A stretch of 64,000 nucleotides of DNA. It comes from Diplonema papillatum (taxonomy: Eukaryota > Euglenozoa > Diplonemea > Diplonemida > Diplonemidae). Positions within the stretch are counted from its first letter, which is position 1. Each line of letters begins with the position of its first letter. This document shows, in pieces, positions 1-64,000 of this stretch. The position numbers were made by a program, and so were the translations under genes. The DNA lies in the NCBI GenBank assembly GCA_030068145.1, contig JAPJBO010000044.1, forward strand, positions 1 through 64,000, given 5' to 3'. The notes beneath the pieces were generated by a model, which saw only the letters and a list, made by a program, of their open reading frames with translations, was not told where the DNA came from and searched no databases.

Positions 1-550
1 TTTTTCGATGACCAATCCTGACGTTTGAGGGTTGTCCCACTTTTTTCGATGACCAATACTGACGTTTGAGGGTTGTCCCACTTTTTTGGATCACCAATAC
101 TGACGTTTGAGGGTTGTCCCACATTTTTGGATCACCAATACTGACGTTTGAGGGTTGTCCCACTTTTTTCGATCACCAATACTGACGTTTGAGGGTTGTC
201 CCACATTTTTGGATCACCAATACTGACGTTTGAGGGTTGTCCCACATTTTTCGATGACCAATACTGACGTTTGAGGGTTGTCCCACTTTTTTGGATCACC
301 AATACTGACGTTTGAGGGTTGTCCCACATTTTTCGATGACCAATACTGACGTTTGAGGGTTGTCCCACATTTTTGGATCACCAATACTGACGTTTGAGGG
401 TTGTCCCACTTTTTTGGATCACCAATACTGACGTTTGAGGGTTGTCCCACATTTTTGGATCACCAACACTGACGTTTGAGGGTTGTCCCACATTTTTGGG
501 TCACCAATACTGACGTTTGAGGGTTGTCCCACATTTTTGGATCACCAATA
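1..550 (-). repeat. 41-bp satellite, left inverted arm
   Basis: About 13 copies of a 41-bp unit containing TGACGTTTGAGGGTTGTCCC run in this orientation from the window edge to about 550. The array then flips and the same unit continues in reverse complement. Because 41 is not a multiple of 3, short ORFs with a 41-residue period appear in several frames; they are by-products and not genes. The left end lies outside the window. Confidence 0.97.
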
Positions 551-2163
551 CGGACAACCCTCAAACGTCAGTTTTCGTGATCGAAAAAAGTGGGACAACC
601 CTAAAACGTCAGTATTGGTGATCCAAAAATGTGGGACAACCCTCAAACGTCAGTATTGGTCATCGAAAAATGTGGGACAACCCTCAATCGTCAGTATTGG
701 TGACCCATAAAAGTGGGACAACCCTCAAACGTCAGTATTGGTCATCGAAAAATGTGGGACAACCCTCAAACGTCAGTATTGGTGACCCAAAAAAGTGGGA
801 CAACCCTCAAACGTCAGTATTGGTGACCCAAAAAAGTGGGACAACCCTCAAACGTCAGTTTTGGTGATCCAAAAAAGTGGGACAACCCTCAAACGTCAGT
901 ATTGGTGATCCAAAAAAGTGGGACAACCCTCAAACGTCAGTATTGGTGACCCAAAAAAGTGGGACAACCCTCAAACGTCAGTATTGGTGACCCAAAAAAG
1001 TGGGACAACCCTCAAACGTCAGTATTGGTGATCCAAAAATGTGGGACAACCCTCAAACGTCAGTATTGGTGACCCAAAAAAGTGGGACAACCCTCAAACG
1101 TCAGTATTGGTGACCCAAAAAAGTGGGACAACCCTCAAACGTCAGTATTGGTGATCCAAAAAAGTGGGACAACCCTCAAACGTCAGTATTGGTGACCCAA
1201 AAAAGTGGGACAACCCTCAAACGTTAGTTTTAGTGCCCCAAAGAAGTGGGACAACCCTCAAACGTCAGTATTGGTGATCGAAAAATGTGGGACAACCCTC
1301 AAACGTCAGTATTGGTGATCCAAAAAAGTGGGACAACCCTCAAACGTTAGTTTTAGTGCCCCAAAGAAGTGGGACAACCCTCAAACGTCAGTATTGGTGA
1401 TCCAAAAATGTGGGACAACCCTCAAACGTCAGTATTGGTGATCCAAAAAAGTGGGACAACCCTCAAACGTTAGTTTTATAGCCCCAAAGAAGTGGGACAA
1501 CCCTCAAACGTCAGTATTGGTGATCCAAAAATGTGGGACAACCCTCAAACGTCAGTATTGGTGATCCAAAAAAGTGGGACAACCCTCAAACGTCAGTATT
1601 GGTGATCCAAAAATGTGGGACAACCCTCAAACGTCAGTATTGGTGATCCAAAAAAGTGGGACAACCCTCAAACGTTAGTTTTATAGCCCCAAAGAAGTGG
1701 GACAACCCTCAAACGTCAGTATTGGTGATCCAAAAATGTGGGACAACCCTCAAACGTCAGTATTGGTGATCGAAAAAAGTGGGACAACCCTCAAACGTTA
1801 GTTTTATAGCCCCAAAGAAGTGGGACAACCCTCAAACGTCAGTATTGGTGATCCAAAAATGTGGGACAACCCTCAAACGTCAGTTTTCGTGATCGAAAAA
1901 AGTGGGACAACCCTCAAACGTCAGTATTGGTGATCCAAAAATGTGGGACAACCCTCAAACGTCAGTATTGGTCATCGAAAAATGTGGGACAACCCTCAAA
2001 CGTCAGTATTGGTGACCCAAAAAAGTGGGACAACCCTCAAACGTCAGTATTGGTCATCGAAAAATGTGGGACAACCCTCAAACGTCAGTATTGGTGACCC
2101 AAAAAAGTGGGACAACCCTCAAACGTCAGTTTTAGTGACCCAAAAAGTGGGACAACCCTCAAA
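551..2163 (+). repeat. 41-bp satellite, right inverted arm with higher-order structure
   Basis: About 39 copies of the same 41-bp unit in opposite orientation (GGGACAACCCTCAAACGTCA). A variant unit with GTTAGTTTTAGTGCCCC or GTTAGTTTTATAGCCCC occurs near 1223, 1346, 1469, 1674 and 1797. The spacings are 123, 123, 205 and 123 bp, so a three-unit higher-order repeat was amplified. The head-to-head arms resemble the arm design of foldback elements. Confidence 0.95.
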
Positions 2164-2261
2164 CTGACGTTTCCGGACCGGTCACGGACCACTGTCGCCG
2201 ATGGCTTCAGAATTTCGATGAAAGTGCTCGAAAATGGTGCGGGAAAATCTGGTGAAAAAAA

Positions 2262-2337
2262 TGACCCTGGCGGGATTCGAACCTGTGCCACTCACCGTAG
2301 AGGTACGCCGCACTGTCAACTCGACCACATATTAATG
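2262..2337 (-). other. tRNA-like sequence (Pol III A/B-box type, possible SINE head)
   Basis: On the minus strand there is an A-box-like TGGTCGAGTTG and, about 40 nt later, a perfect B-box GGTTCGAATCC, followed by a T-rich run. The acceptor ends do not pair and the T-stem has mismatches, so this is not a functional tRNA. It sits beside the satellite arm. It may be a SINE head or a tRNA relic. Confidence 0.5.
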
Positions 2338-2474
2338 CTGGGGCGGGGGAAAATTTTTTCAGCTTTGCTCAAGAAATATTTTTCGCATACCAAGGTGGGG
2401 GGGGGTCTGGGGACCCACCTTTTCATTCTGCCAAGTCGGTGGGCAGGTGGCCCGCTCAGGAAAAAATCTGTGCT

Positions 2475-2545
2475 CCCTTTGTAGTTGTATTGTTTTCTCC
2501 TCCTCTAGCCTCCTTCGAAATGAGCACAAGGCAGTCCCTCGAGTA
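2475..2545 (+). repeat. dispersed repeat family A, partial copy
   Basis: The stretch TAGTTGTATTGTTTTCTCC...CGAAATGAGCACAAGGCAGT...CCTCGAGTATTT recurs near 6365, 30135, 58127 and 61385. It lies just upstream of the first recognisable ArfGAP exon, probably within an intron. Confidence 0.75.
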
Positions 2546-2653
2546 TTTTGCGCGATTGTAACAACCCGGCACAACCCTGGCAAACCCTTGAAAGAGATTG
2601 CACCAAATTATGATCGTTTCCATCCTTCTTTTTTTCACTAAACACAATGACAG

Positions 2654-4156
2654 TGCGGCGTCGATCTGTCAAGCAACATGAAGCCACCGCTGCACGGCAA
2701 GTACGCACTTTACAACGACGCCCTGGTCATGATGTATGCATTTTTCCTTATAAAAATACTACATTCGTACTGCACTAAATATCAGTGGATTCTGTGTGTA
2801 CCGCTCCCAGAGACAGAACAACCAGCTTACGATGCCCACGCAGCACCCCCGTTGTAGAGCCTGTGTCGACAGTGTATCTGATACATGAAGGCGACTTGTC
2901 GGTCTCAGCAACCACTTTACCCTAGTGCGTGAGCCGGTCCACCCCCTCTTGCTAGACCGTGATAAGACCGAAGAATACAGCACCGGGCAGTTCAATGCAT
3001 CTACTAGGACTAGGGATGGACCTGTTAGACTGTGGTGGACCGTGATTCACTGTGATAAACAGCGGCAAGCACTTCGATGCACGTTCAAGAGATAGGGACG
3101 GACCGGCTCAGTGCCGGGGATAACCGTCACGACAGCTCCTCTCCGGAAGTCTCTGCAACTCTTTTGACTCTCGATTGTCATTTGCACAAGGGGAAAACGA
3201 AAACGCACCCCACCGAGGAAAATGCGCAGGAGGAGTCGGCTATCCGGGACTTATCCGTTTGCAACGGCAAAGCCTGCGGGGCGCCTGAGGCGAGAGATAT
3301 CTCTGAACCAGTATAGAACGCACCGCTCAGTGGGCTGGCTACTTCTTTGTTCATCGCATTGCACCCACCAAGTAGCATCTTCGCCTGAGAGTCGTACGAC
3401 TTACAACCATGCAGGGTGCTCGACCTGAAAGAGATCAACCAAGGCATCGACGACGCTCCAGTGTCCGGATCTCGTTGGCGGCAGGTTGAAGCAGACGTCT
3501 CCGCAGCCAGCGAGCGCTTCGGTTTGTTCGCGGAAGCCGTGTCACGCACGATGCCCGAAATCGCCCTCACAATCGCGGACGGCCGCCGCCGCTCGGTCAC
3601 ACCGCCGCGGTCAAGCTCCCAGTCGCCTGGAGGCGAGGACGAGGTTTTGCACGTCGAATCCTTCAGCACGGACGAAGTGTACTTCATGTACCCGCTGGGG
3701 GCCACCAGCCACACCCTTGGGGAGCTCGTCACGCTGCCCGTGAACCGTAAGTGTGCCGACTGCGCTGCCGGTGTCCCGACGTGGTGCAGCATCGATCTGG
3801 GCACGTTTATATGCGGGAATTGTGCTCGGTTCCACGCGGACTGCTTGCCGTTCCGACCGCCGGCGAACTTGCAGACGGACCCGTTCGAGGCCGAGGATCT
3901 CGACCAGCTGGCGCGCGTTGGGAACGGCAGGGCGAACGCTGTGTGGCTCGGGCTGAGCGACCGACCGGCCCAGCCGCCGGCGCCCGCGCAAGGCGCCGGC
4001 GGGTTCAGAGAGTATTTGCTCGACAAATACGCGCGGCGGAAGTGGGTGCCGCCGCTGCACGTGTTGGAGTCCCTCGCGCCGCCCGTCGAACCCGCGGAGG
4101 AACTGTCTACCGCGGCGCCGAACGCCTGGCAACAGCAGCACCAGCAGCACCAGCAG

Positions 4157-4191
<35 letters not shown>

Positions 4192-5315
4192 CCAGCAGCA
4201 GCACCAGCAGCAGCAGCAGCAAGGCGCCTTCGGCTTCCTCTTCGGAGGGGGCGACGGCAGTGCGGCGGGCGCGAGCCCGCGGTCCGGGGGCCTCGAACAC
4301 GAGGACGCCGACTGCCTGTTCCCGGCCATCAGCGCCGTCGACGCTCGCAGCTCCGTCACGTTTCCGGATCCGGTCCAAGCGCAGCCAGGACCCCCCGGTA
4401 GCGATCTTGACTCCGTATGCCAGGCTTCTCCCCTCCCGGTGCGCGGCGGTGATATCTTGCAGGATATCTTAGTCAGCCCTATGGTGGGGATGACGCAGAG
4501 ATCCGACGCATGCCCCGTCGTTTCAGGGTTGAAAATAAGCCGGTCCATCCCCCCTCCTGATAGACTGTGATAGAATGCAGCAGAAGAATGCAGCTCCAGG
4601 CAATTCTATGTAGCTCTAGGGGATAGGGATGGACCTGATAGACTGTGGTAGACCTCGATTCGCTACAATGAACAGCGGCAGGCAATTCATTGCAGTTCCA
4701 GCAGATACGGATGGACCGGCTTAGTTGAAAACAAATAAATCTCTTTTGTATGTGCTATCGAAGATGAAGACGTCGCCCTGGCAGGCGCAGCACAACAGCG
4801 CACCTGTAATCGAGACGGGCACACACTTGACAGCAACTTGGATGCGAAGGAACAGCACAGAGACACATTTCTTGTTGCGGGCGTGGGGGGGTCAGAATTT
4901 TGCTATCACGAAATCTCACGCACGCACCCTCACACGCGCGAACTACCTGTGTGCTCTTTCGTGCACGTTCAACAACAGTAGCGTAGAAGGTTGGGAACCA
5001 CGAACTCATGCCAAACACCACGCACAGCTCTTCTCAGCTCCTGCTGTGAACACGAAGCCCGCGACAGCCAGCGGTGGAGCAGACGACCTGTTTTCAGTAA
5101 ATGACCTCTTTTCGACGGGTAGTACGAGTCCACATCAGCAAAGCCCAGGTGACAGAGCCACGCCAGGCGGCCCATCGGCTCGTGGCGCTCCGAACAACAA
5201 GGCGGACGATCCCTTTTCGGATCTGTTCGGAACAGCGCAGCTTCCTAAGCAAGCTGCGCCTGTACAACCTTCGGCTGGCGGCAAGCCTTCTGATCCTTTC
5301 GCTTTCGACTTCTAA
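2654..5315 (+). CDS. ArfGAP-family GTPase-activating protein with polyQ tract and DPF/DLF tail (5' incomplete)
   Basis: Three exons fit by phase: 2654-2733, 3415-4414 and 5028-5315. Donors are GTATGC at 2734 and 4415; acceptors are GCAG and ACAG. Exon 2 carries a C4 zinc finger of ArfGAP type, C-x2-C-x16-C-x2-C from about 3752 (KCADC...FICGNC), followed by the GN and W/YARRKW motifs of the family. ArfGAPs stimulate GTP hydrolysis on Arf at Golgi, endosome or plasma membrane. The usual catalytic arginine after the last cysteine pair (HR in the family) is replaced here by HA, so activity may be lost. A Gln/His tract (4131-4222) follows. The last exon has DLF, DPF and DPFAFDF motifs, typical of binding to clathrin or AP adaptor appendages. 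The start codon is not identified; upstream exons probably lie before the window or the satellite. Exon 1 is tentative; exons 2 and 3 are firm. Confidence 0.8.
2930..3110 (+). mobile_element. MITE family 1 (TIR TGAGCCGGTCC), copy in ArfGAP intron 1
   Basis: A 181-bp element with terminal inverted repeats TGAGCCGGTCCACCCC and GGGACGGACCGGCTCA. Its interior aligns with the copies at 4536-4723 and 26698-26878 (GATAGACTGTGGTAGACC-like core, ACAGCGGCA). The flanks show only an imperfect target duplication (AGTGC on both sides). Confidence 0.85.
4131..4222 (+). repeat. CAG/CAC trinucleotide tract (polyQ/H)
   Basis: An in-frame CAG run interrupted by CAC codons lies within ArfGAP exon 2 and gives a Gln-rich, His-spotted linker between the GAP domain and the adaptor-binding tail. 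Confidence 0.97.
4536..4723 (+). mobile_element. MITE family 1, copy in ArfGAP intron 2, with 8-bp target duplication
   Basis: A 188-bp element with perfect 15-bp inverted ends TAAGCCGGTCCATCC / GGATGGACCGGCTTA. It is flanked by an exact 8-bp duplication GTTGAAAA (4528-4535 and 4724-4731). The 8-bp duplication is the hallmark of the hAT superfamily. It has no coding capacity and lies wholly in the intron 4415-5027. Confidence 0.93.
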
Positions 5316-5384
5316 TCCAAAGTTGGGGTTGACTGTAGTCCAAAGACGCAAGCCAATGGCACAAACACCTCTGTTTGCTTTCAT

Positions 5385-5990
5385 TTGCTTTGCTTCGTGC
5401 ACCCGCCTGTTTGCGGATCGGAAGTGATCAACAAGACGAAATCGGCAATTATGCTCGCTCACTACGGCGAGACGCATTACGACTACGTCCCTGGGGTTTT
5501 TCGAGCAAGCTACGCGGAGCAGTGGTGCAAGGGCTTGGTAGCCCGGCTGATAGCCCAGCGCGAGACGAAGGTGACCACCTGGAGGCACGAGCCTCACCGG
5601 AACCTCAGCGCCAGCACAGCGACTTCTCCGACTCGTCGTTAACCGCATCCGCAACCACAACCACGACCAGTCATACCACATCCACGGCCGAACGAGGAGC
5701 TTCTTCATCTCAACCAGACCACTCGTCGACTGTCCACGCCCCTTCAAATGACCGAGCACGATCCGCAAGTCGGGAAACATATCGATGTATCCACTGCGGA
5801 ACAGCGGTCACCAAAGCTGGTTCACCATGCGTGGGAGAAATAGGTCTCAGAATTCACATGTGGCAATGCTCCCAAAATCCAAACCTGAAACGGTACCATA
5901 CCCAGTTTCACTGGAGTGCCCGTTCCCGGCGAGCTACGAGGGAACGAATCTGCAAGAGTGCCAACGCTACTCTTTCTATAACGTACATAT
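5385..5990 (+). pseudogene. eroded retroelement-like ORF (OTU-like end plus C2H2-like finger)
   Basis: One frame reads AIMLAHYGETHYDYVPG near 5450, which resembles the catalytic-histidine end of OTU cysteine proteases. After a frame change a Ser/Thr-rich linker leads to CIHCGTAV...GLRIHMWQC near 5785-5870, a zinc-finger-like motif of the kind found at the N-terminus of some non-LTR retrotransposon proteins. The frame break and the lack of start or downstream reverse transcriptase suggest a relic. The assignment is an inference from short motifs. Confidence 0.35.
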
Positions 5991-5996
5991 AAAAGG

Positions 5997-6080
5997 TGTC
6001 ACGGGATAAGCCAGCAGCCGCTGCTTAACGGTTCATGTACTTAAAAGAACTCAATGCTTAACGGGATAACCCCCTCAGGT
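5997..6080 (+). repeat. dispersed repeat family D
   Basis: AGCCAGCAGCCGCTGCTTAA, then GTACTTAAAAGAACTCAATG and CTCAGGTGACACCACTTTAT. Related segments lie at 29396-29440, 51385-51500, 53752-53790 and 55268-55325. Confidence 0.8.
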
Positions 6081-6240
6081 GACACCACTTTATCTTTACA
6101 TACATACAGCCATACTTCAACTTTCTTGGAACAACATACGAACCACGCTGGACATGTCAGTACAAAAAAGAAAAGTGGCAGCGTTGGAACCTGCCATGTA
6201 AAGATACAAAACAGGTCCTTCGCACACAGCTCCACCTGCT

Positions 6241-6435
6241 TTGTAGGAAATACTTGGGGCTGCCAGCTGCAAAAGATCAAAGGAGGTAAATGTGCTGTAG
6301 CCCACACGAAACACAGGTGAATCTGGGTTTAGTGGCGGGCGTAAGCGTTCAACAAGACCCACTTTGTAGTTGTATTTTTTCCTCCCCCTCTAGCCTCCGT
6401 CGAAACGAGCACAAGGCAGTCCCTCGAGTATTTCT
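6241..6435 (+). repeat. dispersed repeat family A, near full-length
   Basis: It begins GTAGGAAATACTTGGGG and ends CCCTCGAGTATTTCTG, so the ends are inverted relative to each other (GAAATACTCGAGG / CCTCGAGTATTTC). The middle contains GTGCTGTAGCCCACACGAAA and GAGCACAAGGCAGTCCCTCG. Copies occur in at least eight places in the window. Confidence 0.85.
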
Positions 6436-6895
6436 GTCACCTCCGGCTTCATCCCTTGAACATGAAGCGAGACCAAAGGATCGTTATCCCTATCGGGCTA
6501 GCCGAAGAACGACACACAGAGATAGGGCGGTGTTGAACGGCCACCTCCCTATCGGGCCGCCAGCCAAAGAAACCTTACACCCAGTCGCCCCAGCAGCGAG
6601 AAGCGACGGCAACCGAACCTCTCTGAGCTGGGACAAGCTCTCCGACAAAAGCATTCGTCCCCAAAGAAGGCCTTTACGTTAACCCAGGCTATCGCCCCGG
6701 TTCGTCGGGACTGGGGTAGTCTGCCACCCCTTCTGTTTCTTTCCTCTCGCACGCGCACGGCTTGCATGCGCCGTCCCGCAGCTTGTCTGGCCGTAACTCG
6801 AAGCGAAAGGATGCCACATATGAGCCCACGTAGCCACGGGATGTGCGCGCGTGTCGAAAGCGAAAAGGCGAGAGCTTTCAGTTGTGCGGGACCTC

Positions 6896-7085
6896 GTCAC
6901 CGGGGTACGGCGACAGGCACCACCACCACCACGTGCCTCATCCCCGGGTCATCCCCGTGCCGGTGCCCGTGGCTGTGCTCAGCCCCGCACGGCACCACCA
7001 CCACCACCCGCCGCCGCCGGCTGTATACGTGGAAACCCGTACTGGCGGCCAGCGCATCACGCCACGGGAAAAGTAAAGGGGATGT
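6896..7085 (+). pseudogene. LRR-gene 5' exon ghost, copy 1 (3' part only)
   Basis: The stretch matches the His/Pro-rich part of the first exon of the gene at 8133 (ACGGCGACAGGCACCACCAC, then GTGCCCGTGGCTGTGCTCAG). It lacks the ATG end. It ends in the same GGGAAAAGTAAAGGGGATGT spacer that follows copies 2 and 3. Confidence 0.85.
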
Positions 7086-7234
7086 CGCAATCGACGCCGC
7101 ACCGGAATAGATCTATTATTAACAAGCTTTTGTTCTGACCCAGAAACCTCCAAAAAACTAAAAGGCACAAAAGACTGGAAAAAAGGGGGCGCCTGCCAGG
7201 CAAAACTAAGTAGAAGCAAGCAAGAAGTTATACA

Positions 7235-7435
7235 ATGGGCGGGAAGGGAGGCGGCAAAGGAGGAGGCGGACACGGCGGGAAGGGCGGCAAGGGCCACGGG
7301 CCCGCGTTCGGGTGCGGGACCCCGTCGCCAGGGTACGGCGGCGGGCACCACCACCACCACCACCAGTACCCGCCGCCGGCTGTATGCGTGGAAACCTGTA
7401 CCGGCGGCCAGCGCATCACGCCACGGGAAAAGTAA
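7235..7435 (+). pseudogene. LRR-gene 5' exon ghost, copy 2 (intact 66-codon ORF)
   Basis: It has an ATG and encodes MGGKGGGKGGGGHGGKGG..., then a His run, then PPPAVCVETCTGGQ and a stop. The N-terminal half is the same as that of the complete gene at 8133, but the LRR part is missing. It could make a 66-residue peptide if transcribed. Most likely it is a by-product of tandem duplication. Confidence 0.85.
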
Positions 7436-7633
7436 AGGGGATGTCGCATTCGGCGCCGCCGGAATGGATCTATCATTAGAATCCGCAAACCCTCCAGCCT
7501 GTTCCGCAATTATTCGACCCCGCCAGATTGTGTGTAGCAAGCCTTTGTTCGGACCCAGAAACCTCCAAAAAACGAGAAGGCACAAAAGACTGAAAAAAAG
7601 GGGGCGAAGTGGAAGCAAGCAAGAAGTTATAAA

Positions 7634-7918
7634 GTGGGCGGGAAGGGAGGCGGCAAAGGAGGAGGCGGACACGGCGGGAAGGGCGGCAAGGGCCACGGGC
7701 CCGCGTTCGGGTGCGGGACCCCGTCGCCAGGGTACAGCGGCGGGCACCACCACCACCACGTGCCTCCTCCCGGGTCGTCCCCGTGCCGGTGCCCGTGGCT
7801 GTGCCCAGCCCCGCATGGCACCACCACCACCACCACCACCACCACCAGCAGCACCCGCCGCCGGCTGTATGCGTGGAAACCCGTACCGGCGGCCAGCGCA
7901 TCACGCCACGGGAAAAGT
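7634..7918 (+). pseudogene. LRR-gene 5' exon ghost, copy 3 (start codon lost)
   Basis: The same exon, but the initiator reads GTG (AAAGTGGGCGGG). It includes a longer His-coding run and ends in the common spacer, which repeats from 7440-7630 to 7918-8130. Spacings of copies 2, 3 and the full gene are 399 and 499 bp. Confidence 0.88.
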
Positions 7919-8132
7919 AAAGGGGATGTCGCATTCGGCGCCGCACTCCGAAATAGATCTATTATTAGAATCCGCAAACCCTCCAGCCTGTACCGCAATT
8001 ATTCGACCCCGCCAGATTGTGTGTAGCAAGCTTTTGTTCTGACCCAGAAACCTCCAAACAACTAAAAGGCAACTGGAAAAAAGGGGGCGCCTGCCAGGCA
8101 AAACTAAGTAGAAGCAAGCAAGAAGTTATAAA

Positions 8133-9071
8133 ATGGGCGGGAAGGGAGGCGGCAAAGGAGGAGGCGGACACGGCGGGAAGGGCGGCAAGGGCCACGGGCC
8201 CGCGTTCGGGTGCGGGACCCCGTCGCCAGGGTACGGCGGCGGGCACCACCACCACCACGTGCCTCCTCCCCGGGTCATCCCCGTGCCAGTGCCCGTGGCT
8301 GTGCCCAGCCCCGCACGGCACCACCACCACCACCCGCCACCGCCGAAGTTCGTCCCGGTGCCTGTAGCTGTGCCGGTGCGCGGGAACCCGTACCGATGGC
8401 GCCCATCGTACCATCCGGTTGGCCACGACATCGCGAAGGCGGTCGCCTTCGGCGTGTTGACCCGCGAACTTGCCTGCGAAAGTGCGCGCCGGGGCCGAAT
8501 CAACCTAGCCCGCTCGTCGGTGGCGGCGGCAGACCTCTGCATGCTCCTCGAGGCGATCAAGCAGTACAACTACCCGATGGGCACAGTCCTCGATCTCTCG
8601 GACAACCCCGTCGGCGATCTCGGGTGCCGGTACATAGCCGACGCCCTCATGACCGGGAGATGTCCGGTGCGCTTCAACATCTCGATGCGCAGGTGCGGAG
8701 TCAACCTGGCCGGCTGCCGGTACCTGGCGGACGCGTTGTCGCACCACCTGGCCCCCGCGTACTGCACGTTGGACATCAGCCACAACCCGGGTGTCGGCCC
8801 GCGTGGCATCAACGCGTTCGTGGCCTCGTCGATGCGGCCGGTCTCGGCTCAGAAGCGGTGGTCGGTGCGGGTGTCCCCCCGCGAGGTCATCCGCCCGTAC
8901 GTTCCGAACACGCCGGCGGTCCGAAGCAAGGCGCGGCTCGTTGGCCCCGTCGGCTTGATGGCCCTCGGATTCGGTGCGGCTTTCGGTGCTGTGGGGCGCC
9001 TCTTCGGCGGGCCTTGTATGCCTTTGTTTCCCTTTTTCTTGTCGCGCATTAGACGGGTTTGCGGGTCTTAG
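8133..9071 (+). CDS. leucine-rich-repeat (RNI-like) protein with Gly/Lys/His/Pro-rich N-terminus
   Basis: The only complete member of a four-copy tandem. The ATG at 8133 follows a purine-rich leader (GTTATAAAATGGGCGG). Residues 1-90 are low complexity: GGK repeats, two His runs and PVPVPVAVP. This is followed by about 150 residues with two RNI-type leucine-rich repeats (VLDLSDNPVGDLGCRYIADA near 8590-8650 and CTLDISHNPGVGPRGINAF near 8760-8815). Such repeats form protein-binding horseshoes. MGGKGGG could be N-myristoylated, although residue 6 is Gly rather than Ser or Thr. A GTATGC donor at 9016 matches the donors of neighbouring genes, so the true exon may end at 9015 and the tail to the stop at 9071 may be intronic. 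The partner is unknown. Confidence 0.75.
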   Translation: MGGKGGGKGGGGHGGKGGKGHGPAFGCGTPSPGYGGGHHHHHVPPPRVIPVPVPVAVPSPARHHHHHPPPPKFVPVPVAVPVRGNPYRWRPSYHPVGHDIAKAVAFGVLTRELACESARRGRINLARSSVAAADLCMLLEAIKQYNYPMGTVLDLSDNPVGDLGCRYIADALMTGRCPVRFNISMRRCGVNLAGCRYLADALSHHLAPAYCTLDISHNPGVGPRGINAFVASSMRPVSAQKRWSVRVSPREVIRPYVPNTPAVRSKARLVGPVGLMALGFGAAFGAVGRLFGGPCMPLFPFFLSRIRRVCGS

Positions 9072-9460
9072 TAAAGGGGGGGGGGGGGGGGTGGAATAAT
9101 AGCATTTTTTTGATCCCCGTCTGGTTGTCTAAAACCACTCCCACCATTGGATCCTGCTCCTGTTCAGCTACCCGACTTTTTTTTAATAGTACATCTGTAC
9201 TGAAGGGAACATTTCCGGAACAACGGTTGCACATGAAGAGAAAACGAAGCCAACGAAAAAGTGCTAATACAGGAAACCCCCCCCGGAGAGGTTTATACCC
9301 TATACACGCGAAGAACAAGAAACTTTTACCTTATCATTTTCATCACCTTTGGTCAGTTGATGCTGATCGTCCGTTGCTTCGTTTATCAGTGCAAGTCCCA
9401 ACTCCGGAAATGTTCTTATTATTCGACAAATCGAATAATAACACAGGTGTTATTATTCGG
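9064..9460 (+). mobile_element. poly-G-bounded inverted-repeat element (TCGAATAATAACA family)
   Basis: It starts with an 18-G run followed by GGAATAATAGCA. It holds GTCTGGTTGTCTAAAACCAC and GGATCCTGCTCCTGTTCAGC, which are the reverse complement of sequence at 47600-47685, and ends near GTGTTATTATTCGGCCC. A second inverted segment (GGGAACATTTCCGGAACAAC ... ACTCCGGAAATGTTC) is shared with 30537-30880. Exact borders and target duplication are not resolved. Confidence 0.6.
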
Positions 9461-9474
9461 CCCAGCACAGTTTT

Positions 9475-9675
9475 GTGGGCCACCCTACAATAATCAAATG
9501 GGGCGCTAGGACACCCGTTGTGAGTCTAGAGGAGAAACGTGTTGCTCAGGCCGGCGTTTGTGCGTGTTCGACGTGTGGCAAGTTCGGGCATGAAGAATGT
9601 CTGGCTCGGCGGCCCCGCGCCCGTCGACGAAGCGCCGCCATGATGCTACCATCATATCCAAACAATATCCGACTA
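9475..9675 (+). other. short ORF segment, unrecognised, Cys/His motif
   Basis: An open stretch contains VCACSTCGKFGHEECLA (near 9560-9605), a C-x2-C-x4-H-x2-C arrangement that only resembles a zinc knuckle. No start or splice sites could be placed with confidence. It may be a downstream exon of the LRR gene or chance. Confidence 0.2.
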
Positions 9676-9905
9676 CCTAGCCCCCCCCCGTGCATAACAT
9701 GGATAAAAAACTCGGGTTTTGGCGGTATCCATCTTAATCAAGGGGAGTATCCATCTTAAACACGGGGGCACTGTAGACTACAGCGTAGTCACTTTGCACA
9801 GGGGTTCCTCACCCCCGTGTTTAAGATGGATTGGCATTCTCGCCCGTTATCCATCTTAATCAAGGGGGTTTGGCTATCCATCTTATGCACGGGGGGGGGG
9901 CTAGG
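9676..9905. mobile_element. 230-bp palindromic MITE with TA target duplication (mariner-like)
   Basis: The ends are inverted repeats of about 30 bp with one length difference in a C9/G10 run: CCTAGCCCCCCCCCGTGCAT at the left, ATGCACGGGGGGGGGGCTAGG-type sequence at the right. It is flanked by TA on both sides (9674-9675 and 9906-9907). An inner inverted pair (TCCATCTTAAACACGGGGG / CCCCCGTGTTTAAGATGGA) lies between. TA duplication with short internal palindromes suggests a Tc1/mariner-type non-autonomous element. Confidence 0.8.
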
Positions 9906-9907
9906 TA

Positions 9908-10485
9908 ATGATATAATACGGTACAGGGCCTCTCTCTCCCTCACACAACAATAAGATGTTCCCCCCAACTTATTGGCTTCAAAATATCACATTTGCTAAC
10001 TTACGAAAGTCCTTTTTTTTTGCGATAACCAGTAACCACCTCCTTAGTGAGCATACTTGTTACAGCTAAAAAGGGGGCCCAAGACTACACTCCACGAAGG
10101 AATGTACTTGGTGTACGTGGCGCACCCCCCCCGCGCGGCGGCGCCGACGCACTCAACTGCCAACGCCGCAACTCCGGGCCAGCACCCCTGCCCGACGAAC
10201 GCCGCCCAGTGCGCAGCCCCCGGCTGCGTCCATCCGACGCGCGAACCGACGCAAACGCGAAGAAAACGAGCGAAGGGTCATCCAACGATGGCTCCGGCCG
10301 GGAGGCCACAACGACACCCACTCTTAGGCCGCCTCCGCGGCGGCGCAACAGACGCGTCCCATCTGCTGTGACGTAGACATGGAGTGTGCATAGTGCGTTG
10401 CTCAGGGTAGTCGAAGGCCTGACAATCACACCAATGCAACAAATTAGCGAACTTGGTGTCGGTCACAAACAGTCCCGGACATGGC
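9908..10485. other. no gene recognised
   Basis: AT-rich then GC-rich sequence with overlapping short ORFs on both strands and no domain. ACTCCACGAAGGAATGTACT at 10089 recurs as a near-identical stretch at 28759, inside the TLDc intron. Confidence 0.6.
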
Positions 10486-10730
10486 TAGCCATAACCCATA
10501 ACGAAAGCGTGCACTAAATATACAACCCGTAACCATATAGCAGCCGCCGCCGCGGCGCCCCCGGCGGTGTCGCAGCAAGCGCAGCTCGAGGCGCTGTACA
10601 CGTCGCGGCGCCAGATGCGCGCGAGCGGGATTCCGACCGTCGAAGTCTAAGAGAACCCATTCATGAACGGTCACACGGAGACGCTGGAACCCCGGAATTT
10701 CAAGCGAACTCTAAAACGGAACGTTGGCAG
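10486..10730 (+). repeat. dispersed repeat family B carrying a captured exon fragment
   Basis: The left flank CATAACGAAAGCGTGCACTA...ACCATATAG and the right flank TAAGAGAACCCATTCATGAA...CCCCGGAATTTCAAGCGAAC match contiguous family-B copies at 28903-29048 and 14523-14612. In those copies the two flanks are separated only by about 13 bp (CCTTTTCTTGCTC-like). Here 108 bp of U-box exon sits between them. Confidence 0.8.
10541..10648 (+). pseudogene. U-box gene exon fragment inside repeat B
   Basis: It is almost identical to 14742-14849 of the U-box gene (CAGCTCGAGGCGCTGTACAC, ATGCGCGCGAGCGGGATTCC) and covers its first helical repeat. It ends abruptly at GTCGAAGTC followed by TAAGAG of the repeat. 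It is not a standalone gene. Confidence 0.9.
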
Positions 10731-10739
10731 CGGTTTAAC

Positions 10740-12142
10740 CTGAACACCCCGGAGGAATGTGACCGTTCTGTTTCTGTCGTCAGTGACAGTGAGGACAGGG
10801 TCATAGTCATCTGACAAGGTGAATTGCAGGTAGTCAGGCTCGTCGTAGTCGATTGCTATGGCTCCTGACGCTGTCTGCAGGAAAGAAGGATACATTTCAT
10901 CAGTGTCATTTATTCCTTCAAAAGCGATTCCTGAGGCGCTAAACCTACCGACCGCGTAGGCCCATGCAAAAGCCTGCGGTGCATCGCCTAAGGACACTTT
11001 CTTTGATGGTGCAACGGGTGTACTTGGGACAACGCTGAGACCAAGCAATTTACGCTTGTCTGACTCCGTTTTGCCTAGGTACAAGCTCTGCACGTGCAGC
11101 ACCTTCGTCAACCGATGCGCTGTCTTCCCTGTGCACCTCACCTTGAGAAGATCGGTAGAACGACTAAGCGCAACTCTGTGAAGACACTCATTGCCTGGTG
11201 CCGAACAGTCGCGCGGGTTGCCTTCACCATTGGTTTCCGTGTGCAGTTGTACGCCAGAGTTTTTCCTTGCATCTCCCTGACGGTGCTTCCTGACGCATCG
11301 CCAACGCTGTTGAGTGTGGACCGTCCGAAGGCAACAACCTTTGCACTCGTGTCAATGGTGTTGTCAGCAACATAAGCTGGTTTTTCAAGGCGTCCTGGCA
11401 CGTCCAGCTTCTTTGGAACAGTCATTCTGTAGCCATAGATCTGATTTAAAACATAAACTGCTGCCGGCAACAACCTGTAGTTTTCCGTGAGGTAGTGACG
11501 TTGATAACCGCTCCGCGAAGTCTGTGGAGGAAGGTCAAATGCATCGACCATATTCTTGTTGGATCACACTCTGCAAGGGGTCACCAACGAGAAAAACGTT
11601 TTTGACCCCGGCATGCAGGATGAGCAACACGAGTTCGTCCGCTGGGTAGAGAGTGTACTCATCAACAAAGAGATTTTCGACGCGAAGGTTGTCTTTGTGT
11701 GCCTTCTGCACTGCAGTCTGGTGTGTGAAGAAAATCATTCCTTCGATAGGCTGTACTCTTTGTCAGAGTACTTGGTAAAGCCGACGTGGAACATCGTGGT
11801 GATTGCTGAGACTACTTCATTCATGAAGGAATCGCTGTTGTCCCACCATCCCTTCCTGGTCACGCTTCCCATGGTCTCCCATGTCATGTGTATCGAGTGG
11901 GCCGTAAGTGCGCACAAACAAAGGAAGCGCCAGATCCGTTTTTTTTTTTTTTTGTAGGGGGCTTTTTCAAACGCCACGCACCGGCGCCAAACCGGGAGCT
12001 TTGGAGTGAGCAAACCGGCTCCTCTTGCTTGGGCTTTCCACAGAAGGGCCAAGCCTTTTGAAAAATGGAGCCTTCGGGGTGTCGGGGGTGGTGCTTTCGT
12101 GACGCCGGGGCATGAAGGATTCGTTGGAAAGTAGACTCGCAC
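10740..12142 (-). pseudogene. endogenous positive-strand RNA virus-like SF1 helicase remnant, frameshifted
   Basis: The minus strand carries four open segments that overlap by a few bases (12142-11735, 11738-11535, 11551-11138, 11141-10671). Visible superfamily 1 helicase signatures are an FVDEY Walker B-like motif followed by VFLVGDPLQ (motif III), LTENYRL, and REMQGKT followed some 20 residues later by a RHQAMSVFT-like block (motifs V and VI). This motif order is characteristic of the replicase helicase of alphavirus-like RNA viruses. No Walker A GKS/GKT block was seen upstream. The segments are in different frames, so no continuous helicase can be made. Host and virus family are unknown. 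The last segment runs into dispersed repeat B (10671-10740). The call is by motif order only. Confidence 0.65.
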
Positions 12143-12202
12143 GCTATCGCAGGACTCGCAGAAGTCGGTTGGCTAACGCTTGCAGGACCTAAGTAAATCT
12201 CG

Positions 12203-12765
12203 CTACCGGGCCCCCTTCAACGTTCCCCAAGATAACTGTAGGAAAAGCACAGCTGCCACCATTGCGTGCTTGTACTGGTCCTTGAAAATAATCGCGTTAT
12301 CGTGATGGATGGCAGAGGCCTGACCGATCGAGATCTGCAGAATATCTTGGACATCCCACAGATAAAATTGGCAGCACGCAATCAAGAGTCCGGTGATAGA
12401 CGAAGATATGTGCTTGAGTCCAACTTGTCTGCATGGAAGGGAAGCTGATAAGAAGTTACTGTCTGCATGGAAGGGAAGCTGAGAAGAAGTTACTTCTTCA
12501 TAAACTGCATGCCCTCACCCGAAGCATGCCATTCAAGGCTAATGTTGTTGTCGGCAAACTGCTCTACGATCTCTGGAATAGAAGGATGCAGAGCCCGAAG
12601 AACCCAAGGCTTTGCCGTGTCCGAAGTCTCCCTCTCGCCAGCGAAAGAAGCAAACAAGCCAGAGCCTCTCCTTGCGCGCCATTCCGACACTCCAATCCCT
12701 CTTGGGTTTGGGCAAGAAGGTGATCTGCACGTCCTCACGTTCAGAAGCCCAGGTGGCGTTTGCAT
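12203..12765 (-). other. possible further remnant upstream of the viral helicase
   Basis: Two short minus-strand open segments (12765-12490 and 12385-12203) lie upstream, in the same orientation as the helicase remnant, and read like protein in places (IPEIVEQFADNN, FKDQYKHAMVAA). No motif identifies them. They may be the decayed upstream part of the same insert or chance ORFs. Confidence 0.25.
12425..12493 (+). repeat. 34-bp direct duplication
   Basis: TGTCTGCATGGAAGGGAAGC followed by TGAKAAGAAGTTAC occurs twice head to tail, with one mismatch. Confidence 0.9.
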
Positions 12766-12769
12766 CAGC

Positions 12770-13400
12770 TCCTCTACTCTGGGAGAAACCGGAAGCTCTC
12801 CGGAGATGGTACCTGCATTCCAACTCGTCCTCTTGGGAAAGGCCAGTCGACGGCTGTATGCAAGTGGGCGGAGGTCCTGGGACTGCGAAGGCGTGACTAC
12901 CCCACAAGAAGGACTCGCTGTCTCTCTGTTCTGCCCCTGCCGCCATAGCCATCTTATCCTCGGCCAAGCACCAGTTTCTCCTCCTGCAACGCAACCTTGC
13001 CTTCAGCATGGCCATTATGACTGTAATTCTGGTTATCAACCTTGCTCCTCGCTCGGGTTGCCGTCTTCGACCGCGACCGCCTCTGATAGTTTGGGTTAGA
13101 ATGCAAATAATCTGTGGCGATTTGCGGTGTCGCGGTTATCTCTTCGTACGTGATGTGTCATTCTTTCGCCTCTTTAGCTCGACTTGATCGTCGCGCTCAG
13201 GCGCGCGTTTGGTGCCTCGCTTCTTCTTCGATTGCTCGTCCAGGTTCATCGGTTGCTGCACCGGCGCTTTCACACGCCGCACTTCACTTTCTGGTGCTCG
13301 TGGCACACCCGCTCACTCCACTTCGTGTTCCGTAGCGTTGAACACCGCCCATCTCGCCGCACGCTCTGCCCTTCCACCTCCACACGTAGGGAAAAGATCC
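12770..13400. other. no gene recognised
   Basis: Overlapping ORFs on both strands without motifs. The region 13200-13390 runs into the retroelement-like ORF downstream but has no recognisable domain. Confidence 0.5.
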
Positions 13401-13874
13401 ATCCGGCCGGGTTTCGAAGCGATCGCGGGACCGCAGACCTTCGCGGCGGTCGGAGGAGAGAGGTGGTTCCAGGCGCTGCAGTATTGGCTGGATGGGATGT
13501 GCTGGTCGGTGGTGGGTGACGTCGCGATGGCAGAGCTCACCGTCGACTTTGAAGTGTGCACCAAACTAGATCTTCCGGGCAGTGTCGTAGCGACGACGGA
13601 CGGGACACCGTTGAGCATGCGTGCGAGGGTTCTCGCAAAACTTTTAAAAACCGTCAGGGATGCGCTGGAGCGAAACGGCGACGGACCGCTTCTGCCAGAT
13701 AGGAAACTGGAGAAGAATGGGTCGCTGAGAACGGTGGGAGCCCCGCCGTGCCTCACGGGGTACGAGATGAGGCCGATCTTCCGTGGTGGTAAGGAGACGA
13801 TGGAAGTGCTCGAGACACAGCTGACGACGGCACGAGTTCAGCGACGAGGCGTGGGGGCGCGGGGCCTCTGGTAG
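13400..13874 (+). pseudogene. retroelement-type protein C-terminal fragment, copy 1
   Basis: An open stretch contains FQALQYWLDGMCW...MAELTVDFEVCTKLDLP and an R-rich segment, ending at a stop near 13874. The same residue pattern (WL..M.W, EL.+DFE, LP) is found in the ORF at 53803-54582, showing that the two are paralogous repeats. Motifs of this kind occur near the C-terminus of polyproteins of non-LTR-type elements, but I cannot name the family. No reverse transcriptase motif is present, so it is a fragment. Confidence 0.45.
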
Positions 13875-13879
13875 AACAT

Positions 13880-14520
13880 TTCCTGCTCTCCTTACCGCAG
13901 CTGATCCTGTCACTACCTGTCAAACCGTGACTCGCAGTCTGTCCTTCCTTCTCATCCTATTCCTTCCTCTTCGGGGCACGCAGGCGTGCATGGCGGCGTG
14001 GTGTTCCACCTCCCCCCGGGTGGCGACCACCGCCCCGCAGCTCGGGTAGACATCGCCCGCGAAACCCAGTTCCGTGAGCGCGAGCGGCTCGGACTCGCGC
14101 ATGGCTGCCCACAGGGCGGCAGCTTCGGTGAGGGCTGCCCACCGGATGGCGGCCCTCAGTTCCTCCTCCTTATGGCCGCTCTGCGAGTTGGGGCCGTAAT
14201 ACTGCACCTTTGTAGCTCTTCCGCCCAGGGCCGACTGCAGAAAGTGGTCGCCACAAAGGAATTACCCCCCGAAATTCACCGATTTTGGCCTGGACCAGGT
14301 GGCTTGTCTCCTGGGGTCTTTGATCTTGATACGCTCGAATTACCCGAAATTGTCCGTATTTTGTGACGAAAAAGTGCAAAGTAGCTTGGAAATGCTCTCC
14401 AGGACCCAAGGCTGCATACCTGAAGCACTCAGCAAAAAAACAAGAAACGAAAAAAAAAAAGACACCCCCCCCCCATGTTGAACTACGGGGGAACTACGGG
14501 GAACTGGCCCACCGACCACA
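13880..14520. other. no gene recognised
   Basis: Short ORFs on both strands. A minus-strand segment near 14000-14060 has a Cys/His spacing (CGAVVATRGEVEHHAAMHAC) that may be a degenerate zinc finger. It ends in an A-rich run followed by a C-run at 14449-14475. Confidence 0.4.
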
Positions 14521-14522
14521 CC

Positions 14523-14640
14523 AATATAGCCCTTTCTTGCTCTAAGAGAACCCGTTCATGAACGACCCTGGAACCCCGGAATTTCAAGCGAACTCTAAAA
14601 AGGAACGTTGGCAGCGGTAGCGGTTCAACCTGAACACGTA
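14523..14640 (+). repeat. dispersed repeat family B upstream of U-box gene
   Basis: ATATAGCCCTTTCTTGCTCT, then AAGAGAACCCGTTCATGAAC and CCCCGGAATTTCAAGCGAAC. Related sequence is present at 10649-10740, 19491-19530, 28950-29048, 29115-29190 and 61646-61676, and in reverse at 17785-17830 and 21783-21835. Confidence 0.85.
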
Positions 14641-14717
14641 CAGGTCAAATCGCACAAACAAAAATTTGGGATACCCACCTTTCTATTCTGAAGTTACCCC
14701 ACACACACCAATCGCAG

Positions 14718-15805
14718 CCAAAGCGGCCGGGCAGCCGGCAGCCGCCGCCGCGGCGCCCCCGGCGGTGTCGCAGCAAGCGCAGCTCGAGGCGCTGTACACG
14801 TCGCGGCGCCAGATGCGCGCGAGCGGGATACCGACCGTCGAAGTCGACCTGAAGATCGTCGGCCTCGGCGGCACCGTGCCCATCGAGGAAACGCCGCCGC
14901 CGCCGCCTCCCACGGCGGCCTCGCCGCTGTACACGTCGCCCACCCCGTCGGCACCGCCGGCGACAGGGTCGATGGAGATGCAGGCGAAGAAGCTCGCTGC
15001 GTTCTCGCCAGCAGCGGGACCCGACCCGGCTAAAATCGCGGAAATCGACCAGCAAATCGCGAAGCTCACCTCGGCCAAGACGGCCCTGGGCGCCGCCGGG
15101 CTCAGCACGCAGGACGTCGACAATTCGATCGCTGCGCTGGAGGCGGCGAAGACCGCGCCGCCGCCCCCGACGCCTGTCATCGACATCCCGGCAACCCCGA
15201 CGGCGGCGCCCGAGCAGTCAGTCGATGACATCGAAAAAGAGCTCGCGTCCCTCGTCCAGTTGAAAGCGACACTCGAGGCGTTGGCCGTCCCCACGGGCGA
15301 GGTGACCGGGAAGATTGCGGCGCTGACTACCCGGCGGACGGAGGTCATCGCCGGGAAAATCGTCGAAATCGAAGCGCAAGCCGCGCGCGTCGACGACCAA
15401 ATCACGGCGCTCAACACCGCGAAGCAGAGCATGGCCGCCGCCGGGCTGCCCACCGCGGAGATCGACGCGAAGGTCGCGGGGCTGACGAAAGAAAAAGACG
15501 ACATCCTCGCCTCTGCGCCGAAGCTCGGCGTGGCCACTGAGGAGGAGGAGGGTACACCGGCGGCTGGCGAGGACCAGCCTCCGGAGCGGTTCCTGTGCGG
15601 GATTTCGAAGGAGCTGATGGCGAACCCCGTGACCGTCAACAAGCACGACTACGAGCGGGCGAACATCATCGAGTACCTCCGGTCGTCGGAGCGGAAGGTC
15701 TGCCCCGCCGACAACGAGACGCCGATCGCAGAAACAGACGTCCAACCGAACTCCGCGTTGCTCAAAGAGATCAACGACTGGCTCACGGCGCACCCCAATT
15801 ACTGA
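14718..15805 (+). CDS. U-box E3 ubiquitin ligase-like protein with four helical-hairpin repeats (5' incomplete)
   Basis: The C-terminal 70 residues (from about 15580) form a U-box: PPERFLCGISKELMANPV, then DYERANIIEYL, CPADNETPI, and PNSALLKEINDW before the stop. U-boxes recruit E2 enzymes for ubiquitin transfer and need no zinc. Before it, a helix-turn-helix unit occurs four times (near 14770, 15040, 15235 and 15385) with the consensus L-x7-L-x-A-x-G-[LI]-[PS]-T-x-[ED]-[VI]-D-x-K-[IV]-x-x-L. It looks WHEP-like, an inference from pattern alone. Pro/Ala linkers join the units. The exon seems to open at an acceptor (ATCGCAG, 14717); no convincing ATG was found upstream, so at least one earlier exon is missing. 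A broken tandem copy follows, and a piece of the first repeat lies at 10541. Confidence 0.85.
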
Positions 15806-15867
15806 AGCAACGAGTCGTTCCAGTTTTTAACCCGACTTTCCCCACCCGCAATTATCTCTCCATCGAC

Positions 15868-16400
15868 ATCCCGGCAACCCCCTACGGCGGCGCCCGCCCA
15901 GTCAGTCGATGACATCGAAAAAGAGCTCGCGTCCCTCGTCCAGTTGAAAGCGACACTCGAGGCGTTGGCCGTCCCCACGGGAGCTGACCGAGTCGCCGAA
16001 ATCGAAGCGCAAGCCGCGCGTGTCGACGACCAAATCACGGCGCTCAACACCGCGAAGCAGAGCATGGCCGCCGCCGGGCTGCCCACCGCGGAGATCGACG
16101 CGAAGGTCGCGGGGCTGACGAAAGAAAAGGACGACATCCTCGCCTCTGCGCCGAAGCTCGGCGTGGCCACTGAGGAGGAGGAGGGGTCGCCGGCGGCTGG
16201 CGAGGACCAGCCTCCGGAGCGGTTCCTGTGCGGGATTTCGAAGGAGCTGATGGCGAACCCCGTGACCGTCAACAAGCACGACTACGAGCGGGCGAACATC
16301 ATCGAGTACCTCCGGTCGTCGGAGCGGAAGGTCTGCCGTCCAACCGAACTCCGCGTTGCTCAAAGAGATCAACGACTGGCTCACGGCGCACCCCAACTAC
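15868..16400 (+). pseudogene. truncated tandem copy of the U-box gene
   Basis: It repeats the 3' half of 14718-15805 with high identity (from ATCGACATCCCGGCAACCCC). It lacks 51 bp after CCCACGGG. After GTCTGC it loses the segment coding PADNETPIAETDVQPNS, which shifts the frame, so the U-box is cut. The second copy starts only 60 bp after the first gene's stop. Confidence 0.92.
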
Positions 16401-16410
16401 GGAAAGCAAC

Positions 16411-17260
16411 TGAATTCTGCCGACTCTCCCCCATCTCTCGGCGCTAATTGCCTGAGGCCAAAGCTCAGTGTTTTTTCCTGGCGAAGGACGATTTGTTTTC
16501 GCAGTTATCTTTTTGTCACGAAAATGGGGTTGGCTAGAACACGTTTTTTTGCCACAGCCGGGGGGGTTCACTGGCAACGAGGTAATTGCGCGGCCCACTG
16601 TTTGCTAGTGCAAACCTTGCACACGACTATCAGGCACGAATGAAGTGGCGGTAGTAACTCAGGATAGAGGGGTAATGAGTTGTTCCTCCGGTGAGGCTTC
16701 GTGGGAGGAAGCTGAGAGTCTTGTTGCAACAAGACTCAGCTTCATCTACGTACGGTTCTACAGCAAAAACCAACTCCCGGTACTCCAACATGCCCACAAG
16801 CCTACAACCTGCTGACGAACCGTGATTCTTTTAGCCAGCCAATTTCATTTTCGTGGAGAAGCGGAAAACCTCCACCAACAGCATGACAAAAGGTTATCCC
16901 GTGGCTACCCTGATCGGTGGCACTGACAACGTACAAAGGAACCAAGCCAAAGGAGCCAAGGTCTTACACAGCCGTCTGTCAAGGGCGGAGCTTCAAAAAA
17001 GCCATGTCGTGGCCACCCCTGATCCGGGTGCACCGCAACGTGCAACAAAGCAAGCTCTCACACGGTGGTAGCCTCAGAAGCGCTGGCCATTTAAAAGGTG
17101 GACGGCATACAATCTCTTGGGTGTCCATTTTCGGGCGTGGATGCACACCGTCTTAGTTGTGTCTCGGGCACACCCTATAGAAGTCGAGCTTCCGAGGCTG
17201 GACTCCATCCGTGCATGCGCCCAAAAGTCAGACCAGCTAACCTTCTGGCATGAATTCGTC
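16411..17260. other. no gene; one strong hairpin
   Basis: Nothing coding is recognised. At 16707-16742 an inverted repeat (AGTCTTGTTG / CAACAAGACT within GCTGAG...CTCAGC) can form a hairpin. At 17105-17205 a stretch (GTGTCCATTTTCGGGCGTGG, GAGGCTGGACTCCATCCG) resembles segments near 30700-30795 and 61465-61540. Confidence 0.5.
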
Positions 17261-17274
17261 CGTCTCCCTCTATT

Positions 17275-17620
17275 TCTTTTTTTCCGGCCCGTTGGGTACC
17301 AGGGAAAGCCTGCGACACGGGAGCCAAGCTTCACGTGTTCGGTGGTACTGCAGAGCCACGGGCCTACGGGTCAAGTGGCTACCGATTTCCCAAACTAAAG
17401 CATCAAGGCGTCGCGCACCTTGGGGCTTGGCGCGTGCGCTGAACACAAGCTCGTCGAGACGGTCAGCCACAGGGCAGAGCGGACGGGGTTGTGGCACTGA
17501 GCTGCCTCCGACTCAAGCTTTGCAAGCTGTGGTTGACCGTCACGTTCCTGGACCGGGAGCGGCCTTTTTCTTTTTTCTTTTTTCTTTTCTTCCGGCCCGT
17601 GTGTTCCTTGAGGAACCGCC
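17275..17620 (-). repeat. dispersed repeat family C
   Basis: About 330 bp in reverse orientation: GGTACCAGGGAAAGCCTGCG ... TTGACCGTCACGTTCCTGGA ... and a T/C-rich tail. Same family as 35067-35385 (+), 56787-56945 (-) and 63148-63390 (+). No inverted ends. The pyrimidine/purine-rich tail suggests a retroposed sequence. Confidence 0.85.
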
Positions 17621-17649
17621 ACGCCGTTTTGAACAACGTATTGTCGAAC

Positions 17650-18905
17650 CCGTGGAAAAATAGCAAAAGAGTTATCGAGCGGGAATCGAGCGGAAAGGTA
17701 GAACGCCCCCCCCCCCCCATCCCTACACCAGCGTCGACGCCGGCCCTCACGTGTGAGGGGGCTTTGACCTTGAAGGACGAAAAGGATTAGGGTTTTTAGA
17801 GTGAAAGTTCGCTTTGAAGACCCGTAGGGTGTTTGAGAACGAAGCAAGATAATAAGTGGGAAAGCGATCAACCCGAGAAAGGCACGAACAAACCGAAACG
17901 CCTGCCGGGGTTTCATCGGCGAATCTTCTCACACGCGGGCGGTCGAAAACCTGCCCGATGATATGGACCTCGGTCTATGTTAGTTGACGACGTCCAGACC
18001 AGAAAAACGGAAGCGTGGCGCATGGTGGATCTTAGTCAGAAATACTCTACAAGACGCTGCCGGCGCCTCGTTCCCCAAGTGTCGCACGAGTCGCCAGCAG
18101 GGGCTCTGCCCAGGCGCGTTTCAGCCCGTTTTTGGCGCCGTTTCTGCGGAAAAGAAACGGTCGAAAATACATCGGGGAGTCGGTTTATTCGTCGGTTGTT
18201 CGTGCCCATGTGCTATCACCTGTTGTTTTGGTAATTTCCAACCGTCACTTTTTTTCGATGATGACAACCGCGGTTGTTACCGTAAAAAAACTGCTCGCCC
18301 TCCGGGACGAAGACCGGGAAGTCGCGGGGGTATGACTATTTGGCTTTACAACCCTTGCGCACGGAAGACACCCGTTTCGCGGAAGTACCTACTTGTTGCG
18401 TTGCAGCCCATCCCCCTTCCTCCCCGTGGTAGTGTCAGCTCGTAGAACCTTGGCGGGGTGGTTACTGTCCCCGGTCAATCAAGCAGCGCAGTGGGATAAT
18501 CGCTGGGCAAGACCGCCGCCTCATGCCGATGCCTGGTTCGATGACTGCTTCGCCCAATCCGTTTCGGGCAGGCGTGAACGGAGACGAAGTCACGAAGGGA
18601 AAGCCGTTGCACCGCCGAAGAGATCCTTCGGCAGTGGGGTCGACGTGCCGAGGCGATCCGATCGATCGCTTTTCGAAATCCACATCTGGGGTTCTCCTGA
18701 TCAACCCGGTGATATCCGCAGGAACCGGCATTATGCTCAAGTCCTGCAAATCCGGTACAGTCGGACTCGTATGATTCCCGGTTCGAGGCACGGGATCCAG
18801 ATGTGAATTTGAAAGTTGCGGCGTCGACGCGTCCCAGCGGACACGCCTGTCTCCCCTGGTCCGTCGTTTCTTTTTTAATTTTGGTTTTGAACAATCGCCC
18901 GTTGT
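17650..18905. other. no gene recognised
   Basis: Contains a C13 run at 17706, a reversed family-B end near 17785, and overlapping GC-rich ORFs on both strands at 17980-18940 without domains or splice logic. Confidence 0.5.
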
Positions 18906-19587
18906 GCAGGGAATACTCGAGGAGGCCGCCAGATACCAATAAGGGCTTTTTATCTAATAGCCACCTGCTAACTTTTTAGGGCTTTTTATCTAATAGCCAC
19001 CTGCTAACTTTTTATTTAGCTTATAGCCACCTAAAGTAAAACTTTTTAATTAGCTTATAGCACTTTCAAATCTTTTTATTTAGCTTATAGCCACAAAAAA
19101 CTTTTTATTTAGCTTATAGCCACCTAAAGTAAAACTTTTTAATTAGCTTATAGCACTTTCAAATCTTTTTATTTAGCTTATAGCCACAAAAAACTTTTTA
19201 TTTAGCTTATAGCCAGGAGGTCCTGAAACTTTTTTTTTAGCTTATAGCCACCTAGTGAAAACTTGGTCGAACTTTTTGGTCAAAATTTTTTGGTCAAAAA
19301 ATTGGCCAAAAAATTTGGTCAAAAAAAATCGGTCAAAAATGTTGGGTCAAAAAAAATCGTCAAAAAAAATCGGTCGAAATTTTGGCCAAAAATGTTGGTC
19401 AAAAAAAATCGGTCAAAAAATTTTGGTCAAGATTTTGGGTCAAATTTTTTTGGTCAAAAGATTTTGGCCAAAAAATTTGTTCAAGAAAAACCCCGGAGTT
19501 TCAAGCGAACTTTCACTCTAAAAATCGGTCAAAAATTTTGGTCAAAAAAGTTGGTCAATTGTTAGCCAATCTGAGAAAAATCACACA

Positions 19588-19655
19588 CGGAATTCGAACC
19601 CAGAAAACCCTTTGCCGTGCTGTGCCAGCTACTGGAGTGGCCACACCTATTTGCA
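19588..19655 (-). other. tRNA-like B-box in left foldback arm
   Basis: On the minus strand GGGTTCGAATTCCGTGTGTG ends in a T-run. A matching A-box is weak. A mirror counterpart exists in the right arm at 20340-20410. Confidence 0.4.
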
Positions 19656-20339
19656 CACGTTCATCTTCGCTGCAGGTAGGGGTTTTCGGGCCCACCCGGA
19701 GCGAGTCCAACCTTCTCCACGTCTTATCATCTCATCACTCGAAACACCACCACGTCGTATCATCTTATCATTGCTTGAATTTTTGGAGTCTGATACTCGA
19801 AACAGTCTAGATAGGTCACCCACGTGTGTTTACGCCCGAAGGCTACATAAGAACCGACTTGAAAAATCGTCCACAAAGAGCTTGCCGCCGTTTGCGTTAA
19901 AGAGAGTGTCATCGAAAAGTACTCTGGTCTGAACTCTGCGAGCTATGTATCATGTTTCCCGGTTTCTCTTTCAGCACCCGTATGCTCGCAACATTTATGC
20001 CCGGTACTTCCAGTCTTTTAGCGTGTTGCACCCCTTGCTCCCACTACGGCCGTCCAGATGCCGCCGGGTTGCAGGAATCTGATAGTCCCTGTCACGAACA
20101 CCGCCACGAACTCGCTGACGAAGAAGGTTGTTGGAGGTCAAGAGAGTTAACAACGCAATGGTTGCCAAAGTGTTGCGCCGCAAGTCGGCAGTCGCAAATC
20201 GGCAGAAAGGGGGTCCAAGTAAACGAGACCTAAGCAAAGTTGAAATGGGATGAGATTAGACGCTACCCCAGAATCACCTTGACTCCCCCAAACGTATCCC
20301 ACACATTGAAGCTTAAAACTTGCAACTTGAAATTGGAAA

Positions 20340-20415
20340 CTTGAGTTCGAATCCAAATCGCACAGTTGTCACAGTCAATGGCTGGGTAAATGGTTCGAAT
20401 CCGCCATGGGTGTGT
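20340..20415 (+). other. tRNA-like B-boxes in right foldback arm
   Basis: GAGTTCGAATCC at 20344 and GGTTCGAATCCGCC at 20393 are B-box-type sequences facing inward from the right arm. No cloverleaf can be closed. They mirror the left-arm tRNA-like sequence. Confidence 0.4.
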
Positions 20416-20860
20416 TCTCAGGGATTGGAGTCTAATTGTCGACCAAAGAAATTGACCCAAAATTCGGCCAAAATTTTGACCCAAAAAAATCGACCAAAAA
20501 AACGACCGAAAATTTTGACCAAAATTTCGGCCAAAATTTACCAAAAATTCGACCAAAATTTCGGCCAAAATTTTGCCAACTCAGAAAAATGACCAAAATT
20601 TTGCAAAATGTGGCTCGAAGCTAATAAAAAAGTTTTTTGTGGCTATAAGCTAAATAAAAAGTTTTTTGTGGCTATAAGCTAAATAAAAAGTTTCAGGCCC
20701 TCCTGGCTATAAGCTAAATAAAAAGTTTTTTGTGGCTATAAGCTAAATAAAAAGGTTCTTGGTGGCTATAAGCTAATTATCCCTACCAATAATCACGGGG
20801 GCAAGGAGGAAGTGTGCTCACACGGAACCCAGATATAATCTAGGTATGGTGCGGGTGTCC

Positions 20861-22390
20861 ACGTGCCGTGTTCGTTAGAAAAAAAAGCGACTTGCTTTGT
20901 AGTCATATTCGTTTTCTTTCTCTCCCAATACAGCCACCCCCCCCCCCCCCCCGAAGGTAACACCGGGCGGCACCTCCGAGCATTTCAGAGTAAACGTTTG
21001 CTTCAGACTCTGGGGGTTGAGATTTTCCGGATGACGAGAATGTGGTCCTCGACAGGGGTCTCCTTATTCACACAATTCCCCCTCAGCCCTTTCTGAGTCT
21101 GACCCCCAGCCCGAGTGTCGCTCCCGTGTTAGTGTCCCGTTTACCCGAAAGTGTATACGGATAAGTCCGTCAACCTCATGCACCCCCCTGCAACCGCACC
21201 TAATTGCCTGCCGCCGTCACGGTACACCACGGCTCATCAGGTCTAACCCTATCTTCCGGATCTCCGTGAGAGTCGTCTGGTGCTGTCTCTGACGGCGAAA
21301 CGAAGCAAAACGTCAACCCCGCTGAAGACAAAGAAAAAGTGCCCCCACGCCACGCGCGAAATCGATTCAAAATCGAAAGAAGTATGCACACCCAGCAACA
21401 ACAGGGCTTCATGTCTAGTTCGCTCCTTGCCCCAGCTTACATTTTTCTTGAACACACAACGTCTCGAAAAAAAAGAAGAAGCGAATGATGGCCAGTCACC
21501 TGCGTGGCAAGCTTTGAAGGATACCAGGGGGGGGGGAGGTACGACCTTTGTTTCTCGTCCTTTTTTTTTGCATGATGCTATCGAGTTGTCCTCCCAGTTA
21601 GTGGTTCCGTTTCTCTGCAGCTGAATTCGCGAGGAAGCCCGTTTGTCGCTGGAAGCGGATGAGCTACGGATCCGAAGACCCTAACCCCACAAGGGAGCAG
21701 CTGCCGTCTTCCCATCATTGGATAAGTAAAGCGACAACAAGAGTAGTGGTATTTCATTGTTGCGGCCGCCCAAGCGAGCTATTAGAGTGCAAGTTCGCTT
21801 AGGGATCCGGGGTTTTATAGTCTCCGGGTGACCGTTGTCATAAAGGTTCCTTTAAGGTACAGTATGTTTGTGTGTATATATTTCTGCCTATTGCCGACCA
21901 TTCGACTTACTTTAGCGCGCGCTCTTTTAAGGTCGCTCAGAGTTTTGTGCGCTCCGATTGGATTGCGTCATTCCAGTGATTCAGTGCACGTCACCCTCCC
22001 GGGCGGACTGAACATTAAACGAAGACCCTCCCTGGGCAGTTGCAACCGGCTCTGCTCCTATTTCGTGACGAAATCAGCCTGGTAGTCCGGTTAGCAGACC
22101 ATCGCCGATGAAGCCGCCAAGGCGCGTTAAGGCTTCTGCTCAGGCTATGACGGGAGACGGATCAGGAGCAGTCGAGTAACGGCTCGTGGCACACTGGGAA
22201 AAAGAGGGCGAGTTTATTCTCTGCTGGTTTCTCACAGCAGAGGAGAAGGGGGGTGGTAATCCTGCTGCCAGGGGGGGCTTTGGCATCGTCGGTGTGCATG
22301 CTTCTGCGATCCCTGCCTTCACTGCTACTTCTATAATCGCCTGTGGTAGCCTACGATAGCCTGTGCTAGCCTGCGTGATAGTTGAGGTTA
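20861..22390. other. no gene recognised
   Basis: Contains a C14 run (20938-20951), a G10 run near 21530, a reversed family-B end (21783-21835, AGTTCGCTTAGGGATCCGGGG-like) and a small CCTGTGCTAGCCTGCGTGAT-type direct repeat near 22340-22380. ORFs are short and carry no motifs. Confidence 0.5.
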
Positions 22391-22393
22391 GAA

Positions 22394-22585
22394 CGCAGAA
22401 TATCCAGTCTCGGAGCCCACGGGCGCACTCTGCGAGTGGCCGCCGAAGTGCTGGCGGGCAGCCCGGCGGCGATGCCGGGCTTCCCCCGGACACCATGGGA
22501 AGAAGATGACCCCGTCGCTTCCAGCATCCCGGGTAGCTGCGACCCGAAGGACGTGATGCTGGCATCGAAGACGTAGACAGTGTTG
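22394..22585 (+). pseudogene. ghost 0 of the 25159 gene (middle segment only)
   Basis: GGAGCCCACGGGCGCACTCT through CGTCGCTTCCAGCATCCCGG and the trailing GGCATCGAAGACGTAGACAG match the middle of the tandem unit that follows. It lacks the 5' coding part and is the leftmost trace of the array. Confidence 0.85.
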
Positions 22586-22850
22586 TGTGTCTGAATCCGA
22601 AACTCTAAGATTTCTCTTCCGTTGAGAACCTCAAGCATTAGTACCAAATATGCAGACAGTGTTTGTGTGTGAATCCGAAACTCTAATATTTCTCTTCCCG
22701 TTGAGAACCTCAAGTATCTGTATCAAATACGCAGATGAATCCGAAACTCCAAGATTTTTCCTCGAGTCCTTCGAGTTGCGAACCTCAAGCATACCCTTCC
22801 ACAACCCAGCCTCCCGCAAGTCCCTAGGGTCCCCCCCGGACTAGGATGGT

Positions 22851-23093
22851 ATGGCGGGCCTCGCCGCCGAGGCGGAGGAGGCGCTCCTGCGGTACCTGAC
22901 GGCGAACGGCCCTTCGAAGCGGCGGCAGATCCGCGCCGGGCTCAAAGACGTGCTCGCTGGGGCCCCCGCGGCGCTGCTGAACGACCTGCTGGCGAGCACC
23001 TGCGCCGAGAGCGGCGGCGTGTACAGCTGGCTCCCCGCCGGCCGGCCTGCGGCCCAGTGCCGCCCCGCCTGCTCCCCAGCGGCCCGAGCCTGA
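22851..23093 (+). pseudogene. tandem copy 1 of the 25159 gene (frameshifted)
   Basis: The ATG at 22851 opens the same N-terminal 68 codons as the full gene. A 1-nt expansion at GCGGCCCAGTGCC shifts the frame and stops it at 23093. The rest of the unit continues to a 3' spacer (CCGAAACTCTAAGATTTCTC) without the C-terminal exon part. Confidence 0.9.
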
Positions 23094-23613
23094 AGGGGGC
23101 GCGGCGGCGGCGATCCCGGCGGCGGGGGTGCCGGGCCAGGGGGGTGTTTGGCACGCTGCGAGCGTCCCTTGGACGACTGACTACCTGCCTAGTCACGGAG
23201 CCCACGGGCAGCGCACTCTGCAAGTGGCCGCTGGAAGCGGGCGGCGGCGGAAACCGTCCCTTCCGGAGGAGGAATATAACCCCGTCGCTTCCCGCATCTC
23301 TGGCAGGTACGACCGAAGGACTTGTTGCTGGCATCGAAGACGCAGACAGTGTGTCTGAATCCGAAACTCTAAGATTTCTCTTCCGTTGAGAACCTCAAGC
23401 ATTAATACCAAATATGCAGACAGTGTTTGTGTGTGAATCCGAAACTCTAACATTTCTCTTCCCGTTGAGAACCTCAAGTATCTGTATCAATACGCAGATG
23501 AATCCGAAACTCCAAGATTTTTCCTCGAATCCTTCGAGTTGCGAACCTCAAGCATACCCTTCCACAACCCAGCCTCCCGCAAGTCCCTAGGGTCCCCCCC
23601 GGACTAGGATGGT

Positions 23614-24126
23614 ATGGCGGGCCTCGCCGCCGAGGCGGAGGAGGCGCTCCTGCGGTACCTGACGGCGAACTGCCCTTCGAAGCGGCGGCAGATCCGCGCC
23701 GGGCTCAAAGACGTGCTCGCTGGGGCCCCCGCGGCGCTGCTGAACGACCTGCTTGCGAGCACCTGCGCCGAGAGCGGCGGCGTGTACAGCTGGCTCCCCG
23801 CCGGCCGGCCTGCGGCGAGTGCCGCCCCGCCTGCTCCCCAGCGGCCCGAGCCTGAAGGGGGCGCGGCGGCGGCGATCCCGGCGGCGGGCAGGGGGGTGTT
23901 TGGCACACTGCGAGCGTCCCTTGGACGACTGACTACCTGCCTAGTCACGGAGCCCACGGGCAGCGCACTCTGCAAGTGGCCGCTGGAAGCGGGCGGCGGC
24001 GGCGGCGCCGTCCCCCGGAAACCGTCCCTTCCGGAGGAGGAATATGACCCCGTCGCTTCCCGCATCTCTGGCAGGTACGACCGAAGGACTTGTTGCTGGC
24101 ATCGAAGACGCAAACAGAGTGTCTGA
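23614..24126 (+). pseudogene. tandem copy 2 of the 25159 gene (in frame but 3'-truncated)
   Basis: 170 codons, with no frameshift at the GCGGCGAGTGCC site. It runs out of homology after SRISGRYDRRTC and stops in the spacer. It lacks the C-terminal domain of the full copy. It might still encode a shortened protein. Confidence 0.85.
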
Positions 24127-24387
24127 ATCCGAAACTCTAAGATTTCTCTTCCGTTGAGAACCTCAAGCATTAGTACCAAATATGCAGACAGTGTTTGTGT
24201 GTGAATCCGAAACTCTAATATTTCTTTCCCGTTGACTCGGCGTTGAGAACCTCAAGTATCTGTATCAAATACGCAGATGAATCCTCCAAAATTTTTTTTC
24301 GAGTCCTTCGAGTTGCGAACCTCAAGCATACCCTTCCACAACCCAGCCTCCCGCAAGTTCCTAGGGTCCCCCCCGGACTAGGATGGT

Positions 24388-24630
24388 ATGGCGGGCCTCG
24401 CCGCCGAGGCGGAGGAGGCGCTCCTGCGGTACCTGACGGCGAACGGCCCTTCGAAGCGGCGGCAGATCCGCGCCGGGCTCAAAGACGTGCTCGCTGGGGC
24501 CCCCGCGGCGCTGCTGAACGACCTGCTGGCGAGCACCTGCGCCGAGAGCGGCGGCGTGTACAGCTGGCTCCCCGCCGGCCGGCCTGCGGCCCAGTGCCGC
24601 CCCGCCTGCTCCCCAGCGGCCCGAGCCTGA
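24388..24630 (+). pseudogene. tandem copy 3 of the 25159 gene (same frameshift as copy 1)
   Basis: It shares the GCGGCCCAGTGCC frameshift of copy 1. It also shares spacer variants with copy 1 (CATTAATACC, TCTAACATTTC), whereas copies 0 and 2 have CATTAGTACC and TCTAATATTTC. This shows that a two-unit block was duplicated. Confidence 0.9.
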
Positions 24631-25158
24631 AGGGGGCGCGGCGGCGGCGATCCCGGCGGCGGGCAGGGGGGTGTTTGGCACACTGCGAGCGTCCCTTGAA
24701 CGACTGACAACCTGCCTAGTCACGGAGCCCACGGGCAGCGCACTCTGCAAGTGGCCGCTGGAAGCGGGCGGCGGCGGCGGCGCCGTCCCCCGGAAACCGT
24801 CCCTTCCGGAGGGGAGGAATATGACCCCGTCGCTTCCCGCATCTCTGGCAGGTACGACCGAAGGACTTGTTGCTGGCATCGAAGACGCAGACAGTGTGTC
24901 TGAATCCGAAACTCTAAGATTTCTCTTCCGTTGAGAACCTCAAGCATTAATACCAAATATGCAGACAGTGTTTGTGTGTGAATCCGAAACTCTAACATTT
25001 CTCTTCCCGTTGAGAACCTCAAGTATCTGTATCAATACGCAGATGAATCCGAAACTCCAAGATTTTTCCTCGAATCCTTCGAGTTGCGAACCTCAAGCAT
25101 ACCCTTCCACAACCCAGCCTCCCGCAAGTCCCTAGGGTCCCCCCCGGACTAGGATGGT

Positions 25159-26049
25159 ATGGCGGGCCTCGCCGCCGAGGCGGAGGAGGCGCTCCTGCGG
25201 TACCTGACGGCGAACGGCCCTTCGAAGCGGCGGCAGATCCGCGCCGGGCTCAAAGACGTGCTCGCTGGGGCCCCCGCGGCGCTGCTGAACGACCTGCTTG
25301 CGAGCACCTGCGCCGAGAGCGGCGGCGTGTACAGCTGGCTCCCCGCCGGCCGGCCTGCGGCGAGTGCCGCCCCGCCTGCTCCCCAGCGGCCCGAGCCTGA
25401 AGGGGGCGCGGCGGCGGCGATCCCGGCGGTGGGGGTGCCGGGCCAGGGGGGTGTTTGGCATGCTGCGAGCGTCCCTTGGACGACTGACTACCTGCCTCCA
25501 GTCACGGAGCCCACGGGCAGCGCACTCTGCGAGTGGCCGCTGGAAGCGGGCGGCGGCGGGCAGGTCGGCGGCGGCGCCGGGCTTCCCCCGGAAACCGTCC
25601 CTTCCGGAGGGGAGGAATATGACCCCGTCGCTTCCCGCATCTCTGGCAGCTACGATCCGGAAGCCTTGGCAGGTCCAGTGGACACGTCGTGGCTGCCGTT
25701 GGAGCCGCATTCCGACGAGTTCTTCGCCGCCCTGCGGCGGGTCTCGCGGGTTGCCGTGCCGTCCCCCGCGGAGGCGTCGCTGGGCCCCGGGTACTGCGTC
25801 TCCTCCGTGGAGGGCTACTTGAGTGCGGTCGAGCTGTACGCCCGCCTCAAAAGCGTCCACGCCGTCGCGGTCCACCTGCAACACGCGTCGGCCCTGCCGA
25901 CGCTTGACTCGACCCCGCTGTTCGTCATCCCGTTTCTCGAGGCCATCCGTGACCTCAAAGCGGAAGCCGAGCGCGTGATGGCGGTCCTCGCAGCAAACAT
26001 CAACGCGTTCACCGCGATGGTTCGGTCCCGTCAAGGTCCGCAGGAGTGA
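25159..26049 (+). CDS. unrecognised 296-residue protein, complete copy of a tandem family
   Basis: The ATG at 25159 is preceded by GGACTAGGATGGT, as in all copies. Residues 1-60 (MAGLAAEAEEALLRYLTANG..., QIRAGLKDVL, LLNDLLASTC, GVYSWL) look like a small helical fold ending in a strand, possibly winged-helix-like; this is inferred from pattern only. Residues 70-165 are Ala/Gly/Pro-rich linker. Residues 175-296 are mostly helical (FFAALRRVSRV, YLSAVELYARLKSVHAVAVH, FLEAIRDLKAEAERVMAVLA). Only this copy has the C-terminal part. Traces of that part recur downstream at 26095-26335 and 26490-26697. It might be a nucleic-acid or protein-binding regulator, but I do not recognise a family. No intron is needed. 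Confidence 0.7.
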   Translation: MAGLAAEAEEALLRYLTANGPSKRRQIRAGLKDVLAGAPAALLNDLLASTCAESGGVYSWLPAGRPAASAAPPAPQRPEPEGGAAAAIPAVGVPGQGGVWHAASVPWTTDYLPPVTEPTGSALCEWPLEAGGGGQVGGGAGLPPETVPSGGEEYDPVASRISGSYDPEALAGPVDTSWLPLEPHSDEFFAALRRVSRVAVPSPAEASLGPGYCVSSVEGYLSAVELYARLKSVHAVAVHLQHASALPTLDSTPLFVIPFLEAIRDLKAEAERVMAVLAANINAFTAMVRSRQGPQE

Positions 26050-26094
26050 CGATCTCCTACACGGATGTATCGTCGTCCCCGTCGACCCCTGACG

Positions 26095-26335
26095 GGTCTG
26101 AAGGAGGGTCCTGGTACTGTACCATCTCCGCGAAGGATACCTGGGTGCCTGTTGACCGATACGCATTTGCGTGTTGCTCACCATCTGCCGCTTGTCCCGT
26201 GATCCCGTGGTCCCGCGATTCGTCATTTACGTTTCTGAAGCTGTGCGACATTGCTGGATTGAGTGCGTGATGGCCGTCCTCGCAGGAAGCATCGATGCGT
26301 CATTGGGGATGGTTCGGTCCCATAGAAAGCAGCAG
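26095..26335 (+). pseudogene. decayed 3' copy of the 25159 gene (a)
   Basis: CTGTACCATCTCCGCGAAGG, GTGATGGCCGTCCTCGCAGG and GATGGTTCGGTCCCATAG match the C-terminal coding region of 25159-26049 with many substitutions and stops. Confidence 0.75.
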
Positions 26336-26489
26336 AGGTGATCCCTCTGGCTGGAGGGGAGGCGCGTTCCGCCGAGCAAGTCAGTTCTTCTGCAGCTGCT
26401 ATCGGCCGCCGCCGCACGGGCTGTGGAGCGTGATCTGAAGAAGGAGAAAAAGCTCTCATCACGTCTCGCATCGGGCTCAATCCTGATCC

Positions 26490-26697
26490 GACTCCCGTGG
26501 ATCGTCCCCGTCAACCCTCGTTTCGACGGGTTCTCGAGCAGGGGGTCTGTACTGTACCATCTCCGCCGATGGATACCTGGGTGGGCTGTCAACCGATACA
26601 AACTTACTTGCATGTTGCTGTCCATCTGCAGCACGTCTTGTCGCTTCCGACGCTGAGTTCCGTCCCGCCGTTCGTCATTTCCATTTTCATAGCCGTA
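26490..26697 (+). pseudogene. decayed 3' copy of the 25159 gene (b), cut by a MITE
   Basis: Similar to copy (a): TACTGTACCATCTCCGCCGA, CATCTGCAGCACGTCTTGTC, CGTCCCGCCGTTCGTCATTT. It is broken at 26698 by a family 1 MITE. Confidence 0.75.
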
Positions 26698-26878
26698 ATG
26701 AGCCGGTCCGTCCCTATCTCTTGGAACTGCATCGAACTGCCTGCCGCTGTTTATCACAGTGAATCACGGTCCACACCACGGTCTATCAGGTCCATCCCTA
26801 GTCCCTAGAGCTGCATCGAATTGCCTGGTGCTGTATTCTTCGGTCTATCACGGTATCAAGAGGGGATGGACCGACTTA
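26698..26878 (-). mobile_element. MITE family 1, reverse copy
   Basis: TGAGCCGGTCCGTCCC ... GGGATGGACCGACTTA, with an interior that is the reverse complement of the copies at 2930 and 4536. The flanks share CGTAA(T) on both sides, so the target duplication is shorter or eroded here. Confidence 0.85.
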
Positions 26879-26879
26879 C

Positions 26880-27630
26880 GTAATGCTGAAGTCGAGCGCA
26901 GGATGGTCACGAAACAACGCATGGGTGGCATAGGTGCACCGCAAAGAGTCGGGATTGACACCTAGCAAAGGCGAATTTCCGATACCATTTTTGCGGGTTC
27001 CCCTGATTTTGCACTCTGAATCCTTGCGTTCTGGGAGGGCCGAGTCCCTCCCCATGTTGGATTTTTTGTGCTCTCGCAGCATGCTGAGCATTTCCGTTCC
27101 AAGCACGTTCTTGCCTCACCTGTGTTGCAGCAAAATCCAACCAAACGAATGGCCTCCGAGAACGTGCGCCAGCCGGTTCCTTCCCCACGCATGGGGTGAA
27201 ATCCGTTTCGTCTTCAACGCGGGTCGAATGGACGAAACGCGATCAATCAAGCTTCAGGCTTCCCTTAAGGAATTGTCCTGTGGAGGTGGGGGTTTCTTGT
27301 TTTCCCAGAGTTACCCAGGAGTATCAAGTTTCAGCCCTGCCCTGCAGCAGCTCTTCGCAGAACAGGGGCGAAAAAGAGCAGCGCGCTCAAGAGCTGGTGG
27401 CGTGGGTGGTCCTGAATGGGATGGGCGAACAGCCGCCTGAGAAACCAAACTCACGCCGCTGTCCTGTCTGCAGACATTCAGGCTCCGCGCTCAGTGGACC
27501 GCCTGATCTGTCCGTGGCTTCAAGGACCGAAACACAGCGCAGACAGGACCCGTTCGTTTGAGCCCCTAAGCAGCACAGTGTGCTCACAACACTGGTGTTT
27601 GCCCTCGCGATATTCGACCGCAAGGAGGTG
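26880..27630. other. no gene recognised
   Basis: Open frames exist on both strands. One plus-strand segment has RRCPVCRHSGSA near 27450. No domain, start or splice site could be supported. Confidence 0.4.
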
Positions 27631-27639
27631 ATCCAATGT

Positions 27640-28041
27640 GGTCACTCACCCATCGGCTTCGAACGGAAGCCGAAATGTACATTGGACCGGCGGCAGAACT
27701 GGAATTATGGCACAGTCCGACACACTCTGCTCGTGTATCTACCACCTTTATCAAGGCAAAGTACGACACTCTACTTCGCCAGGACGCCGAAAATATATAT
27801 TGGACCGGCGACGGAACCGGAATTAAGGCAGCCTGACACACCCCTCTGCTCGTGTATCTACCACCTTTATCGAGGCAAAGTACGACACTCTACTTCGCCA
27901 GGACGCCGAAAATATATATTGGACCGGCGACGGAACCGGAATTAAGGCAGCTTGATACACTCGGCTCGTGTATCTACCACCTTTATGAAGGCAAAGTACG
28001 ACGTCCTCCCTTCTGACCTTCAACAGAAGTTGAATAAGTGA
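27640..28041 (+). repeat. three tandem units of about 118 bp ahead of the TLDc gene
   Basis: Units near 27660, 27780 and 27900 share CTCGTGTATCTACCACCTTT, AAAGTACGACACTCTACTTC and GCCGAAAATATATATTGGAC. In one frame they read STTFIKAKYDTLLRQDAENI and a stop. The last partial unit reads FMKAKYDVLPSDLQQKLNK and stops at 28041, so the array may be built from the last exon of an unrecognised gene. Confidence 0.75.
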
Positions 28042-28124
28042 CGGTGTCCGGCAAGTCAAGCACTCTACAGGCCACGTCCCCCCAGCACCGGTACTCCCCC
28101 GACCCCGGACTACACACCGAAAGA

Positions 28125-29844
28125 ATGGGAAACACGACCTCTGGCGAAGCGGCGAAGAAGACCGCCGAACAAGAAGAAGAAGCCAGAAAGGCGTCGGAAG
28201 CAGCGCGTGCGGCGCACAACAGGAGCCTGAAGCCGAAGCTCGCGAATGGGATGACCCGGATCCTGGACGCGGGGGACTTGATGTTCCTCAACACCAGGCT
28301 CCCGGTCACTCCCCGGGCGTCCGTGTGGAGCGCGTTGTACCTCTCCTACCGCGACGGCAAGAGCTTCACCAGTTTGGTGCACTCCGTCCGCAACATCAAA
28401 AACACGCTGATCATCATAAAAGACGACGGCGGCCAGGTCTTCGGCCTATTCGCCGGGGACCAGTGGAAGCTTCCCGAGGACCTCGACGAAGAGGCCACGA
28501 AGGAGAAGGCGCGGGCGGCGCGCGAGTCGCGGATGGGCCGCAAGTACGTGCCCAAGAAGAGCGAGGGGGACGCGAACTTCTTCGGCGACGGCAACTGCGC
28601 TTTGGTCGGCATCAAGCCCGACCAATCGCTTCACCGGCCCACCAGGCAAAACAGCAACTTCATGTACTTGCAGACCAAGTGGCCCGAGAAGGAGGCGAAC
28701 GGGCTCGCCATGGGTGGCATGGTATGCCTTCACAATTCCGGAACAAAGCCAACGCAAACTCCACGAAGGAATGTGCTTGGTGTCGATCGCATTAGCGGCT
28801 GGGTTCGCCCATGCCCATCAGCAGTTGAGTGTCGCTTGAAAATCTAATCTCTCAGACTGCATTCGATTCTTGATTCGGTGATGATTGGCTTGCCCCGGAC
28901 ATGGCTAGCCATAACCCACAGCGAAAGCGTGCACCAAATACACAACCCAAAACCATATAGCCTTTTCTTGCTCTATGAGAACCCATTTATCAACGCGTCA
29001 CACGGAGACCCTAAAACCCCGGAGTTTCAAGCGAACTTTAACTCTGAAAAAGTGTACACGAAAGAGGCCATGCATGCTCCCCCCGAACCCACCCAGTGCG
29101 TACTAATATCTTTAAAAGAACCCATTCGGCGAAGGTCACCCGGAGACTCTAAAATCCCGGATTCTCAAGCGAACTATAACTCTGAAAAGGTTCTAATCCA
29201 GGAGAACCCCCCTGGGGAAGTTTAAACCCCCTGTACACGTGAAGAAAGAACGCAAGGCTGGAGGTACCGAGACCGTGGTGTTTTGCGTCCTGAGTAAAGC
29301 CAAACGTGGACACGACCAGGAATATCGCGTTCAACGAAAACAGCTCTCTCTTCCCATCGTCATTCGTTAGTAATGCATCAGCCGTGGTTTTCCAAGATTA
29401 CCCTCCTCAGGTGACACCACTTTATCTTTAGCCAAACTTCAAAACTCTCTTATTTTGGCTTTGGAGCGGTCTTCTTTTTGGTGTCTATCATAGACTAAGC
29501 GAGCGTACACTCTAAAATCTCTGCATTCCAACGCTGCGGGGGAACAAAATCTTACCAAACACCCCCGCGCACAGATGTACAATTTCGGGGTGCGCCTGGA
29601 CGACGGTCTGGAGCACGGCTATTTCCGCGGGGCTCACGGAATGTGCATGACGTTCAACAGCCCGTGCCTGGCGCACGCACCCGACTTCAAGATCATGGAC
29701 GTGGAGGCCTGGGCACTCGGCGACGAGGCGCTGGACGCGTCGGGGAGCGGGAAGGCGAGCGCCTTGGACAGCAAGGAGGCCCTCAAGGACCAGAAGATCC
29801 TCGAGTTCGCTGGCCGCGAGTTCCACAGAGAGCAGGCGGACTGA
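28125..29844 (+). CDS. TLDc-domain protein with N-myristoylation signal
   Basis: Two exons, 28125-28721 and 29575-29844, both phase 0, give about 288 residues. The donor is GTATGC (28722) and the acceptor GCACAG (29574). MGNTTSGEAAKK is a good myristoylation start (Gly2, Ser6). A Lys/Glu/Ala-rich helix follows. The TLDc domain begins near residue 46: LFLNT-like strand, VWSALYLSYRDGKSFTSLVH, TLIIIKDDGGQVFGLFAG, QNSNFMYLQ, then in exon 2 FGVRLDDGLEHGYFRGAHG, TFNSPCLA and FKIMDVEAWAL, all family landmarks. TLDc proteins are linked to oxidative-stress protection and to regulation of V-ATPase in animals and yeast. Lipidation would place this one on a membrane, consistent with that role. The intron (853 bp) is full of dispersed repeats. 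A short charged insert (residues about 118-150) interrupts the domain. Confidence 0.88.
28903..29190 (+). repeat. family B repeats in the TLDc intron
   Basis: Two consecutive pieces with CCCCGGAGTTTCAAGCGAAC (29015) and CCCGGATTCTCAAGCGAACT (29155), each preceded by CACACGGAGAC- or CACCCGGAGACTC-type sequence. The first is led by CATAACCCACAGCGAAAGCG, as at 10486. Confidence 0.85.
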
Positions 29845-29864
29845 AGCGTTTTTTCGTTGTTGTG

Positions 29865-30200
29865 TAAGCACCTGCTTTCGTAGGAAATACTTGAGGAGAC
29901 TGCCCGTTGCGACATCTCAAAGAAGGGAAGTGTGCTGTAGCCCACTCACACGCGTAAGCGTTTGGCAAAAAGGACCCACTGTGTTGTTGTATTGTTTTGG
30001 AGTGTGATCCTCGTTGGCATGCCGATGACTCCCCCCTTTCGTACCAACACAATATTCCAAATCTCAAAGGAGGTAAATGTGCTGTAGCCCACACGAAACA
30101 CAGGCATATCTGGGTTTAAAAACGACCCACTTTGTAGTTGTTTTCTCCCCTCTAGCCTCCTTTTCGAAATGAGCACAAGGCAGTCTTTCGAGTGTTTCTT
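29865..30200 (+). repeat. two tandem family A copies after the TLDc gene
   Basis: The first copy is 29873-29995 (GTAGGAAATACTTGAGGAGA ... AAGTGTGCTGTAGCCCACTC). The second, 30055-30200, carries GGAGGTAAATGTGCTGTAGC and ends GAGCACAAGGCAGTCTTTCG. Confidence 0.85.
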
Positions 30201-30519
30201 GCACCCTCCCCTTTGTTGCTTGATGCTAGCATCGAACATGCATGAGAGGCAGTGTTTTCGTCTGAACATTAAACTAAGACTTTCTCCCGGCTTCCTGTGG
30301 ATACCTTCGCTCCCCCTTCGTGCCCCTTCTCCCGGCCTTCCGTGTTCAGTGTTCACTTCGCAACTGGTCCCTAGGATGTCTATTTTGACGACGCGATGAA
30401 AAATGACAGGATAGCTTTGTCACGAGGAAGTTGAAGGAAGACATGTATATTCCCCGCCTTTGCGAAGCGAAAGGGGGAGGTCCTGTTTTCAACCATCAGA
30501 GCCGGGGCCACCTGTTTTC

Positions 30520-30885
30520 GTAGTAGTAGTATAGTTGAAGGGAACATTTTCTGGAACAACGGCTGCACGCGAGAACAGACGAACGAAGCCAACCAAAAAT
30601 GCGAACGCTCGCTCCAAAATGTGCTCATCCATCGGGGGCGTCTCATTCTCGGTGGAGTCCTGCCTCAGGAGCCGGAGTTGAAGCTGAAGGAGTTGAAAAA
30701 GCGGGTGTCACACCCGCTTTTCGGGTGTGGATTTACACGCGTTTGGTTCGTGTCGCTCGGCACGCCCACCTTAATTCCAGCATCTGAGGCTGGACCTCAC
30801 TGTGTTGATCAGTTGATGCTGATTGCTCGTTGTTCCATCGATCCGTGCATGACCCGAACTCCGCAAATGTTTTCTGGAGGCAAAC
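30520..30885 (+). repeat. dispersed repeat shared with 9190-9420
   Basis: GAAGGGAACATTTTCTGGAA, GATCAGTTGATGCTGATTGC and ACTCCGCAAATGTTTTCTGG correspond in order to 9200-9415, with about 130 bp of extra sequence here (AAAGCGGGTGTCACACCCGC hairpin and GAGGCTGGA segment). Confidence 0.75.
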
Positions 30886-30889
30886 TTGT

Positions 30890-31551
30890 GTCGGCTGGGC
30901 GCCTTCAGCTCTCAGCACGCGTGCCGCAATGCGCCCCAGCCCGATATACTCCTTTTCCTAGCCTGCTCCACGTTGCCCGCTGCGATAATCTATCCGAAAT
31001 TGCCCCGTGCCGCTCGCTCTTTTTTTGTGCTCCGAGGTTCCAAGGTCCCGCGATTTGAGCCTGCACTCGCGGTTTTCACCCGCCGGGCCACTATCTGTGC
31101 AACCGCTCTTTGAAGGATGGCGGTGGCACCGTCCTCAGCATCATGCCATCCGACCTCCGCGGGTCGCCCGAAGTCGATATTGCTGAGTCCAGGACCTCGT
31201 TTTTTTGGGGTATATGACGGAATGCTTTGTGCGCTTCACTCTTGACCAGTTCAATGAAATGAACGCGAAAGGAAGAAACCTAAACGAATTGCACTTACGA
31301 GAGGGGAACCCCCCGAGATAACCGCTGAATGGTGAGAGAAACAGGCTAGCCCAGGAGGTCACGGGGGACGGAGGGCGGGAACCCAGGTCCCCTGGACCTC
31401 AACGCGGACACGAAAACCAAGACAAGCAAACCGGTGTGGGTGGGTGGGAGCTGTTGTTGTCCGATTCCTTTGGAATCCGGTGCTCAACACCTTCCTAGAG
31501 AGTGTTTCGTTACGCGCTTAGCATTCCCACGATGAATCGACAGACGCATGC
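30890..31551. other. no gene recognised
   Basis: Only short ORFs, including a minus-strand one at 31141-31362 without motifs. A GTGGGTGGGTGGG stretch is present at 31436. Confidence 0.5.
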
Positions 31552-31625
31552 TAAAGGGGGCGAATAATAACAGTTATTCGACACACGTCTGGTTGTCTAA
31601 AGGGGGGGGTCGGATAATAACACTA
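31552..31625 (+). mobile_element. short relic of the TCGAATAATAACA/GGGG family
   Basis: AAAGGGGGCGAATAATAACA, ACACGTCTGGTTGTCTAAAG and GGGGTCGGATAATAACACTA. Related to 47541-47703 and 9064-9460. Confidence 0.7.
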
Positions 31626-32217
31626 GCGGCCCTCCGGCCAGGGCACGCGCCCTGCGGCCGCACGGCGCCGCAAACGGGCCCGGCAGCTGCGGCAGTTCTG
31701 TGCACCCACAGCTTTCCCACAATGTGTGGTAGCCACATAGCCACAACATTCACCGGATGACCGTCGTCAGTCTGGTTACGTGGAGCAGAAAATCAACCCC
31801 GATTGTCTAAAATATATGCACAGCCAGGACAGCCCTCTCCCCTCCCATCCCCACTAAGAAGCAACCGACCGGCGGCTTTTGGGACGGCCGCAGTCCGAGG
31901 AAGAGCGTAGAAGAATAGACAAGAAGAAGCGAGATATATAATATTATGGCAGAACTACCACGATCAAAAAATTCTCCGAGCATCAAAAGATTCGGTACTG
32001 TTCCATGCGTTTTGGTTGCAGCACGCCCGCGTTTTCGTCTATTCTCGGGCACATCTCTCTTTATCTCCAGTTTCTGGTTAGACATCTGACACGCAGACAC
32101 GTGCACGTCGGCTCAGAGCACTCTAAAACCGCGTATAACTTCACCAACCCCAACAGCCTCATGATTAGAGAGAACTGTATAACGCATCCCAAACCCTCCT
32201 CCTACTGAAGTGCGGCG

Positions 32218-32616
32218 ATGTCGGACGCAGACGCGTCGGAGCCCGACTTCGACTTACGGGACGACCACCACCCGCGACGGCGCCGGGTCACCGGCACACG
32301 GGGGGTTCGTCTTCGCGGCGTCTGCGTTCGACGTCGCGCTGTCCACGTCCGACTGCGGCCGCACGGCGCCGCAAACGGGCCGGCAGCTGCAGTACTGTGC
32401 ACCCACAACTTTCCCACAGCGTGTGGTCAGCATAGCCACAACATTCACCGGATGACCGTCGTCAGTCTAGTAAGTGGAACCGAAAATCGACCCCGACTGT
32501 CTAATATAATATTATATATGCACAGCCAGGACACCCCGTCTGATTCTCACGAAGAAGCAACCGATGCGCGGCTTTTGCGGGACGGCCGCAGTCCGAGGAA
32601 GAGCGTAGAAGAATAG
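32218..32616 (+). pseudogene. ghost 5' exon 1 of the 33166 gene (frameshifted)
   Basis: It starts MSDADASEPDFDLRDD. A deletion inside TTCGACTTCGACGGG changes the frame relative to the intact copy, so the normal TTTTRDGAASPAHGG segment is not read. Confidence 0.85.
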
Positions 32617-32685
32617 AAAAGAAGAAGCGAGAGATATAATATTATGGCAGAACTACCCAAACCCTCCTCCTACTGAAGTGCGGCG

Positions 32686-32979
32686 ATGTCGGATGCAGAG
32701 GCGTCGGAGCCCGACTTCGACTTCGACGGGACGACCACCACCCGCGACGGCGCCGCGTCACCGGCACACGGGGGGTTCGTCTTCGCAGCGTCTGCGTTCG
32801 ACGTCGCGCTGTCCACGTCCGACTGCGGCCGCACGGCGCCGCAAACGGGCCGGGCAGCTGCGGCAGTACTGTGCACCCACAACTTTCCCACAGCGTGTGG
32901 TCAGCATAGCCACAACATTCACCGGATGACCGTCGTCAGTCTAGTAAGTGGAACTGAAAATCAACCACCGACTGTCTAA
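32686..32979 (+). pseudogene. ghost 5' exon 2 of the 33166 gene (in frame, diverged 3')
   Basis: It reads MSDAEASEPDFDFDGTTTTR ... FDVALSTSDCG like the intact gene, then diverges into RTAPQTGRAAAAVLC. A short protein of 97 codons is possible, but the basic C-terminal exons are missing. Confidence 0.85.
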
Positions 32980-33165
32980 TATAGTATTATCATATATTAT
33001 ATATGCACAGCCAGGACACCCCCCCTGATTCTCACTAAGAAGCAACCGATGCGCGGCTTTTGCGGGACGGCCGCAGTCCGAGGAAGAGCGTAGAAGAATA
33101 GAAAAGAAGAAGCGAGAGTAAATATAGCAGAACCACCCAAACCCTCCTCCTATTGAAGTGCGGCG

Positions 33166-33896
33166 ATGTCGGAGCCCGACTTCGACTTCGACGGGACGAC
33201 CACCACCCGCGACGGCGCCGCGTCACCGGCACACGGGGGGTTCGTCTTCGCAGCGTCTGCGTTCGACGTCGCGCTGTCCGCATCCGACTGCGGCCCGGCG
33301 CCCCCTCCGGCCAGGTCCCGGCAGCCGGCCAGGAAACGGCCCCAGCGCGCGAAGCCTGCCGAGGCCGCCGAGCGGCCGGCCGCCAAAAAATTAGTATGGC
33401 GCTTCCGTTTGTTTGTGCGCACTAGCGGACAACCACGGACAAGTCGAGGTCGTCTCTGGTGGGAATGGCCATTTTGTGTTCTTTTTGTTTGTGCGCACTA
33501 GCGGCTTTTCACCTGATTTGGTGAGTTGCTTTTAGTACGCTGCCAACTACTAATTTTTAGTACCAACAATGCATTGTTAACACAAAAAACAGAAGCGCGC
33601 CGGCGGGCCCGCGGAGCTCTCGCAGCAGCAAACCCCCGGCGGCACTGGGGCGGCGCCGGCCGACGCTGGACCCGCGCCGGCGAAGGCGCCTTCCCGCGGC
33701 AGCGCTGCGAAGAAGCAGCCCGCGGCGCGGGGGAACAAAAAGGTGGCGGAGGCGCGGCCGGCCAAGAAGCGGAAACCCGCCCCGAAAGGCAAAGGCAGGG
33801 CGCCCGGCGGGGAAGGTGCCGCGAAACAGGCCGAATCCTCCGAATCCTCCTCCTCCTCCGAGGAAGAAGCCGCAGACCTGAAGCAGGAATCTACAT

Positions 33897-33897
<1 letters not shown>
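33166..33897 (+). CDS. basic/acidic low-complexity protein of nuclear type, unrecognised
   Basis: The ATG at 33166 (CGGCGATGTCGGAGCCCGAC) starts exon 1, which ends at 33393 before GTATGG. Exon 2 begins at 33593 after AAACAG and stays in phase. The protein has an acidic start (MSEPDFDFDG), an Ala/Ser-rich segment, a strongly basic stretch (RSRQPARKRPQRAKPAE; EARPAKKRKPAPKGKGR) and an acidic serine tract (SSESSSSSEEEAADLK). This charge pattern is common in nucleolar and chromatin-associated proteins, but no domain is present. Exon 2 runs to about 33897, where a TG microsatellite begins directly at a GT. The 3' exon is unclear. Candidates are 34619 onward, or the DPEGEKDFSAEEEKLYKSL exon copies at 36423 and 38426. 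Three ghost copies of exon 1 lie upstream. Confidence 0.65.
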
Positions 33898-34580
<683 letters not shown>

Positions 34581-34689
34581 TTGGTAGACCTGTTTTTACG
34601 TGGTGCCTTCCTGTGCAGCAGGCGTCCACGCCTCCTTCAGTTTCACAGTTTCAAGTAACCGCCGATGCTCCCGCAGGTTGCGAGTAGGG

Positions 34690-35060
34690 GTCCGTATTCA
34701 ACTGGGTGGTGCCTCGTACAGCACCTCACGATCCCTTCATTGGCAGCTTCGCACTCGCCGCGGCGCTCCAGTCTGTGGGCTGAGCAGTATTGCATCCGCG
34801 GCCTCAGGCCGTCTCCTTCACGATGGTGCTCTTTACATCGACAAACAACAGGTCTCAGCTGGAAAGCGCTTCTTCGCAGTTTTCTTGCATCGGGGCTTCC
34901 TGTGTTAGCAGTACTGGTGCGCTGATGGGATCAGTCCCGAAACCTGTCTGCCATTTACATGGTTCTTTAAGCTGAAAATGATAGGCATGATCAGTTGCTA
35001 CTATGCTCGAGGTCGATCATTGACCAATCTCTGATGCTGGCAAGCGTGCCAGTCCTGTCA
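34690..35060. other. no gene recognised
   Basis: Short ORFs without motifs between the microsatellite and a family C repeat. Confidence 0.5.
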
Positions 35061-35066
35061 GCGACT

Positions 35067-35385
35067 CACCCGGGGCGGATGAAGAAGAAAAAGAAAGAAA
35101 AAGAAAAAGGCCGTTCCTGGTCCAGGAACGTGCCGGTCAACCACAGCTTGCAAAGCTTGAGTCGGAGGCAGCACAGTGCCACAACCCCGTCCGCTTTGCC
35201 CTGTGGCTGACCGTCTCGACGAGCTTGTGTTCAGCGCGAGCGAAGGTGCGCCACGCCTTGATGCTTTAGTTTGGGAAATCGGTAGCCACTTGACCCGTAG
35301 GCCCGTGGCTCTGCAGTACCGCCGAACACGTGAAGCTTGGCTCCCGTGTAGCAGGCTTTCCCTGGTACCTAGGGACCGGGGCCAG
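35067..35385 (+). repeat. dispersed repeat family C, full copy
   Basis: It begins ACCCGGGGCGGATGAAGAAG with an A/G-rich head. It runs through GTCAACCACAGCTTGCAAAG and TTGATGCTTTAGTTTGGGAA to GGCTTTCCCTGGTACCTAGG. Confidence 0.88.
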
Positions 35386-35651
35386 TGATTTATAAATGGG
35401 TCTGGGGCTCGGGGCCACCTCAGTGATTTATATATGGGTCTGGAGCTCCGGGCCACCCCGAGCGCGAAAAGAAATTGAATTCATTTTGGGCTGGGGTTGG
35501 GGTAGGGCCGGGTCACTCCCAACCGGGATCAGCGGGGGTGAGCCACAGGGGAGGGACGAAGCCATGGCGAAAGCCATGGCGAAGCCATGGGGGCAGGAAG
35601 GGGAAAGAGGAGGCAGGAGGGCCAGGGGCGGGAGGGCGCGAGACGTTGACT

Positions 35652-35955
35652 CAGGGCTTACGCTCCACGTGTGGAACGTGTGGATTTCCACACGTTAATT
35701 CTTTTTGGATTTTGTTCCCCCACGTGTGGATCCACAGGTACCACATGTGGATTTTGATTTATTGGTCCACATGCAGGGGAGTCTAGGCCCACTAGTGGTC
35801 AAGGCCGCACAGCCAGGTGTCGGCCAGTCCAGTAGCGCCGCTATTTCTTTGCCGTCGCACATAAGGGGAAAGGTTTTTTTTCCCCTCGAACCTTCAGCGC
35901 CCACACGTGGACCACACGTATTTTCTCTGAGAACGAAAACGGAGCGTAAGCCCTG
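35652..35955 (+). mobile_element. hAT-type MITE family 2, copy 1
   Basis: 304 bp with perfect inverted ends CAGGGCTTACGCTCC / GGAGCGTAAGCCCTG. It is flanked by CGTTGACT (35644-35651) and CGTTGAGT (35956-35963), an 8-bp duplication with one later change. CAGGG ends and 8-bp duplications are hAT features. The interior is rich in CCACACGTGG palindromes. Confidence 0.93.
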
Positions 35956-36270
35956 CGTTGAGTACCAAGTCTAATTAAATTTGGGATCGGAAATTGAACG
36001 TTGGCTACCAATTCTAATTAAATTTGGATTCAAAATTGACCGTTGACTACCGATTCTAATTAAATTTGGGATCGGAAATTGGACGTTGACTACCAATTCT
36101 AATTAAATTTGGATCCGACATTAAACGTTGACTACCAATTCTAATTGAATTCACCAATTCTAATTGAATTCGGATCCGACAATAGACGTTGACTACCACT
36201 TCTAATTAAATTTGGATTCAATACTAGAAGTTGACTGGCGCGGAAATTCTTCGCTGTACCGTACCGTGCG

Positions 36271-36291
36271 CTGGGGGGCGCTGCCCCCCAG
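36271..36291. other. GC hairpin, copy 1 of 3
   Basis: CTGGGGGGC-GCT-GCCCCCCAG forms a perfect 9-bp stem with a 3-nt loop. The same hairpin lies at 37125-37145 and, with one G fewer, at about 38269-38288, always after GTACCGTACCGTGCG. Confidence 0.9.
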
Positions 36292-36422
36292 ACCCCCCTT
36301 CTCTTACAAATTAGCTTAACCATTTTGTCTGATTCTTATTACCAACACTGAGGTTGGGCTGGGCTGGCATGGTAGTGCTTGCCTCTTGACTACCAATTCT
36401 AATTAATTTGGGACCCACACAG

Positions 36423-36480
36423 GACCCCGAGGGCGAAAAAGACTTTTCTACAGAGGAGGAAAAGCTATATAAATCCCTGA
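36423..36480 (+). pseudogene. terminal-exon copy DPEGEKDFSTEEEKLYKSL (unit 1/2 junction)
   Basis: It follows a CACACAG acceptor and encodes DPEGEKDFSTEEEKLYKSL, then runs into the next repeat unit without the stop present at 38492. The third member at about 37268 diverges after DPGADEKKR and stops. Confidence 0.6.
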
Positions 36481-37715
36481 CCGGGGCCAGTGATTTATAT
36501 ATAGGTCTAGGGCTCGGGGCCACCCCGAGCGCGAAGAAAAATTCGAATTAATTTTGGGCTGGGGTTGGGGCCGGGTCACTACCAACCGGGATCAGCGGGG
36601 GTGAGCCACAGGGGAGGGACGAAGCCATGGCGAAGCCATGGGGCAGGAAGAGTAAAAAGGAGGCGGGGAAAGAGGAGGCAGGAGGGCCAGGCGCGGGAAG
36701 GCCAAAGGGGGCGGTGGGAGGCGAGACGTTGACTACCTAGTCTAATTAAATTTGGGATCGGAAACTGAACGTTGACTGCCAATTCTAATTAAATTTGGAT
36801 CCAAAATTGAACGTTGACTACAATTCTAATTAAAATTGGGTGAATTTCCCTTATATCCCACCACTTCAAATTTGGTTCCCTTATCCCAATGGGATATGAG
36901 GGAATTGAGATCGGAAATTGAACGTTGACTACCTATTCTAGTTAGTTTTGGGATCGAAAATTGGACGTTGACTACCAATTCTAATTAAATTTGGAATTCG
37001 AAATTGGACGTTGACTACCAGTTCTAATTAGATTTGGGGTTTGGCATCAGACGTTGACTACCGGTTCTAATTGAATTTGGAGTCAATACTGGTACGGAAA
37101 TTCTTCGCTGTACCGTACCGTGCGCTGGGGGGCGCTGCCCCCCAGACCCCCTCTCTTACAAATTAGCTTAACCATTTCGTCTGATTCTTGTTCCAACACT
37201 GAGGTTGGGTGGGTTGGGCTGGGCTGGCCTGGTAGTGCTTGCCTCGTAACTACCAATTCTAATTAATTTTGGATCCACCACAGGACCCCGGGGCGGATGA
37301 AAAAAAACGCTAGCCCAAACAACTTCCGCGGTAGAGAAACCTTGCCTAAAGAAATCAACTGCCTTCGGGTTATACGAATCGGGTACAGTGATTTATATAT
37401 GGGTCTGGGGCTCGGGGCCACCCCGAGCGCGAAAAAAAAAGATTGAATTAATTTTGGGCTGGGGGTTGGGGTAGGGCCGGGTCACTACCAACACTTGTCA
37501 GCGGCAAGGGGTGAACCAAGGCAGGGGAGGGATAAAGGGGGGAGCCGAGGCAGGAGGCCCAGCCATGGCGAAGCCATGGGGGCAGGATGAGTAAAAATGA
37601 GGCGGGGGAAGAGGAGGGAGGAGGGCCAGGTGCGGAAGGCCCGAAGGGGGTAGTGGGAGGCGAGACGTTGACTACCAAGTCTAATTAAATTTGGATCCAA
37701 ACTTGAACGTTGACT

Positions 37716-37975
37716 CAGGGCTTACGCTCCACGTGTGGAACGTGTGGATTTCCACAGGTACCACATGTGGATTTTGATTTATTGGTCCACATGCAGGGGA
37801 GTCTAGGCCCACTAGTGGTCAAGGCCGCACAGCCAGGTGTCGGCCAGTCCAGTAGCGCCGCTATTTCTTTGCCGTCGCACATAAGGGGAAAGGTTTTTTT
37901 TCCCCTCGAACCTTAAGCGCCCACACGTGGACCACACGTATTTTCTCTGAGACCGAAAACGGAGCGTAAGCCCTG
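37716..37975 (+). mobile_element. hAT-type MITE family 2, copy 2
   Basis: Same ends as copy 1, with an exact 8-bp duplication CGTTGACT (37708-37715 and 37976-37983). Relative to copy 1 it lacks a 44-bp internal segment. Both copies target the GACGTTGACT motif of the 43-bp subrepeat. Confidence 0.95.
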
Positions 37976-38425
37976 CGTTGACTACCAATTCTAATTAAAT
38001 TTGGGATCGGAAATTGGATGTTGACTACCTATTCTAATTAAGTTTGGATCAAAATTGAACGTTGACTACTAATTCTAATTAAATTTGGATCCAAAGTTGA
38101 AAGTGTCAACCAATTCTAATTAAATGCAGAATCAGAAATTGGACGTTGACTGCTAATTCTAATTAGATTTGGGGTTTGGCATCAGACGTTGACTACCGGT
38201 TCTAATTGAATTTGGATTCAATACTAGAAGTTGACTGCGGAAATTCTTCGCTGTACCGTACCGTGCGCTGGGGGCGCTGCCCCCCAGACCCCCCTCTCTT
38301 ACAAATTAGCTTATCCATTTCGTCTGATTCTTGTTCCAACACTGAGGTTGGGTGGGTTGGGCTGGGCAGGCCTGGTAGTGCTTGCCTCTTGACTACCTAT
38401 TCTAATTAATTTGGATCCACCACAG

Positions 38426-38494
38426 GACCCCGAGGGCGAAAAGGACTTTTCTGCAGAGGAGGAAAAGCTATATAAATCCCTGCGAATCGGGTAG
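38426..38494 (+). CDS. putative terminal exon, DPEGEKDFSAEEEKLYKSLRIG
   Basis: It is preceded by CCACCACAG and ends in TAG at 38492-38494. It is acidic, 22 codons, and of the same composition as the C-terminal part of the 33166 gene, whose last exon it might be. The link is an inference; the phases depend on which GT of the TG tract is used. Confidence 0.4.
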   Translation, partial: DPEGEKDFSAEEEKLYKSLRIG

Positions 38495-38666
38495 GCTAAA
38501 AAAAAAAACTCGAGCGACTACGTGCGGATTTCTTGATAAGAATTTCATCGATATTGATATATCGAATCGATACCCCCGAAAGTGTATTTCACAGTGCAAT
38601 CTGTACGGAAAAAGGACACTTTTCGAGTTTTAGCAGCCAACAGCAACCCATCACAGGCCGAACAAG

Positions 38667-40130
38667 ATGCCGGTCACGAACTTGATCACCGACGTGTACC
38701 TAAACGCAATGCAAGGCGCGCGGGAGCATGCACCCCCTGACGGCAGCGTAGGTTCGGCAGGCCCTCTCGCGACCGGACTCGCCGATTTCGACGCAGATGC
38801 CCCCTCGCCCGCCGCCGCCGCCGCCAGCAGCAGCTCGCCGTCTCTCCGCCGGCGGCCGTTCGGCAGCCAGAAACTCGCGGACAGCAAAAACCTCGTGGAC
38901 AACAAGAATTTTGTGGACAGCAACTTCACGGGCAGCCCGAACCTCATGGACGGCGGCGTAGGGTTGGCAGGTCCTCTCGCTGATTTCGACGCAGACGCCC
39001 CCTTGGCCGCCGCCGCCCGCGTCGCCAGTAGCTCGCCGTCCCTCCGCCGGCGGGGGTTCGGCAGCCAGAAACTCGTGGACAGCAAAAACGTCGTGGACAG
39101 CAAGAACCTCATGGACAGCCAGAGCCTCGTAGACAGCAAGAGTCTCATGGACAGCCAGAGCCTCGTGGACAGCAAAAACCTCAGAGGTAGCCAGAACCTC
39201 ATGGACAGCAAGAACGTCGTGGACAGCAAGAACCTCATGGACCTCGTGAACCTCATGGACAGCCAGAACCTCGTGGACAGCCAGAAGCTCATGGACAGCC
39301 AGAACTTCATGGACAGGCAGAACCTCATGTACAGCAAGAACCTCATGGACAGCAAGAACCTCATGGACAGCCAGAATCTCATGGTAAACAGCCCGCCGTC
39401 TACACCGAGTGCGGCCGAAGGGCAAGACCTGCGCGACGAAGCCACGCCTGCCCGGAGGCCGCCTGTTCTCCGAGGCAACGTGCCGCTCAGGCACGCCCGT
39501 TCCAGCAGCGAGGCCACAACCGCGAAGCGGCCGGCCGTCGCCGACTGGGAAGCCGGCGGAAAGCGCGAACCCGGAACCGCCGACGACTCGGCCCTGAGCG
39601 CGCTGATGCGCCGCGCGAAGGTCGACGCCGAGGTGAAGCTCGAGGCACCTCCGCGGGGGCCGGCGGCTGGCAAGAAGGTGAGCCTCGCGCCGGCCCGGGC
39701 GGCGGTGTTCTCGAAGGACCTGGCGGCGCGGGGCGTCGTCTCCGCCTGGGACGAGCGGCAGCGGGGCTCGGTCCCTTTGTCCAGAGTCAAGGTCCCCAGC
39801 GGCATGCCGGAGCTGCTTGACGTGAAGCTGTGCTGCGGGCGCTGCCTTACGCTGACCAGCACGCCGCAGCACGACTGCTGGCCGCGGCGGTCGTTTCACG
39901 GGGTCCGGCTTGCCTGCTGCCCCATTTGCTACACGGACATCCTGCGCGTGGGAGACATGGCGCAGCACACAAAGTGCACCGAAATCCTCCCCGAGAAAGG
40001 ATTCAACGGCCGGAAGTGCCGCAAGTGCGGCTTCGAGTGCACCATATCTACTACCATGAAGCGCCACGCTTGCGCGACGGCCGCTTGCGCGACGGCTGCG
40101 TCGGGGTTTGACGGCAGTCCAGCAACTTGA
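38667..40130 (+). CDS. zinc-finger protein with hexapeptide repeats (487 residues)
   Basis: The ATG at 38667 (AACAAGATGCCGG) opens a single long exon. Residues about 20-150 contain an internal duplication (two blocks with LADFDADAP...SSSPSLRRR.FGSQKL, near 38760 and 38970). Residues about 134-240 are hexapeptide repeats of the type D-S-[KQ]-[NS]-L-[MV], about 17 units of an 18-bp minisatellite. A Lys/Arg/Ala-rich segment follows. The C-terminus has two to three zinc-finger-like motifs: CCGRC...HDC, CCPICYTDILRVGDMAQHTKC (C-x2-C-x12-H-x3-C) and CRKCGFECTISTTMKRHAC. It may bind nucleic acid or protein; the family is not recognised. The 3' end has two degenerate copies downstream. Confidence 0.8.
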   Translation: MPVTNLITDVYLNAMQGAREHAPPDGSVGSAGPLATGLADFDADAPSPAAAAASSSSPSLRRRPFGSQKLADSKNLVDNKNFVDSNFTGSPNLMDGGVGLAGPLADFDADAPLAAAARVASSSPSLRRRGFGSQKLVDSKNVVDSKNLMDSQSLVDSKSLMDSQSLVDSKNLRGSQNLMDSKNVVDSKNLMDLVNLMDSQNLVDSQKLMDSQNFMDRQNLMYSKNLMDSKNLMDSQNLMVNSPPSTPSAAEGQDLRDEATPARRPPVLRGNVPLRHARSSSEATTAKRPAVADWEAGGKREPGTADDSALSALMRRAKVDAEVKLEAPPRGPAAGKKVSLAPARAAVFSKDLAARGVVSAWDERQRGSVPLSRVKVPSGMPELLDVKLCCGRCLTLTSTPQHDCWPRRSFHGVRLACCPICYTDILRVGDMAQHTKCTEILPEKGFNGRKCRKCGFECTISTTMKRHACATAACATAASGFDGSPAT

Positions 40131-40147
40131 AACACTATATCAGAAGA

Positions 40148-40411
40148 AAGCAAGTCTCGCGCCGGTCCGGGCGGCGGTGTTCTCGAAGGACCAGGCGGCG
40201 CGGGGAGTCACTGCCCAATTTGCTACATGACACTCTGCGCGTAGAGTCGAGACATGGCTGAGCACAACAAATGCATCGAAATTGTCCTGAAAAGGGGTTC
40301 AACGGCCGGAAGTGCCGCACGTGCGGCTTCGGATGCACCATGGCTACTACCATGGAGCGCCACGCTTACGCGACGGCTGCGTCGGGGTTTGACGGCAGTC
40401 CAGCAAATTGA
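40148..40411 (+). pseudogene. 3' ghost copy 1 of the zinc-finger gene
   Basis: It repeats AGCCTCGCGCC-type start and the last finger (CCGGAAGTGCCGCACGTGCG, ATGGAGCGCCACGCTTACGC, GGGTTTGACGGCAGTCCAGC). A deletion and stops remove the first fingers. Confidence 0.88.
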
Positions 40412-40436
40412 GATAATATTATTGTATCTCAAGGAA

Positions 40437-40671
40437 GCAAGCCTCGCGTGCGAGACATGGCCGAGCGCAGCAAGTGTGCCGAAGTCCTCCCCAAGAAGGG
40501 ATCAACAGCCGGAAGTGCGGCGCCTGCGGTCTCGAGTGCACCATGGCTACTACTAGCCACCGAGCCTCCAGTTCCAATTCGAACCCTTGTTGCCAAAGGC
40601 AAGGGTCCTGAGGCGACGGGTAAAAAGCAAGCGCCCAACGTTCGGGTTGACGGTAGTCCAGCAACTTGAGC
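40437..40671 (+). pseudogene. 3' ghost copy 2 of the zinc-finger gene
   Basis: CGAGACATGGCCGAGCGCAG, CTCGAGTGCACCATGGCTAC and GTTGACGGTAGTCCAGCAAC match the gene's 3' end, more degraded than ghost 1. Confidence 0.85.
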
Positions 40672-41120
40672 CATGAAGCGCAAGCAAAGTGTAAATGTCT
40701 GGATTCGCTTTCGATTTGCTTTGCTTTGCGTTGTTTTGAGGTCGCTCGTGTGCTCGCTTTGCTTACAAAACAAATTGGAGGCAACAGAATGTGTTGCAAC
40801 AAACCGTTCTTTCCGGCTTGTCTGCGCCTGCTGCAATGTGTCACAGACTGCTGGAGTTGTCCAGTTTGGTGGGAACCACCGGGGAGTCCGGATCCAAAAG
40901 GACACGGGAAATCTCCGTGCGCGCGTGAGATGGGCTTCGGGATTTGTTGGGTTTCGGGGTCTAATGTGCCCGAACCTTGCGTTTTGCAAAATTTCTCAAA
41001 ATCTCTCGCGGGTTTTGGGTCACCCCGGGACGGGGTAATTTGAGGCAATCTACGAGAACCTAGAACTTTGCTTTGCTTCACCAGAACTTAGCATCGCCCG
41101 AACTTTGCTTCACCAGAACT
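40672..41120. other. no gene recognised
   Basis: It contains a short tandem of CCAGAACTTAG-type sequence at 41060-41125 and otherwise nothing identifiable. Confidence 0.5.
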
Positions 41121-41444
41121 TAGGTAAGAGATAGGCGTGCGCGCTGCGCGCAGACTGACACACGACCGGACCGAAGCCTACCGCGCCTTCTCCTCCGCTC
41201 CCTCCGGGACCAATATCCCGAGGGATCAGCTCCCGGACGCTCGACGAGCGCGGCACGTAGAGACCCCCCACCCCCATCCTTGCCCGGTCTGTCTCCTTCC
41301 TTGCCTTCCTGCGGGTTCCTCAGCCCACGTGAAACCCCACGCAAACATGCCTTCGAGCAAGAACTCTTTTCTCCGCCCTTCCGGTAGACGGTCTCTTGCG
41401 CACGGGAGAGGACGCTGTGGGAACAAGTGGAACCGGCAGTCTCT

Positions 41445-41570
41445 TGGCAAAAGTCTGTCACGAGGGGCGACCAGTCGGCTTCGAAGCAAGCGAGGCGGTG
41501 GCGGTCGCTGAGCCCGGCTGCTGCGCGACCCGGGGTACCAAGCTCCCGCCACGGTGCGGTGCCTGATGAA
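41445..41570 (+). pseudogene. TBC-locus ghost A (N-terminal linker fragment)
   Basis: GTCTGTCACGAGGGGCGACC, GGCTTCGAAGCAAGCGAGGC and GCTGCTGCGCGACCCGGGGT match 45130-45210 of the complete TBC gene, with several indels. It has one repeat unit only. Confidence 0.85.
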
Positions 41571-41599
41571 ATACAGGCGAATCTGGTCTTTCGTGGCCT

Positions 41600-41720
41600 T
41601 TTTAGAGTGCCTTTCTCATCCCAATAGTCTCGGTTTCTGTTGTTTTGCCCTCTTCTCCTGGAGATGCCCCAGACGAGCACGCGGGCCAGCAAAGCCGTCG
41701 ACCGGCGCGTATGGGCTGCC
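41600..41720 (-). pseudogene. inverted TBC-locus fragment
   Basis: The reverse complement of this stretch (GCCGACGGCTTTGCTGGCCC-like, GGGCATCTCCAGGAGAAGAG, GAGACTATTGGGATGAGAAA) matches 44725-44830. Part of the locus was therefore inverted between ghost A and copy B. Confidence 0.75.
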
Positions 41721-41814
41721 GCACGTTTTTCCTCCTTTGAGACTTTTTCCCACTGGCGGCCCCCCCTCGAGTATTTCCTACAAAACAGGTGCTTATACAT
41801 AAGAAAAGGGAAAA

Positions 41815-44790
41815 GCACCACCCCGAGCCGGCGAAGCGCACCGCGAAGCTGGGCCCGCGGAAGGTGCGGCCGCAGGAGGAGTCTGTCACGAAGGGTGAAT
41901 CTGTCACGAAGGGTGAATCAGTCACGAAGGCCGTGTCTGTCACGAAGGGTGAATCAGTCCCGAAGGCCGTGTCTGTCACGAAGGGTGAATCTGTCACGAA
42001 GGCCGCGTCTGTCACGAAGGGTGAATCAGTCACGAAGGCCGTGTCTGTCACGAAGGGTGAATCAGTCACGAAGGCCGTGTCTGTCACGAAGGGTGAATCA
42101 GTCACGAAGGCCGTGTCTGTCACGAAGGGTGAATCAGTCACGAAGGCCGTGTCTGTCACGAAGGGTGAATCAGTCACGAAGGCCGTGTCTGTCACGAAGG
42201 GTGAATCAGTCACGAAGGCCGTGTCTGTCACGAAGGGTGAATCAGTCACGAAGGCCGCGTCTGTCACGAAGGGTGAATCAGTCACGAAGGCCGTGTCTGT
42301 CACGAAGGGTGAATCAGTCACGAAGGCCGTGTCTGTCACGAAGGGTGAATCAGTCACGAAGGCCGTGTCTGTCACGAAGGGTGAATCAGTCACGAAGGCC
42401 GTGTCTGTCACGAAGGGTGAATCAGTCACGAAGGCCGTGTCTGTCACGAAGGGTGAATCAGTCACGAAGGCCGTGTCTGTCACGAAGGGTGAATCAGTCA
42501 CGAAGGCCGTGTCTGTCACGAAGGGTGAATCAGTCACGAAGGCCGTGTCTGTCACGAAGGGTGAATCAGTCACGAAGGCCGTGTCTGTCACGAAGGGTGA
42601 ATCAGTCACGAAGGCCGTGTCTGTCACGAAGGGTGAATCAGTCACGAAGGCCGTGTCTGTCACGAAGGGTGAATCAGTCACGAAGGCCGTGTCTGTCACG
42701 AAGGGTGAATCAGTCACGAAGGCCGTGTCTGTCACGAAGGGTGAATCAGTCACGAAGGCCGTGTCTGTCACGAAGGGTGAATCAGTCACGAAGGCCGTGT
42801 CTGTCACGAAGGGTGAATCAGTCACGAAGGCCGTGTCTGTCACGAAGGGTGAATCAGTCACGAAGGCCGTGTCTGTCACGAAGGGTGAATCTGTCACGAA
42901 GGCCGTGTCTGTCACGAAGGGTGAATCAGTCACGAAGGCCGTGTCTGTCACGAAGGGTGAATCAGTCACGAAGGCCGTGTCTGTCACGAAGGGTGAATCA
43001 GTCACGAAGGCCGTGTCTGTCACGAAGGGTGAATCAGTCACGAAGGCCGTGTCTGTCACGAAGGGTGAATCTGTCACGAAGGCCGCGTCTGTCACGAAGG
43101 GTGAATCAGTCACGAAGGCCGTGTCTGTCACGAAGGGTGAATCAGTCACGAAGGCCGTGTCTGTCACGAAGGGTGAATCAGTCACGAAGGCCGTGTCTGT
43201 CACGAAGGGTGAATCAGTCACGAAGGCCGTGTCTGTCACGAAGGGTGAATCTGTCACGAAGGGTGAATCAGTCACGAAGGCCGTGTCTGTCACGAAGGGT
43301 GAATCTGTCACGAAGGCCAAGTCTGTCACGAAGGGTGAATCAGTCACGAAGGCCGTGTCTGTCACGAAGGGTGAATCAGTCACGAAGGGTGAATCAGTCA
43401 CGAAGGGTGAATCTGTCACGAAGGGTGAATCAGTCACGAAGGCCGTGTCTGTCACGAAGGGTGAATCAGTCACGAAGGGTGAATCTGTCACGAAGGGTGA
43501 ATCAGTCACGAAGGCCGTGTCTGTCACGAAGGGTGAATCAGTCACGAAGGCCGTGTCTGTCACGAAGGGTGAATCAGTCACGAAGGCCGTGTCTGTCACG
43601 AAGGGTGAATCTGTCACGAAGGCCAAGTCTGTCACGAAGGGTGAATCAGTCACGAAGGCCGTGTCTGTCACGAAGGGTGAATCAGTCACGAAGGCCGTGT
43701 CTGTCACGAAGGGTGAATCAGTCACGAAGGCCGTGTCTGTCACGAAGGGTGAATCTGTCACGAAGGGTGAATCTGTCACGAAGGCCGTGTCTGTCACGAA
43801 GGGTGAATCAGTCACGAAGGCCGTGTCTGTCACGAAGGGTGAATCAGTCACGAAGGCCGTGTCTGTCACGAAGGGTGAATCAGTCACGAAGGCCGTGTCT
43901 GTCACGAAGGGTGAATCAGTCACGAAGGCCGTGTCTGTCACGAAGGGTGAATCAGTCACGAAGGCCGTGTCTGTCACGAAGGGTGAATCTGTCACGAAGG
44001 CCAAGTCTGTCACGAAGGGTGAATCAGTCACGAAGGCCGTGTCTGTCACGAAGGGTGAATCTGTCACGAAGGGTGAATCTGTCACGAAGGCCGAGTCTGT
44101 CACGAAGGGTGAATCAGTCACGAAGGCCGTGTCTGTCACGAAGGGTGAATCAGTCACGAAGGCCGTGTCTGTCACGAAGGGTGAATCTGTCACGAAGGCC
44201 AAGTCTGTCACGAAGGGTGAATCTGTCACGAAGGGTGAATCTGTCACGAAGGCCGTGTCTGTCACGAAGGGTGAATCAGTCACGAAGGCCGTGTCTGTCA
44301 CGAAGGGTGAATCTGTCACGAAGGGTGAATCTGTCACGAAGGCCAAGTCTGTCACGAAGGGTGAATCAGTCACGAAGGCCGTGTCTGTCACGAAGGGTGA
44401 ATCAGTCACGAAGGCCGTGTCTGTCACGAAGGGTGAATCTGTCACGAAGGGTGAATCTGTCACGAAGGCCAAGTCTGTCACGAAGGGTGAATCTGTCACG
44501 AAGGCCGCGTCTGTCACGAAGGGTGAATCAGTCACGAAGGCCGTGTCTGTCACGAAGGGTGAATCTGTCACGAAGGCCGAGTCTGTCACGAAGGGCGACC
44601 AGTTCGGCTTCGAAGCCAGCGAAGCGGTGGCGCTCGCTGAGGTCCGGCTGCTGCGCGACCCGGTACCAAGCGGCGGCCAGCGCCGCCACGGCGCGCTGCC
44701 TGGCGGAGCGGCGGCCGGACGGGCCGGTCGACGGCTTGCTGGCCCGCGTGCTGGCCTCGGGCATCCCCAGGGAGAAGAGGGCGCACGAAA
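41815..44790 (+). pseudogene. TBC-gene copy B: start lost, 151-unit coding repeat, frameshifted
   Basis: The first codons KHHPEPAKRTAKLGPRKVR match copy C, but the segment with ATG and MGGCCSN is deleted between CCCCGAG and CCGGCG. A repeat of alternating SVTKGE and SVTKAV hexapeptides then runs for 151 units (41882-44599). After GDQFGFEASEAVALAE and LLRDP, a 2-nt loss (CGACCCGGTACC against CGACCCGGGGTACC) shifts the frame, and the TBC domain is absent. It is therefore unlikely to be functional, although the repeat itself has stayed in frame. Confidence 0.88.
41882..44599 (+). repeat. 18-bp coding minisatellite, 151 units
   Basis: The length is 2718 bp, exactly 151 x 18. Units are TCTGTCACGAAGGGTGAA, TCAGTCACGAAGGCCGTG and variants with GCCGCG, GCCAAG or GCCGAG. 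They mostly alternate to give a 36-bp higher period. Because 18 is a multiple of 3, at least three frames over both strands stay open for about 3 kb; only the SVTKGE frame corresponds to the related gene. Confidence 0.98.
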
Positions 44791-44991
44791 CAACAGAAAA
44801 CGAGACTATTGGGATGGGGAAAGCACTCTAAAACCAGATTTACCTGTGTGCCGTGCGGGCTGCCGCACGTTTTTCCTCCTTTAAGACTTTTTTCCCACTG
44901 GCGGCCTCCTCTCGAGTATTTCCTACAAAGCAGGTGCTTATACATAAGAAAAGGGAAGAGCACCACCCCGAGGCCCGGTTCCCTCGCATGC

Positions 44992-46107
44992 ATGGGAGGA
45001 TGCTGCAGCAACGAGAAGCCGGCGAAGCGCACCGCGAAGCTGGGCCCGCGGAAGGTGCGGCCGCTGGAGGAGTCTGTCACGAAGAGTGAATCTGTCACGA
45101 AGGGTGAATCTGTCACGAAGGGTGAATCTGTCACGAAGGGCGACCAGTTCGGCTTCGAAGCCAGCGAAGCGGTGGCGCTCGCTGAGGCCCGGCTGCTGCG
45201 CGACCCGGGGTACCAAGCGGCGCTGGCCGCCACGGCGCGCTGCCTGGCGGAGCGGCGGCCGGACGGGCCGGTCGACGGCTTGCTGGCCCGCGTGCTGGCC
45301 TCGGGCATCCCCAGGGAGAAGCGGCCGCAAGTGTGGCTCCAGGTCATCGACCCCGAACAGCACGGCGAAAAGTCGTTTTCCGAGGTGACGGGCGCCGGGC
45401 TGAACCTGTCGCCCGAAAGCGTGTCGTACATCGACAAGGACCTCGATCGCACGTTCGCGTCGTCCCGCGGCGAACTGTCGCTCCCGCCGTCGTTTTCGGA
45501 CGGGCTGAAGGCGGTCCTCTCCGCCCACGCTGCGACTGCGGAAGACGGGTATTGCCAAGGGCTCAATTTCGTGGCCGCCTTCCTCCTAGCGGTTCTGGGC
45601 CGCGAATCCGACGCGTATGCGGTGCTCTTCGCCGTCACGTCCCGCGCGTGCTTCAACCGCGGATACTACACCAAAACCATGCAGCAGCTCGAAGTCGACC
45701 TGAGTGTCCTCGACACTCTTCTGGGCGAGAGGCTGCCCGAAACTGCCGCGAAGCTGACCTCGCTGGCGCTGCCGCTGCCGGCGCTGTTCGCGAAGTGGTT
45801 CATCTGCGTGTTCGCAGACTCGTTTCCGACGACGGCGGCCGCCCACCTGTGGGACGTGTACCTGCTGCGGGGGCCGCGGTTTGTCGTCGAGTTTGTGCTC
45901 GCGTTCCTCGCCGAGTGCGGCGGGTCGATCAATGCCGCGGACGACGCTTCGGTCGTTTTCCAGCTGGTGAAGAACAGAGCCAGCGGCATGGTGGACGTGC
46001 GGCAGCTGGCCCAGGCGGCGGTGCGCGACCACCCGGTCTCAGGTGAGCGCTTCCAGCAGCTGCGCGACGAGGCTGCGGCAACAACGGTGCGCCGGCAGAA
46101 GCTTTAG
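44992..46107 (+). CDS. TBC-domain RabGAP with N-terminal myristoyl/palmitoyl signal
   Basis: 371 residues from the ATG at 44992. MGGCCSN has Gly2 and Ser6 for N-myristoylation and Cys4/Cys5 for palmitoylation, so the protein is predicted to sit on membranes. Residues 20-55 include four VTK hexapeptide units, the seed of the expanded copy B. The TBC domain follows, with PQVWLQV, I-x-x-D-x-x-R (IDKDLDR, Arg about 153) and Y-x-Q (YCQGLN, Gln about 189). These are the two catalytic fingers that promote GTP hydrolysis on Rab GTPases, so activity is expected. Later blocks FAKWFICVFADSFP and LWDVYLLRGP are also typical. The start is chosen because it restores the lipidation motif; upstream open sequence is repeat-derived. 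Other copies lie at 41445, 41815 and 46353. Confidence 0.92.
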   Translation: MGGCCSNEKPAKRTAKLGPRKVRPLEESVTKSESVTKGESVTKGESVTKGDQFGFEASEAVALAEARLLRDPGYQAALAATARCLAERRPDGPVDGLLARVLASGIPREKRPQVWLQVIDPEQHGEKSFSEVTGAGLNLSPESVSYIDKDLDRTFASSRGELSLPPSFSDGLKAVLSAHAATAEDGYCQGLNFVAAFLLAVLGRESDAYAVLFAVTSRACFNRGYYTKTMQQLEVDLSVLDTLLGERLPETAAKLTSLALPLPALFAKWFICVFADSFPTTAAAHLWDVYLLRGPRFVVEFVLAFLAECGGSINAADDASVVFQLVKNRASGMVDVRQLAQAAVRDHPVSGERFQQLRDEAAATTVRRQKL

Positions 46108-46352
46108 CAACGCACGTCTGCACAGTGGAGTCTAGCCTTAGAAACTGGAGGTAAATAAGCGTGCTTTTCTGGTTGGACTCGGGCTGTGACGCTAGCTTCT
46201 GAGTCTCGACCTCACCGGTGGAGTAGCTCATGCGACCAATCTTGCCGACATCATTGTCGCCTTCGCTGCTCGCGTTATTCGCGAAAGGGTGCATTTTGCG
46301 TGTTTGCGGTGTGTCGAACAAAGGAAACCGTGCTTCTTGTCGACTCCCTTGT

Positions 46353-46615
46353 CACCTGTGGGACGTGCACCTGCTGCGGGGGCCGCGGTTCGTCGTCGAG
46401 TTCGTGCTCGCGTTCCTCGCCGAGTGCGGCGGGTCGATCGGAGCCGCGGACGACGCTTCGGTCGTTTTCCAGCTGGTGAAGAACCGAGCCAGCGGCATGG
46501 TGGACGTGCGGCAGCTGGCCCAGGCGGCGGTGCGCGACGACCCGGTCTCGGGCGAGACTTCCAGCAGCTGCGCGACGAGGCTGCGGCAGCGACCGTGCGC
46601 TGGCAGAAGCTTTAG
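46353..46615 (+). pseudogene. TBC-gene 3' ghost D
   Basis: It repeats the last 88 codons of 44992-46107 (CACCTGTGGGACGTGCACCT ... CGACGACCCGGTCTCGGGCG). A 1-nt loss at GGCGAGACTTCC shifts the last 20 codons. Confidence 0.92.
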
Positions 46616-46883
46616 CGACGAGGCTGCGCATGTAAGTCGAAAATTTACTGCGCGAGCTTCTGAAGAAAAGGCCCACCGCACGGGTTCCAGACTACTTAGC
46701 CCGGGGGTCTCTGGGTCGCGTCCCCCTCCTTCTCCTGCTCGCCTGGTCATGCTCCACTTCCTGCTGTACTGGACTTCTTCCGTTTGTGTCACCTGTGACG
46801 CGAGCCGTTTCACTAACATCAAACATGTATGAGAGGCAGTGTCCTGCCTAAACACTAAGCTATGATTTTCCCCCCTGAAACAG

Positions 46884-47045
46884 CTGCCTTGACGTGGTTG
46901 AAGCGCTGAAGAAGGAAGGCATCGACGTCGGTCTCGTGTGCAAAACGATGCTCAACGTCGTCGACGAGGAGATGATCCAGAAGGTGGGCAAGGCCCCGTT
47001 GCTCCTCATCGTCGAACCGCTCAACGTCAAGACCGGCCTCGGCCC
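46884..47045 (+). pseudogene. transketolase-type C-terminal domain fragment
   Basis: After a GAAACAG acceptor-like site, one frame reads CLDVVEALKKEGIDVGLV, then TMLNVVDEEMIQKVGKAP and LIVEPLNVKTGLG. This resembles the C-terminal domain of transketolase/pyruvate dehydrogenase E1-like enzymes, where the strand-helix pattern and EPLNVKTGLG-type motif occur. No other exon of such a gene is near. It is either one exon or a duplicated piece. Family call by pattern only. Confidence 0.45.
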
Positions 47046-47179
47046 GGCGTGTGGACTGCCAACCTGTCACAGCGCTTCTTGCCGACTTCCTCGGCGTCGT
47101 TCGTGAACTGTTCAATTCTGCGTGTTTGTGGACGTGTGTTTGCCCTTCGTTGTTGGTGTCCGGTCCTGTGCAGAATTAG

Positions 47180-47320
47180 CCGGTGCCTCTCATCTCACAC
47201 GGTATGCTCCAGCACCGGGTGGAGGAGTTAATCTGCGTGGCCCATTTCGCGTGGCACACCCGCAAATCCAGTTTGTCACACCCGCAAATCGAGTGTGAAG
47301 TCCGGTGTGACATTTCCCTA
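47180..47320 (+). repeat. CACACCCGCAAATC repeat segment
   Basis: Two close copies of CACACCCGCAAATCSAGT, with a palindromic GGCCCATTTCGCGTGGC surround. Related CACACCCGCAAAGCGGGTGT-type sequence lies near 61470 and 30700. Confidence 0.5.
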
Positions 47321-47540
47321 CCCGGTGCCATAGTGCACCGTGCACCTTTAAAGCGTGGCTGCGCCACGCATGCTCTTGACGTGTCACAGTCGTTGGGCGA
47401 TATTGACAAGGGGTTTCATCGGGCACTTCCCTTGTTGTTGTGTGCTGCTTTTCTCAATTCTTTGAAATGGCGGAAGCACGTCCGTGGCTCCGATTCTGCT
47501 ATCTCCTTGCTCCAGGGCATCGAAGTCACGGGGAGAAAAC

Positions 47541-47703
47541 TTGGGGGGGGGGGGGGGGGGGGTCGAATAATAACACCTGTGTTATTATTCGATTCGTCAA
47601 ATACTACAAAAAGTTCCGGGTAGCCGAACAGTAGCAGGATCAAGGTAGTGGTAGTGTTTTTAGACAACCAGACGTGTGTTATTATTCGACCCCCCCCCTT
47701 TAG
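47541..47703. mobile_element. poly-G/poly-C-bounded MITE (TCGAATAATAACA family)
   Basis: It starts with a G20 run then TCGAATAATAACACC and ends GTGTTATTATTCGACCCCCC followed by TTTAG, so the ends are inverted repeats. An inner inverted pair GAATAATAACACCTGTGTTA is present. The core matches the reverse complement of 9110-9185. Confidence 0.8.
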
Positions 47704-48718
47704 GGAACAGAGAAATGGGAGAAAAAAAAGCTAGCACGTGTCATGTGTTTTGTGTTATCGTATTGTATAGTATAGTCCTATACCCTGTGCTGTGGACACC
47801 TGCCAGAACGCCTCCCCAACATCCGCCCGGGCACAAGGTTTGCCGGTTTGCCTGATTTGGCAATTTTAGCACCCACTTTCCGATACCGAATAGATGCACT
47901 TTTCTGACTCTCTCTTTTTCGGAAAGGGTCAGCGCAGTAGCGATGACCACGAACGACATACGCAGGTGGATGGGGAAAGGCCCTGCGACTGTCCCCCCCG
48001 GGGAGCCGCCTCCGGATCCACCTGACGGTAAGGGCCAACTGACAGGGCCCTTCTGACTGCCACACCCTCTTCCGCGGATCGAGCGTGCTCGCGTTCGTTT
48101 TGCGATCTTTCGAGTCAGCTCCGAGAATGACGAGCATCTCGTAGAGCCGGGACGTGATCTCGTCTATTCCCTGTAGCGTTTGCTCTCTGTTCTGCGTTGT
48201 TACTTTGTTCTGGCTGCTGTTGGTCGGCGGCCACTCCAGGACGGGGTCTGGCAGAATCTATATAATTACGTGAGCAGCGACGTTTCTACTGTTTGCGAGC
48301 ACAACGGGGAACCAGGCTGTGTTCGGCGGTACCGATTGCGCAGTTCGAAGTGTCAATGTATGCGCGCATACAGCCGAAGAGACGGCCAGCCACACACCAG
48401 CAGTACGCTGATGCCCAGCAAACTGGGCCACCTTGCAACCTGAGCTCTGGATCCAACTACGAGCTTTTTAACAGCAGCAGCATAATATACGCTATTGATG
48501 CTGGAATTACCGCGGGTGCTGGCACCAGACTTGTCCACCAAATGTGTTCATTGAAAGGTTTAGATATCATCCATTGCTTCGAACGTACTAGAGTGGTGAC
48601 TCTGTGTAAACTCCGACGCCAGCCTTACATGTTGCGGCTAATTGGGAGCGAACCTTTACTTCTGCCACGAGACTGGTGCGGCGCAAGGGCAGTTGAGGTT
48701 TCTCGTCCGCTAAACATC
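47704..48718. other. no gene recognised
   Basis: ORFs on both strands without motifs. It precedes the duplicated leader of the phosphatase gene. Confidence 0.5.
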
Positions 48719-48977
48719 CAACACAGGAAAACAAGAAGGGTTCACCACCAGAAGAAAAAGGAGAAAGCAACCAACCATGGGCTGCTGCAGCAGTCAAGAG
48801 AAGCCGGCGCGGAACGGAAGCGCGCCGACGAACGCGAACAACGCGGGCCCCGCGAAGAAGGAGCTGGCGCTCGGCGACAAGAAGGCGAAGCACACCGTCG
48901 AGGTCGACAACGCCCGCCCGGCCCCCGACACGCTGCAGGCCGCCCCGGAAGGCGACGTGAATAGCTGCCCTCGATGA
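48719..48977 (+). pseudogene. 5' ghost of the phosphatase gene (66-codon ORF with intact lipidation signal)
   Basis: 240 bp (48719-48958) duplicate 49104-49341, including the leader AACACAGGAAAACAAGAAGG and the ATG (48777). It encodes MGCCSSQEKPARNGSA... for 60 codons, then diverges to NSCPR and stops. If transcribed it would yield a small, lipidated N-terminal peptide. Confidence 0.92.
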
Positions 48978-49158
48978 AAACTTTCTCAGGTCAAGAGTTC
49001 AAGCCTCCCCTCCCCCCATGAGAAGCCGTGTTCTGCTCAAACATCAAAATAAGTGTCCCCACCCACCCTTCGAGTACTGGACGGTCCGTTCATTTTCTCG
49101 CCCCCAACACAGGAAAACAAGAAGGGTTCACCACCAGAAGAGGAGAAAGCAACCAACC

Positions 49159-52100
49159 ATGGGCTGCTGCAGCAGTCAAGAGAAGCCGGCGCGGAACGGA
49201 AGCGCGCCGACGAATGCGAACAACGCGGGCCCCGCGAAGAAGGAGCTGGCGCTCGGCGACAAGAAGGCGAAGCACACCGTCGAGGACGACAACGCCCGCC
49301 CGGCCCCCGGCACGCTGCAGGCCGCCCCGGAAGGCGACGTGCTCGCGGTCTCGGGAGAGGGCTTCGACAAGAGCGGCCCGCTGGTCGCAGCGTCGCCGCG
49401 GCTCCCCGCCAACGCGCCGGCCTTCGACTACGGCGGGAACGCGCGCCTGCACGCGGAGCAGCAGTTCACGAAGCTGCTGCTCTTCGTGCACGTCACCGCC
49501 CGGCAGCGCGGGCGGCAGTTCGCCCGCTGGGCGCCGTTCCAGCAGAAGTACGAGGAGTACCTCTTCACCGACGTGCTGCGCACACTCGAGATCCACGAGG
49601 AAAACGACATCATGTCAGTCGACGACGCCTCCTCCGACGGAGGCTCAACTGAAGACTTGAACAGAACCCTCGGCGAGATCACCCTCGACCTCGAAGAGTT
49701 CGAGGAACCCCCCTCCGGCTGGCTGCCGGAGCTCATCGCGAACCTGAAGCGGAACAAAGAGCAGAGGGTGCTGCCGCCCGAGTCGGTGTACATCTACGTG
49801 ATGAAGAAGGTCACCGAGCTCTTCAAACCGCTCGAGAGCGTCGTCCACATAAACGTGCCGGAAAACGGCCGCCTCATCGTCGTCGGCGATCTCCACGGCC
49901 AACTCGACGACTTGCTATGGGTCCTCGCAGAGGGCAACCCCAGCGAAACCACGCATTACCTCTTCAACGGGGACTTCGTCGACAGAGGCCCGGACCAGTG
50001 CGAGGTTTTGCTGCTGCTGTACGGGTTGAAAATGCTGTACCCGTCGTCGGTGTGGTTGAACCGCGGGAACCACGAGGAGCACCGGGTGAACAAGAACGCG
50101 GGGAAGGACGGCTTCATGGCGACGTGCATCGGGCACTACTCCGACCACGCGTACAAAGCGGCGCAGCTGAGCTTCAAGTCGCTGCCGCTGTGCCACATCG
50201 TGAACAACAAAATCGCGGTGCTGCACGGCGGGCTCCCCGAGGACAAGGGCGTCACGCTGTCGGAGATGCGGAAGATCAACCGGTTCAACGACTGCCCGAC
50301 GAGCAAGAACAAGGGCAGGGTCCCACCGAGCACGCGGGCGGAGCGCATCTTCCAAGCTATCCTGTGGTCGGACCCGAGGGACATGAAGCCGAGGACTGCC
50401 CATTCGTCGAGGGGCGCGGGGGTGTGGTATAGCAAGGATGTCACGAACGACTTTTTGAAGACGAACGGGCTGTCGACGCTGATCCGCTCACACGAGGTCA
50501 CGTCGCTCGGGCACAAGGCCATGCACGACGGGCGGTGCATCACCGTGTTTTCCGCGTCGCGGTACTGCGGGAAGGACGACAACCGCGGCGCGTATTTGGT
50601 GCTCCTGCCGAACCTCGACATCAGCACCAGCGAGTACTTCATCCGGCAGGGGAAGATGGTGTCCCTGCGGGAAAAGCTCGACAACCAGAAGACCGAAGAA
50701 GAGTCGATTAAAGAGATGGACGCGGAAGCCATCCGGAAACTGGCCATCCGGCGCCTCGGCGAGCTCATCTTCGCGCGGCGGTCGCAGCTGCTTGGGCTCT
50801 TCCAGCAGAAGGACCCGGACCGGGGCGGAGAGGTCAGCAAAAAGACGTGGATTATTGTCATGAAGTCGTGCATCGGCGAGGACCTGCCGTGGTACTCGCT
50901 GGCGCGGCACCTGGTGGAGGTGGAGGACAACGGCAAGATATCGTACATCCGGTTCCTCGAACGGTTCCAGAACAAGCTGGCGACCAACTTCATGAAGTCT
51001 TGGGCCGAACGCTGGATGCGCTACGGCAGGAGCCACATCACGAAGTGCGCCGTCGACATGCGCCGGATGCTCAAGCGGTCCGAGCACAAGAAGGACCCGA
51101 AGCTCTCCTACCACGAGGTCTGCCAGGCGCTGCGCAAGTCGATCCCGGGGCTCTCGATGACCGAGATCTACTACCTCCTCGCGCACATGGACCAAAACGG
51201 CGACGGCTTCCTCGACGCCGACGAGTGGGCGTCGGAAATGGAAGCAGACGCCAACACCACCAGGCCCATCCCCGGAATCCTCGACATCTGGGACTTGCGA
51301 AGAACCAACAGCAGGGTATGTGTTCTCTCCAGGCTCCAGGCACGTCCAAAGAACTGCAGTACAAATGCTGTCCGGTGGGAGTGTCACAGAGTAAGCCGGC
51401 AGCCGCTGCTTAACAGCGGAGTGCATGCTGATCCATGTGGTCCATGTACTTCAACGTTCCCATTGCTCAGGTCACCACTGTTTTATCTTTAACCATACTT
51501 CGACAGTCGGCGACCACTTTTGCCCAATGCCGAACAAACGCAAGCATGTGCATCAAAATCCCGCCCTACCAGTAGCAGGATCCAAAAGCAGGATGTCGGA
51601 AACGCATATGCGGCTGAAAAGTGGCGAAACGTGGCTGTGGTCGTACTGAAGCTGAGTGCGCGGCGTCACACAGAACCAGAATTTGGCAAGACACATTGGC
51701 CTGTTGTGTAAGGGACATCGCCCAGTTGTGCAAAGACTTTTTTGCGCCAGTCACCACTCCCCCGACCGGTCGGAAAGACGCTGCACGAGGTTGAACCGAC
51801 GACATGCGTAGCGCCGTTTACGAGCACAGGCGAACGGCCGTGCGAGAAAACGGAAGCCGGTTGGGGACAGAATACGGATGTATTGCCACGCTCTTCACGC
51901 GCGGCTTTTTTGGTACGCGCGCGAATCGCGCCCTCGCTCACTCCCGAAAAGAAATAAATAGCGAGAGCGCAATGCACCATGTCCAGACGTTAATCGCTTT
52001 ATAGCCATCCGCAAACGTAAGCAAGCAACACGCGAACACAGAAGTACGAGGCGTTCTTCAAGGACGTGGAGTCGAAGGCTGGCGGCCGCTTCGTGCCGAT

Positions 52101-55100
52101 CGCGGCTTTCGTCAAGTCAGCCATGCAGGCCTGCGGCGCCCGCGACGAGAACAAGAGTGGTTGGGATCTCACGGCCGAGTATGTATTTCGTCATCACTTC
52201 ATACGCTGTGTGATCGTGGCGCACGGAGCGTGGGTGGTTGCCATTGCACAAAACAGGTTGTCGGCAGCATCTCGTCGGTTGAGTGCATGCCAACGGACAA
52301 CAGTCTTCACTGTGTCCTGGTGTAGCAGATTGTCGGCAAAGGACTTCATACAGCCACCAAGGGTGCGGAGGTGCAAAGTAGAGCTGTGACTCCGACTCTG
52401 CTGGCACAGGGGGAGGGGTTCTGCCCAAGGCTCTACGATTTTTCCGACGAGAGAACCAGCGCGAGAGCGAGCCACGATTCTTATAGCAACACGTTTGCTT
52501 GTCTGTATCAAAAAGCGTCGCAAGGCAGCGTGCTGTGCTAAATCACTTGAAGCAGGGGTTCACGCGTACGCACAAACAACCGGCTGTGCGTACAAATGGT
52601 GCCACGGCAATTTTCTTGTAGTAACAAGCTTGCTTGTCTATATCAAAAAGTGTTGCTGCTATCCAGTACATCACGTTGCACCGCAGTATGTCAAGTCCAT
52701 TCCTATCTTCTGAGTTGCAGAGTAGTCGCGTAGTGCTGTCTTTCACGGTGTACCGCATACGTAGCATGCTTTGGCTCTTGTATTGAACAAAAGCCTACAG
52801 GGAGTCTGTGGGGACGCAACCCACAGGCAGAGCGGGAACCGTTACTTAGGCTTTGCATGATGCGGTTGGCCGTTTCACTTTCTTCGCCGTCGTCCCAACA
52901 CGCGCTCCAACGCCCCAACCCACAGATCGCTCGCTCAGGAATCCAGCGAGAAAGGCAGCGTGGACCTCGATTTGCTGAAAGAAATGGTGCAGTCCCTCGA
53001 AGACGACCGACACAGGTATATTGACTCTTTATCATGCAGGGTCAAAACCTTGTGTCTTTTTAAAACGCTCCCGCGGGGCCGATGGACCCCAAAAAAAAAT
53101 TTTGGAAAAAAAAAAAAATTGCTCAACTTCCTCAAAAATTACCGCAGAGTTTGTTCCAAAATTTTAAAATTCAAAAAACCCAATTTTTTTCCGGAAATTT
53201 TTTTTTGGCCATTTCCAAAAAGACACAAGGTTTTGACCCTGCATGCTATGTCTTGCATCGCTTCCCAACGAATATGCGCCTTGTTGAGCACCTCGTGGAT
53301 AGTGGATGAGGTTGATGCAATGCGTGAGGAAACTAAACCGATCATGATCATTTGCCAATTTGCCACCTGAAACCCCGTCCAGGATTTGGGCTCAGGGTCG
53401 TGCGGTCAACGAAAACTCGAAGGACTACACAGTCCAAGACCAGACAGAAACTACCCAAACCCAAGCACCCTCTAAACGCGTTAGGGGACTTCACAAGGTT
53501 TCACAACGGAGTGACACAACACCCGAAACGAGTCGCACTCTTTTACTTTTCTCAACCCCCCGCCATACCCAAGCCTCTACGGTCAACCGGAGACTTTAAA
53601 ATACCGACCTTCTAATCCACAAATAACGCTAGAAACTAGCCCAGCATCTACCTGGCGCGCCTGACCCAGCGAGCTACGAGGGTCCAAAAATACAACCTGC
53701 CCCTTTTCTTTTAGAAACATTTTCTCCTTTCCTCCTTTACTTTGATCATAGGTGTCATGGCAAGTTTTGGCAGCCGCTGCTTAACAAGCATACGCCGGGC
53801 TGATGGCGGCCAACCGAACCGAGTGGCCCCGATGCACGCTGGAACATGGTGTGGTTGTACCGGAGAACGCCCACTTATCGAGGCGGCTCCAGGAGATGAT
53901 GGCTGAAATCCTTGCGGAACGGGCAGGGCTCGAAGCACGTGGCTGGGTAGCCAGGAACCCCACGACCCCCTGGTCGAGAGCGGATGCGATGCCTGCCGAG
54001 AAATTTGACCACCCCTTTGCGCAGATTGCCCCGGCATGGACGTGGGAGCGAAACAAGACCTGGGGACTACCGACGTTTTATGCGTTGGTAGCGTGGCTGT
54101 CTGACATGCAGTGGACCGAGAGCGGGCAGGTGTCAATGCTAGAGCTTGCGATCGACTTTGAACTCTTCTCGGGCCTCAGCATGCCGCTGCACGGGAATGC
54201 GCCGAAGGGGGTGAGAGAACGGGGAAACGTCCTGCGCTGCATGATGAGCGCGTTGGACAAGCTGGCGGCACAGCAAGGGCTGGGAAGCTGCATGAGAGGG
54301 GAGAGGGTGTGCCCGACGACGTCGCTGTCGTTCATGGGCATCTCGGGGATATCGGGTATACGGCCCAGGCCACGCTTTCGCGAGGCACACACGGGGACGA
54401 TACTTGAGGAACAAGTGAAAGGAAGCGATGTAGGGACGCAGTGCCCGGCGTACCATCGGGAGAGCGGCGAGGTGGGCCCTGCCTGCCCCACCACAACTGC
54501 ACCCAGACCCCGTGCATATGCCGGGTGTCGATATAGAGAAGGCACTCGTCACGTGCGCGACCCATCACAAAGGGAAGTGTGAGGCGTGCAGAGCACTCGT
54601 CCGAAGGGACGTGCCCACGGTAGAGAGAGATGTGCTGCCGGCACCATCACCACGCGAACGATGGGCAGCCGATCGCGGTGTGCACAGAGCACAGCACGAC
54701 GAAGTGCGGCGAGTGCAAGACGGCGGCGGCGTGTTGCCGCAGCGGGCATCATGCCTGCCGCACGCATGGCAGAGGAACCTGCCAAGAGTGCGAGAGGCTC
54801 CCTACGCTGACGCAGAGGCGACCGGCGGCATGTTGCAGCCGCGGCCACCACCAGTCCAACGAACCGAACGTCCCGTCAACCACCGGACGCAACAAGAAGA
54901 AGAGGCCCTCCTCACCCACCCAGGAACCAGCGAACGACCAGCGCTGAAAAAGAGGGTGCCTGGCACCCCGAAGGAAGGCCCGATCGCCGGCCGCAAGCGG
55001 AAGAAGACGAAGGCGACCACCCCCGACTCAGGGGTGCATCGAAGGAAGAAGAAGGTTCCGAGGGCAAGCAGCTCTCAGAAACGACCGGGGACCACGGGCA

Positions 55101-57212
55101 CGCCAATGCCCTCGAAAGTGAAAAACGGGCACACGTGCCCGCCCTCGTACTCGCCGACTCAGTCTCTGGAATCGCAAGAAAGCCAAACCCCGCTAGCTCC
55201 ACAAATGCTCGACCTTGACGACGCAATGGCAGGTGACGACGTCATCCGATAACCTGACTTTCAAGGCAGTGCATGTTAATCCATGTGGTTCATGTACTTA
55301 AAAGAACTCAATGCTTAACAAAATTTGACGTGGGCGGCTTTGGATTTACATCTGAATGACACCTCAATACAAAAAAAGTTGTCGACAACTAACAAGTAAA
55401 AGAATAAAACAAAACTACGCAACTCTTTCTACTTCCGGTGTACGGTTTCCCCCCCACGTGGGGAAACGGACGTGCCACAATACACATCTCTGATTCGTCA
55501 GGGTTTCCTCGGTCCAGTCTGGTTTGAGTGACGAGAAACCTAGTTGATCCTGCCAGTAGTCATATGCTTGTTTTAAGGATTAAGCCATACACACACACAC
55601 ACACACACGCACAGGGCGAAAGTGATCATGGACATCATCGAGGTGGTCACGCGAGCTCAGGCGAAGCTTCTCGACATTTTCCGGCTGATGGATGCCGACC
55701 ACAGCGGCGGCCTTTCCTGCGAAGAGTTCTGCAAGGGCCTCACAGATTGCGGCCTTATCGAGTCACACGGCGAGCAAGAGCAGCGCAGCCTCGACAACAA
55801 GGCCGGCAAAACGGTGAACACGGAGGTCATTTCCCAGAAGGACGCAGAGCAGCTGTGGGCCCTGTCGGACAACAACAAGGACGCCAACCTGTCGTGGGAC
55901 GAGGTCTGTTGTTCTTTGTCTTTTGGAATATGCACCCTGCTTTGTGGGAAATACTCGAAGAGGCCACCAGTTGCGAAATCTGAAAAGGATGGCGTGTGCT
56001 GTGGCTCATACGAAGCACAGGTAAATTTGGGTCTGGTGCCGTGCATAGGCTTCAACAAAACGCCGAATTTTCTCGTGCTAACCTTTTCGTACGCACTGCG
56101 TGCGAGAGGAAACGAGAGGACTACGGCATGAGCCGGCTTGTAGCTCTACACGCGTGCATTGTCATTCTGGAACTCGACAAACAGCCGAAACAGAGACCAA
56201 CCATGACTTGCAAGGCAAAACTTACGGACATTCGGAACGTGGCGCAAGCTGCTTGGGACACAACACCACAGGCGCCAAGGCAAGTCTCCTAAGAGGGGAT
56301 GTCCACAGAGGGTGAGAATCCCGGGACGTGCCGCGTTGGCAAACTCTTTGCTAACACGAGTCTCTCATCAGGTTGGGAGTGCTACTCGGCGGGGTTCCCT
56401 CTGCTAAGGCTAAATCTCCCGGCGTTCTACGAATATCGGGAGAGGCGCCTAAGCTGCCTGGGACACAACTGGCGCCAAGGCAAGTCTGAGTGTCCACACA
56501 AGATGAGTCCCGTGCTTCCTCGACAGGCAGCACCTGCAGTGTTTTCTCACGTAACCATAATTAAGAAAACGTACGTAAGCCTACAGAAATATAACTCAAA
56601 GCACCTGCAGAATAACACGAAAAGTTTAAACATATAAAACGCCCGTTCCACAGTTCTTCGACGCTCTCTGCATCTACGACACGTGGGAAGACCAAGTGGA
56701 CAAGAGGCGGAAAGAAAATCTTCGGCCTGAGGTTTGTTACTACTTACTTCCTTTCCATTTTTTCCTTCAGCATAAGGCAGGGTTTTAGGTACCAGGGAAA
56801 GCCTGCTACATGGGAGCCAAGCTTTACGTGTTAACGGGTCTACGGGTCAAGTGGCTACCGATTTCCCAAACTAAAGTATCAAGGCTTGGCGCACCTTGGG
56901 GCTTGGCGCTCGCGCTGAACACAAGCTCGTCTCGACCGGCGTCGAGTTTCGGCTCACAGCCGGTTCCCTCGGGCGGCAACCTTAAGGGAGAGACAGCGCA
57001 GACACAATCCATCTTAAACAGGACCACACACTGGGCTATACAGTGCGTCAGGTGATACGGATCATTTTTGCAAGGGAGAGAGAGCAGACACAATCCATCT
57101 TAAACAGGACCACACACTGGGCTATACAGTGCGTCAGGTGATACGGATCATTTTTGCATTCCACACACACACGGCACACACACAGGCCGTAAAGTTGTCC
57201 GCCCTGGAGTAG
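49159..57212 (+). CDS. EF-hand PPP-type Ser/Thr phosphatase (PPEF/PP7-like), N-myristoylated, six exons
   Basis: Exons 49159-51315, 52042-52178, 52926-53015, 55615-55903, 56654-56731 and 57186-57212 join in phase and end at TAG, about 925 residues. Donors are GTATGT, GTATGT, GTATAT, GTCTGT and GTTTGT; all acceptors end ACAG. MGCCSSQ has Gly2 and Ser6 (myristoylation) and Cys3/Cys4 (palmitoylation). The catalytic domain carries the metal and phosphate motifs GDLHGQ (243-248), GDFVDRG (271-277), GNHE (303-306), AVLHGGLP, IRSHE (Arg 443) and FSASRYCG, so an active dinuclear metallophosphatase is expected. EF-hands are DQNGDGFLDADE (from residue 678), then DADHSGGLSCEE and DNNKDANLSWDE in exon 4; two degenerate ones precede the first. 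This suggests Ca2+-regulated dephosphorylation at membranes. Exon 1 is certain. Exons 2-6 are my model; exons 4-5 are strong because the EF-hand continues across the intron. Confidence 0.85.
51385..51500 (+). repeat. family D repeat in phosphatase intron 1
   Basis: AGTAAGCCGGCAGCCGCTGC, CATGCTGATCCATGTGGTCC and CAGGTCACCACTGTTTTATC. The remainder of intron 1 (51316-52041) has nothing recognisable. Confidence 0.8.
52470..52660 (+). repeat. diverged direct repeat in phosphatase intron 2
   Basis: AACACGTTTGCTTGTCTGTA with TCAAAAAGCGT and AACAAGCTTGCTTGTCTATA with TCAAAAAGTGT, about 130 bp apart. No coding signal in intron 2 (52179-52925). Confidence 0.6.
53037..53241. mobile_element. 205-bp CAGGG-type inverted-repeat element in phosphatase intron 3
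   Basis: The ends CAGGGTCAAAACCTTGTGTC and GACACAAGGTTTTGACCCTG are perfect inverted repeats extending 25 bp (28 bp with the ATG/CAT outside). CAGGG ends suggest hAT, but no clean 8-bp duplication is visible. It begins 21 bp after the donor of intron 3. Confidence 0.8.
53803..54582 (+). pseudogene. retroelement-type protein C-terminal fragment, copy 2 (inside phosphatase intron 3)
   Basis: It reads MAANRTEWPRCTLEHGVV... with FYALVAWLSDMQW, VSMLELAIDFELFSGLSMP and CMMSALDKLAAQQ. It is paralogous to the segment at 13400-13874. It lies in the same orientation as the phosphatase, inside its 2.6-kb intron 3. No reverse transcriptase is present. Family not identified. Confidence 0.5.
54630..54947 (+). 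other. Cys/His-rich ORF after the retroelement-type fragment
   Basis: 105 codons with repeated Cys/His spacing (CRHHHH, TKCGECKTAAACC, RTHGRGTCQEC, ACCSRGHH). It may be a zinc-binding tail of the same element in another frame. An overlapping frame (54512-55252) ends in a basic, Thr/Ser/Pro-rich segment. Neither is assignable. Confidence 0.3.
55268..55325 (+). repeat. family D repeat
   Basis: GTGCATGTTAATCCATGTGG and TACTTAAAAGAACTCAATGC, as near 6030 and 51420. Confidence 0.8.
55537..55590 (+). rRNA. 18S rRNA 5'-end fragment (54 nt) in an intron
   Basis: The fragment (AACCTAGTTGATCCTGCCAG, then TAGTCATATGCTTGT and GATTAAGCCATAC) corresponds to the very first 54 nt of eukaryotic 18S rRNA. 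It differs from the common consensus at about five positions. It stops where a CA repeat starts, 24 bp before the splice acceptor of phosphatase exon 4. It is too short to be functional and is an rRNA-derived insert. Confidence 0.9.
55928..56075 (+). repeat. family A repeat in phosphatase intron 4
   Basis: TTTGTGGGAAATACTCGAAG, AGGCCACCAGTTGCGAAATC and GTGTGCTGTGGCTCATACGA. The intron (55904-56653) also has a TGCCTGGGACACAACTGGCG / CTGCTTGGGACACAACACCA-type direct repeat at 56250 and 56455. Confidence 0.82.
56787..56945 (-). repeat. family C repeat, partial, in phosphatase intron 5
   Basis: TAGGTACCAGGGAAAGCCTG ... CAAGTGGCTACCGATTTCCC ... GCTGAACACAAGCTCGTCTC. A 72-bp direct duplication (CAGACACAATCCATCTTAAA, GTGCGTCAGGTGATACGGAT) follows at 56998-57157. 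Confidence 0.85.
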
Positions 57213-59218
57213 TCTGCGGCTGCATTGCATCTCCAACGCCCAACGAGGGAGCAGCGGATAAATCGACACGACACGCAGGGCGCCTCATCACCCACCCGGG
57301 GCCCGGCGTTCGGACTCATGGTTGCTGCGTTGCATTCGTGTGGCAGAGGGCGGGAGAGGAGTCACAGGCACCGCCAAACGGGTGCCACGATGACGCCACT
57401 CCGTTCTTCGGTTTCTATATCCACCGCGCGGGGGAAGCGGGAGTCATAGTGGCTATCTTGAGGTAGCCGAGCGCCTCGTCCTCTATTTGAAAACGCCCGT
57501 GAATGGATCTATGAGATTCCTACCGCCCGTTCCTCATCCACCTGGCGAAGCAGCAGTCAACGAAGTTGGTACTGCGACGTGCTGGGTTGCTTTGAAGATG
57601 GACGTCGTCGACTACTTTCCACAAAGGGAAATCGAATGGATTATCAAGTAGTAGCAAGGTCTGATGAAATTGGATGGTGTTCGATCACCGGATCCTGAGA
57701 ATGTGGCAGTGCAAAGACCATTTACTCGATTGATGCTCTGTTTGAAATCTGGGTCCGAGAACGAGCATTGCCTATCTTCTGGATTTGAATCGCAAGGTTT
57801 GATGAATTGGATGGTGTTTGGTCAATGGATCTTCAATGAGAGCGACTGACGATTTCCAATTCAAACCCGGCCAGTCGCGTGAGGTTCGCGCTTCGAAGGC
57901 ATGGACCGATTTTTGGATAAACTGGCCGATCGAATGTTGAAGATCTACGCGCAAAACTAAAGCATATCACTCAGCGCAGGAACAGAAAGCAACAGCGATG
58001 CTCCTAGCAACGGCGAATGAACAGGGCAGAGTCCCGAAGCCCGAACCAGTGTTCGACGGATACGTTTTTGGATCCAGGAGTTTGAGAAAAACACGAGAAG
58101 CCTCTGGGCAAAAACGCGTTTTCACATCTCTTCGAAATGAGCACAAGGCAGTCCCTCGAGTATTTCTAACAGTCATCGGTGACGAATTTTCGATCTCGAC
58201 GAGAGCGGCAATGGAACGATGTCACAAATCGTTTCATTCCTATGTTTGGAATTTTCTGGTGCCCCCAGCGCACGTCCTAAGCACCAGAGGACCTGGGGTT
58301 GTAAGTTTTGTTAGGTAGGGCGCTGCCCTACTTGGTTGTCCTGGCATGACAACAGTGGCCCCGGAGGCATGAATTGGTCTGGTCGGCAGACTTCTAAAAA
58401 TCAGCCGGCCGATTATCGGCCGGTCGGGTTTTCAGTTTCGTTTCCCCGGCCAAAATCGGCCGCTTTTTTCCTTAGCGCGAACGCTGCGGGGGAAAAATGG
58501 GGGCGGGTTGGGGAAACCGTTGCGAAATGAATCGGCCGGCAAGCCGGCAGGTAGCGCGCACACTGTTCTCCCGTAGAGAAAAAAAAAAAAAAAAAAAACT
58601 CTGTTCCACGAATCCAGGAGTTGGAACGTGGCAGAAATCTTGTTTCGCGTCGACGGGCCGAGACTCTTTCTACCCTCTCATCCTGCGTCGCGGGTGCACC
58701 ACCAGCCCGCGCGTGTAGCCGGGGGGGGATATGGTTCTCTTGCGATGTTGCTCGTTCCTCTGCTGTTTCTCTCGTTCTCCCACGCATACCGCACGCGCAC
58801 ACTTCCTTCGGCACTTCAAGTCAGAACCCCTACGTTTCCGAGCGAACTCTGCATGTCCACTGTCCAACGCGACGTTGGAGGGTCAAGTAAAAGCCGCCGA
58901 AGCACGGGCGTTTTGCCCCCCTTTTTGTCCCCCACACGCGCAAACCCCACTCAGGCATCTTGTTAAGAACCATCTCAGCCGGCTGACCCCCCCCCCCCCC
59001 CCCAGAGCTGATGCTAAGGCCCCTAAACTCGGCATCGTTGTCAGCCGGACGGCAACGAGGGGTGGGTGGGTACCCCCCCCCCCCCCCTAAACACCCCCCC
59101 CTGCAGGGCCTGTGTGCAGCAGGGTGGTGACCGCTCTAAGGTGGCGCCATAGTGTCAACAGCAGGGTCAGTCGGTCAACAACAGGGAATTTTTTGACCAC
59201 TAAACCTCATGGATTGAT
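57213..59218. other. no gene recognised
   Basis: It contains a diverged direct repeat (TTGGATGGTGTTCGATCACC, 57668 / TTGGATGGTGTTTGGTCAAT, 57804), a family A piece at 58125-58170, palindromes GTAGGGCGCTGCCCTAC (58316) and CGGCCGATTATCGGCCG (58406), an A19 run near 58580 and C-runs at 58987 and 59071. Confidence 0.5.
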
Positions 59219-59284
59219 GTGTACACGGTGTGTACACGGTCTGTACACGGTCTGTACACGGTCTGTACACGGTGTGTACACGGT
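59219..59284 (+). repeat. 12-bp tandem repeat GTGTACACGGTC
   Basis: About five and a half units; each contains the palindrome TGTACA. No gene nearby claims it. Confidence 0.9.
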
Positions 59285-59454
59285 ACGCAACTTCGTTTTT
59301 TCCAGACTTTCGGGGAGGTTAAGAAGGAAATACGACCTCGGGGGAGCGCCCAAACACCCCCCTGTGTCATCTTGCCGGACGAGCCGTAGCGGAGTGAACT
59401 TAAAACGTGAACAAAAAGCTGAAAGCGCCCCCCTGGCGAGCGAAATGCGACTCA

Positions 59455-60084
59455 ATGCTGCCGACGAGACAGCCGGACCGCGAACGAGCTGAAATTCTGA
59501 GCAGACTGGGATTGGTGGACCCTTCTGGCCTGCTCGGAAGGTTGGAAGCCCAGGCAGGCTCGTTTGTATGGCTCCTTGGCCACATTTTACGGTGCCGACA
59601 GTCAGAACACCGCCTTACAGGATACTGTGCGCAGGCGAAACAGAAAGGCAAACAGCGTGAAGAAGAGCTCGAGGAGTTTCGAACGCCGAGAAGCGTTAAG
59701 TCGGGTCGCGGGTGGTCCCCAATAACGGTGCTGCTGCCAATGACACTCAGAGGTGCCGGCCTGGAGCAGACAGCGGTGAAAATGGTTTTGTTTGACTTTA
59801 AGCTGCTTCCAGACGTCGACTGTGAGCCTGCTCTGTCGTCTGCGGTTGAGAAATCAGTTGGCACCGTCATGACGTGCGGTGCATGTAGTTTCAACACGCA
59901 GGCCCATGGAATCCGCACCTGTTTGACCCAAATGCTCCAAATACCCCTGAATAGCTGCCTTCTGCCCTCAACACCCTTCATCCTCGTCGTCTCTCTCTCG
60001 CTCTTCCTTGCATACGGAATGCGGCATTTAAGAACTTTGGAAGCTCGGTCAGCTGCTTGGAAAGATACTTCAGAATACCAATGA
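59455..60084 (+). CDS. hypothetical ORF, unrecognised
   Basis: About 210 codons from the ATG at 59455 (MLPTRQPDRERAEILSRLGL). It shows helical, charged composition in the first half and a hydrophobic stretch (LLPSTPFILVVSLSLFLAYG) near the C-terminus that could be one membrane segment. The opposite strand is also open for 271 codons, so coding is uncertain. No domain, no splice evidence and no duplicates were seen. Confidence 0.3.
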   Translation: MLPTRQPDRERAEILSRLGLVDPSGLLGRLEAQAGSFVWLLGHILRCRQSEHRLTGYCAQAKQKGKQREEELEEFRTPRSVKSGRGWSPITVLLPMTLRGAGLEQTAVKMVLFDFKLLPDVDCEPALSSAVEKSVGTVMTCGACSFNTQAHGIRTCLTQMLQIPLNSCLLPSTPFILVVSLSLFLAYGMRHLRTLEARSAAWKDTSEYQ

Positions 60085-60589
60085 ATCCGGGCTAGCAAGC
60101 CCCAAAGGCAACTTGAGCTACCAATGACTGCCGCTTGAAGTGTTTTGGCAACTTGGCAACGCTGGAAACAGGCTCGAACCGACGTTCCATCTTCAAAAGT
60201 TGACCTCCACAGCAAAACCTGGGTTCTCCGTCGAAGTCGAAAACACGAGTTTTACGAAGGCAAGACAGGAGATGAAGTGGGAATCACGTAAGTCAATTCT
60301 CAGATGGGTCCACAAATATGGATTTTGCAGGAGGTGTGCGTCAGTTCTGCCGCAAGCGACCGCTGCAGAGTCGAAGGAACGTTTTGGTGATTTTTTTGGG
60401 GCTGCGGGAAACACGCCAAAACGGCCTGAAATCCATGTTTACGCATTTGCTGAGGGGGAATACCGCACACACCCCGGTGTTTGATACCCCCCAGCATATT
60501 TCCAGCACCGTTCCGCGGCTCGAAGGTGAAATGGTCAAAATGCCCTGGGAAGAATGTGGGACAAAAACTCTCCGAAATACGGGTTCTTA
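60085..60589. other. no gene recognised
   Basis: Diverged inverted stretches (AAATATGGATTT / AAATCCATGTTT; GCACACACCCCGGTGT) suggest another old inverted-repeat element near 60300-60490. Confidence 0.4.
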
Positions 60590-60634
60590 GGAATTCCGGC
60601 CCAAAAAAAAAATTTTTTTTTGGGCCGGAATTCC
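60590..60634. other. 45-bp near-perfect palindrome
   Basis: GGAATTCCGGCCC, ten A, nine T, then GGGCCGGAATTCC. The arms match without mismatch and there is no spacer, so the DNA can extrude as a cruciform or fold as RNA. It also contains EcoRI-type GAATTC sites in each arm. Confidence 0.97.
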
Positions 60635-62340
60635 CACCTTGCCACCTGTGACCTTGGGTGACTGAGCCGTGGTACCCTTTAGGCAGCCAGCTAGACCTGC
60701 CAGAACCTGAAAACCTCCTTCAGGTTTCGGGCCCGGGCCCCGAGTTACTGGTACCCCTGGGGGGGGGGGGGGGGGGGCGTCTCGTTTATCCGGCCATCCG
60801 GCCAAAGTGGCTGATCCTTAACAAGAAGGCTGAACCCACCCACTCGTACCCATTTTCCTCAAGTAAACCAACGCTACATCGCACGCTGACCCGAACTGAC
60901 CGATCGCAGTTTTTACTGCTTCTCAGTCTGCGTGGTTATCAGTCACCGATCGGGGCACGGGCAGAATATCCTTGTCAACGGATGTCAACACACGCATGAC
61001 AAGTACATTTGCCTCCGTGTTGGACACAAGGCGAAAGGATGTGCCTGTGTCTGTTGTGTCCTGGCCTGCGAAGAGCTACGAGCAGCACCGACCTGACGAA
61101 CCAGACGCTTGTGGACAGGGGAATCACATGCTCGAAAGACATGGAGGGAATGCAAAATGAATTGATCATGCGCCAATGAAAATGAAAAAGTCAAGACCGT
61201 TCTTCTTCCACGGACTCGTTCCAGATCCGAGTTAGCATACTCGTATGCGCTCGATCAAACGGTCAAGGTACAGCGATGAGCGCCTGTGTGATGCGGATGA
61301 GCTCGCGGTAATGGCATTTCAATTCTTGCGATACGCACCTGCTTATACAAATAGCGTCAGCGTTCAAAGAAAAAGACCCACTTTCGGAAGCACAAGGCAG
61401 CCCCTCGAGCATTTTTTGTTGAACGCCACCAACTGGTCACCCGATGTGCTACAAAACGCGTTCAAATCCACACCCGCAAAGCGGGTGTGGCACCCGCTTG
61501 CTCAACTTCAGCTTGAACTCCAGCTTCTGGAGGCTGGACTCCACCGTGTGGTATGCAGTAAAGCGGTTGAGGGGGAGTGTGGGGAGGGGGCAGTGTCTTT
61601 TTTCGTTGATCACTCGGCAGTTGCCCTTTCAAATAAAACAAACCCCCGGAATTTCAAGCGAACTTTAACTCTAAAACTACGCATTTCTTTGCGAGTGACG
61701 AGCTGTTGTTCCTTGTTATAAATAAGGGAAACAATCACGTTCGCTCCCGGTACGAACAAGCAACAAAATACTCGACGTAGCTGCTTTGACTCCGAATGGA
61801 AGGGAGGAAATATAGAGGTAGAGGGGCAAAATACGAAACAAACATAGTCTGATTTGTTCTTCGCTTGCACCACCGTGTCTTGTTTTTTCACTCAGGACCT
61901 TGACCTGTTGTGTTTGTGTGATTTGTCGTGTAGGGGTAGACCGTCATGAGTGGTTCGGTAGTTAATCACTTGGGATCCATTCTGGTCTTTGTCAGGCAGC
62001 ATCGTCGTGGCGCATTTCCTTTCAAGCTGGCGCTTGTGCAACACATCAATTACTCGAAATAGCTTCTTCAAGGCAGCGAGTTCCTTTCGCTCCTGTAGCT
62101 TCGTGATGTTCGAGTTTGAGACACGAAAAGCGTTTTATACGTGTTTTTCACGTGTTCGGCGGCTTTCAACTTTCCAAGCAACAAGCGAATCCCTGGGCTT
62201 GTGAACACAGAGAGAGGTCTCCAGTGCTCACGCTGAAAATAGCGAACAGGAGTTACATGCCCATAGTGAACTTGGCGAGCTGGCCAGGTTTCTATAAGCG
62301 CCGAAAGAAACTCGGTCAGCCAGGGGATTAGCTTCTACTA
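60635..62340. other. no gene; dispersed repeat pieces
   Basis: A G19 run near 60758, a family A piece at 61320-61420 (GAAGCACAAGGCAGCCCCTC), CACACCCGCAAAGCGGGTGT hairpin at 61470, and a family B end at 61646-61676 (CCCCGGAATTTCAAGCGAAC). ORFs are short and lack motifs. Confidence 0.5.
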
Positions 62341-62355
62341 TCCACATTTGCACTG

Positions 62356-62509
62356 TCAGTCCAAATTTGGAAAGGCGGCGGGGAAAAAGAAGAAAAAGAA
62401 GAAATGGCACGACACCACCCAGGCCCCGGAAGAGGTGGCCAATGTGCAATTTGAGAGCCTCTCAGGGCCCAGCATTGTCGTGAAGATACATGGCGTCGCG
62501 CTGTGTTGA
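62356..62509 (+). CDS. possible Lys-rich exon, unrecognised
   Basis: After CTGTCAG a frame reads SKFGKAAGKKKKKKKWHDTT, then EEVANVQFESLSG and SIVVKIHGVALC to a stop. The poly-Lys-Trp pattern is seen in some ribosomal or RNA-binding proteins, but nothing else supports this. A short repeat of the start (GTCCAAATTTGGAAA) occurs at 62531. Confidence 0.25.
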
Positions 62510-62960
62510 GCCGTTTCCTGAGTGTCAGCGGTCCAAATTTGGAAAATGGGCCGGAGACCAAACTAATGCCCTGTAACGGTCAGCCTAAATCGCAAAAAGG
62601 AAATCATTCATTGATAATCTCACCCAGGGGTGAACTTATTGGTACGGCTGTTTATATGGCGAACTTGCTAAGGCGGGATGAGTACTCTATGGAAGCGAAA
62701 GCCGGCTCAACAGCGTGTGCGCCCCGACTTCACCTACCACTACGAAGGTTTTCCCCCCCAACGGGATTCGCATCACAAGGGTGCTCTGCTCAACGAATGC
62801 AGCCGAGCGCTATAGCGGAAACGGTGCCGATTAACACGTGACCAAGTTTCACGCGGGTTTCTGAACCTGCACGAACCCCTGATGGTGAACACGAAACGAC
62901 CAAAACCCCCGAACGCCACCTCCCCAAGAAATAAATGGGGCACCCCTGGCAATTTTCTGA
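62510..62960. other. no gene recognised
   Basis: Short ORFs only. Confidence 0.5.
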
Positions 62961-63001
62961 GAGTAAAAGAAGAAAGAAAAGAAAAAGAAAAGGGAAACTT
63001 G

Positions 63002-63134
63002 CAGATATATGCGCAGAAAACTGCAATTCTTTGTGACATGCATACGCAAAATGCAGTTTTTTTTTGCAAATATATGCATGTTTGTACGAACATGCATACA
63101 TTTGCAAAAAAACAATAAAGTGCGCATATATCTG
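63002..63134. mobile_element. 133-bp inverted-repeat element inside a family C head
   Basis: Perfect 14-bp ends CAGATATATGCGCA / TGCGCATATATCTG, with further internal palindromes (ATGCATGTTTGTACGAACAT). On both sides is A/G-rich sequence that is contiguous in the intact family C copy at 35083, so it inserted there. No clear target duplication. Confidence 0.75.
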
Positions 63135-63390
63135 TATATTACCCAAAAGAAAAAGGCCGCTCCAGGTCCAGGAACGTGACGGTCAACCACAGCTTGCAAG
63201 GCTTGAGTCGGAGGCAGCACAGTGCCACAACCCCGTCCGCTCCTGCCCTGTGGCTGACCGTCTCGACGAGCTTGTGTTCAGCGCGAGCGCCAAGCCCCAA
63301 GGTGCGCCACGCCTTGATGCTTTAGTTTGGGAATCGGTAGCCACTTGACCCGTAGGCCCGTGGCTCTGCAGTACCGCCGAATGAGAGTAA
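63135..63390 (+). repeat. family C repeat, copy interrupted at its head
   Basis: AAAAGAAAAAGGCCGCTCCA ... AACCACAGCTTGCAAGGCTT ... GGCTCTGCAGTACCGCCGAA, matching 35100-35330. Confidence 0.88.
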
Positions 63391-63639
63391 AAAAAAAAAC
63401 AAAACAAAAAATAAAAAGAATTGTCGCAAAAATGCAAAACACAGCGTTTCCAGGAAAGATAGGTGGGGGGGTGGTATTTACACGGTGCGCGCGAAGGCGC
63501 CGGGGGCGCTGGAGGGCAGACCTATGTGATACAAGCCGCGGTTACTTTTGGACAAAGTTGCGGGGGTGTCAGCTCCGAGCCACCGAAACGAAAGCGCTGA
63601 CCAAACCGCCTACGGTCAATATCTGCAAACCCCTGGAAC

Positions 63640-63941
63640 CAGGGCTTACGCTCCGTTTTCGGTCTCAGAGAAAATACGTGTGGACCACGTGTGGGCGCTT
63701 ACGGTTCGAGAAAAAACTTTCCCCCTCATGTGCGACGGGAAAAAAAAAATAGTGTCGCTACTGACTTGGCGACACCTGGCTGTGCGGCCTTGACCGCTAG
63801 TGGGCCTAGACTCCCCTGCATGTGGACCAATAAATCAAAAATCCACATGTGGTACCTGTGGATTCACACGTGGGGGAACAAAATCCAAAAAGAATTAACG
63901 TGTGGAAATCCACACGTTCCACACGTGGAGCGTAAGCCCTG
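63640..63941 (-). mobile_element. hAT-type MITE family 2, copy 3
   Basis: 302 bp in reverse orientation relative to copies 1 and 2. Ends CAGGGCTTACGCTCC / GGAGCGTAAGCCCTG, with an exact 8-bp duplication CCTGGAAC (63632-63639 and 63942-63949). Confidence 0.95.
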
Positions 63942-64000
63942 CCTGGAACCTCTGAACTATTACCCTGACTTACACCCTACAAAAAACCCCTCGGGTGGGC

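Follow-up and report, generated by a model that had tools for sequence, protein, structure and literature searches.

Partial gene copies in the window

The window analysed here, bases 1-64000 of a 538,213-bp contig, belongs to an assembly of the Diplonema papillatum genome of 271,365,524 bases in 2910 contigs. The genome has been described as 280 Mb in 6181 contigs of at least 200 bp (PMC10161547), and relative to this published set the assembly that we searched seems to lack short contigs. A self-BLAST of the window recovered local, mainly direct, partial copies, here called ghosts, at all seven gene clusters for which a previous sequence-only reading had listed them, which upholds its claim that most genes in this region have partial copies beside them. 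Ghosts were found in seven of the nine genes considered in the window, and their identity to the matching gene part is 74-99% across these seven genes. Pfam families support the identification of the LRR, U-box, TBC and phosphatase genes, and none was matched by the genes at 25159, 33166 and 38667. With a local direct array defined as a repeat of at least 100 bp at an offset of 61-2000 bp, the window contains 12 such arrays. The genes with ghosts and their direct copies are located on the + strand.

The complete LRR gene (8133..9071, 312 aa, Pfam LRR_6) is preceded by three partial copies of its 5' flank and first coding part (6884..7843, 81-96% identity), with the ATG retained at 7235 and lost at 7634, which reads GTG. 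In a genome search, this region was a single locus with no other match. The complete gene at 25159..26049 (296 aa) encodes a product identical over its full length to the database protein P0121 (296 aa, 100% identity), which starts at the same ATG. Its upstream array (22403..24869) consists of three near-complete 5' units of about 775 bp each, in which the ATG is kept at 22851, 23614 and 24388, and one terminal piece (22403-22546, 76% identity). Downstream of the gene are two weak pieces, one of 61 bp at 80% identity and a longer one (about 120 bp, 74% identity) that derives from the sequence after the stop codon. The four upstream and two downstream copies previously proposed for this gene correspond to these elements. 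A genome search identified places paralogous to the 25159 unit on five further contigs. A higher-order doubling of the array was considered and set aside, the pairing of copies c1-c3 and c2-c4 being backed by five sites and contradicted by one, which is too thin. The gene at 33166 has three partial upstream copies with a period of about 468 bp (31652..33135), namely 31652-31959 and two units beginning near 32188 and 32656, with ATG codons persisting at 32218 and 32686; a dispersed repeat of about 65 bp lies within the unit.

The first-exon frame of the phosphatase gene (49159..51492, supported by Pfam and with traces of EF-hands) matches a EukProt protein at 100% identity, and the database protein P0001 begins at the same methionine. 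Both P0001 and P0121 thus begin at the complete gene copies. Other protein matches of the phosphatase include a named Diplonema papillatum protein and entries with the name tags "Rhum" and "Hpha", which we take to be Rhynchopus humris and Hemistasia, respectively. The 5' UTR and first coding part of this gene are copied upstream at 48718..48959 (97% identity, 144-bp spacer), and the ghost keeps its ATG and a 66-codon frame, as read by eye. Together with the codons listed above for the LRR, 25159 and 33166 genes, this bears out the suggestion that several ghosts have kept an ATG. Neither the phosphatase region nor its spacer was found at any other place in the genome at the search sensitivity used.

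Copies of 3' gene parts were identified at three genes. The open frame of the U-box gene (14621..15805 from a putative start, Pfam U-box) is followed by a partial copy of its 3' part with deletions (15861..16410, 84% identity), and a 108-bp copy of positions 14738-14845, 99% identical, is located 4.1 kb upstream (10540..10647). The zinc-finger-like gene (38667..40130, 487 aa) is followed at 40211..40553 by two partial copies of its 3' part (40211-40448 and 40445-40553, 77-81% identity). The exon of the TBC (Rab-GAP) gene (44992..46107, Pfam RabGAP-TBC) has a downstream copy of its 3' part (46353..46620, 94% identity, 240-bp spacer), for which two weak short matches elsewhere were the only genome hits outside its own locus. 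Upstream of this exon, partial copies at 41452-41952 and 44525-44785 form the two ends of a span (41452..44785) that encloses 75 copies of a 36-bp minisatellite, and the gene's own 18-bp coding repeat (3.8 copies) faces this array in the ghost region. An inverted piece pairs 41600-41710 with 44719-44833, and the far-upstream ghost is without the ATG region. A database search with the TBC exon gave one distant match among the candidates scored. The start of this gene was entered as 44761 in the array-placement and codon tests; 44992, which is in frame with it, is the preferable start, and neither result is altered by the change. Two genes are without ghosts. At the TLD gene (28125), an upstream tandem array (27657-28002) ends short of the ATG, and the end of the ArfGAP gene (3551) is touched solely by a repeat (2932-3112 with 4538-4725) that is also present elsewhere.

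The phenomenon is already known, since Valach et al. 2023 (PMC10161547) reported the same structure in the same species, in dozens of expert-checked cases of repeat-bounded genes and with one worked example backed by PacBio reads and RNA-seq. That paper was the sole match in a literature search with the species name and "repeated in tandem", and the genome it describes is almost certainly the one to which our window belongs. In the gene structures set out there, either part of the 5' region, with UTR and coding sequence, forms a tandem repeat upstream of the gene or the first-exon end recurs downstream, and the same is seen here. The former arrangement was found at the LRR, 25159, 33166 and, with a spacer, phosphatase genes, and the latter, with the repeat in a putative intron or 3' UTR, was found at the TBC, U-box and 38667 genes, as judged by position past the coding end. 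The identity of the copies is 71-96% in the published example and 74-99% in the window. Our study adds a count of arrays located off genes and a count of 5' versus 3' edges, neither of which, nor a founding mechanism, is given in the sections of PMC10161547 on repeat-bounded genes.

Ghost decay and the joints between copies

In 15 ghost-gene comparisons, which are not independent as they include three 25159 ghosts and two from L038, a TBC-domain gene on another contig, 42 differences were located at the first codon position, 28 at the second and 62 at the third, and the codon changes comprised 46 that were synonymous and 69 that were non-synonymous. This pattern fits a pair in which one copy is constrained and the other is free. 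Coding indels were present in 12 of the 15 comparisons, and in 11 at least one indel was not a multiple of three; no coding indel was present in the ghost of the phosphatase gene or in either 5' ghost of L038, and these are also among the most alike copies. One explanation for the ghosts is that they are selected arrays, in which repeated 5' ends serve trans-splicing, expression or the production of short peptides, and the retained ATGs and open frames of several ghosts agree with it. The indels that break the frame in 11 of the 15 cases and the similar frequency of 3' and 5' ends (see below) speak against such a role, which we consider very unlikely. That the copies are assembly artefacts, such as unresolved haplotypes or misjoined reads, is hardly credible even for a published assembly that merged separate short-read and long-read assemblies (PMC10161547), given that most copies are several percent apart, each with indels of its own, and that one such array was crossed by long reads in the genome paper (PMC10161547).

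The joints of clean, young, abutting arrays share 0-4 bases (2 in L020, 1 in L028, 4 in L029 and 0 in L039), which points to a probable joining without long homology; for eight rows of clean abutting joints, chosen by eye, P = 0.04. A microhomology test on 27 short remainders was discarded, many of the rows being pieces inside longer arrays. The L038 locus is arranged as X-Y-X-Y-X with only two mismatches in 943 positions, as expected from unequal exchange between spaced copies. A Ku domain was found at two places in the genome, so that end joining is possible in this organism.

Local direct arrays elsewhere in the genome

Other contigs were sampled with 24 stretches, each 10 kb long; the sample is not uniform, with 21 stretches taken from positions 30-40 kb on contigs of rank 5-205 and the rest on contigs C310, C510 and C840. 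At least one local direct array was identified in 18 of the 24 stretches, with a total of 37 arrays, as compared to nine local inverted matches, which are matches rather than arrays and include self-palindromes. When every stretch was resampled once under a first-order Markov model, no self-match of 80 bp or longer was obtained, which excludes a chance origin. Eleven of the 37 arrays match other places in the genome, ten through another fetched locus and one through genome search, and after their removal 26 arrays remain in 14 of the 24 stretches, a figure to be read as an upper bound since four of the 26 were searched genome-wide. With or without the dispersed arrays, the proposal that the copies occur genome-wide is supported by the sampled stretches. 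Seven genes with a TBC domain were compared on other contigs. Clear partial copies were present at either end of one of them (L038), two (L033 and L039) carry a copy of 59-60 bp at the stop codon, and the remaining four (L034-L037) have no copies on the gene.

Arrays that span gene edges numbered five at 5' edges and three at 3' edges in the window, two and five in the random stretches, and one and one in the TBC loci, for a total of 8 versus 9, with most of the underlying ORFs being without domain support. The sequence-only reading had described the copies as mainly 5' exons located upstream. This is true of the window, but outside it the count is three at 5' edges and six at 3' edges, and a general 5' bias was rejected. 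The view that the copies are a behaviour specific to genes was not supported either, as 30 of the 37 arrays in the random stretches have no overlap with predicted coding sequence despite a mild excess at gene edges. In the random stretches, seven edge arrays were observed as compared to 3.1 expected by random placement (P = 0.019), and with the TBC loci added nine were observed as compared to 5.8 expected (P = 0.084). No array of any kind was located wholly inside a coding frame, where only about one was expected. Gene finding by codon score yielded 18 ORFs in the 24 stretches, of which ten were scanned and three had a Pfam family above the cut-off. The edge tests are weak because only one of the seven random edge arrays, that of L023, is located on an ORF with such a family. 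The mild excess may reflect a preference for gene edges.

Origin of the copies

We suggest, with a probability of roughly 0.65, that a process acting across the genome generates local direct copies of about 100-1000 bp regardless of what the DNA contains, and that the ghosts are its by-products. A founding copy would arise through the repair of a break, through slippage during replication or through template switching. Its joints would show little homology, and it would be either abutting (X-X) or separated by a spacer (X-Y-X). Unequal exchange between the direct copies could then multiply the unit to X-Y-X-Y-X, and selection would retain those events that spare one complete gene, such that an event over a 5' edge would leave an upstream ghost and an event over a 3' edge a downstream ghost. 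Unequal duplication or template switching, as previously put forward for the window, is compatible with these data and not proven by them.

The excess at gene edges (P = 0.019, or P = 0.084 with the TBC loci) is counter to a purely indifferent copying process. It is conceivable, if rather doubtful, that break repair founds local direct copies at an unusually high rate, that the gene edges within polycistronic units are preferred break sites, and that the ghosts are thus a record of breakage associated with transcription or RNA processing. An unlikely alternative is a long target-site duplication or filler capture, in which a staggered break is filled and joined around an insert Y, giving X-Y-X in a single step. 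This would account for the phosphatase and TBC genes, where unrelated spacers separate the copies, and in L032 the end of a multi-copy insert adjoins the second copy, but the phosphatase spacer was found at no other genome place at the sensitivity used, and abutting arrays require no insert.

Mobile elements, with the direct copies representing terminal repeats or adjacent insertions of dispersed elements, are an improbable source of the ghosts. The arrays of L022 (660 bp) and L018 (404 bp) are found at 40 or more places, ten of the 37 random arrays have a match in a further locus among those fetched, and the L032 copies flank a multi-copy insert of about 370 bp, with no match covering the copies themselves among the 40 of 2066 candidates scored. 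The 11 dispersed random arrays may be mobile elements. However, the LRR, phosphatase and TBC ghosts and three arrays of L019 are confined to their own loci, short weak matches aside (two of about 50 bp for L019 in the genome search), and the ghost units of these three genes consist of gene sequence. For the LRR, phosphatase and TBC 3' ghosts, a mobile-element origin was rejected, their units not being dispersed in the genome.

The proposed local copying process resembles events described in other systems. Pace et al. 2009 (PMC2671141) described local copies in vertebrates that reach 619 bp in length, with microhomology or filler at the joints and with exons and UTRs among the copied sequences, but the events presented there lie inside interrupted mobile elements, form no arrays and come from vertebrates only, and those within 50 bp were left out as tandem duplications. 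Small tandem duplications through fill-in of 3' overhangs have been described by Schimmel et al. 2021 (PMC8355091), where direct abutting copies are joined from nearly blunt ends, as they may be here; those results were obtained at induced breaks in mammalian cells. Gene-adjacent partial copies are a source of error for both gene prediction and the mapping of reads, as pointed out in the genome paper (PMC10161547). If local direct duplication is as frequent as our sample suggests, D. papillatum would offer a natural system in which to measure the onset and spread of small duplications and to ask whether gene borders attract them.

Repeat arrays and protein starts of the window genes

The minisatellite located between the upstream partial copies of the TBC (Rab-GAP) gene at 44992, which consists of 75 copies of a 36-bp unit (window positions 41885-44594), matches an 18-bp coding repeat of 3.8 copies inside the gene itself (45073-45140). 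The 75-copy array looks as if it had been released from constraint. Other repeat arrays were identified in the window: a 41-bp repeat at positions 1-2164, present as two opposed arrays of 13.5 and 39.4 copies with a head-to-head junction near 553, and a GT microsatellite of about 342 copies (33898-34580), located directly after gene 33166, another gene with partial copies.

Four window genes, at 8133 (LRR), 28125 (TLD), 44992 and 49159 (phosphatase), encode proteins with Met-Gly at the N-terminus (MGGKGG, MGNTTS, MGGCCS and MGCCSS, respectively), which we take to resemble putative N-terminal lipid attachment signals.

Dispersed sequences and rRNA gene fragments

The sequence at window positions 12000-12400 was recovered from at least 40 genomic places with 95-100% identity. 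Among the 10-kb stretches sampled from other contigs, L022 and L018 each contain a dispersed element (7047-7706 and 6490-6893, respectively) found in at least 40 places, with direct terminal repeats of 160 bp in L022 and 131 bp in L018. Within positions 25-710 of a third stretch, L032, two direct 114-bp copies that are 98% identical are separated by a multi-copy insert of about 370 bp, the end of which adjoins the second copy; this arrangement could represent a long target-site duplication. Fragments of the 18S and 28S rRNA genes were identified at window positions 48495-48594 and 57948-58027, and the D. papillatum genome paper reports about 3600 scattered pieces of 28S rRNA genes (Valach et al., 2023, PMC10161547).

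Relatives of gene 25159

Five other contigs of the assembly (C158, C2302, C2232, C272 and C2) each contain two or three copies related to the coding part of gene 25159, spaced by about 190 to 470 bp, as compared to 775 bp in the window. These results indicate that partial tandem copies have occurred repeatedly in this gene family.
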